Assembly (NCBI GenBank): GCA_020846695.1
Contig: JADLDM010000042.1
Coordinates: forward strand, 1 to 33,664
Direction: 5' to 3'
DNA: 33,664 nucleotides
DNA from: a bacterium
GTDB lineage: Bacteria > Electryoneota > RPQS01
In this document: positions 1-33,664 of the stretch, in pieces
How the letters are laid out: every line of letters begins with the position of its first letter
Numbering within the stretch: position 1 is the first letter of the stretch
Program-made: the position numbers and the translations under genes
The notes under the pieces: generated by a model
Told to the model about the DNA's origin: nothing
Seen by the model: the letters and a program-made list of their open reading frames with translations, nothing else
Databases searched by the model: none

Positions 1-7
1 ATGTGGC

Positions 8-38
8 GTGCTTGACAAGCACGGTGTTTGAAAAACAC
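8..38. repeat. Two tandem triloop hairpins
   Basis: GTGCTT-GAC-AAGCAC (8-22) followed directly by GTGTTT-GAA-AAACAC (24-38). Both arms are perfect. They lie upstream of the FtsB-like gene and may mark the end of a gene outside the window. Confidence 0.6.
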
Positions 39-66
39 TATCAGCGCCAACAACGGGAGAAGCAAG

Positions 67-408
67 ATGAAAAATAGTGCGGTGGGAGAAAAGAGTGCTT
101 TTCAAGCACTCTGGAGATGGACGAAGCTCGGTCTGATTTCAGGCGGAGTGATCGTCTTTGCCGTGTGGTTTGTTTTCGGCGAGGGAGGAGTTGCCGAGGC
201 GCAGGACGTGCGCGCGCTTTACAACAAGCAGCAGGAGCAGCTTTCGGTGCAGGAAGCGAAGAAGCGCGAGCAGAAGAGCTATCTTGAAGCGATTGAGCGG
301 AAGGATGAAGCGGCATGGGAGCTTGCCGCGCGCCGCTATGGAATGGTCGGCCCCAATGAATACGTCTGGAAAATTTCTCCCGTCCCCGACCGTAATCTTC
401 AACCTTAA
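67..408 (+). CDS. FtsB/DivIC-like septum-formation membrane protein
   Basis: A 113-residue protein with a short cytoplasmic N-terminus, one membrane helix at about residues 18-36, and a charged coiled-coil stretch at about 45-80 rich in Lys, Glu and Gln. It ends in a Tyr-containing tail (motif YVWKISP). This is the layout of the FtsB/DivIC family, small bitopic proteins that join FtsL and FtsQ in the divisome. I chose the ATG at 67 because GGGAG lies 7 bases upstream; an in-frame TTG at 28 would add 13 residues that overlap two hairpins. It is followed by its own terminator, so it is probably not co-transcribed with the DUF502 gene. The family call rests on architecture, since FtsB-like proteins are too short and divergent for firm motifs. 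Other small coiled-coil membrane proteins cannot be excluded. Confidence 0.6.
   Translation: MKNSAVGEKSAFQALWRWTKLGLISGGVIVFAVWFVFGEGGVAEAQDVRALYNKQQEQLSVQEAKKREQKSYLEAIERKDEAAWELAARRYGMVGPNEYVWKISPVPDRNLQP
93..111. repeat. Triloop hairpin inside a coding sequence
   Basis: GAGTGCTT-TTC-AAGCACTC, perfect 8-base arms, in codons about 9-15 of the FtsB-like gene. It has the same CTT-NNC-AAG core as the hairpins at 8-22, 453-467, 1231-1245 and 20551-20569. Confidence 0.6.
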
Positions 409-411
409 CTC

Positions 412-438
412 GTAGCTGCTGCCCCTGTGGCTGCAGAT
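412..438 (+). repeat. GTAG-headed REP-like palindrome, type A
   Basis: Begins GTAGCTGCTGCCCC and continues TGTGGCTGCAGAT, an imperfect palindrome of GGC/GCC arms. It differs from the copy at 1183-1210 at two positions in the aligned part. It lies 4 bases after the FtsB-like stop codon. Confidence 0.7.
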
Positions 439-442
439 AGTG

Positions 443-485
443 GGGCGGCCCGGTGCTTGTCAAGCACTGGCCGCCCGTTTTTCTC
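443..485 (+). terminator. Intrinsic terminator after FtsB-like gene
   Basis: Outer arms GGGCGGCC (443-450) and GGCCGCCC (469-476) enclose the hairpin GTGCTTG-T-CAAGCAC (453-467). A GTTTTTCT tract follows on the plus strand. Confidence 0.8.
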
Positions 486-496
486 ATTGCCACGTT

Positions 497-522
497 GTAG
501 GGGCAGGTCCCCAACCCGCCCG
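497..522 (+). repeat. GTAG-headed REP-like palindrome, type B
   Basis: Begins GTAGGGGCAGGTCCCC and ends AACCCGCCCG. It is the counterpart, in the opposite orientation, of the element at 18052-18077. It lies 7 bases before the DUF502 start codon. Confidence 0.65.
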
Positions 523-529
523 TTTTCTT

Positions 530-1186
530 ATGACCCCACAAGTCCCGATCAAGAAGAGTATCTCCTCCCGCTTCCGTAAGGCATTCTTCACTGGCTTGCT
601 CGTGGTTGCTCCGCTCTGGCTGACGATCTATGTGATCATCCTGGCGGTGCGCTTGCTGGGCGGAGTATTGTCGCCTTATGTGCGGCTTGCGGCGGAGACG
701 ATCTTCGAGTTGGAGAAGATGCCGAAATTGGTGGGGATTCTCTCTGACTTGGTTGCGTTCATCCTGACCGTGATTCTGATTGCCTTGATCGGCGTGATTG
801 TTCGCCGTGTGGTGGGGAAGAAGATATTTGAGTGGCTCGACAAACTGTTGACGCACATCCCCGTCGTGCGCGACATCTATGACGGCGTGCGCAAGTTCAT
901 TCAGGTCTTCTTCGGTGATCAGAAAAAGTTCAAAGGTGTGGTCGCGGTGCGCTTTCCCACTCATGAGAGCCTGTCCGTGGGATTCGTCACCGGCGAAAGC
1001 ACGATGATTCCCAACGAAGGCAAGCGCATTCACGTCTTTGTTCCCACCGCGCCGAATCCGACTTCGGGTTTTCTCTATCTATTAAGAGAGAGTGAAGTAA
1101 TTCCGCTCGACATCACGGTTGATGAAGCCGTGAAGCTGATCATCTCCGGCGGCGCTATCGTCCCCGAGCGACATACTCCGTCGTAG
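530..1186 (+). CDS. DUF502 family inner-membrane protein
   Basis: A 218-residue protein with two membrane segments near the N-terminus (about residues 17-42 and 62-85) and a soluble C-terminal domain. The stretch HIPVVRDIYDGVRK after the second helix matches the conserved P(V/L)VRxIY block of DUF502. The following phrases (VAVRFPTHESLSVGFVTGE, FVPTAPNPTSGFLY) also fit this family of 200-220 residue membrane proteins of unknown function. The ATG at 530 gives the usual family length; the longer reading frame from 440 would translate terminator and repeat DNA. I see no clear Shine-Dalgarno site before 530. A GTAG-headed palindrome ends 7 bases upstream of the start, and another begins on the stop codon itself (TAG at 1184-1186 lies within GTAG). 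Confidence 0.85.
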   Translation: MTPQVPIKKSISSRFRKAFFTGLLVVAPLWLTIYVIILAVRLLGGVLSPYVRLAAETIFELEKMPKLVGILSDLVAFILTVILIALIGVIVRRVVGKKIFEWLDKLLTHIPVVRDIYDGVRKFIQVFFGDQKKFKGVVAVRFPTHESLSVGFVTGESTMIPNEGKRIHVFVPTAPNPTSGFLYLLRESEVIPLDITVDEAVKLIISGGAIVPERHTPS

Positions 1187-1210
1187 CGGCTGCCCCTGTG
1201 GCTGCCGATC
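1183..1210 (+). repeat. GTAG-headed REP-like palindrome, type A, on a stop codon
   Basis: Begins GTAGCGGCTGCCCC and continues TGTGGCTGCCGATC. The TAG of the head is the stop codon of the DUF502 gene. Confidence 0.75.
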
Positions 1211-1224
1211 TTCATCGCTACCGG

Positions 1225-1264
1225 CGGCCAGTGCTTGTCAAGCACTCTGGCCGTCTTCTTTTTG
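1225..1264 (+). terminator. Intrinsic terminator after DUF502 gene
   Basis: Arms CGGCCA (1225-1230) and TGGCCG (1248-1253) enclose GTGCTTG-T-CAAGCAC (1231-1245), with a 2-base bulge, then TCTTCTTTTTG. It has the same inner hairpin as the terminator at 443-485. Confidence 0.8.
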
Positions 1265-1323
1265 CTCCTCGTCGCTCTTGTGCATCCCATACCCGCAACA
1301 CAACTGTTTACAATCCCTTACAC

Positions 1324-1345
1324 AAAAAAAGAGGCTTTTGCCTCT
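1324..1345 (-). terminator. Minus-strand intrinsic terminator in gene-free region
   Basis: On the minus strand AGAGGC-AAAA-GCCTCT is followed by seven T. It lies about 280 bases past the AI-2E gene, which already has a terminator nearer to it, so this one may belong to a short separate RNA or act as a back-up. Confidence 0.6.
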
Positions 1346-1577
1346 CAATTATGAACGTATTTTCATAAAACACTGTTTTACATAAACAACAAAGACTTGA
1401 CAAACGTCAAGTTTGTGTGTATATTAGAACACCGCTTTTCGCCCCGCCCCGTCCTCGCCTCAACGCATTCAGACTGCCGCCTCTTCAAAAACAACCCCTT
1501 CCGTTCGGTCATTTTTTTTTCGACGCTTCATAGTTTTCAGGGACTTACTCTCGAACTGTCTGTTTTCATGAGCCAAG
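1346..1577. other. Gene-free stretch with stacked inverted repeats
   Basis: Besides the promoter and terminators listed separately, this stretch holds ATGAA-N6-TTCAT (1351-1366), a perfect palindrome TAAAACA-C-TGTTTTA (1366-1380) and a T run (about 1512-1519). No credible ORF lies on either strand; the open plus frame running on into the AI-2E gene is its antisense shadow. A poor divergent promoter (TTGACG at 1410-1405, GTTTAT at 1387-1382, 17-base spacing) can be read on the minus strand. Confidence 0.5.
1397..1425 (+). promoter_or_regulatory. Near-consensus sigma70-type promoter with no gene behind it
   Basis: TTGACA at 1397-1402, a spacer of exactly 17 bases, and TATATT at 1420-1425. A perfect 7-base inverted repeat (ACTTGAC-AAAC-GTCAAGT, 1395-1412) covers the -35 box and could be an operator. 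Downstream on this strand there is no credible coding sequence before the convergent AI-2E gene, so it may drive a small RNA. Confidence 0.6.
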
Positions 1578-1601
1578 AAAAAGGCGACCCAAGGCCGCCT
1601 T
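1578..1601 (-). terminator. Terminator of the AI-2E gene
   Basis: On the minus strand AAGGCGGCC (1601-1593) pairs with GGTCGCCTT (1589-1581), 8 of 9 matched, and a T run follows. It lies about 20 bases past the stop codon. Confidence 0.75.
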
Positions 1602-1621
1602 CTCAGATTCGGATTCATCGC

Positions 1622-2683
1622 TCATCGTTTATCGCTTCCCAGCTCCGCCGAGTAGAACTCTATAAGTACCTTCAGAAGCGAGGCGATGACCGGGCCGATC
1701 AGAAATCCCCAGAATCCGAAGACTGCGATACCGCCGATGGTGGAAAGGAAGACAAGCAGCTCGTGCAAATTCGTTGCGCGGCGCACCAGATAAGGACGCA
1801 GAAGGTTGTCCACGTTGGCAATCACAATCCAACTCCACAAGAAGAGCGCGATACCCTGCCACGTCTGACCAAAGAGAATCAGAAGAACTGCGGCAGGCAT
1901 CAGAATGATTTGCGCGCCGACAACCGGAATGATTGTCGCAAGCACGAGCAGCACGGTCCAGAAAAACGGCGATGGAATCCCGCAAATCCAAAAAGCAAGT
2001 CCGCCCAACCCGCCCTGCACGACACCGATAATGCCGAGCGTCTTAAGAGTGGTGAGGGACGTGGTGAAAAAATCACGAAAAAGGGTCTCCGACTGCTCAC
2101 GTGATAACGGCAAGAGCCCTTTAAGCCATGACAGAAACTCCGCTCCGTCTATATAACAGAAAAAGAGAGTGTAAAGCATCACGAAAATCAGCATCACAGC
2201 ATTGGCGATGCCGCTCGCCGTCTTCTTCGCAACGTCAAGCAGAAACGTCGTCGCGCCTTCGGCAAGGGACTCGAGCTTGTCGGTCACGGTCTCCGCATCA
2301 ATCCTGTAGCCAAACAATTCGATTCCGTCCGATCCAGTCACCCGCGAGAGCAGTGACTCCAATCGCGGCTCCAACCTGTGAAAAAACTCCTGCCCTTGTC
2401 CCGCCAACTCTACGACATCTCCTGCCATTATGGTCAGAACTGATGCCACCGGCCCCACTACCAGCACAAACACTGTTACAACAGAGAGCGCGGAGGACAA
2501 CGACTTGCGATTGCGTGTCCATTTCAAGAATTTCTCATAGATCCCGCTCGTCATGCTCCACAACAGCACTGCGCCCACCACTCCAAGCAGCAGAGAGTGA
2601 ATCACATAGAGAAATGCCGCCAGAAGCGCGAACATTGCGATCACGACGAAGCGTCGGCGGTTTGTTAAAGTGGATTCAGTCAT
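1622..2683 (-). CDS. AI-2E family transporter (PerM/YdiK-like permease)
   Basis: A 353-residue polytopic membrane protein. Hydrophobic helices occur near both ends: two close to the N-terminus (about 11-45), one near 60-80, then a polar periplasmic region of about 75 residues, followed by five or so C-terminal helices. This matches the AI-2E_transport (PF01594) pattern. The C-terminal part contains family-typical phrases such as GGLAFWICGIPSPFFWTVL and GFLIGPVIASLLKVL. Members export small molecules or act as Na+/H+ antiporters; the substrate here is unknown. The ATG at 2683 has GAGGA 7 bases upstream; a longer frame to 2713 would run through the terminator of the Tol operon. The gene stands alone with its own terminator downstream (1578-1601). 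Confidence 0.88.
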   Translation of the reverse strand: MTESTLTNRRRFVVIAMFALLAAFLYVIHSLLLGVVGAVLLWSMTSGIYEKFLKWTRNRKSLSSALSVVTVFVLVVGPVASVLTIMAGDVVELAGQGQEFFHRLEPRLESLLSRVTGSDGIELFGYRIDAETVTDKLESLAEGATTFLLDVAKKTASGIANAVMLIFVMLYTLFFCYIDGAEFLSWLKGLLPLSREQSETLFRDFFTTSLTTLKTLGIIGVVQGGLGGLAFWICGIPSPFFWTVLLVLATIIPVVGAQIILMPAAVLLILFGQTWQGIALFLWSWIVIANVDNLLRPYLVRRATNLHELLVFLSTIGGIAVFGFWGFLIGPVIASLLKVLIEFYSAELGSDKR

Positions 2684-2704
2684 GGTTTCGTCCTCATAGA
2701 GAAA

Positions 2705-2730
2705 CCCCGCCATGTGCGAACATGACGGGG
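2705..2730 (-). terminator. Hairpin terminator of the Tol-Pal operon
   Basis: Arms CCCCGCCATGT (2705-2715) and ACATGACGGGG (2720-2730) pair with one wobble. On the minus strand TTTCT follows. It lies 60 bases past the cpoB stop and just before the AI-2E ribosome-binding site, so it could also affect that gene. Confidence 0.65.
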
Positions 2731-2789
2731 CGAAAAACTACTCGCCGTTGTGGCTTCCAAAGCCGCAAAGGCAGAACAAAAACGACGCA

Positions 2790-3503
2790 TCAGCGGCCCA
2801 TTTCTGCGAGTCTCTGTTGCGCGACTTTGGCCTCTTCACTGTTGGGGAAATCGCGGACGAGCTGCTGCCACACCGTGCGCGCTTCCTGCGGTCGCGAGAT
2901 GGACTTGTAGCAAAGTCCGAGCTTGAGCATCGAAGCCGGAGCCTTCCAGCCCATCGGATCCATGTCAATCACACGCGAGTACTCTGCGGAGGCATTATCG
3001 TAGTCCTTTCGCGCGTAGAAACTCTCGGCCAAACCGTATCGCGCATCATCGGCCAATTCCGATTTCGGATTCTGTCCGAGAAACGAAAGGAAACCAACTT
3101 CCGCCAAGTCATAGTTGCCGAGACTCAAGTCCTGCATCGCGGCGTCATAGACGTCCACTCCGACGGCAGTGGGTCTCGTCGCATCAACACCGCCGGATTG
3201 CCTCATCTCTTCGACGGAGGCAAAGGTGCGGTCGAAGCGCGTGAGGATTTCATCGAGACGCGTGGCGAGGGTCTCCACTCTCTCTTCCATCGCGGAAGAG
3301 CCGTATTCGGAATTTGCGCGCATTTCGCGCAGAGAATTCTCGACGGACTCAAGAGTGCGTTTCATCCACTCCTGATCGGTTTTGACGCTGTCCAAGTCCG
3401 CGCGAATTTTTCGCGAGTCCTCTTGGAAGCCGACGATTTCTTTTCTCGTCGCGCAGCCGAAGAGGAAGAGTGAACTCAGGAGCGACAGAAACAGAAGGCG
3501 CAT
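2790..3503 (-). CDS. cpoB: CpoB/YbgF-like TPR lipoprotein of the Tol-Pal system
   Basis: A 237-residue lipoprotein. The signal sequence ends in the lipobox LFGC (Cys17). A long coiled coil follows at about residues 20-105. A C-terminal block of tetratricopeptide repeats begins at about 115 with VYDAAMQDLSLGNYDLAEVG. This is the CpoB/YbgF architecture: a periplasmic partner that couples Tol energy to peptidoglycan synthesis and outer-membrane constriction. It is the last gene of the Tol-Pal operon, 14 bases after pal, and is followed by a hairpin terminator at 2705-2730. AGGAG lies 6 bases before the ATG at 3503. A GTG at 3506, one codon earlier, has poorer spacing. Unlike enterobacterial CpoB, which has a cleavable signal peptide, this version is predicted to be lipidated. 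Confidence 0.88.
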   Translation of the reverse strand: MRLLFLSLLSSLFLFGCATRKEIVGFQEDSRKIRADLDSVKTDQEWMKRTLESVENSLREMRANSEYGSSAMEERVETLATRLDEILTRFDRTFASVEEMRQSGGVDATRPTAVGVDVYDAAMQDLSLGNYDLAEVGFLSFLGQNPKSELADDARYGLAESFYARKDYDNASAEYSRVIDMDPMGWKAPASMLKLGLCYKSISRPQEARTVWQQLVRDFPNSEEAKVAQQRLAEMGR

Positions 3504-3517
3504 CACACGCTCCTGAT

Positions 3518-4069
3518 TTAGTTGCGGCTTTCCGGTGTGTTCATCTTGACGCGGAACTCGACGCGGCGATTGCGCGACCAGTTGGACTCTTCATGTCCCG
3601 GATCGGAAGGGCGCTCTTCACCGTAGCTGATGGTTTCGAAGCGCGCGCCGGAGATTCCTTCCGCTTCCATGGCACGGAGCGCGGCCTTCGCGCGACGCTC
3701 GCCCAAAGCAAGGTTATACTCGTTAGTGCCGCGCTCGTCGCAATGTCCTTCGAGTGTGACGGTCCAATCCGTCCACTTGCGCAGAATGTCGGCGTTGTTG
3801 CGAATCTTTTCGCGTTCGCCGGCGCGGATTTCACTGCGGTCGAAATCGAAGTAGACCACGTGAACAAGCGCCATGTCGCGCTCCATTTCGTCGCGGGTTT
3901 CGCGATCGGTGGCGGTTCCTTCGGTTCCCTCTTCGACGGGAGTGATTTCTTCGGTCTTGGAAGGCGGCGCGGATTCTTTAGGCATCTTCTTCTTGCAGCC
4001 CGGCGTCAGCGCGAGCGAAGCAAGAAGCAAGGCAAGTAATGTGAAGTAAGCAAAGTGTTTGGATTTCAT
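3518..4069 (-). CDS. pal: Peptidoglycan-associated lipoprotein Pal
   Basis: A 183-residue lipoprotein with a signal peptide and lipobox LTPGC (Cys25), then an acidic linker, then an OmpA-like peptidoglycan-binding domain from about residue 68. The diagnostic block GHCDERGTNEYNLALGERRA is present, including the Asp and Arg that bind meso-diaminopimelate. VYFDFDRSEIR marks the first strand. Pal anchors the outer membrane to peptidoglycan and is recycled by TolB and TolQRA. The start at 4069 is supported by AGGAG with good spacing; longer frames translate the tolB-pal spacer. It sits 44 bases after tolB and 14 bases before cpoB. Confidence 0.96.
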   Translation of the reverse strand: MKSKHFAYFTLLALLLASLALTPGCKKKMPKESAPPSKTEEITPVEEGTEGTATDRETRDEMERDMALVHVVYFDFDRSEIRAGEREKIRNNADILRKWTDWTVTLEGHCDERGTNEYNLALGERRAKAALRAMEAEGISGARFETISYGEERPSDPGHEESNWSRNRRVEFRVKMNTPESRN

Positions 4070-4113
4070 GTTCTCTCCTGAAGGGGAGTTCATTATGGAT
4101 GATAAGTAGAAAT

Positions 4114-5481
4114 TTATGGTCTGGTCAGCGGCAGAATCGGTCCCCACTGCGGTTGCGAGGCTTCGATGCCGAAGGTAAGCTGGCGATGATTGCTTCCGTC
4201 CCAATTGCAGGTCCAGATTGAAGACTTGCCCTGTTCAGAAGAGGTGTAAACGATTTTCATTCCGTCGGGCGACCATGACGGATCGAATTTGTTTCCGCCG
4301 TCGGTAAGTCTGCGTTCGCGCTGTCCGCCGGGTTGAATCGTGAAGATTTGAAACTTCGGAAATGCCTGACTCTCGCGGCTGCAAAAGACGATCAAATCTC
4401 CGCGCGGCGACCAGCGCGCGGTTTCATTATAGATTCCGTTGAAGGAGAGTCTGCGCACGTCCACGCCGTCGAAATCCACCTGATAGATTTGCGGACTTCC
4501 TCCGCGATCCGAGGTGAAGACCAACTCTCTTCCGGTGGGCGACCACGAGGGCGAGGTGTCGTCGCGATTTGAAAAGGTCAGTTGCGTCTTGCCTGAACCG
4601 TCGGCGTGCGCGCGATAGATTTCAAAGTTGCCGTTTTCACTCGATGCGTAAGCCACCCACTGTCCGTCAAATGAAACGGAGGGTGCGCTGTCGGTTTTGG
4701 GCGTGGCGACGAAGGGGCGGGCTCTTCCGCTTGCGATTTCGTAGCGATAGACGTCGGCGGTGCCTTCGCGAAAAGTCGTGAAGTAGAGCGCGTTTCCGTC
4801 GGGCGTCCACGTGGGCGACATGTTCAAAGTCTGATCGCGGGTGAGACTGTGCGCATTCGCGCCGTCCCAATCCATGATCCAAAGGTCTTTGTTCTGCGCC
4901 GTGCGTACGACGAATGCGATCTTCGAGGTGAAAGAGCCCTCTTCTCCGGTCAGCATTCGGGTGATCCACGCGGCGATGTCATGCGCGGCATCGCGCGCGT
5001 GATCCGGTTGAAAGGAGAAGTCCTGCACGTGCGTGGGTTCGCGCAACGGCGGCTGAAAGAGCGAAATTGAGACGGTGGCCTGCTCCCAGCGCAGTGAAAC
5101 GGAACCTCTCACGCGAGCGGCTTGGGCGCCGGTGAAGGTAACCAGCGTGTCAAAGGTTGTGCCGACGCGCTTGACCTGAATCGAAGTGTCGGGCGGAAGA
5201 TCGGAGGGTTCAATCAGATTGAAGTAACCCGAGTAGGCCAGATCTCCTTTGACGAAGCCGCGCAATTGGGATGGCAAATCGGCGAGAAAGGCGGAATCTC
5301 CGTCGGCGATGAAATCATGCACGACGAGATCGAGTCTTCCGACTGATGAGGTTTCGGTGCGCAGGGTGACTTGAGAAAGAGCGGGCGATACAAAAAGCGC
5401 GCAGAGAGCGAGCGCGATACTAAGAACCGGTATTCGGATTGACGACAAATTCAAAGTTGATTCCGAGTTGCCCTTCTTCAT
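4114..5481 (-). CDS. tolB: Periplasmic Tol-Pal protein TolB
   Basis: About 455 residues. It has an N-terminal signal sequence (hydrophobic stretch PVLSIALALCALFVSPALS), then the TolB N-terminal domain (about 35-190), then a beta-propeller of WD40-like PD40 repeats. At least five repeats can be read from phrases such as SPTWTPDGNALYF, APSVSFDGQWVAY, SPSWSPTGRELVF and DPSWSPDGMKIVY. It ends in QPQWGPIL, typical of the family. TolB cycles between TolA and Pal during cell-envelope constriction. The only in-frame ATG is at 5481, which overlaps the end of the upstream TolA/TonB-like gene by 62 bases and has no obvious Shine-Dalgarno site. In-frame TTG codons further in give an alternative start nearer that gene's stop, so the exact start is uncertain. 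Confidence 0.94.
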   Translation of the reverse strand: MKKGNSESTLNLSSIRIPVLSIALALCALFVSPALSQVTLRTETSSVGRLDLVVHDFIADGDSAFLADLPSQLRGFVKGDLAYSGYFNLIEPSDLPPDTSIQVKRVGTTFDTLVTFTGAQAARVRGSVSLRWEQATVSISLFQPPLREPTHVQDFSFQPDHARDAAHDIAAWITRMLTGEEGSFTSKIAFVVRTAQNKDLWIMDWDGANAHSLTRDQTLNMSPTWTPDGNALYFTTFREGTADVYRYEIASGRARPFVATPKTDSAPSVSFDGQWVAYASSENGNFEIYRAHADGSGKTQLTFSNRDDTSPSWSPTGRELVFTSDRGGSPQIYQVDFDGVDVRRLSFNGIYNETARWSPRGDLIVFCSRESQAFPKFQIFTIQPGGQRERRLTDGGNKFDPSWSPDGMKIVYTSSEQGKSSIWTCNWDGSNHRQLTFGIEASQPQWGPILPLTRP

Positions 5482-6049
5482 ATTGCGCGGGCAAGGGCGG
5501 AAGTTTTCCGGCGGACCTGACGGCGCGTTCGGCGGCCTGATCAATCAGCAGATTTCCCGAAGCCGTGACGAGGGTTATGGTTGAGATGCTTCCGTCGGCG
5601 AGAATGACGAATCCGACGGTGGCCATAAGAGTTCCGCGCACACCGGGAGGCGGGCGGAAATTTCTTTCGATCTTGGACTGAACGAGCGCGAGATAGAAAT
5701 CGTACTCGAATCCCGACTGCTGCACTTTGAGAGTGCCCACTTCGCCTTTTAGCTCTTTGGGAGCTTTCTCGGTCGAGCGCGGTTTTTTCTCGGTGAGCGC
5801 TTCTTTTTTTGGCTCGGTCTTCTTCTTGTCTTTTTTCGGCTGCTCTAATGGAGGCGCGGTATCCGGAGCCTTGATCTCTTTTGCTTCGATTTTCTGAACC
5901 GGAACTTGCGGCGCTTTGGGGCGAATCAGCTTGACCTTGGTGACTTCGGGCAGCGGCGGTTTTTCATTCGCCTTCTCGATACTTGCCCAGAGCAGCGCGG
6001 AGAAGAAGAGAACATGCAGAATGATGGAGCCGACGAACGGTTTGCGCAT
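5420..6049 (-). CDS. TolA/TonB-like energy-transducing protein
   Basis: A 209-residue protein with one N-terminal membrane helix (about 5-24), a Pro/Lys/Glu-rich extended region (about 30-105), and a C-terminal TonB-type domain (about 115-205). The C-terminal domain has the typical phrases RNFRPPPGVRGTLMATVGFVI, LADGSIS and SAGKLPPLP. Because it lies between tolR and tolB it should serve as the TolA of this Tol-Pal system, spanning the periplasm from TolQR to TolB/Pal. Its C-terminal domain is read more easily as TonB/TolA-C than as enterobacterial TolA, which is usual outside Proteobacteria. The ATG at 6049 is preceded by GAAGG. The gap to tolR holds a C-rich hairpin. Its 3' end overlaps the predicted tolB start. 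Confidence 0.9.
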   Translation of the reverse strand: MRKPFVGSIILHVLFFSALLWASIEKANEKPPLPEVTKVKLIRPKAPQVPVQKIEAKEIKAPDTAPPLEQPKKDKKKTEPKKEALTEKKPRSTEKAPKELKGEVGTLKVQQSGFEYDFYLALVQSKIERNFRPPPGVRGTLMATVGFVILADGSISTITLVTASGNLLIDQAAERAVRSAGKLPPLPAQYEEGQLGINFEFVVNPNTGS

Positions 6050-6107
6050 GACTCAGCCTTCAGATTCCGGCGGGGAACCGTGCTTGAGATGCAATGGCGA
6101 CACCACA

Positions 6108-6140
6108 CCCCCCCTTGTTCCCCCCCGCAAGCAGGGGGGA
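6108..6140. repeat. C-rich/G-rich hairpin inside the Tol operon
   Basis: Seven C, TTGTT, seven C, GCAAGCA, six G. The C and G runs and CTTG/CAAG pair. It occupies the 137-base gap between tolR and the tolA/tonB-like gene, the widest gap in that operon. Confidence 0.6.
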
Positions 6141-6186
6141 TAATCAGACGAACGATTAATCCCCGCTCGGCGACAGAGAAACATCG

Positions 6187-6657
6187 TTAGCCTCTGCGGC
6201 CGGTGCGTGAATGCAGGGGATCGGCGACGAGACCCAAGTCGGTGACTCCGACTTGACGCAGCACATCAATCACATGCAGCACTCTTTGATAGGGCACTTC
6301 GGCATCGGCTTGCAGAAAGACGGCCTGTTTGGAACTGCCGTAGGTTTGTTCGAAGGCGACGTCGAAACTGGATTCATCCACCTTGGCCTGATCAATCATG
6401 ATCGTTCCGTCCTTCTTGACGGTGATCGTGATTCCTTCGTCGTTGGCGGCTTCGGCGGATGCGGCTTGCGGCACGGAGACTTCGACGGAGCTTTTCAGCA
6501 TCGGCGCGGCAACCATGAAGATAATCAGGAGCACGAGCGTGACGTCCACGAGCGCGGTGATGTTGATATCAGCGAGCGGACGATAGGTGATGCGCGTGAT
6601 TCCGCGTCTTCTCTTGCCTTTCGGCGGATCGTCTTGCGGTGCGGCTCCGGCAGCCAT
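6187..6657 (-). CDS. tolR: TolR/ExbD biopolymer transport protein
   Basis: A 156-residue protein: a short basic cytoplasmic tail, one membrane helix at about 33-52, and a periplasmic ExbD-type domain. The helix carries the conserved Asp of the proton path (block INITALVDVTLVLLIIFMV, Asp38 region). The periplasmic end has the family-typical YQRVLHVIDVLRQVGVTDLGL. With TolQ it forms the proton-driven motor that energises TolA. The Shine-Dalgarno GGAAG lies 8 bases before the ATG and overlaps the tolQ stop codon region (12 bases between genes), which suggests translational coupling. Confidence 0.95.
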   Translation of the reverse strand: MAAGAAPQDDPPKGKRRRGITRITYRPLADINITALVDVTLVLLIIFMVAAPMLKSSVEVSVPQAASAEAANDEGITITVKKDGTIMIDQAKVDESSFDVAFEQTYGSSKQAVFLQADAEVPYQRVLHVIDVLRQVGVTDLGLVADPLHSRTGRRG

Positions 6658-6669
6658 TTCTTAGTCTTC

Positions 6670-7377
6670 CTAATTCAGCGGATTGGCTGCGGGTTTCGCG
6701 GCGGGCTTGACGCCGCCGGATTTCTTGAGATGCCGATCGAGCGCGTAGGCTAAGTCATCACCGAATGCTTCGCAGCGCTCGGCTTCTTTGCGCAGCCAGC
6801 TTGAGAAGAAGTTGTAGGCGATCAGCGCAGGAATTGCGACGAACAATCCGAGTGCGGTTGCGACCAAGGCTTCCGCGATTCCGGGTGCGACGACAGCGAT
6901 ACTTGCGCTGCCCCAGATTCCGATTCTTTGGAAGGCGGAGATAATTCCCCACACGGTTCCGAGCAGTCCGAGGAACGGCGCGGCAGCGGAGCAGGTTGCG
7001 AGAAACGGCAGCCAGCGTTCGGCGCGGAGCAGGTAGTTTGTTGCTTCGCGCGAATAGGCTCGCGCGACGAGTTCACCGCTCAAATCTTCGGGCACGCCGC
7101 GATCAAACAGGTCACGATGCGCTTGCAGGTAGGCGTGGGCGGCGAAGGCTCTTCCGTGTCGGCGCGCTTCGGCGAAGAGGTGTCGCGGCTCGAAATTCAG
7201 CCAGTTGTAATCGGCGAATCCCTTGTTTGCTTCACGGACGCGGCGCCAGAGCACGACCTTGTCGAGGATAATGGTCCAACTCAGGAGGGACATCACGCCC
7301 AGAATGAACAGAACGAACTTCGCAAAGGGCGAAGCCACGGCGAGTAGTTGCCAGATGCTTTCAGTACCGCTGCCCAT
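6670..7377 (-). CDS. tolQ: TolQ/ExbB motor protein
   Basis: A 235-residue MotA/TolQ/ExbB-family protein. There is a first membrane helix at about 16-38, a cytoplasmic domain, and two further helices at about 125-150 and 168-193. The conserved phrases are TCSAAAPFLGLLGTVWGIISAFQ and GIAEALVATALGLFVAIPALIAYN, the pair that lines the proton channel. It is the first gene of the Tol-Pal operon. A near-consensus promoter is present at 7460-7488. The Shine-Dalgarno before the ATG is weak. The C-terminus is Lys/Ala/Pro-rich, longer than in ExbB, and probably disordered. Confidence 0.95.
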   Translation of the reverse strand: MGSGTESIWQLLAVASPFAKFVLFILGVMSLLSWTIILDKVVLWRRVREANKGFADYNWLNFEPRHLFAEARRHGRAFAAHAYLQAHRDLFDRGVPEDLSGELVARAYSREATNYLLRAERWLPFLATCSAAAPFLGLLGTVWGIISAFQRIGIWGSASIAVVAPGIAEALVATALGLFVAIPALIAYNFFSSWLRKEAERCEAFGDDLAYALDRHLKKSGGVKPAAKPAANPLN

Positions 7378-7428
7378 CAGTCCGATAAAATCATGTTTAG
7401 GCGAAGATTACAGATGCTTGCTGACCTC

Positions 7429-7443
7429 GGCCATGTTATGGCC
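7429..7443. promoter_or_regulatory. Palindrome in tolQ leader
   Basis: GGCCAT, 3-base loop, ATGGCC. A perfect 6-base-arm inverted repeat about 15 bases downstream of the tolQ -10 box. It could be an operator or an mRNA hairpin in the 5' leader. Confidence 0.35.
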
Positions 7444-7459
7444 TACTTCATAAAATACA

Positions 7460-7488
7460 AATATATGAAAAAACCCACAGATAGTCAA
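7460..7488 (-). promoter_or_regulatory. Promoter of the Tol-Pal operon
   Basis: Read on the minus strand: TTGACT (7488-7483), a 17-base spacer, and TATATT (7465-7460). It has the same boxes and spacing as the ispG promoter. The -35 overlaps the stop codon of the DUF2480-like gene. The expected transcript start is about 75 bases before the tolQ ATG. A perfect GGCCAT-GTT-ATGGCC palindrome (7429-7443) lies just downstream in the leader. Confidence 0.7.
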
Positions 7489-7766
7489 GAAACGCCGCTC
7501 GCGGTGCTGTTATGGCGGTCATTTTGGATTAGCACGATAGGACTGCACGGCTCGCCAAAAGAGAGGACCAAGACGACAGGGGAGAGGTGCGCGGCGGCCA
7601 TAAGGTAAACCCAAATCGGGAGTTCCTGCTTGTGAATCCAGGGGATCATGACAGGCTGGTTGCGATAGGGTTCGAGGTCGTGGGCCAGCAACTTCTGACG
7701 ATACTCGGATTCGCGGACGATTCCGTCACCGAGAAGGTCTTCAAGGGGAAAGCGGACGAGAGACAA
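7485..7766 (-). CDS. Short DUF2480-like protein
   Basis: A 93-residue protein that resembles DUF2480, a family known mainly from Bacteroidota. It shares the order of landmarks: a (V/F)xLEDLL segment, a GIVRESEYRQKL segment, an Asp/Tyr block (HDLEPYRNQPVMI), a PIWVYLMAA block, and FGEPCSPIVL near the end. Family members are usually about 165-170 residues with two related halves, so this copy looks like a single half or a compact variant. No ATG exists; the first usable start is the TTG at 7766, with no Shine-Dalgarno and AT-rich repeats upstream. Its stop codon overlaps the -35 box of the tolQ promoter. The family call is from memory of conserved blocks and is moderate. Function unknown. Confidence 0.55.
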   Translation of the reverse strand: MSLVRFPLEDLLGDGIVRESEYRQKLLAHDLEPYRNQPVMIPWIHKQELPIWVYLMAAAHLSPVVLVLSFGEPCSPIVLIQNDRHNSTASGVS

Positions 7767-7771
7767 GGGGG

Positions 7772-7803
7772 AATATATGAAATATGAGATATGAAATATG
7801 AAT
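7772..7803. repeat. AT-rich imperfect tandem repeat
   Basis: About four to five diverged copies of an ATATGA(A/G) unit just upstream of the TTG start of the DUF2480-like gene. It could be a slippage tract or an AT-rich promoter element. Confidence 0.45.
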
Positions 7804-7817
7804 TGAGAAACAGAAAG

Positions 7818-8159
7818 TCAGAAGCGGGAGGGACGCGAGAGGCGAAGCGCGTATTCCCGCTCTGCGGATTTCTCGATGGTGATCACATCACCGGAGCGGA
7901 GTTCATGCTCGGAGGTCCAGCGCATCCAGCCTCGAATTTTTGAACGGCTTCGCAACTGCATCTTCGTGTGGTCAATATCGGATTCGATGGTGAAGCCCTT
8001 GTCCGTCACGAAGTTGATCGGAATTCCGGGGGAGCCGTCTATATTGGAGACTGCGTCGGACGGAAAAAGTTCCAGAAAGTCGAACACGTTGAGGTAGCGT
8101 TCGAGAAACCAGAGGTTTTCCGGGGTGACGGGGATTTGTATTCGATTGGGTTTTTGCAT
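7818..8159 (-). CDS. Hypothetical protein, possible small beta-barrel
   Basis: A 113-residue soluble protein that I do not recognise. It begins IQIPVTPENLWFLERYLNVFDFLELFP and ends with alternating polar/hydrophobic strands. The segment RGWMRWTSEHELRSGDVITIEK looks like the GW...L..GD.. core of B3-type or related DNA-binding pseudo-barrels. That is only a visual resemblance. No signal peptide or membrane helix is seen. The ATG at 8159 has no clear Shine-Dalgarno. It lies between the IscA-like gene and the DUF2480-like gene, with a hairpin-rich spacer upstream and a short AT-repeat spacer downstream. Codon use looks like its neighbours. Confidence 0.6.
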   Translation of the reverse strand: MQKPNRIQIPVTPENLWFLERYLNVFDFLELFPSDAVSNIDGSPGIPINFVTDKGFTIESDIDHTKMQLRSRSKIRGWMRWTSEHELRSGDVITIEKSAEREYALRLSRPSRF

Positions 8160-8166
8160 TAGACGA

Positions 8167-8261
8167 TGCGTGCGGGGATATTTACCCGCACGGCTTGAGA
8201 CGGCCGGAGGCCGCCGCTAGTTTATGCGATGCGGGCCTGAGATCCTTGCGAGGACAGGCCC
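8167..8261. repeat. Hairpin cluster upstream of the 113-residue hypothetical gene
   Basis: Three structures in a row. First, CGTGCGGG and CCCGCACG around an 8-base loop (about 8168-8191). Second, the type C element (8198-8221). Third, a two-part hairpin GGGCCTG (8233-8239), TCCT-TGCG-AGGA (8243-8254) and CAGGCCC (8255-8261). Confidence 0.6.
8198..8221 (-). repeat. CTAG-headed REP-like palindrome, type C
   Basis: On the minus strand it begins ACTAGCGGCGGCC and ends CCGGCCGTCT. All 24 bases are identical to 17742-17765, over 9 kb away. It lies in the spacer upstream of the 113-residue hypothetical gene. Confidence 0.75.
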
Positions 8262-8277
8262 ACAACGGCGACTTGCA

Positions 8278-8601
8278 CTACGCTGAGAAGGATTGGCCGC
8301 AGCCGCAGGAGCGTTTTGCATTGGGATTTTTGAAGACAAATCCCGAGCCGTTCAATCCGTCTTCGTAATCAATTTCGGTTCCGTTGAGATAGAGGTAGCT
8401 CTTCATGTCGCAGACGAGTTTTACTCCGTCTTGCTCAAACACTTGGTCATCTTCACTGGTTTGGTTATCGAATCCGAGCACGTAATTCATGCCGCTGCAA
8501 CCGCCGCCGCGAATTCCCATGCGCAGATTCCAATCGGCCTTCTGCTCTTTTTCCATGATGTTCTTGACTTTTTCGTGTGCAGTACCGGACAACGTAATCA
8601 T
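8278..8601 (-). CDS. IscA/ErpA/HesB-type iron-sulfur carrier
   Basis: A 107-residue A-type Fe-S assembly protein. The three cysteines that bind the cluster are present: Cys35 in GGGCSGMNY, and Cys99 and Cys101 in SCGCGQSF at the C-terminus. The central block SYLYLNGTEIDYEDGLNGSGFVFKNPNA is the standard family signature. A-type carriers pass clusters to apo-enzymes such as lipoyl synthase, whose gene ends 38 bases upstream, so the two are likely co-transcribed and functionally linked. AAGGA lies 9 bases before the ATG. Confidence 0.95.
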   Translation of the reverse strand: MITLSGTAHEKVKNIMEKEQKADWNLRMGIRGGGCSGMNYVLGFDNQTSEDDQVFEQDGVKLVCDMKSYLYLNGTEIDYEDGLNGSGFVFKNPNAKRSCGCGQSFSA

Positions 8602-8639
8602 GCTTTGCGTTCCTTGTTGAGTGTGATTATTAGAATGAA

Positions 8640-9557
8640 TTAGTTGCTGAGAATTTGGTCGCGCATCAGAGCCTCTTGGGTTTCCGCGCGATAGCTTGAG
8701 CGGACGAGGGGACCGGATTCGACGTGACGGAAGCCGAGTTCCTTGCCGAGATGTTTGTACTCTTCAAATTGCGTCGGATGAATGTACTCGACAATCGGCA
8801 GATGGCGCGTCGTGGGCTGCATGTATTGGCCGATGGTCAAGAGATCACAACCGATGTCGGCAAGATCACGCATCACCTGCTTGACTTCATAGGGAGTTTC
8901 ACCGAGTCCGACCATGATGCCGGATTTCACGACCATGCCGTGCTTTTTCGCCATTGCAAGAGTTTGCAGACTGCGCCAATATTTTGCTTGCGGGCGAACT
9001 TGCGCGTGAAGCCTGAATACGGTTTCCATGTTGTGCGCGTAAACGGCGGGCGCGGCATCGCACACGGTTTTCACGCAGTCGGGGATTCCCTTGAAGTCGG
9101 GAACGAGCACTTCAAGCCGGGTCTCAGGAGAGATTTCCTTACAAAGTTGAATCGTAGAGGCAAAATGTCCGGCTCCGCAATCGGGAAGTTCGTCTCTATC
9201 CACCGACGTGATGACGATGTATTTCAGGCCGAACTCTTTTAGCGCATCGGCGACACGGCGCGGTTCATCCGGATCAAGCGGCAGCGGCCTTCCGGTTTTG
9301 ACATTGCAGAAACCGCAGGAGCGCGTGCAGGTGTCGCCCATGATCATAATGGTTGCGGTTCCGCGCGACCAGCATTCGGCCATATTGGGACAGGCGGCCT
9401 CTTCGCAGACCGTGAAGAGCTTTTGTCCCGAGAGCATTTCCCTGACGCCGTGAAATTTTTTCGTGTGGCCGATTTTGATTTTCAGCCACTCCGGTTTGCG
9501 CACGGTTGCAGGTGCGGGTGCGGAGTCGGATATTACGGGTAGATCGAGAGGGTTCAT
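8640..9557 (-). CDS. lipA: Lipoyl synthase (radical SAM)
   Basis: A 305-residue LipA that inserts two sulfurs into protein-bound octanoyl groups to make the lipoyl cofactor of 2-oxoacid dehydrogenases and the glycine cleavage system. Both 4Fe-4S clusters are readable: the auxiliary cluster ligands Cys51, Cys56 and Cys62 (CEEAACPNMAEC), and the radical SAM CxxxCxxC at Cys77, Cys81 and Cys84 (CTRSCGFC). The RSS motif that supplies the auxiliary-cluster serine is at 286-288 (VRSSYRAE). Full length for the family. The ATG at 9557 lacks a clear Shine-Dalgarno. Followed by the IscA-like gene; no lipB is in the window. Confidence 0.98.
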   Translation of the reverse strand: MNPLDLPVISDSAPAPATVRKPEWLKIKIGHTKKFHGVREMLSGQKLFTVCEEAACPNMAECWSRGTATIMIMGDTCTRSCGFCNVKTGRPLPLDPDEPRRVADALKEFGLKYIVITSVDRDELPDCGAGHFASTIQLCKEISPETRLEVLVPDFKGIPDCVKTVCDAAPAVYAHNMETVFRLHAQVRPQAKYWRSLQTLAMAKKHGMVVKSGIMVGLGETPYEVKQVMRDLADIGCDLLTIGQYMQPTTRHLPIVEYIHPTQFEEYKHLGKELGFRHVESGPLVRSSYRAETQEALMRDQILSN

Positions 9558-9572
9558 GTTGGTTGAGAACGG

Positions 9573-9716
9573 TTACAGCGACATGGAATACTCAGCACGA
9601 ATCGTCGCATCATCAGAGTTGATCGAACGCCCCAAACGGTTCTGCAGCCCGCTCGCGGTCAAACGTTCGTTATCCATATCAAGAATAGCCAAGACTACAA
9701 CCGCGTTGTCCAGCAT
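9573..9716 (-). CDS. Possible 47-codon ORF overlapping the DUF3883 gene end
   Basis: A reading frame of 47 codons from ATG 9716 to TAA 9573. It overlaps the last 22 bases of the DUF3883 gene in another frame and ends 15 bases before the lipA start. The product would begin MLDNAVVVLAILDM and end IRAEYSMSL. Its codons look no worse than the neighbours', but there is no Shine-Dalgarno site and I recognise no family. It may be a real small protein coupled to the DUF3883 gene, an out-of-frame remnant of a longer C-terminus, or chance. It accounts for the otherwise empty 137-base gap between lipA and the DUF3883 gene. Confidence 0.25.
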   Translation of the reverse strand: MLDNAVVVLAILDMDNERLTASGLQNRLGRSINSDDATIRAEYSMSL

Positions 9717-10447
9717 GTCTGAATCACTTGTTGTTCGATCCGAGCAAAACCGAGTCGTCCGTCAAGAGGATCCTGATACATCTCGAAAAACGGCTCTTCC
9801 TTGAAGTTCTTCACCACGAACAAGAAATACCGCTCTCGCAACAACGAAGCAATGGAATGCTCCTTGCTTGTCATGGTAACATTGCCGCAGCTTTCAGCAA
9901 TGCCCTTGACTTCAATGCCGTAATACGTTTTGGGCGAAACGAGCTTGAAATCAAAACCACAGCCAAGCCTTGTAGTATCCTCAATCTCGAATCCGGAAAA
10001 CAGATCAATCTCTTTGTATCGAGTCTTGAAGAAGTGTTCTGCAGCCTGTCCAGTCAGAAGGCGTTTTGCGAAAGTCTGTTGTCCGCCGTCCTCAATGCTT
10101 ATCGCCTCTTCCGTCAGTGAATCAACTTCGCCCTCTTCATAGACAACTTCTTTAATAAGCGATGCGAATTCCTCAAGGTGCAGTTCTTTGAAATTCTCAA
10201 GAACTACTTTACAGTATTCGCGCAATGGTCGTTTATGCCAACCCTTCCTGTCATTGGGGAAGACGGGGTCGAATTCGTCACGATAGTTCTTCACCGTGGC
10301 TGGCTGAACTCCCAACGCATGTCCGACGACGTTAAATGCCTCAGTGAAACTGCTGAAACCGAGAAAACTCAGCCCTTCAGTATCAAACTTCGCGAGGTAT
10401 AACCCAGTTAGAATGGATCTTTCACGTAGAGACAGCTTCGTTGACAT
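9695..10447 (-). CDS. DUF3883 domain protein, PD-(D/E)XK nuclease-like
   Basis: About 250 residues from the ATG at 10447; an in-frame GTG at 10489 would add 14. The N-terminal half is helical, with the block VKNYRDEFDPVFPNDRKGWHKRPLREY (split here as YRDEFDP at 55-61 and RKGWHKRPLREY at 67-78). The C-terminal half matches DUF3883: GQAAEHFF (Glu137), GFDF (Asp166), YYGIEVKG (Glu179-Val-Lys181), then MTSKEHSIA and RYFLFVVKNF. The E...D...ExK set is that of PD-(D/E)XK restriction-type nucleases. Family members often sit in restriction or defence loci; here the flanking genes are housekeeping and secreted-protein genes. No methyltransferase is adjacent. No Shine-Dalgarno supports either start. 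The catalytic role is inferred from the motif. Confidence 0.8.
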   Translation of the reverse strand: MSTKLSLRERSILTGLYLAKFDTEGLSFLGFSSFTEAFNVVGHALGVQPATVKNYRDEFDPVFPNDRKGWHKRPLREYCKVVLENFKELHLEEFASLIKEVVYEEGEVDSLTEEAISIEDGGQQTFAKRLLTGQAAEHFFKTRYKEIDLFSGFEIEDTTRLGCGFDFKLVSPKTYYGIEVKGIAESCGNVTMTSKEHSIASLLRERYFLFVVKNFKEEPFFEMYQDPLDGRLGFARIEQQVIQTCWTTRL

Positions 10448-10542
10448 GTACATGAACTTGGCAGGTGACTCAAGCAGAATCGGTTTCACATGGCGAGTTG
10501 GAATTCACGACCCATGCTCGCAATGCGGGGAGAAGGAATCGT

Positions 10543-12156
10543 CTAATCTTCCACTGCCACGACCTGATAATATCTCTCATCTGTAGCAGTGACGGCGGTT
10601 GGGTCGGTCAAGAAGGTGTCGGGTGTTGCGGCGACCAAAGTCACGAAGGGGCCGCCGGGAAGATCGGAGCGATAGACTTCATAGGTTGCGGCTTCGACGG
10701 AGTTCCAGTGCAGGCGCGCGCCGTTTCCGTCGCGGATGACGACGAGATTTTGCGGCGCGGGAGGAGCAAGTCGGAACCATGTTGAATAGGCATCGCCGAC
10801 GTCATTGCGCGTGTCCACCCAGCCGTAGTAGAAGCTGTTGTTGTGACGAAAAGCCGCGCCGTTGTAATCCCCCAGAAAATTTGTAATGGTCGGATCGCAC
10901 ATCACGGTGGAAATCGGAAACTCGGGTGCGAACGTCACGCCTCCGTCCTGAGATATAGTCGCGTAAGGACGGTAGAGACAATCGTTCGCGTCATCGCGGC
11001 GATCAAGCCATGCGACTCCGAGATCACCTGATACAGGATTGACGGCGATCCACTGCCACCATTGCCAACTGTCGGTTGTGCTGTGAACAATCACGGGCGC
11101 GGTCCACGTGGTTCCGCCGTCGGAAGAAGTGGAAAGCCAGACATCGGGATCGCTGCCGTTGTCGCTTGCCCAGGAAAGATAGAGCCAACCGCGGCGCGGG
11201 CCGGCTGAAAGATCGCAGGTGATGACCGGATAGCTCGGCGTGCGAAAGGTTCCGCACGGATTGGGAATTCCCCACACGTCGTTAAACGAAGCGACGTTGA
11301 GATCCGCGCCGAAAGTCACGCCGCCGTCAAACGAGCGATCGAGTTGAATCATCCCGGTGTAATAATCAAACCAGACGACATAGACTTCGCCGTTCGGGCC
11401 GGTGCACGGGCAGGAGAATTGGCAGCCGTCGGACGACGAAATTCTCAAGGGCGCGGAATAGGGAGTGGCTCCGCCGGTCGAGCGCGAGAAGTAAATCGGC
11501 GAGCCGCCTAACCAATAGAAGCGCGTCCACGAGACGTAGTGTGTGTTCACGTAAGGCGAAGTGGGCACGATATCCGCGCAGGCGTAAGGCTTGTCCTCGA
11601 AATCGGGAGTTGGATTGCCGATGTGCTCCGCGATAACCAACGGCGCAGACCACGTGGCTCCGTCGTCGGTTGAGGATTGCACATAGAGACCGCCGTCATC
11701 GGTGGTGCGATCAAAGCAGATGTAGTTGGCAAAGAGCGTTCCGTTGTAGGCGATTGCGGCAACCGGATCGCCGGCGGCTTCAAAGACTCCAGCAGGACCG
11801 CGCGTGACGAGCGCATCTGAGAATGTTGCGCCGCCGTCGGTGGAAACGTAGAATCCTCCGGAAGCATCGCCGTTGCGGTAATCATTCGAGCCGCCCATGA
11901 CGATGTTGGGATTCTGCACCCACGCGCACATGGTGATTTCATTCTGGCGGCGCGTAGTGGCATCCTGATTCATCTTCACGTTCGGGCCGTAGTCGTCATA
12001 GGGAGTCTGCGGCGCGCGAAGATCAAGTTCAGGTTCGTTCATTACGACGCCGGAAACGGGAACGCGCGACTGTTGCGCGAGACGCTTTCCGATTTGCGAA
12101 GCGAAAGAAGTTGAAAGAGCAAGTGTCAAGGAACAAATCATTGCAAGTCGTAGCAT
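10543..12156 (-). CDS. Secreted Asp-box (BNR, sialidase-like) beta-propeller protein with Fn3-like tail
   Basis: A 537-residue secreted protein. The signal peptide is MLRLAMICSLTLALSTSFAS. The body has repeated Asp-box motifs of the S-x-D-x-G-x-T-(F/W) type, for example STDGGATF, STDDGATW, SFDGGVTF, SSDGGTTW and SQDGGVTF, which mark a sialidase/BNR-type propeller at about 60-440. A final 90 residues (PPAPQNLVVIRDGNG to YYQVVAVED) look like a fibronectin type III domain. There is no T9SS sorting domain. Asp-boxes define a fold, not sialidase activity; I see no clear arginine triad, so the substrate is unknown. GAGGAG fits the ATG at 12156 (6-base spacing) better than the ATG at 12162, which it abuts. 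Confidence 0.85.
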   Translation of the reverse strand: MLRLAMICSLTLALSTSFASQIGKRLAQQSRVPVSGVVMNEPELDLRAPQTPYDDYGPNVKMNQDATTRRQNEITMCAWVQNPNIVMGGSNDYRNGDASGGFYVSTDGGATFSDALVTRGPAGVFEAAGDPVAAIAYNGTLFANYICFDRTTDDGGLYVQSSTDDGATWSAPLVIAEHIGNPTPDFEDKPYACADIVPTSPYVNTHYVSWTRFYWLGGSPIYFSRSTGGATPYSAPLRISSSDGCQFSCPCTGPNGEVYVVWFDYYTGMIQLDRSFDGGVTFGADLNVASFNDVWGIPNPCGTFRTPSYPVITCDLSAGPRRGWLYLSWASDNGSDPDVWLSTSSDGGTTWTAPVIVHSTTDSWQWWQWIAVNPVSGDLGVAWLDRRDDANDCLYRPYATISQDGGVTFAPEFPISTVMCDPTITNFLGDYNGAAFRHNNSFYYGWVDTRNDVGDAYSTWFRLAPPAPQNLVVIRDGNGARLHWNSVEAATYEVYRSDLPGGPFVTLVAATPDTFLTDPTAVTATDERYYQVVAVED

Positions 12157-12226
12157 GTTCATCTCCTCGGATGTGCGGGCGGAAAAATCAAAAATTGAAA
12201 ATCGAAAGATCAGAATCTTCAACATA

Positions 12227-12254
12227 GGTCGGCAGCCACAGGGGCAGCCGCTAC
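12227..12254 (-). repeat. GTAG-headed REP-like palindrome, type A
   Basis: On the minus strand it begins GTAGCGGCTGCCCC and continues TGTGGCTGCCGACC, nearly identical to 1183-1210 and in the opposite genome orientation. It begins about 15 bases past the ispH stop codon. Confidence 0.75.
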
Positions 12255-12268
12255 ATCGCGCACGGAAC

Positions 12269-13210
12269 TCAGCAGGAGCAATCGTCTTTTTCGATTGCGG
12301 CGAGTTCGTGGTCTTGTTGTTGGGCTTCCCAGTTAGCGGTGTCGCGCAGGATTTCGGCGCCTGTTTGTTGGCCGATGGTGTCGCGGACTTTTTCCAAGAG
12401 CCAGTGGGGAGTCGAGGCGGAACCGGTGACGCCGATGGTGTCGCTTTCACGGAACCACGAATAGTCCAGTTCGCTTTCATCCACGATCAGGTGCGCGCGA
12501 TCGTTCATGCGCTTGCAGACACCGTAGAGCGCCTTGGTGTTGGAACTCTTGGTTCCGCCGACCATGATGATGACGTCCACCTGCTTGGCGAAGACTTCGA
12601 GATCGGAATCGCGGCCCACCACGAAGCGACAGAGCGTATTTTCGACTTGCACTTCCACGTTATGCGCATATTCCTTGATCCATGCGATGCGCTCTTCAAA
12701 CCATTCACGCGAGACGGTGGTTTGCGCAAGAATGAAAACTTTCTTATTGGGATCGAGCTGCTTCACGTCATCGCGCTCGTAAACGACATAGGCTTTATTG
12801 TCGCAATGTCCCTTGATGCCGATGGTTTCGGGATGATAGGGCTTGCCGATGATGACGACCTGCTCGCCAGCTTCATAGTGTTTGCGCGCGATATTTTGCG
12901 AGCGCGTCACGACGGGACAGGTTCCGTCAATCAGCTCGACGCCAAGTTGTTTTGCGCGTTCATAGGTCTCGGGCGGTTCACCGTGCGCGCGAATCAGGAC
13001 TTTCTTGGGGCCGCAGTCTGAAGCCATTCCGCCGTGGTCAATTGAAGAGAGTCCTTGCTCGGAAAGACGCGCGATTTCGACTTCATTGTGAATGATGTCG
13101 CCGAGCGAGACCAAGGGCAGGCGCGTCTCCTCCATGACTTTTTCGGCCATTTTCACGACGCGGCGCACGCCACCGCAAAAGCCGGCGCGCGGATCAACAA
13201 GAACTTTCAT
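12269..13210 (-). CDS. ispH: 4-hydroxy-3-methylbut-2-enyl diphosphate reductase IspH
   Basis: A 313-residue IspH (LytB), the last enzyme of the MEP pathway, reducing HMBPP to IPP and DMAPP. The three cluster cysteines are Cys12 (GFCGGV), Cys98 (GTCPVV) and Cys194 (NTLCRFVVGRD). Substrate residues include His41 (HNE), His76 (AHGE), the PYHPE block with Glu128, Thr164-165, and the SSN triad at 222-224. The segment after Cys194 (CRFVVGRDSDLEVFA) lacks the common CxATxxRQ form and resembles the CRQVxNRDxxLxxFA form of Bacteroidota. The gene overlaps dxs by 4 bases (ATGA). It is the last gene of the long minus-strand operon; a GTAG-headed palindrome lies 15 bases past its stop. Confidence 0.97.
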   Translation of the reverse strand: MKVLVDPRAGFCGGVRRVVKMAEKVMEETRLPLVSLGDIIHNEVEIARLSEQGLSSIDHGGMASDCGPKKVLIRAHGEPPETYERAKQLGVELIDGTCPVVTRSQNIARKHYEAGEQVVIIGKPYHPETIGIKGHCDNKAYVVYERDDVKQLDPNKKVFILAQTTVSREWFEERIAWIKEYAHNVEVQVENTLCRFVVGRDSDLEVFAKQVDVIIMVGGTKSSNTKALYGVCKRMNDRAHLIVDESELDYSWFRESDTIGVTGSASTPHWLLEKVRDTIGQQTGAEILRDTANWEAQQQDHELAAIEKDDCSC

Positions 13211-15153
13211 TCGGCAGAGTTCTCCTTTTTCACGGCCTCACGCAGAATCATGCTCGAGGCGTCTGCCTTCAGGAGACCCGCAATAGCAAGCGAGATGTGC
13301 GCGGGTGAAAGTCCGGCAATTTCCAAGAGTTCTTTGCGCGTGGCGTGTTCGATGAAGTGATAGGGAAGGTGGAGCGCGTGGAAGAGATGCTCATGTCCGT
13401 TGCTCTTCAGATACATCGCGACCTGCGAACCAAATCCTCCGTGGCCGGTGCCCTCTTCGATGGTCAAGACGGCTTCATGAGAATCGAGCAGTTCTGAAAG
13501 CAGCATCTCATCGAGGGGCTTAACGAAGCGCGCATTGACGAGCGTGACATTGTATTCTTCTTCGGCAATCACCTTGCGAGCAGCCTCAACCATGGTTCCG
13601 GTTGCAAGCACGAGCACGCGACGCCCCTCTTTCATCACGTCCCAGCTTCCGACTTTCAAGAGCGCGGGAGATTCATTCCAGTTGATGACGTCGGGGGCTT
13701 TATCGCGCGGATAGCGAATAGCAAAGGGGCCGTCGGCCCAATGCAGACTTGTGTGAAGGAGATTGCGCAACTCCTGACCGTCACGCGGCGCGGCGATGAC
13801 CATGCCGGGAATGGTTGCAAGGTAGCCGAGATCATAACAGCCGTGATGCGTCTGTCCGTCTTCACCGACCAAGCCCGCTCTGTCCATGCAGAAGATAACG
13901 GGCAGATGCTGAATGGCGGCATCGTGAAGCGCGTGATCGTAAGCGCGCTGAAGAAACGACGAGTAGATTGCGCACACGGGCTTGATGCCTTCCGCGGCGA
14001 GACCTGATGCGAACGTGACGCCGTGACCTTCGGCGATTCCGACGTCAAAGAACTGCGCGGGGAGTTCTTCGGCGAACTCAACGAGCCCTGTTCCTTCCTT
14101 CATCGCGGCGGTGATTGCACAAACACGCGAATCCTTCCTTGCTTCTTCAAGCAGCGCCTTGCCGAAGACGTCCATGTAAGCCTCTGTCGGGGGAGCAGAG
14201 TCGGCAGCTTTGGGTTCAACTTTGGCAGCGGCTTTTACGGCGTGCCACGAAACGGGTTCGGCTTCGGCGCATTCATAGCCTTTGCCTTTGCGCGTCAGGA
14301 AGTGAATCAGGGTCGGGTGTTTGTGTCCGGCTTTGATCTTCTTTAGCAGTGTGACGACGTCTTTGACGTTGTGTCCGTCGAAGGGGCCGAAGTATTGGAA
14401 TCCGAATTCTTCGAAGAGCATTCCCGGCGAGACGAGACTTTTGAGCGAGGCTTCAAAGCGGCCTGCAAAGCTGCGCATGGTGTCTTTTCCGACGGGCGAT
14501 TTTCCCATCAGCTCCCACATCTCGTCTTTGATTTTCGAGAGCAGCGGATTGGTTTCCATTTTGGCGAGAAATTTCGGCACGGCTCCGACGTTGGGCGAGA
14601 TGGACATGCGGTTGTCATTCAGGATGACGGTGAAGTCGCGTCCCGAATGTCCGGCGTTGTTCAACGCTTCGAAGGCGAGCCCTCCGGTCATGCCGCCGTC
14701 ACCGATGACAGAGACGACGGAGTGTTTCTCTTTCTTCATGTCTCGCGCGACGGCGAGGCCGAAGGCTGCTGAAAGTGAAGTGGACGCATGTCCGGCTCCG
14801 AAGGAGTCGTATTCGCTTTCGGTGCGTTTCAGAAATCCGGAGAGGCCGCCTTTTCTACGAATGGTTGCAAGCTGATCTCTGCGGCCCGTGAGAATTTTGT
14901 GAATGTAGCCTTGATGTCCCGTGTCCCAGACGATTTTGTCGGTGGGAGTGTCATAGACGTAATGCAGCGCGACGGTGAGTTCGACGACGCCGAGTGATGC
15001 GGCGAGATGACCTCCGACTTCATTGATGGTGTCCCAGAGATAGCTTCGCAGTTCAGCGCAAAGCTGTTCGAGTTCATCAAGCGAGAGTTGTTTCAGCTCG
15101 GCGGGTGAGTTTACGCGCGAGAGTAGCGGAAACACTTCACGGGTTACAGTCAC
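13207..15153 (-). CDS. dxs: 1-deoxy-D-xylulose-5-phosphate synthase
   Basis: A 648-residue thiamine-diphosphate enzyme that condenses pyruvate and glyceraldehyde 3-phosphate, the first step of the MEP pathway. The family landmarks are present: GGHLAASLG (His49), DTGHQGYIHKILTGR, the ThDP/Mg site GDGGMTGGLAFEALNN (151-166), NDNRMSISPNVG, and in the pyrimidine domain DVGIAEGHGVTFASGLA, DRAGLVGEDGQTHHG and RYPR. Full length. The start is a GTG at 15153, two bases after the ccsA stop and with GAGG upstream. Its stop overlaps the ispH start, so the two MEP genes should be translationally coupled. Confidence 0.98.
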   Translation of the reverse strand: MTVTREVFPLLSRVNSPAELKQLSLDELEQLCAELRSYLWDTINEVGGHLAASLGVVELTVALHYVYDTPTDKIVWDTGHQGYIHKILTGRRDQLATIRRKGGLSGFLKRTESEYDSFGAGHASTSLSAAFGLAVARDMKKEKHSVVSVIGDGGMTGGLAFEALNNAGHSGRDFTVILNDNRMSISPNVGAVPKFLAKMETNPLLSKIKDEMWELMGKSPVGKDTMRSFAGRFEASLKSLVSPGMLFEEFGFQYFGPFDGHNVKDVVTLLKKIKAGHKHPTLIHFLTRKGKGYECAEAEPVSWHAVKAAAKVEPKAADSAPPTEAYMDVFGKALLEEARKDSRVCAITAAMKEGTGLVEFAEELPAQFFDVGIAEGHGVTFASGLAAEGIKPVCAIYSSFLQRAYDHALHDAAIQHLPVIFCMDRAGLVGEDGQTHHGCYDLGYLATIPGMVIAAPRDGQELRNLLHTSLHWADGPFAIRYPRDKAPDVINWNESPALLKVGSWDVMKEGRRVLVLATGTMVEAARKVIAEEEYNVTLVNARFVKPLDEMLLSELLDSHEAVLTIEEGTGHGGFGSQVAMYLKSNGHEHLFHALHLPYHFIEHATRKELLEIAGLSPAHISLAIAGLLKADASSMILREAVKKENSAE

Positions 15154-15155
15154 GG

Positions 15156-16895
15156 TTAGACAGCCTCAGCGATTTTGCGCTGCACGCGCGTTGACGATCC
15201 GGATGACGGAGGCTTGGACGGGTTATTGGACCAGCCGCCGCCCTTAAGTTTCATGGCGACCCAAGTAAGGAATACGCCTTCCAGAGCGAGATAGGCGAAG
15301 GCTTCCCACGGAATTCCGGGTGAGGAGCCTGCGCCGTAGCTGTGCAAGCCGGAGAGATAGAAATTCACTCCGTAGTAGGTCATGACGACGACGGGAAAGA
15401 CGGCAACGGAGGCAAAGGCGAGACCTTTCCAATTGAGCCATCCGGCGCTGCGTCCGTGAAGCAGCGCAATATAGACAAACCAACTGATTAAGGCCCACGT
15501 CTCTTTCGGATCCCATCCCCAGAATCTTCCCCAACTGACTTCAGCCCAGACTGCGCCCAAGAGAATACCGAAGATCAGGAGCAGACTACCGACCTGCATG
15601 ACGTGAAGATTTGCCTTCGACATCGTGGCAAGCTGGGGAGTCATTTCGCCTTTGGATTTCACTGCCTGCACGAGCAGGAAGTGCCCGATGACCATGGCGA
15701 CGGCGAAGCAGCCGTAGCTTGCAAGGATGATGATGACGTGATAGATAAGCCAGTAGGATTGCAATGCGGGGACCAACGGATTGATGCCGCGATCGAGACT
15801 CGCGTAGTGCGCGAGCCAGAGGATGACTCCTCCCATCAGCGATCCTGCGAGGCCGAAGATTTTGTCGCGCTTGATCAATTCGTAAATTGCGGAGATCAGG
15901 ACAAGCGTTGCGCCGATGGCGAGCAGCGATTCATACATATTTGACCACGGCGCGCGACCGCCGATGATCCAGCGCAGATACATGCCGCTTGCAAAGAGCA
16001 GGAATCCTGCGATCATTGCATACATTCCGTGAGCGCGATACTTCTCGAAGCCCTTACGATAGGCGAGAGCAAAGAGCGCAGCGGCCAGCAAGAGCGCGAG
16101 TCTGGCCCAGAAGAAGGGCTGAAAGCGATTGTAGGTAACCTCGATTCCGGCGCGATAGGTAACGTCGGGATAGTCGGCGAGCATCTTCTGCTGCGTCTCG
16201 ACGAAAATTTCGGCGGAGGTATTGAACATGTCCGCGCGATTGTCGGTGACGGAGTGATACATGCCCGCGAAAGCGACGCCGAGATTGGAGAGCGATTCAG
16301 GCGAGCCGACGGCATTCATGGAATCGCGCTTCAGTTGCTGGAGCGCTTCGGGCATGGATAGCCACGTGACGTCGGGATTCCCGTCTTCAGGCGGCGCGAA
16401 GAGTGGAATGTCATGCGCGAATATCAGTTGCAGCATCGAAATCTTGTGCAGGACTTCGTTGGTCTTGGATTGCGTGAAGGAGAGCTTCTCGCCGGCCTGT
16501 TGCGCGGCTTGCGCTTCCTGCATGATTTCCATCAGGCGCGGTTTGCCTCGCAATTCGGGAACGGTGAAGCGGCTGCCCTTTGCGTCATTGAGACCGAGTT
16601 CTTTGCGCAGATCACCTTTGGGGAGATAGATCAGCGGGACATCGCGCCAGCGCGAGCCGTCCGCCATCCAGCGGAAATAGGTTTCGACGGGATTCTGGCC
16701 TTCGTAGGTGTCTTTGCCATATACATCGGAGATGGTTTCGCGCGCGAAGGTATCGAGCGGCTTGACTCGTCCGCCGTCCTGCACAAGAATCTGTCCCGCG
16801 AGTTTCCAGTTGAACTCTTCGGCATGAGCGTTCAGTGCGAACGCTGAAATGAAGAGTGTGACTATGAACTTGAGGATTTGCGAGCGCTTGTTCAT
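15156..16895 (-). CDS. ccsA: System II cytochrome c maturation protein CcsA, with long periplasmic N-terminal domain
   Basis: A 579-residue protein. It has a signal-type N-terminus, a periplasmic domain of about 230 residues starting LVQDGGRVKPLDTFARETI, and then the multi-helix CcsA core. The haem-handling WWD-type motif reads WGRFWGWDPKETWALISW (about 455-471), preceded and followed by helices with external histidines. CcsA with ResB delivers and attaches haem to apocytochrome c outside the inner membrane. The N-terminal domain is seen in other CcsA-like proteins of this broad group, but its role is not known to me. The gene starts with ATGA overlapping the resB stop, and AGAGGT lies upstream. 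The C-terminus is Ser/Pro-rich. Confidence 0.93.
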   Translation of the reverse strand: MNKRSQILKFIVTLFISAFALNAHAEEFNWKLAGQILVQDGGRVKPLDTFARETISDVYGKDTYEGQNPVETYFRWMADGSRWRDVPLIYLPKGDLRKELGLNDAKGSRFTVPELRGKPRLMEIMQEAQAAQQAGEKLSFTQSKTNEVLHKISMLQLIFAHDIPLFAPPEDGNPDVTWLSMPEALQQLKRDSMNAVGSPESLSNLGVAFAGMYHSVTDNRADMFNTSAEIFVETQQKMLADYPDVTYRAGIEVTYNRFQPFFWARLALLLAAALFALAYRKGFEKYRAHGMYAMIAGFLLFASGMYLRWIIGGRAPWSNMYESLLAIGATLVLISAIYELIKRDKIFGLAGSLMGGVILWLAHYASLDRGINPLVPALQSYWLIYHVIIILASYGCFAVAMVIGHFLLVQAVKSKGEMTPQLATMSKANLHVMQVGSLLLIFGILLGAVWAEVSWGRFWGWDPKETWALISWFVYIALLHGRSAGWLNWKGLAFASVAVFPVVVMTYYGVNFYLSGLHSYGAGSSPGIPWEAFAYLALEGVFLTWVAMKLKGGGWSNNPSKPPSSGSSTRVQRKIAEAV

Positions 16896-17719
16896 GCGGT
16901 GACCTCTTGCGTGTTTTCTTGTGCGAAAGATTCAGTTTCTTCCGCAAGCGCGCGGTCACGCGGGACGGGCACGGGCGGGTATTTTTGTTTGAGCCAGGGT
17001 TTCAGGAAGAAGATTCCGAACATGGCGAGGACGAGCAGGCTGCCGCCGATCCACATGTAGGGCACGCCGGGATCATAGGAGACTCCGAGCACTGTTGCTG
17101 TTCTGCCGTCTTCGAGATCAATCCAGGAGGCCTGACTTATCTTGTAGCCTTTGTAAACGAGCGGGTGATTGAGGATGACGTCCCACTCGATGGTTTCGGG
17201 ATTGGAGGGATCGTCCACGATGACGTGCGATTTGAAAAGCGACGTCATTTGCGATCCGGGATAGAAGACCTGCTCGAAGTTGACGCAGTGGACGCCGAAG
17301 GGCAGGGAAACTTCCTGACCGATTTGTGTATCGAGAGATGTAGGGTCAAGCTCTTCCAAACCGAAGGTGGATTCGGTTGAGCCTTCGAGGATGACCATCT
17401 GGCCCTGCATTCCGAAGCGGTGGGTTATGAGCGAGCCTGCCATGAGGATGAGCAGGGCGACGTGCGTCAGGAGCCACGGGTATTGGTGCGGCCTGTAGGG
17501 CGCGCGGCGCAATGTGCAGCCGATCAGATTGAGCGCGAGGAGAACGATCAGCGTATCGAACCACCAGGTGCGATAGATGAGCAATCGTGCGGCGCCGTTT
17601 GAAAGCACGGTCTCAATCCACGTTCCGTAGCCCATTGCGATGCCCAAGGCGAGCAGGAGCACAATGGTGAGCTTGACGGAAGAAAAGAGCAGCCAGATTT
17701 TGTCGAGCAGTTTATTCAA
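16892..17719 (-). CDS. resB: ResB-like cytochrome c biogenesis protein, short form
   Basis: A 275-residue membrane protein paired with CcsA. It opens with the ResB signature: two helices separated by a short loop (LLFSSVKLTIVLLLALGIAM at about 10-29, then WWFDTLIVLLALNLIGCTLRR), then a third helix at about 85-105. A periplasmic segment and a last helix at about 222-243 follow. Typical ResB proteins are well above 400 residues; this one has a much reduced periplasmic domain. The segment NHPLVYKGYKISQASW matches the ResB C-terminal core. The start is a TTG at 17719 with AAGGA 6 bases upstream. ResB chaperones apocytochrome and haem with CcsA in System II. Confidence 0.9.
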   Translation of the reverse strand: MNKLLDKIWLLFSSVKLTIVLLLALGIAMGYGTWIETVLSNGAARLLIYRTWWFDTLIVLLALNLIGCTLRRAPYRPHQYPWLLTHVALLILMAGSLITHRFGMQGQMVILEGSTESTFGLEELDPTSLDTQIGQEVSLPFGVHCVNFEQVFYPGSQMTSLFKSHVIVDDPSNPETIEWDVILNHPLVYKGYKISQASWIDLEDGRTATVLGVSYDPGVPYMWIGGSLLVLAMFGIFFLKPWLKQKYPPVPVPRDRALAEETESFAQENTQEVTA

Positions 17720-17741
17720 TGCGGGTCCTTACTGGAATACC

Positions 17742-17765
17742 AGACGGCCGGAGGCCGCCGCTAGT
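17742..17765 (-). repeat. CTAG-headed REP-like palindrome, type C
   Basis: A second identical 24-base copy of the element at 8198-8221. It begins 8 bases after the nfu stop codon, before the resB TTG start. Confidence 0.75.
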
Positions 17766-17772
17766 ATGAGTC

Positions 17773-18033
17773 TTAGCTGACGATAACGACTTCGCGGAGG
17801 CCGGGGGTTTTTTCGAGGATGGTTCTGCGCACGCCGCCTTCCATCGCTGAGAGGGATGCGTTGCAGCCGTCACATCCGCCGCCCATAGTGATGGTTGCGA
17901 CGCCTTCTTTGAGCGAGAGCAGTTGCGCATCTCCGCCTTCAGAGTGAAAGATGGGGCGGAACATGTCGAGGAGTTTTTCGACTTTAGCGGAAAGTTCGAG
18001 ATCGAGATCTGTGGTTGTTTCGATGGAGCTCAT
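17773..18033 (-). CDS. Nfu-type Fe-S scaffold (NifU C-terminal domain)
   Basis: An 86-residue stand-alone NifU C-terminal domain. The block EGGDAQLLSLKEGVATITMGG is followed by the CxxC cluster site CDGC, then LSAMEGGVRRTILEKTPGLREVV. Two such subunits normally share one 4Fe-4S cluster and hand it to client enzymes. The position in an operon with IspG and IspH, both 4Fe-4S proteins, makes these likely clients. The start is the ATG at 18033 with only a weak purine-rich site upstream. REP-like palindromes flank the gene on both sides (18052-18077 and 17742-17765). Confidence 0.95.
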   Translation of the reverse strand: MSSIETTTDLDLELSAKVEKLLDMFRPIFHSEGGDAQLLSLKEGVATITMGGGCDGCNASLSAMEGGVRRTILEKTPGLREVVIVS

Positions 18034-18051
18034 GGATTTCTTTTGTTGTTG

Positions 18052-18077
18052 CGGGCGGGTCGGGGACCCGCCCCTAC
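18052..18077 (-). repeat. GTAG-headed REP-like palindrome, type B
   Basis: On the minus strand it begins GTAGGGGCGGGTCCCC and ends GACCCGCCCG; arms GGCGGGTC and GACCCGCC are perfect. It begins one base after the stop codon of the FNR-like gene. Confidence 0.75.
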
Positions 18078-18078
18078 A

Positions 18079-18840
18079 TCAATCGTACAGTTCAATTTTG
18101 ACGTCGTTACGGTCGTAGCCCATTTCGGTCAGGTGTTGACGCGCGTGATCGAGCATCAGTCGCCAGCCGCAGAGGTAGAAGGTTGCGGGCCTTTTGTCCT
18201 CGAGGAACTTCATGTAGTGCGCGTGGACATAACCTTTGGGGCCGTGGTAGTGATCTTCACGCGACAGAACGGGGAAGTAGTGGAAGTTCTTGTGCTCGGC
18301 TGCCATCGCTTCCCATTCATCAAAGTAGAGGATGTCCTTCTTGTAGCGATTGCCGAAGAAGAGACTGATCTGCGTGTTGTTCAGAGAACCGTCGGCGAAA
18401 CCTTTTTGAAGAATCGAACGGAAGGGTGCGATGCCGACTCCGGTTGAGATGAAGGCCAGCTCTTTTTCAATCTTGTCGGGAAGCACAAAATGTCCAAGCG
18501 GAGTCGAACATTTCAGGATGCTGCCCTCGCGAACTTCTTCCCACAAATACTTCGTACCGAGCCCGTGAGGGACGATGCCGATGCAAAGCTGAAAAGTGTT
18601 TGTTCCGTCGGGCGGAGTGGCAATCGAGTAGCTGCGGCGCGTGACCTTCGATGCGATGGGCAAATCCAACTGCACGAATTGCCCTGCGACGAACTCGAAG
18701 TTCTCTACTTCGGGGACGCGCAGGTCAAAAAGTTTCACGGTTGCGGTCACATCGGAGATCTTGGTGACCTCGGTATCGAAGAATCTGTATTTCGGTCCGC
18801 GGCGCGGCTCAACTTTGACGGATGGAGTAGCGGTGCTCAA
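18079..18840 (-). CDS. Ferredoxin/flavodoxin-NADP reductase-like flavoprotein
   Basis: A 253-residue FNR-family protein. The FAD-binding motif RRSYSIA is at 68-74. The NAD(P) domain begins with STGVGIAPFRSIL (132-144) and has the typical YLCGW near the C-terminus. The FAD loop and C-terminal half fit the bacterial ferredoxin-NADP reductase class. It could supply electrons through ferredoxin or flavodoxin to IspG and IspH of the same operon; that is inference from neighbourhood. I chose the TTG at 18840, whose TTGA overlaps the TGA stop of the cupin gene, the same coupled arrangement as elsewhere in this operon. A longer frame to 18948 would overlap the cupin gene by about 110 bases and encode an Arg-rich, unlikely leader. 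Confidence 0.9.
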   Translation of the reverse strand: MSTATPSVKVEPRRGPKYRFFDTEVTKISDVTATVKLFDLRVPEVENFEFVAGQFVQLDLPIASKVTRRSYSIATPPDGTNTFQLCIGIVPHGLGTKYLWEEVREGSILKCSTPLGHFVLPDKIEKELAFISTGVGIAPFRSILQKGFADGSLNNTQISLFFGNRYKKDILYFDEWEAMAAEHKNFHYFPVLSREDHYHGPKGYVHAHYMKFLEDKRPATFYLCGWRLMLDHARQHLTEMGYDRNDVKIELYD

Positions 18841-19199
18841 AGGGAATCGAGAGTTGTTCGTGTTTTTTCGTTGGTCACATTTCCGGTGTTGACAGTCGAG
18901 GCGCGCTCGAAGAGAATCACGTGCGTCTCCTCTTCGGCGACAGGGCAATGCTCAACACCGTGCGGAATCATGATCATTTCATTTTCATGGACGGTTACGT
19001 CGCCGTCGCGCAATTTCATCAGCAGTTTGCCCTTCACGACGAGAAAGAGTTCATCTTCCTCTTCGTGATGATGCCAGACAAAATCCCCCTTGAGCTTGAC
19101 GAACTTGACGGCAAACTCATTGACCATCGCCGCGACCCGCGGATGCTCCACATCATGAATTTGCGCAAATGCGGAGGGGATGGAGACTTTTTGCAGCAT
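18837..19199 (-). CDS. Single-domain cupin protein
   Basis: A 120-residue cupin_2 protein. The first metal motif is VWHHHEEEDELFLVVKG (His43 to Glu49 and beyond), the second is IPHGVEHCPVA with His84. These supply the usual His/His/Glu/His metal site of a small beta-barrel. Similar proteins are annotated as mannose-6-phosphate isomerase-like or generic cupins; the substrate is not evident. The start ATG at 19199 overlaps the ispG stop by one base (TGATG); a GTG at 19202 is the alternative. The last 20 residues are Thr/Asn-rich. The gene couples directly to the FNR-like gene through a TTGA overlap. Confidence 0.88.
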   Translation of the reverse strand: MLQKVSIPSAFAQIHDVEHPRVAAMVNEFAVKFVKLKGDFVWHHHEEEDELFLVVKGKLLMKLRDGDVTVHENEMIMIPHGVEHCPVAEEETHVILFERASTVNTGNVTNEKTRTTLDSL

Positions 19200-20386
19200 C
19201 ACACACTCGCAACGAATCTTGCTTTTCCAGCGGGGCGGGTGGAGACGTCGTAGAGGTCGGCTTCGCGGAGAAGAGCGGGGATGAGTTCGTCTTCGGGAAG
19301 GGTCGCGATGACCTTTCCGTCTTTCATCAACAGGCCTTTGCCTTTTCCGCCGACGACGGCGAGATCGGCTTCGCGCGCTTCACCGGGGCCATTGACGACG
19401 CAGCCCATGACGGCGATGTGGAGAGGTTTGTCAATCTTCTGCACGGCCTCTTCGACGCGGCGAGTGAGGTCGAGCAAATCCACTTCACAGCGGCCGCAAG
19501 AGGGACAGGCCACAAGGTTCACGCCCTTGGTGCGCAGCCCGAGTGATTTCAGAATTTCCCACGCGACTCTAACTTCCTCTACAGGGTCTGCGGTAAGCGA
19601 CACTCTCAGTGTCTCCCCGATGCCGTTTTGCAGAAGATAGCCGATGCCGATTGCGGACTTGATGGAGCCGGTGAACATCGGGCCTGCTTCGGTGACGCCG
19701 AGATGCAGAGGATAGTCGCTCTGTTCGCGCATCAGAGTGTATGCTTCAATCATGCGCGGAACATTGGAAGCCTTCAGCGAGATGACGGTATTGGTGAAGC
19801 CTTCATCTTCGAGAAATTGAATGTGGCGCAGCGCGGACTCGACCATTCCCTGCGGAGTCGGCCCTTCGTATTTGTCAATCAGGTCCTTCTCAAGTGAGCC
19901 GGAGTTGACTCCGACGCGCATAGCAATTCCTGCTTCGCGCGCGGCCTTGGTGACAATTTTCGCGCGGGCTTCGCCGCCGAGATTTCCCGGATTGATGCGA
20001 ATCTTATCCACGCCCGCATCAATGGCCTTCAGCGCGAGCTTGTAGTGGAAGTGAATATCTGCGACGAGCGGGATTTTCGTGTGCTTCTTGATTTCGGGCA
20101 GCGCGGCGGCGGCTTCATCGTCGGGCACGGCCACACGAATGATTTCGCAGCCCGCTTCCTGCAATCTCTCGATTTGCGCAAGGGTTGCTTTCGCGTCGCG
20201 CGTGTCGGTCAACGTCATGGATTGGATGGCAACCGGATGATCGCCGCCAATCGTGACGCTTCCGATTTTCACTTCGCGGATTTTTTTCGTGCGAAAAGAA
20301 CGCGGCGAGAAGTCACTCAACACGGGAAGTGAAACAATTTTTTCTTCGACACAGTTACCGGCCAACGGGAGTTCAGACACGGGCAA
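19199..20386 (-). CDS. ispG: 4-hydroxy-3-methylbut-2-enyl diphosphate synthase IspG
   Basis: About 395 residues. IspG (GcpE) reductively opens MEcPP to HMBPP in the MEP pathway. The TIM-barrel part has VKIGSVTIGGDHPVAIQSMT, ADIHFHYKLAL and KIRINPGN. The cluster part has Cys294 and Cys297 (CPSCGRC), Cys329 (MGCVVNGPGE) and the fourth ligand Glu336. This is the short bacterial form without the inserted domain. No ATG lies near the 5' end; the first start is the TTG at 20386, with a GTG at 20380 and further TTG codons inside. No Shine-Dalgarno helps to choose, and the first 30 residues are poorly conserved in type. It is the first gene of the long operon and has a near-consensus promoter 50-80 bases upstream. 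Confidence 0.97.
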   Translation of the reverse strand: MPVSELPLAGNCVEEKIVSLPVLSDFSPRSFRTKKIREVKIGSVTIGGDHPVAIQSMTLTDTRDAKATLAQIERLQEAGCEIIRVAVPDDEAAAALPEIKKHTKIPLVADIHFHYKLALKAIDAGVDKIRINPGNLGGEARAKIVTKAAREAGIAMRVGVNSGSLEKDLIDKYEGPTPQGMVESALRHIQFLEDEGFTNTVISLKASNVPRMIEAYTLMREQSDYPLHLGVTEAGPMFTGSIKSAIGIGYLLQNGIGETLRVSLTADPVEEVRVAWEILKSLGLRTKGVNLVACPSCGRCEVDLLDLTRRVEEAVQKIDKPLHIAVMGCVVNGPGEAREADLAVVGGKGKGLLMKDGKVIATLPEDELIPALLREADLYDVSTRPAGKARFVASV

Positions 20387-20434
20387 TTTAGAATAAGAGT
20401 GATTTTGTCAGATTATCTCGGACTCTAACCAGTT

Positions 20435-20463
20435 AATATAGTGAAAAGGCTTCGGAAAGTCAA
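20435..20463 (-). promoter_or_regulatory. Promoter of the ispG-led operon
   Basis: Read on the minus strand: TTGACT (20463-20458), a 17-base spacer, and TATATT (20440-20435). It gives a leader of about 40 bases before the TTG start at 20386. This is the only strong promoter seen upstream of the eight-gene operon. Confidence 0.72.
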
Positions 20464-20550
20464 TCCGTTGTGACTTCTCCACCTATTGTTTTTTCAACGC
20501 TTGCGGAGGTATTTCGGTTCCCTTCCCTCCAATCTTCTGAAAAAAGTAAG

Positions 20551-20569
20551 ACCCACTTTTCAAGTGGGT
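20551..20569. repeat. Triloop hairpin upstream of spmA
   Basis: ACCCACTT-TTC-AAGTGGGT, perfect 8-base arms with the same TTC loop as 93-111. Its last base is the first base of the candidate spmA -35 box. It lies in the 238-base divergent spacer between ispG and spmA. Confidence 0.6.
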
Positions 20570-20597
20570 TGCGGATGGGGAGGAGTGTTCGTATCTT
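20569..20597 (+). promoter_or_regulatory. Candidate promoter of spmA-spmB-S9 peptidase
   Basis: TTGCGG (20569-20574), a 17-base spacer, and TATCTT (20592-20597), 27 bases before the spmA start. The -35 box begins at the last base of a perfect hairpin (20551-20569), so the hairpin and polymerase binding could compete. Confidence 0.45.
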
Positions 20598-20624
20598 GCG
20601 AAATATCAGTGGCAAGGAGGCGGA

Positions 20625-21224
20625 ATGAACCTGATTTGGCTGGCTTTGGTCGTCATAGGTGTGCTGGTTGGGGCGGCAACCGGGACAATGGCGGGAATTA
20701 CGAAGGCCGTGATTGAGGCTGCCAAAACGGCAGTCGAACTCTCGATTGGGCTAATCGGGATCATGGCTTTGTGGTTGGGTTTTATGAGGTTAGCCGAGGA
20801 AGCCGGACTGATTCAGGGGCTGGCGAGGCTACTGAAGCCCGTGATGAAGCGGCTCTTTCCCGATGTGCCTCCTGAACATCCTGCAATGGGTTCGATGCTC
20901 TCGAACATGGCGGCGAACATGATCGGGCTGGGGAATTCGGCAACGGCGCTGGGTTTGAAGGCGATGCAGGACCTCCAGACCTTGAACAAGGACCCGAAGA
21001 CCGCGACCAATGCGATGGTGACATTTTTGGCGATTAATACCGCCTCGGTGACGCTGATTCCGGCGACGGTGATAGGCTTGAGAGTTTCGGCGGGGTCAGC
21101 CTCACCGACTTCGATTATTCTGCCGACGTTGATTGCGTCGCTTTTTTCGACGATCGTGAGTGTGATGGCGGCGAAGTTCTTTGAGAAGCGGCGCAAGTTC
21201 AGATTGCCGGAGGAGACGAAGTAA
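20625..21224 (+). CDS. spmA: SpmA-like nucleoside-recognition (Gate) domain membrane protein
   Basis: A 199-residue membrane protein with about five hydrophobic segments and the Gate-domain phrases GIMALWLGFMRLAEEAGL, SNMAANMIGLGNSATALGLKAM and FLAINTASVTLIPATVIGLR. These match spore maturation protein A. SpmA/B were named for a role in spore core dehydration in Bacillus, but the pair is common in non-sporulating bacteria, where the function is unknown; transport of a nucleoside-like or other small solute is suspected. A strong AAGGAGG lies 6 bases before the ATG. Stop and start overlap with spmB (TAATG). There is a candidate promoter at 20569-20597. Confidence 0.93.
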   Translation: MNLIWLALVVIGVLVGAATGTMAGITKAVIEAAKTAVELSIGLIGIMALWLGFMRLAEEAGLIQGLARLLKPVMKRLFPDVPPEHPAMGSMLSNMAANMIGLGNSATALGLKAMQDLQTLNKDPKTATNAMVTFLAINTASVTLIPATVIGLRVSAGSASPTSIILPTLIASLFSTIVSVMAAKFFEKRRKFRLPEETK

Positions 21225-21766
21225 TGGAATGGCTGTCAAAGGCGATGCAGGTTGCCTCGGACTGGGCGATTCCTCTGATCTTCATCAGCATTGCGCTGGT
21301 TGCGGCGATCAAGAAGGTGCGCGTGTACGAGGTGTTTGTCGAGGGCGCGAAAGAGGGCTTCAATGTCGGTGTAAGGATCATTCCCTATCTCGTTGCGATT
21401 TTGGGAGCGATTGCAATTTTCAGAGGTTCGGGCGCCATGGACTACGGTGCAAAACTGCTTGCTCCAGTGCTGGCTCCATTGGGAATTCCGTCGGAAGTTT
21501 TGCCGATGGCGATCATCCGGCCGCTTTCGGGTTCGGGCGGATTGGGTGTTCTGTCCGAGGGCTTGAAGAATTTCGGCGCGGACAGTTTCCTCGGAAACAT
21601 GATGTCCACGATGGCGGGTTCGACGGAGACGACGTTTTATGTGATAGCGGTTTACTTTGGTTCGATTTCGATTCGCTACACGCGGCACACGATTCTGGCT
21701 TGCATCATCGGAGATTTGGCGAGCCTGCTTGGAGCGATTTATGTCAGTAATTTGTTCTTCAACTAA
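21224..21766 (+). CDS. spmB: SpmB-like nucleoside-recognition (Gate) domain membrane protein
   Basis: A 180-residue membrane protein, the usual partner of SpmA. The family phrases are AIPLIFISIALVAAIKKVRVYE, EGAKEGFNVGVRIIPYLVAIL, RPLSGSGGLGVLSE and MMSTMAGSTETTFYVIAVYFG. Gly/Ser-rich loops within half-helices are typical of Gate domains. The ATG overlaps the spmA stop codon (TAATG) and GGAGGA lies upstream. The S9 peptidase gene follows after 15 bases, so all three are probably one transcript. Confidence 0.95.
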   Translation: MEWLSKAMQVASDWAIPLIFISIALVAAIKKVRVYEVFVEGAKEGFNVGVRIIPYLVAILGAIAIFRGSGAMDYGAKLLAPVLAPLGIPSEVLPMAIIRPLSGSGGLGVLSEGLKNFGADSFLGNMMSTMAGSTETTFYVIAVYFGSISIRYTRHTILACIIGDLASLLGAIYVSNLFFN

Positions 21767-21781
21767 CGATAGCGGTGCACC

Positions 21782-24286
21782 ATGTTTCGGCTGATTTGCA
21801 TACTCGTAATTGCAGGGGCGGCTTTTTGCGGGGAGGCTCCGATTTCCGAGTGGCGGGTGAATCCGGTTGTGGCATTGCCGGAAGTTGCCTTTGGCGATTC
21901 GGCGGCCAAGACGGCTGATCTGTTGGATCAGATGACGATAGATTGGGAGAATCTGGATTTTGGCGACTCCCCAATTCAGAGCGCGCTCGATTTCAGTTCC
22001 AAGTCAGCGCGCGCCTATGTTTTGGCGGCCACGTATTTGACTGCGGACCGATACGGCAAGGCGACGCTTGAGGTGAAGGGGACGAGACCGCTTGTTGTCT
22101 ATGGCAACGGGAAAGAGTTGAGCAAGGCGACGAAAGCCGACAGCGGGGAGTATAAGGCGAGTTCGGAAGTCACGCTGGATCGGACTCGGATGGAGATCGT
22201 GGTGGCGAGTGTTTCGCAGAGTTCGGACAGCGGGAAGTGGAATCTGTCCGCGGTTGTGAAGCAGGATTCGTCCTCGAACATGGTTGTGAGTGCGGGCGCA
22301 CGGCTGCTTTCACGTCCTGCGCATTTTCGGCTGGATTCGGAGCTTGAAGATTACAGTATGCTGACGATGTCGCCGGACGGCAAGTATCTTGTGATGAAGC
22401 GGACGATTCGCGAGGGGGAGGAGTACAAGCAGAAGTCGCGGGTTGAGCTGTGGGACGTGGAGGCAAAGAAGCCTCTGGATCAGTTGGAGCGTGAGAAGAC
22501 TTCAGGCTTCAGATTCTCAGACGATGGGAAGTTGCTCTACTATCAGGTGGGGACGGATGAAGGGAATGAAGTTTGGGCATACACACCGGCGACGAGGCGG
22601 AGCGAGCGTATCTTGAGTGCGGTGAAGGACATGGGCGGATTTGACGTGCTGCCCGATGGGGGTACGATTGTGTATGCGGTTTCCAAAGCGGCAGAAGAGA
22701 GCAAGACGGGCTACGAACTGTATCAGACTCTTGAAGACCGTGTATCCACCTATGATGATCGGAAGGAGCTATTCGCGGCAGATTTGCAGACTGGAGTGAC
22801 GCGGCAATTGACCAAGGCGGGCGATTTTGAGTTGAGCAAATGGAGCGTATCTCCGGGCGGGAAGCGGATACTTCTGGAGCGCGATGTTCCGAAATTGGGA
22901 CGGCCCTACGTGACGCAGGAGTTTTTCACGCTCAGCCTTACCGATGGCGCAATCAAAGAGGTCTTGACGCGGAATTTGATCCGTTATCCGCAGAATTTCA
23001 TTTGGATAGATGAAAACACGATTGCCTATTCTGCGGGTTCGCATGATTCAAGCCCCGAAGATACGGTTGTTCACAACAGTTCCCAGACTGTAGCCTACAG
23101 TCTGAACCTCTTGACCGGTGAGCACCGGAATTTGACGGGAACAGAGGAGTTTTCGATTGAAGATGAGGGGCATCAGCCGAAGATATTTTTCAATCCTCGC
23201 GACAAGCGGCTTTATTTTCACGTTGCACGAGGAGGTGAGGTGCAGTTTGCCTCGAGCAATGTGGACGGGAAGCAGGTTGTCTATCGGCCCTTCAAGATAG
23301 AATCTAATTTTACAGATGCTGCGAGCTTTGCAGCTAATGGCTCAAAGGTGGCTTACATCTCCTCGGATTACAATTCTCCGAAGGCGATTTGTGTGTATGA
23401 CATGATCTTGAATCGCGAGACAAAGCTGTCAGACTTGAACGCAGAGACGACGAGCGATTGGGAGTTTGGCACGATTGAAGCATGGAATTTTACGAACCGC
23501 TTGGGGATTGAGATTGACGGCTGGATCTACAAGCCTGCTGATTTCACTCCCGATCGGAAGTGGCCGACGATTGTGTATTACTATGCGGGAGTTTCACCGC
23601 GTGATTTGAGGTTCAGCTACACTTATCAATTCTGGTTGGCGAACGGCTATGTTGTTTATGTTCTGAATCCGGTTGGCGCCTATGGGCGAGGTCAGAAGTT
23701 TGCGGACTATCATGCGAATGATTGGGGGACTGAAGCGACGGCGGACGTGATAGAGGGAACGGAGAAGCTGCTTGCGGCGCACCCGTATATGGACACAGAG
23801 AGAATGGGCGCGTATGGCGGAAGCTACGGCGGGTTCATCACGCTCGATTTGGCGACGAAATCAAATCTGTTTAAGTGCGCGGTGGACATGTACGGGATTT
23901 CGAATATCACGAACTATTTCGGCGCAGGTACTTGGGGATATTGGTATGGCGAAGTGGCCGCACCGGGGAGTTTTCCATGGACGCGCAAGGATATTTTTGT
24001 CGAGAAGTCGCCGATCTTTTCGGCGGATAAGATTACGACTCCTCTGTTGATTCTGCACGGAGCATCGGACAACAATGTTCCGCCGAATGAATCGGATCAG
24101 ATGTTTGTGGCGCTGAAGCTCTTGGGCAAGGATGCGGTCTATGCGAAGTTTGACGATGAGACGCACAACATCAACACAAAGTACAAGAATTTGATCGAGC
24201 ATCGGCAGATGATGCTGGAGTGGTTTGACAAATACCTGAAGGATCAGCCGGGGGCCTGGGAGGCAAGGTTGGAGGCCGAGAAGTAG
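21782..24286 (+). CDS. S9-family prolyl oligopeptidase-type serine peptidase, secreted
   Basis: An 834-residue protein. A signal peptide (FRLICILVIAGAAFC, cleavage about residue 17) is followed by an uncharacterised region of about 160 residues. A beta-propeller (about 180-550) has repeats such as MLTMSPDGKYLV and FRFSDDGKLLYY. The C-terminal alpha/beta-hydrolase domain holds the triad: Ser681 in GGSYGG, Asp763 in HGASDNNVP and His795 in DETHNI. The layout is that of dipeptidyl-peptidase or acylaminoacyl-peptidase-like enzymes of the periplasm or cell surface that act on peptides. There is no T9SS sorting tail. The Shine-Dalgarno is weak, consistent with dependence on spmB translation. An intrinsic terminator lies about 100 bases downstream. 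Confidence 0.93.
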   Translation: MFRLICILVIAGAAFCGEAPISEWRVNPVVALPEVAFGDSAAKTADLLDQMTIDWENLDFGDSPIQSALDFSSKSARAYVLAATYLTADRYGKATLEVKGTRPLVVYGNGKELSKATKADSGEYKASSEVTLDRTRMEIVVASVSQSSDSGKWNLSAVVKQDSSSNMVVSAGARLLSRPAHFRLDSELEDYSMLTMSPDGKYLVMKRTIREGEEYKQKSRVELWDVEAKKPLDQLEREKTSGFRFSDDGKLLYYQVGTDEGNEVWAYTPATRRSERILSAVKDMGGFDVLPDGGTIVYAVSKAAEESKTGYELYQTLEDRVSTYDDRKELFAADLQTGVTRQLTKAGDFELSKWSVSPGGKRILLERDVPKLGRPYVTQEFFTLSLTDGAIKEVLTRNLIRYPQNFIWIDENTIAYSAGSHDSSPEDTVVHNSSQTVAYSLNLLTGEHRNLTGTEEFSIEDEGHQPKIFFNPRDKRLYFHVARGGEVQFASSNVDGKQVVYRPFKIESNFTDAASFAANGSKVAYISSDYNSPKAICVYDMILNRETKLSDLNAETTSDWEFGTIEAWNFTNRLGIEIDGWIYKPADFTPDRKWPTIVYYYAGVSPRDLRFSYTYQFWLANGYVVYVLNPVGAYGRGQKFADYHANDWGTEATADVIEGTEKLLAAHPYMDTERMGAYGGSYGGFITLDLATKSNLFKCAVDMYGISNITNYFGAGTWGYWYGEVAAPGSFPWTRKDIFVEKSPIFSADKITTPLLILHGASDNNVPPNESDQMFVALKLLGKDAVYAKFDDETHNINTKYKNLIEHRQMMLEWFDKYLKDQPGAWEARLEAEK

Positions 24287-24385
24287 CGAATCGGAGTCGT
24301 CTCAGGACATAGGTTTGCCAAAGAGAGGCAGGGTTTAGATTGAATAGGCACGCCCAAGACATAAAGTGAATAAATGTAAGATTTT

Positions 24386-24425
24386 AGTGAGGTGGCTCTT
24401 TTCGACAGAGCCACTTCGCTTGTTT
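24386..24425 (+). terminator. Terminator after S9 peptidase gene
   Basis: Perfect arms GTGGCTCT (24392-24399) and AGAGCCAC (24407-24414), extendable with mismatches to AGTGAG and TTCGCT, then TGTTTC. The 3' T tract is weak. Confidence 0.6.
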
Positions 24426-24454
24426 CACAAGGCGAGATTATATTCGGTCTGACC

Positions 24455-24483
24455 TTGCAAAGCGGAGCGGGAATTCTTACTTT
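24455..24483 (+). promoter_or_regulatory. Candidate promoter of the C25 protein gene
   Basis: TTGCAA (24455-24460), a 17-base spacer, and TACTTT (24478-24483). It lies downstream of the terminator at 24386-24425 and gives a leader of about 68 bases that contains a GTAG-headed palindrome. Confidence 0.4.
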
Positions 24484-24492
24484 TGCTCTATT

Positions 24493-24523
24493 GTAGTCAT
24501 CCCGTCCCAGTGAGGGCGGGACG
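24493..24523 (+). repeat. Possible GTAG-headed palindrome in the C25 gene leader
   Basis: GTAG followed by TCATCC, then arms CGTCCC (24503-24508) and GGGACG (24518-24523). A looser match to the REP-like group, located in the 5' leader of the C25 gene. Confidence 0.4.
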
Positions 24524-24558
24524 CATCCCCTTGCACCCGGAAACTTGGAGGAATTTGC

Positions 24559-27500
24559 ATGGCAAGTAGACATGGACTGTTTACAAGGATTTGCACCTTA
24601 CTTGCTGGAGTCATGGCGGCCCTTGCTGCCCAGGAAACGGCGGCGCCGATCTTCTCGACCTACTTGGGCGAGGGGGCGCAGCTTGAGGTCAGCCGCACGG
24701 GTCCGGAGTTCACCTCGATTGGTTTCGACGGCTCGAACATGATTCGCGGGCAGGTTGTAAAGGACTTCGAGACCTACGATTTCATGGGGATTGACGGTGA
24801 GGCGATGCTTTACGAGGAGGGTGCGCCTTCATTGCCTCGTGTCTCGCGGTTCTACCGGATTCCGGAGACGGGCGGGGTGGACTTGGTGGTGAATTCAGCC
24901 GAGTTTGAACTGGTTGAGAACTATAATGCTCTTCCCTACGTGGTTGAGGGCAATCAGTTCCGCAAAGACAATAGCGACCCGTTGATTTACGGGCGCGACG
25001 CGTGGTATCCGGAGAACGTTGTGGAGATATCCGATCCGATGCAGATGCGCGACTTCCGCGTTGTCACAGTGACGCTGTATCCTGTGCAGGTCAATCCGGT
25101 GACGCGGCAGGCGCGGATTTATCATGACATTCAGGTGGATATCGTTCCAAACAGTGAGCCGGGTGTGAACGAGATGCTGCGTCATCGCCGTCCGGCGAAG
25201 TCGTGGCTTCCTATTTATCAGCATTTGATTGAGAACTTGGACGATTCTGCTTTGGACGATGCGACGACAGCTCCGGGCACGTACATGATCATCTCGAAGC
25301 AGGACACGACGACTCAGCGCTGGTGCGACAGTTTGATGACGTGGAAGAAGCGCGCGGGTTACGACGTAATCGTATCACGCAACAACAGCTACTCATCGGC
25401 GAGTTCGATTATCACGGCGATCCGCAATGCGTATGATGCGGCGCCGGACGATAGTCCACTGGAATTCGTGTGTTTGATGGGCGATCCTGCGCCCTCATTT
25501 GGTCTTCCGATTGACGGGCCGACGTTTTCAGGGAATTATGATCACTCCTACGCATTGGGCAACACGGGCGACGATATTGAGGACATCGGCGTAGGCCGCT
25601 TCTGTGCATCTTCGACGAGTGATTTTGCAACGATCTTTGCGAAGACGGTTGCCTACGAGCGCAGCCCCTACATGACGGATCCGACGTGGTTCAAGAAGGC
25701 GTTTCTTTACGCCGGGATTGACATGGGCCTCGTCTCCAACTACACGACGTTTCAGTGGATTCGGCAGATGCTGATTCAGGAAACGGGCATTGACAGCGTG
25801 TACGTGCTCACGCATTCAAGCAGTCAGGTTAATCCGACCACGATCACGCAGCAGCTCAACGCGGGTCGCAATATCTTCTTGTGGCGCGGCAGTTGGATCG
25901 GCGGCATGGACACCGGTGTGGCGGGGCAGTGCAACAACGGGACGAAGCTGCCGATTTGCTTGACGGTGACGTGCAACACGGGTGAGTTTTCATCGGGCAC
26001 TGCGGTATCGGAGTCTTGGGTTCTTGCGGGTTCGGCACAGTCTCCCAAAGGTGGCGTGACGGGTCTTGGGATGGCCACATCGAGTACGCACCCGCCAGAA
26101 AATCTCTGTGTGACGGGCGGCCTCGGTTATTCAATTGCGAATTTGGGGATCGAGCATGTCGGCCACTGTGTGAACTCGGCGAAGGCGTGGTTGATTCCGA
26201 CGTTTGGCAACGGCTCAGCTTCACAGCAGGAATTTACTCGCTGGTTCAATCTGATGGGCGATCCGGGGATTTCGATTTGGTCGGAGACTCCGCAGCTTGT
26301 GAGCGTGACGCATTCGGCCTCGTTGAACGTCGGCGCTCGCTCGCTTTCTGTTCACATAGGTGATCAGAACACGGGTGATCCGGTCGCGGATGCGGTGGTG
26401 ACGGCGTGGAAGGGCACGGAGTGCTACGTGAAGGGTGTGACGGATGCAAACGGCGACGTGGTCTTGCCTGTGACGGTATCGAGCGCGGGCACGCTGCTCT
26501 TGACGGCGACGAAACGGAATATGCATCCGTATCTGGTGGATGTTGCGTGTGCAGCAATTGATCAGATGGTGGCTTATTCTTCGATGACGATAGACGATGA
26601 CAACGTGAACGGGACGTCGGGCAACGGTGACGGTGTCCTGAATCCGGGAGAAGTGGTTGATCTTGGAATCGTGCTTCGCAACTCGGGCACGTCCTCGACG
26701 GCAACGAGTGTGAGCGCGGTTCTATCGAGCACGTCGGATCGGGCAACGGTTGTCAACAGCTCTTCAAACTACGTGAACCTCGCACCGGGTCAGGAGGCGA
26801 TGGGAAGTTCTGCTTATCGCATTGCTCTGGACTATGGAATGCAGCAGGGCGAGGACGTGCAGCTTCGGTTGACCGCAACGGCCTCGGCGATTCAGACGGT
26901 GAGCGCGATCAACATTGAAACGGTTGCGGCAAAGGTGAACTATATAAGTCACGCTTTTGTCGGATCGTTTGCGCCCGGCTCGACCAACGAGTTGAGTGTG
27001 ACGATCAAGAATGACGGCTCGATTTCTCTTTCCGGTGTGACGGCGCAGTTGATTTCGGGCAGTCCGTTTGTCTCGGCGGAGGTTTCGTCGGCGACGTATC
27101 CTGACATTGCGGTCAACGGGCAGGCCACGAACACGGCCAGTCGTTTCCGCTTGAATGCGAACACGCTGACGTTTCGCGGGCATCAGGCTCCGATGACTCT
27201 GATTGTATCGGGCAACGGCGGGTTCTCGGACACGACGTATTTTACGGTGTTTGTGGGAACGGCGACGGGAACCGATGCCTGCGGCCCGGACGCTTACGGC
27301 TACTATGCTTACGACAACGTGGATGCGACCTATGAATTGCATCCGACGTTTAGCTACGTGAATATCAGCGCGGGTCTTGGACAGAATCTCAACCTTGCGG
27401 ATACCGGCGAGCAGACGGACATAAATTCTCAATGGTCCACGGTGCGAGCGCTGCCGTTCGCGTTCCAGTTCTACGGAGTGGAATATGATTCGCTGACGAT

Positions 27501-29574
27501 CAGCTCGAACGGTTGGGTAGCATTCGGCAATCAGAGTTGGGCGCCGCACTTCCGCAACTATCCGATTCCGGCGCAGTCGGCGCCGATTTCGATGATCGCC
27601 CCTTATTGGGATGATCTGAAGACGAGCGGGACGGGACTTGGTGTGTGGTTCTATCATGATGCGGCGCTAAACCGCGTGATCGTGCAATGGAAGGCTCAGG
27701 GCGGCGGATTTTCTTATAGTGACGCAAGCCTTGATTTTGAAGTGATCCTGTATGGTCAGGATCTGAATCCGACGCTGGATGGCAACGGCAGGATTCTGCT
27801 TCAGTATAACGACGTGACGATGAACTTGACCGGCAGCGGCGGCGCCGAAATTTCGGGCTGCTCCATCGGCATTCACAACGAGCATCAGACGACCGGATTG
27901 CAGATTGCGTACCGTTCGACCTATTCACCGGGCGCCTCTACGGTCGCGGACGGTCGCGCGATCATGATTACGACCTATGCACGCGAGTTGTTCGGCATGA
28001 TAGAGGGTATGGTTACCGACGAGGAGACCGGCCTTCCGATGCAGGGCGTACACGTCACAGCCGACGGTTTCAATTACAGCGCTTTCACCGATGCGAACGG
28101 CACCTATTCGCTGACCAACGTGCTAATCGGTACGTACACGATTCGCGCACATAGGGACGGCTTTAACGACGCCACGGTTGACAACGTTTTCGTGGAGTTG
28201 GACAGTTTGGAGACGGTCAACCTCACGATGCTGCATCCGGAATTTGTGTTGTCTCAGAATGAACTGACGATTGGCTATCCGAATCAGAATGCCGCGAGTT
28301 TGACAATTATCAACGACGGCAACGGGCCGCTCGATTATGACTCCCGTTTTGTCTATACGATTGACGGTGAAGAGGTGACGGATTGGAGCGCGGTGGAGCG
28401 CCTCGACGTGACCGGTTTGACGGGTGACCTCCAGATGCTGGGTTGCGAGTTTGTCGGCGACTTGTGGTTTGTGAGCGGCGGCGCGGGCCCGACGGGAACG
28501 AATTGGCTCTACACCTTTGATCGCGACGGCAATTACGTTGAGGCGATGCCGCAGCCGTCGGTTTCTCCGTTTGGTTGGTATGATTTGGCTTGGGATGGTT
28601 ATTACATCTATGGTTCGGAAGACGGCACGGGGACGATCACGGGCATGGACATCCGCAACGGGAACGTGGTAGCGCAGATTCCGAGTCCTCTGAATCCGAC
28701 GCGCGCGATAGCATACGATCCATTCCTCGATCGTTTCTGGGTGGCGGATTACACGCAGAACATCTATCAGATTGACCGGGACGGCAACATTTTCTCGCAG
28801 GTGATCAATGACGGTGCGAACGAATTGGCGATCACGGGTCTGGGCTGGTGGGCGGAGGATCCGGATGGTTACAAGCTCTACATCTTCAGTCGCGACGGCG
28901 GGTCGAATCAGACGCGTGTGACGAAGATGCATCCGGTGACCTATACTCGGCAATTGGTGGCGGTTTTGGAAGGCTCGGAATTCACCGCAGGCGGCTGCAC
29001 GGTGACCGACAAGTATAACGACATGCTCGTGACGTTTGGCGGCGTGCTTCAGAACAGCACGGGCGACAAGCTGGGCATCTACTCGATGAAGTTCAAGCAC
29101 GACTGGGCAGTGATTGCTCCGGCGGCGGGAGCGGTGGAAGGCGGGCAGCAGCGCGAAGTGACTCTGACGGCCGACCTTGATGGTTTCCGCACGGCGACGC
29201 ACACTCTTTCGTTGTTCTTCTCGAGCGACGTACTGGCCACGACGTTTGAAGTGCCGGTTACGATCAATGTGACAGGTTCTTCAGCGGAACCGCGGGTTGA
29301 GCCGATTCCGTCGGAGTATGCTCTGCGTCAGAACTACCCGAATCCCTTCAATCCGAGCACGACAATTACCTATGACTTGCGTTCAGCGGGTCACACAACG
29401 CTCGTAGTGTACGACGTCACGGGCCGCGAAGTTGCGGCGCTGGTGGATGGAGTTCAGCAGTCCGGTGTGCACTCGGTCAGATTTGACGGCGCGGGTCTGG
29501 CTTCGGGCGTGTATTTCTATCGGCTTCAGAGCGGAGACTTCACGCGCACGGCGAAGATGGTGCTTCTGAAGTAG
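24559..29574 (+). CDS. Gingipain-like (peptidase C25) multidomain T9SS cargo protein
   Basis: A 1671-residue exported protein. The signal peptide ends near AQE (24-26). A pro-domain (about 40-215) contains PSLPRVSRFYRIPE. A C25 domain spans about 238-580, with GVGRFCASSTSDF, LPICLTVTCNTGEF (candidate nucleophile Cys472) and LMGDPGISIW. An Ig-like domain follows (580-660), then CARDB-like repeats (680-900) and a lectin-like block starting DAYGYYAYDNVDA (911-1140). Next come a carboxypeptidase-regulatory-like domain (1147-1225), a second Ig/propeller region (1230-1575) and a T9SS sorting domain from about 1585 (NYPNPFNPSTTITYDL). Where gingipains have the catalytic NYxGHG, this protein has FLWRGSW (440-446), so the usual His is absent. 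GGAGG lies 7 bases before the ATG. Confidence 0.93.
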   Translation: MASRHGLFTRICTLLAGVMAALAAQETAAPIFSTYLGEGAQLEVSRTGPEFTSIGFDGSNMIRGQVVKDFETYDFMGIDGEAMLYEEGAPSLPRVSRFYRIPETGGVDLVVNSAEFELVENYNALPYVVEGNQFRKDNSDPLIYGRDAWYPENVVEISDPMQMRDFRVVTVTLYPVQVNPVTRQARIYHDIQVDIVPNSEPGVNEMLRHRRPAKSWLPIYQHLIENLDDSALDDATTAPGTYMIISKQDTTTQRWCDSLMTWKKRAGYDVIVSRNNSYSSASSIITAIRNAYDAAPDDSPLEFVCLMGDPAPSFGLPIDGPTFSGNYDHSYALGNTGDDIEDIGVGRFCASSTSDFATIFAKTVAYERSPYMTDPTWFKKAFLYAGIDMGLVSNYTTFQWIRQMLIQETGIDSVYVLTHSSSQVNPTTITQQLNAGRNIFLWRGSWIGGMDTGVAGQCNNGTKLPICLTVTCNTGEFSSGTAVSESWVLAGSAQSPKGGVTGLGMATSSTHPPENLCVTGGLGYSIANLGIEHVGHCVNSAKAWLIPTFGNGSASQQEFTRWFNLMGDPGISIWSETPQLVSVTHSASLNVGARSLSVHIGDQNTGDPVADAVVTAWKGTECYVKGVTDANGDVVLPVTVSSAGTLLLTATKRNMHPYLVDVACAAIDQMVAYSSMTIDDDNVNGTSGNGDGVLNPGEVVDLGIVLRNSGTSSTATSVSAVLSSTSDRATVVNSSSNYVNLAPGQEAMGSSAYRIALDYGMQQGEDVQLRLTATASAIQTVSAINIETVAAKVNYISHAFVGSFAPGSTNELSVTIKNDGSISLSGVTAQLISGSPFVSAEVSSATYPDIAVNGQATNTASRFRLNANTLTFRGHQAPMTLIVSGNGGFSDTTYFTVFVGTATGTDACGPDAYGYYAYDNVDATYELHPTFSYVNISAGLGQNLNLADTGEQTDINSQWSTVRALPFAFQFYGVEYDSLTISSNGWVAFGNQSWAPHFRNYPIPAQSAPISMIAPYWDDLKTSGTGLGVWFYHDAALNRVIVQWKAQGGGFSYSDASLDFEVILYGQDLNPTLDGNGRILLQYNDVTMNLTGSGGAEISGCSIGIHNEHQTTGLQIAYRSTYSPGASTVADGRAIMITTYARELFGMIEGMVTDEETGLPMQGVHVTADGFNYSAFTDANGTYSLTNVLIGTYTIRAHRDGFNDATVDNVFVELDSLETVNLTMLHPEFVLSQNELTIGYPNQNAASLTIINDGNGPLDYDSRFVYTIDGEEVTDWSAVERLDVTGLTGDLQMLGCEFVGDLWFVSGGAGPTGTNWLYTFDRDGNYVEAMPQPSVSPFGWYDLAWDGYYIYGSEDGTGTITGMDIRNGNVVAQIPSPLNPTRAIAYDPFLDRFWVADYTQNIYQIDRDGNIFSQVINDGANELAITGLGWWAEDPDGYKLYIFSRDGGSNQTRVTKMHPVTYTRQLVAVLEGSEFTAGGCTVTDKYNDMLVTFGGVLQNSTGDKLGIYSMKFKHDWAVIAPAAGAVEGGQQREVTLTADLDGFRTATHTLSLFFSSDVLATTFEVPVTINVTGSSAEPRVEPIPSEYALRQNYPNPFNPSTTITYDLRSAGHTTLVVYDVTGREVAALVDGVQQSGVHSVRFDGAGLASGVYFYRLQSGDFTRTAKMVLLK

Positions 29575-29595
29575 AATCGAAGTAAATAATGAGAG

Positions 29596-29632
29596 CGCGG
29601 CGCGGGGCAAGGCTCCGCGCCGCGTCTATTTT
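29596..29632 (+). terminator. Terminator after the C25 protein gene
   Basis: Perfect 10-base GC arms CGCGGCGCGG (29596-29605) and CCGCGCCGCG (29615-29624), followed by TCTATTTT. Confidence 0.8.
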
Positions 29633-29638
29633 GAGGAT

Positions 29639-29667
29639 TTGCGAGGGTCGCGGAATTTGCTTATTTT
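29639..29667 (+). promoter_or_regulatory. Candidate promoter of glycosyltransferase gene, possibly leaderless
   Basis: TTGCGA (29639-29644), a 17-base spacer, and TATTTT (29662-29667). The ATG at 29674 lies about 7 bases past the -10 box, which is where transcription would start, and there is no Shine-Dalgarno site. Confidence 0.35.
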
Positions 29668-29673
29668 CACGGC

Positions 29674-30825
29674 ATGAAGATTGGATACGTGCATAGCCGC
29701 GCCTTTCCTGCGGTGGACGCGAACGTGGTGCAAGTCGTTCAGATGTGCCGCGCGTTTGCGTCGCTTGGGCATCGGGTGACGCTGTTCATTCCGCGTCGCG
29801 AGGAATTTGCAAGCGATTCAGACGCGATGGCGCGGGCTCGCGAGTTGTTTGGTGATGCGCTTGGTTTCGAGGTTGTGTTCGTGCCGAGACGGAAGTTCTT
29901 CGGTCGCCTTGAAGTTCTGGGCAGTGTGCGCGGCACGTTGAACGCGATTCGAGAGCATCCGCAGGATTTGATTTACAGCAGGAATCCATGGTCGGTTGCC
30001 TTTCTTCCGCGTTCGGGGACTCCGTTTATCTGGGAAGCTCATGAGGAGCAGGTTCACAAGCGCTCGGCGTTTCTCGGAGGTTTGCTGCGGAATTTGATCG
30101 TGCGCACGTCGCGAAAATCGCAGATGGTGAAGTTGGTTGCAATTTCCGAGGCGCTTGCAGAAGTTTGGGAGAAATTCGGGGTTCCGAAAGAGAAGTTGGT
30201 TGCGGCGCACGACGCGGTGGATTTGGCGATGTTTGCCAAGCCGCTTGAGCGGAGCGCGGCTCGCTTGCAGCTCGGCATCGCCGGGAGCAAACAAATTGTG
30301 GTTTACACGGGCGCGTTGAAGTCGGATCGCGGAATAGAGATGATTTTGGAATCCGCGCGGAGGATTTGTGAGGCGGAATTCTACGTTGTGGGCGGCAGCG
30401 AAGAAGAGCTTGCGCATTGGATACGAGAAGCTGAGAAGATGAACTTGCAGAATGTTCATTTTCCCGGCAGAGTTGCGCATCGCGACATTCCGCTCTGGCT
30501 TTCGGCTGCGGATGTGTTGTTGATGATGTGGACGTGGCGCGTTCCGACGATACGCGTGTGTTCTCCGATGAAGCTGTTTGAGTATATGGCGGCAAGTCGG
30601 GTGATTGTCGGGCCGGCCTTTCCGACGGTGCTTGAAGTGCTTGATGAGGGCCGTGACGCCATTCTATTCAAGCCGGATGATATGAACGAGATGGAGCGTG
30701 CGCTGCGCGAAGGATTGAAGGTGAGCGATGATCCTTTGATGCCTGCGCGCGCATTGGACAAAGTTTCGCGTGACTACACGTGGGAAGCGCGATGCAGGAA
30801 GATACTTGATTCACTAAAGCGATGA
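29674..30825 (+). CDS. Glycosyltransferase, GT4-like (GT-B fold)
   Basis: A 383-residue GT-B protein. The N-terminal Rossmann half has HSRAFPAVDANVVQVVQMCRA and LASLGHRVTLF-type phrases (residues 5-40). The C-terminal half has VVYTGALKSDRGIEMILESA (209-228), FYVVGGSEEE, VHFPGRVAHRDIPLWLSAADVLLM and SPMKLFEYMAASRVIV (297-312), whose Glu303 sits where the EX7E-type donor-binding glutamate is found. It should transfer a sugar from a nucleotide donor to an envelope glycan; donor and acceptor are unknown. The start at 29674 has no Shine-Dalgarno and a candidate -10 box ends only 6 bases upstream, so the message may be leaderless. It overlaps the MscS gene by 4 bases (ATGA). Confidence 0.9.
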   Translation: MKIGYVHSRAFPAVDANVVQVVQMCRAFASLGHRVTLFIPRREEFASDSDAMARARELFGDALGFEVVFVPRRKFFGRLEVLGSVRGTLNAIREHPQDLIYSRNPWSVAFLPRSGTPFIWEAHEEQVHKRSAFLGGLLRNLIVRTSRKSQMVKLVAISEALAEVWEKFGVPKEKLVAAHDAVDLAMFAKPLERSAARLQLGIAGSKQIVVYTGALKSDRGIEMILESARRICEAEFYVVGGSEEELAHWIREAEKMNLQNVHFPGRVAHRDIPLWLSAADVLLMMWTWRVPTIRVCSPMKLFEYMAASRVIVGPAFPTVLEVLDEGRDAILFKPDDMNEMERALREGLKVSDDPLMPARALDKVSRDYTWEARCRKILDSLKR

Positions 30826-31877
30826 TCCCCTTGGACGATAAACTGTTTGGCGCCACGCTTGAGCAGTGGCTGCTGGCCATCGCGGCCTTGCTTGGCGGCT
30901 GGCTGCTGAAGACGCTTTCTTGGTGGTTTCTGAAGCGCATGACGCACTTCGCTCAGAAGACGGACAGCGAAGTGGACGACATTATTCTGCACGCGGTTCG
31001 CATTCCCGTGGGCTGGCTATGCTTCTTTCTCGGTTTGTGGGGGGCGCTGACGATTTTGCCGCTTCCGTCGAAGCCTGTGGACGTGGATCGCTTCGTGTTC
31101 CAGTTCATGAAGTCGGCGACGATTTTTGTGGGCTTCTGGATGTTCGTGCGGCTGGTCAACGGTTTTGGTCTTGCAATCGAACGCGGGGCGCGCGAGAGAA
31201 GTCCGGGCACGGCGGGATTTGTTCCGGTTGCGCGCAAGACCGTGATCGTGATCATGTGGATGATTGCGGTCTTGATGGCATTGCAGAATTTAGGCTATTC
31301 GGTCACGTCGCTCTTGGCGGGAATCGGTTTGGGCGGCATGGCGCTCGCGCTTGCGGCAAAGGACACGCTCGCGAACATGTTCGGGAGTCTGGTGATCTTT
31401 ATTGATCGGTCGTTTGTGGTGGGGGATTGGGTGAAAGTAGGAGGGATTGAAGGGATTGTCGAAGAAGTGACCTTACGCGTGACGCGCGTACGGACATTCG
31501 AGCGCACGCAGATCACGATTCCGAACAGCGATTTGACGACCAAACCGATTGAAAATTTTACGCGGATGGAAAAGCGGCGCATCAAGTTTTCGATCAATGT
31601 GCCCTACGAAACTCCTTCGGAGAAGGTGGAGGAAGCGGTGAGCAGGATTCGCGCGCTGTTAGATGCGAACGAATATCTCGGCAAGGAACTTCAGCAGGTC
31701 TATCTCTCCGAGCTTGGCGCGGCGAGTCTGAGCATCTCAGTCTTGTGCTTCACGAAAACGAGTGACGCAGACGAGTTCATGCGCATTCGTCATGAGGTGC
31801 TGCTTGGGGTCAAACGCGAGTTTGAGACTCTCGGTATTCAGTTTGCGCTGCCGCTGGGAACGCCGCCGTTGAAATAA
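30822..31877 (+). CDS. Small-conductance mechanosensitive channel, MscS family
   Basis: A 351-residue channel protein. Four predicted membrane helices (about 14-34, 58-79, 93-113, 139-155) precede the pore helix SLLAGIGLGGMALALAAKD (163-181). The MscS beta-domain follows: FIDRSFVVGDWVKVGGIEG, VEEVTLRVTRVRTFE, TIPNSDLTTKPIENFTR. A C-terminal alpha/beta domain completes the family plan. It has one more helix than E. coli MscS and lacks the large periplasmic domain of MscK. The channel releases solutes on hypo-osmotic shock. It is coupled to the glycosyltransferase by an ATGA overlap and ends 66 bases from a convergent gene with a shared terminator between them. Confidence 0.95.
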   Translation: MIPLDDKLFGATLEQWLLAIAALLGGWLLKTLSWWFLKRMTHFAQKTDSEVDDIILHAVRIPVGWLCFFLGLWGALTILPLPSKPVDVDRFVFQFMKSATIFVGFWMFVRLVNGFGLAIERGARERSPGTAGFVPVARKTVIVIMWMIAVLMALQNLGYSVTSLLAGIGLGGMALALAAKDTLANMFGSLVIFIDRSFVVGDWVKVGGIEGIVEEVTLRVTRVRTFERTQITIPNSDLTTKPIENFTRMEKRRIKFSINVPYETPSEKVEEAVSRIRALLDANEYLGKELQQVYLSELGAASLSISVLCFTKTSDADEFMRIRHEVLLGVKREFETLGIQFALPLGTPPLK

Positions 31878-31896
31878 ATCCTACGTATACCAGCAG

Positions 31897-31926
31897 AAAA
31901 GGCCGCCCGCAATGGACGGCCCTTTT
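31897..31926. terminator. Bidirectional terminator between mscS and the convergent T9SS gene
   Basis: AAAAGG-CCGCCC and GGACGG-CCCTTTT arms around a short loop, with A run on the left and T run on the right. It can serve the plus-strand MscS gene and the minus-strand T9SS gene alike. Confidence 0.75.
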
Positions 31927-31943
31927 GGTTGGGTTGAATCGGA

Positions 31944-33664
31944 TTACTTCATCAGCACGAGCTTTTGCACGGCGGAATGCTGTCCGCTTTGCAGACGCGC
32001 GAAGTAGAGACCGGAAGCGAGGCTGCTTGCGTCGAATCTTGCGCTGTGCGTGCCCGCTTCGAGAGTCCGGTCAATCAGTGTGGCGACTTCGCGTCCCACG
32101 ATGTCATAGACTTTCAGCGTGGTTGCGGCGCTCTTCGCGAGGTCGAAGCGCAAGTCGGTCGAAGGATTAAACGGATTCGGATAGGCGGCATGAAGCGCGA
32201 AGGCTGTGGGCAATGCAACAGGCTCATCGGATCCGAGGAATCCGTCGGGAGGCGTGGTCGTGAAGCGAATAGCTTTGCCTGCAACCAATGGCGATGCGGA
32301 AGGTACATACGTTTCCGCATAGGAGAGTCCCAGGCCGATCAAGTGCGGCTCGTTCTGAATTCCGACGGTGGAGAAATTGGTGCTGGCACCTGCGTCGTGA
32401 ACGTCGTTGTAAAGACAGAGAATGTCGTCATCGCCTTCGTTATCAAATTCGAGCACGAGTTGGAAGACGCAGTAGTCGTCATTGATTTGACCGTTGACCA
32501 TGCCGCCGTTGTTGAGCGTGCGCCATTGGATAATATAACGATTGGCTTCCGCGCGCGTGAAGAGATTGAAATCGAGGTAGTCGTTGGGATATTCCGTGTC
32601 TGCGGGAGAAATCAGGTCATCCCAATAGGGGCAGATCATTGCGGGCGGGCCAATGGGCGAGGGGATTTCCCAGTTACGGAACTCTGGAATCGTCGCCGTT
32701 CCGAAGGAGAGCCAGCCATTGGAGCAGATGTAGGCTGAAGAGTATGTTTCACCATAGAAGGTGAAGGGCTGCGGAAGCGTCACTTGGAAATGCGAATCGT
32801 CATTGACGACGTGCACTTCGCCGCCGCCACCTCCGAACTCGGGATCGAGTTCCTGCCACGTGTAAGAGGGAGTTGCGGTGTAGCCCAAATCGGTATCTTC
32901 GTAGGCGTAGTATCCGTATTCGTCCGGTCCGGAGGGAACGTTGGGAGTAACTTCACCTGCCACGAAGAGCCGAACAGTCGTCGCGAAATCCGCTCCATTC
33001 CAGTTGAAGCCAAGGCGCAAAGCGATTTGACGGCCCGGTGTGACGCCGTTGGCAAGCGTTGCGGAGAAGGTTGTGTTACTGGTAACCGTCTCACCGACGC
33101 CGACGTTGGTCCACGTCACGGAGTTGTCGGGGAAGGTAATCGAGTTGTCGAAGCTATAGACCGTTGCGGAGAGATTGCTTGCCGCAACTTCGCCGAGGTT
33201 CTTGATGGCGACTGCGATGTTAGCTGTTTCACCGGGGGACAGGAACCCGTCGGCATCCTGCACGAGGAAAGCGATGATCTGCGGTTCGGGTGCCGCAAGC
33301 GTGAAATGGAAGTCGCGCTCTTCGATATGAAATCCATTGTTGAAGGCCAGTCGAATCACGGCCTCTTGATTTCTCCAGTTTTCAGCGGAAGCGTGGAGCG
33401 TGATGGGCGTCGCGGTTTCCTGCGCACCGGGTTCAATGTTGTTAACGGTCGCATCGCCTGAGACCACAGAGAGGAAATCGCTCAGGCTTGTTGTTGCAAT
33501 GCTGAAGGGCGTGGCAGCCGTTCCGCGATTCGCGACTGTGAAGGTCAACGAAAATGATTCGCCGGGGTTAGGCAGGTTGTCATCTCCCGCAGTGTAGGAG
33601 ACAGCCGTGATCTGGGGATCGTTGGTCAGCGTGTTCACTGCGATGTCGAATTGGCGCAGGAAAT
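31944..33664 (-). CDS. T9SS cargo protein, C-terminal part (5' end outside window)
   Basis: The reading frame is open to the window edge; 572 residues are visible. A GTG at 33638 could be read as a start, but the frame continues upstream as FLRQFDIA, so the gene is almost certainly longer. Visible domains are two CARDB-like repeats (phrases AGDDNLPNPGESFSLTFTV and DADGFLSPGETANIAVAIKN), then a block starting PDEYGYYAYEDTD with YICSNGWLSFG, FRNWEIPSP and PYWDDL, and a T9SS sorting domain (AYPNPFNPSTDLRFDLAKS to the end). The middle block is clearly paralogous to residues 911-1140 of the C25 protein upstream. The missing N-terminus is probably another C25 or other secreted peptidase domain, by analogy. 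Confidence 0.92.
   Translation of the reverse strand, partial: FLRQFDIAVNTLTNDPQITAVSYTAGDDNLPNPGESFSLTFTVANRGTAATPFSIATTSLSDFLSVVSGDATVNNIEPGAQETATPITLHASAENWRNQEAVIRLAFNNGFHIEERDFHFTLAAPEPQIIAFLVQDADGFLSPGETANIAVAIKNLGEVAASNLSATVYSFDNSITFPDNSVTWTNVGVGETVTSNTTFSATLANGVTPGRQIALRLGFNWNGADFATTVRLFVAGEVTPNVPSGPDEYGYYAYEDTDLGYTATPSYTWQELDPEFGGGGGEVHVVNDDSHFQVTLPQPFTFYGETYSSAYICSNGWLSFGTATIPEFRNWEIPSPIGPPAMICPYWDDLISPADTEYPNDYLDFNLFTRAEANRYIIQWRTLNNGGMVNGQINDDYCVFQLVLEFDNEGDDDILCLYNDVHDAGASTNFSTVGIQNEPHLIGLGLSYAETYVPSASPLVAGKAIRFTTTPPDGFLGSDEPVALPTAFALHAAYPNPFNPSTDLRFDLAKSAATTLKVYDIVGREVATLIDRTLEAGTHSARFDASSLASGLYFARLQSGQHSAVQKLVLMK

Follow-up and report, generated by a model that had tools for sequence, protein, structure and literature searches.

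Putative RAYT-spread REP elements with GTAG and with [CT]TAG heads in the genome of an uncultured bacterium

The short palindromes scattered along the window, by which we mean the whole stretch of 33,664 nucleotides analysed here (contig C42), are very probably REP elements, non-autonomous repeats of about 25 nt that fold as single strands and have been spread by domesticated RAYT transposases (TnpA-REP, of the Y1 HUH type) encoded elsewhere in the same genome. This genome runs at least two versions of the system: a GTAG-headed one comprising the REP types A, B and E, and a [CT]TAG-headed one with a TCC loop comprising types C and D, which goes with a group of transposases referred to below as the RAYT2 clade. 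The proposal of the sequence-only reading, that all of the palindromes are RAYT-mobilised REPs, is borne out by copy number, by location in spacers, by covarying hairpins and by the presence of cognate RAYTs, but it has to be amended in one respect as the CTAG type has a RAYT clade of its own. We infer RAYT binding, cutting and REP mobility as follows. Each RAYT would bind its cognate REP on one strand, folded as a hairpin, using the tetranucleotide at the foot of the hairpin as a guide, and would cut at a nearby pyrimidine-containing, CT-like site; the cut REP would be joined to a new single-stranded target, with insertions being retained chiefly where they are harmless, that is in spacers and directly behind stop codons.

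All seven of the GTAG- or CTAG-headed spacer palindromes listed in that reading were located where it had placed them in the window sequence, and they sort into three families (type A, three copies; type B, two; type C, two), five of them following a stop codon by no more than 15 bases, as had been claimed. They are given here together with one additional palindrome resembling type C.

412..436, plus strand: type A REP; GTAG head; CTG..CAG stem variant; 3 nt past a TAA stop
497..521, plus strand: type B REP; GTAG head; divergent copy with 2 mismatches against the consensus and a weak fold; 88 nt from a stop codon
1183..1207, plus strand: type A REP; GTAG head, the TAG of which is the stop codon of the upstream gene
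1218..1256, plus strand: type-C-like palindrome, CTAC-CGGCGGCC-(AGTGCTTGTCAAGCACT)-CTGGCCGTCT; longer loop, the loop itself palindromic
8198..8221, minus strand: type C, REP-like; (A)CTAG head; TCC loop; 57 nt from a stop codon
12230..12254, minus strand: type A REP; GTAG head; stop codon 14 nt before
17742..17765, minus strand: type C, REP-like; (A)CTAG head; TCC loop; stop codon 8 nt before
18053..18077, minus strand: type B REP; GTAG head; consensus copy; stop codon 1 nt before

The consensus of type A is GTAG-CGGC.T.GCC-CCTGT-GGC.T.GCCG, with a T-T mismatch held in the stem, that of type B is GTAG-GGGCGGGTC-CCC-GACCCGCCC and that of type C is (A)CTAG-C-GGCGGCC-TCC-GGCCGTC. A scan of the window for GC-rich [GC]TAG-headed hairpins returned six, five of which are listed palindromes (both type C copies fall outside the hairpin criterion of the scan), whereas 60 dinucleotide shuffles of the window averaged 0.9 such hairpins and never exceeded 4. 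At 1183-1186 the TAG stop lies within the REP head and the gene ends at 1186, thus the insertion appears to have set the end of the gene. The element at 1218 can be described as type C with its loop lengthened (CTACCGGCGGCC...GGCCGTCT) and was absent from the earlier list; a second palindrome with the core GTGCTTGTCAAGCACT follows both plus-strand type A copies (1218-1256 and about 443-478, both on the plus strand). A further palindrome, GGGCCTGAGATCCTTGCGAGGACAGGCCC at 8229-8262, adjoins the type C copy at 8198 and is possibly another repeat, headed by GTGG when read on the minus strand.

Genome-wide counts were obtained by pattern searches of the host assembly, a 2.5-Mb metagenome-assembled genome of 215 contigs which is 81% complete. 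With up to 2 mismatches allowed, type A has 34 copies, type B 25 and type C 24, so that the suggestion of several sub-families in one genome holds for three dispersed families, none of which is confined to a few copies. A fourth family, type D (TTT-CTAG-CCGCGACC-TCCC-GGTCGCGG), has 17 copies in the host genome at up to 3 mismatches, and the host DNA examined yielded at least 15 of a fifth, type E (GTAGTGCCGCACTGCGTGCGCTC); reversed-pattern controls for types A, B, C and D gave no matches in any case. De novo k-mer discovery, carried out on contigs chosen for having no REP matches, yielded one further repeat only, of the GCCGAGC/AACCCGGC type. The families here thus number in the tens of copies (17-34), whereas those of E. 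coli number in the hundreds.

Predicted spacers, as delimited by a simple hexamer gene finder, contain 93 of the 94 copies of types A to D, whilst genes make up 83% of the window DNA by the same gene finder. The RAYT1 gene described below was overlooked by this gene finder, with the consequence that the type B copy inside it was scored as spacer, and the corrected number of coding copies is 2. The distances to stop codons, which the sequence-only reading had put forward as a check, show clustering for types A and B: among the 28 type A copies with both neighbouring genes, 17 are no more than 15 nt away from a stop codon against 4.4 expected from random placement within their own spacers (p < 5e-5), and five type B heads are as close (15 nt or less) where 1.1 would be expected. 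This clustering could reflect tolerance of insertions at such sites, a benefit to the transcript, or both.

Covariation and folding both show that the hairpins are genuine. In type D, 97.9% of the stem cells are paired and two-sided paired changes occur in four of the eight pairs, a score matched by none of 500 shuffles; in type A a single pair, the second, covaries, alternating between GC, CG and TA. As single-stranded DNA, good folds are given by both consensus copies of type A, by its CTG variant, by consensus B and by type D, with z-scores of -3.2 to -5.2 for type A and consensus B; the folds of the type B copy at 497 (z -0.9) and of the two type C copies (z -1.6 to -1.8) are weaker. A GT[AG]G tetranucleotide stands at the foot of the hairpin in 31 of 32 type A copies, 22 of 25 type B copies (23 counting GTGG) and all 15 type E copies. 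Types C and D have CTAG or variants of it in this position (in type C the heads are degenerate, about 10 of 24 reading CTAG and five CTAC) and have therefore been filed, from their sequences, as REP-like elements of a variant class. Immediately before the head stands a pyrimidine in 32/32 copies of type A, 23/25 of type B and 14/15 of type E, which fits a constrained joining site, though it does not fix the exact position of the cut.

There is no RAYT gene in the window, as had been reported, but the assembly contains three elsewhere, two of them found by a Pfam Y1_Tnp search (RAYT1 and RAYT2) and the third by a homology search with RAYT1.

RAYT1, C36:4947-5525, minus strand: an inverted pair of type B copies upstream, and a further type B copy lying in frame within the gene
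RAYT2, C197, about 6135-6602, plus strand: five CTAG hairpins of family D around the gene, on both sides
RAYT3, C25:34386-34949, plus strand: type E copies upstream, downstream and inside the gene

All three score at or above the cut-off of PF01797, and the HUH (DHVH or NHLH) and YIxxNP motifs are present. Against the NCBIfam model for the REP-associated tyrosine transposase (NF047646, cut-off 80) RAYT2 scores 108.9 bits, RAYT1 73.7 and RAYT3 68.9. In both RAYT1 and RAYT3, as well as in many homologues from relatives, the enzyme's own REP (type B and type E respectively) is carried in frame between the HUH and Y motifs. In another genome of the same family, G007, inverted type C copies lie either side of a RAYT2-clade gene, which is frameshifted. 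Pairings are thus available for B with RAYT1, D with RAYT2, E with RAYT3 and C with the RAYT2-clade gene of G007, so that each of these four types has a RAYT. The search for Y1 transposases which the sequence-only reading had recommended has recovered them in the very genome that holds the spacer-enriched copies. For type A, no RAYT neighbour was found in this 81%-complete assembly, nor was any copy of the type detected in a search of 60 relatives, and a search with an alignment profile for a fourth RAYT in the host genome produced only the duplicated 3' end of RAYT3. At this last locus (G000:C25:34339-35250, L393) the 3' end of the gene and the REP that follows it are duplicated about 200 nt downstream. 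A vaguely similar repeat, GTAG-NGGCNRCC...GTGGYNGCC, flanks and enters a subclass-2.4-like RAYT in G001, and is only a lead for type A.

The GTAG half of this picture is known biology. It is established that REPs have GTAG heads, that a genome may hold several REP families, each paired with a REPtron of its own, and that REPs occur inside genes (PMC3733652). An in-frame REP inside tnpA-REP between HUH and Y is a published peculiarity of subclass 2.4 (PMC6006769), which RAYT1, RAYT3 and their homologues in relatives reproduce. The REPtrons of E. coli, Pseudomonas and Stenotrophomonas (Nunvar 2010, PMC2817692; PMC3733652; Corneloup 2021, PMC8266576) share with those described here the GTAG head, the location in spacers, the imperfect hairpin of 20-30 nt and the coexistence in one genome of several families, each with its RAYT; however, type A here is without a found RAYT, and the host lineage is uncultured. 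By their sequences RAYT1 (for B) and RAYT3 (for E) are assigned to TnpA-Y1 subclass 2.4 (Quentin 2018, PMC6006769; group 4 of Bertels), with which they have in common the WQ and YIxxNP motifs and the in-frame GTAG REP, although RAYT1 carries DHVH in place of NH[IFV]H.

The CTAG half is the new part. Members of the RAYT2 clade were found in G000, G002, G007, G008, G009 and G010, all of one bacterial family, and in these six genomes the genes are flanked by hairpins with a [CT]TAG head and a (C)TCC loop (TTCC in some G007 copies), the stems of which vary from genome to genome. The stem pattern of G002/G009 recurs in 4 to 36 copies in each of eight genomes of the order, with 0-1 in reversed controls. 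In 48 TCC-loop copies from other genomes with their context, the base preceding TAG is C in 38, T in nine, A in one and never G, and the next base upstream, before the [CT]TAG head, is A in 44; as TAG was built into the search pattern, its conservation in those copies is not independent evidence. RAYT2 resembles the TnpA-Y1 subclass 2.2 and the E. coli TnpA-REP (PDB 4ER8) in its HUH, W94, W99 and YIHxNP, and the match to 4ER8 (E 6e-7) is the sole PDB sequence match and gives direct residue numbering. In the stretch 95-104 the E. coli enzyme is reported to contact GTAG through Q95, E100, H101 and R104 (PMC6006769, PMC8266576). Q95, [ED]100 and R104 are present in RAYT1 and in RAYT3 (WQPRFHDRVIR); RAYT2 has E, S, E and T at 95, 100, 101 and 104, its residues at the last three positions being S/E/T and not E/H/R, and the other members of its clade carry S or T at 100 and lack R104. 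The cognate REPs differ likewise, with a CTAG head and TCC loop for RAYT2 and GTAG plus a bulge for E. coli. None of the papers searched combined RAYT and CTAG.

Taken at the level of sequence, the CTAG type belongs to a separate class, marked by the [CT]TAG head and the TCC loop and paired with a RAYT clade of its own, rather than being a variant of the GTAG REP that shares the same kind of transposase. It could be argued instead that the difference between CTAG and GTAG heads is neutral drift and that a single RAYT serves all of the families, since the TnpA-REP of Stenotrophomonas still binds a CTAG mutant, with cutting reduced (PMC8266576), and the type C heads are variable. We regard this as improbable given the lack of a single G before TAG in the 48 copies, the pairing of B, D and E each with a different RAYT, and the loss from the RAYT2 clade of the residues which contact GTAG.

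Whether it is these changed residues that may account for the CTAG head was considered for the loci with assignable heads. In GTAG systems [DE]100 is present in 16/17 and R104 in 16/17, whilst both are found together in all four GGAG systems and in none of the eight [CTA]TAG systems, which take in one case from the Peribacteria, one from the Acidobacteriales and one further case outside the RAYT2 clade. The tree requires at least three changes of the non-G head label but offers no more than two independent pairs with support, each of which agrees with the expectation. On this basis it is conceivable, as a tentative proposal that we would not yet favour, that a RAYT clade has switched its guide, with an acidic residue at 100 plus R104 reading a G-first head (GTAG) and the clade without both reading [CT]TAG. 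A single code for all head types was considered and dropped, as TAAG- and AAAG-headed REPs of the Terriglobia pair with D100/R104 enzymes, GTGG-headed REPs pair with D100 enzymes which are mostly without R104, and two supported independent tree pairs are too few for significance.

Other head types were encountered in the course of this comparison. The RAYTs L195, L203, L218, L228, L248, L254 and L255 of the Terriglobia (Granulicella, Terriglobus) are flanked by TTAAG-headed hairpins, GGCACGGC-TTCA-GCCGTGCC, which represent another natural departure from GTAG. GGAG-headed REPs accompany the RAYTs L309, L321, L337 and L346, and GTGG-headed ones accompany L325, L331, L336, L341, L347 and L350, these enzymes coming from the same phylum plus one more distant genome; a D[RS]NI[FYS] motif is common to most of the GTGG-head enzymes. 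A separate group of Y1 transposases from the same order has an RRHR N-terminus and a YDDV motif (L142, L144-L149, L151, L154, L157, L160, L161), and some of its genes are flanked by other palindromes, for example GCCGAG-CAGGGTCCCC.. and GGTGACTCTCCAGAGTCACC, and resemble the published TIRYTs.

TIRYTs suggest a further way of reading the CTAG types, in which only the GTAG families would be REPs and types C and D would be remnants, namely terminal repeats, left by an insertion element of the TIRYT or another type. Copies of D do lie on both sides of RAYT2 as terminal repeats would, and relatives of RAYTs flanked by terminal inverted repeats have been described (Di Nocera 2013, PMC3733652), the TIRtrons of the Acidobacteria having, as here, Y1 transposases with flanking inverted repeats of which some are repeated in the genome. 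However, C and D are found singly, as dispersed hairpins whose stems covary, RAYT2 falls within the NCBIfam RAYT model, and the RAYT2 clade is flanked by fixed-head REP-like hairpins, the same head and loop standing beside its genes in six genomes; it is the RRHR group that looks more TIRYT-like, and its flanking repeats in these genomes are different. This reading is accordingly very unlikely. It is also very unlikely that the palindromes are immobile intrinsic transcription terminators or stabilisers of mRNA 3' ends. Copies of types A and B do gather just after stop codons, where hairpins can end or protect transcripts, but the near-identical 25-nt sequences with a fixed unpaired head form families of 17-34 copies, flank and invade Y1 transposase genes, include many copies distant from stops and in both orientations, and generally lack a T-run after the listed copies. 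As REPs, they may nevertheless have a secondary role as terminators or stabilisers.

The choice of REP by a TnpA-REP has been addressed, in the in vitro studies that we found, with a handful of GTAG systems. With GTAG and CTAG systems side by side in one genome, and with the natural CTAG/TTAG hairpins of relatives available together with their enzymes, the contributions of the first base of the guide and of residues 95-104 become testable. If the guide switch is true, these residues and the base that opens the guide would together constitute a specificity code which could be rewritten in either direction. The results also extend REP/RAYT biology to an uncultured lineage, and they show that searches for GT[AG]G alone miss a class of REPs.
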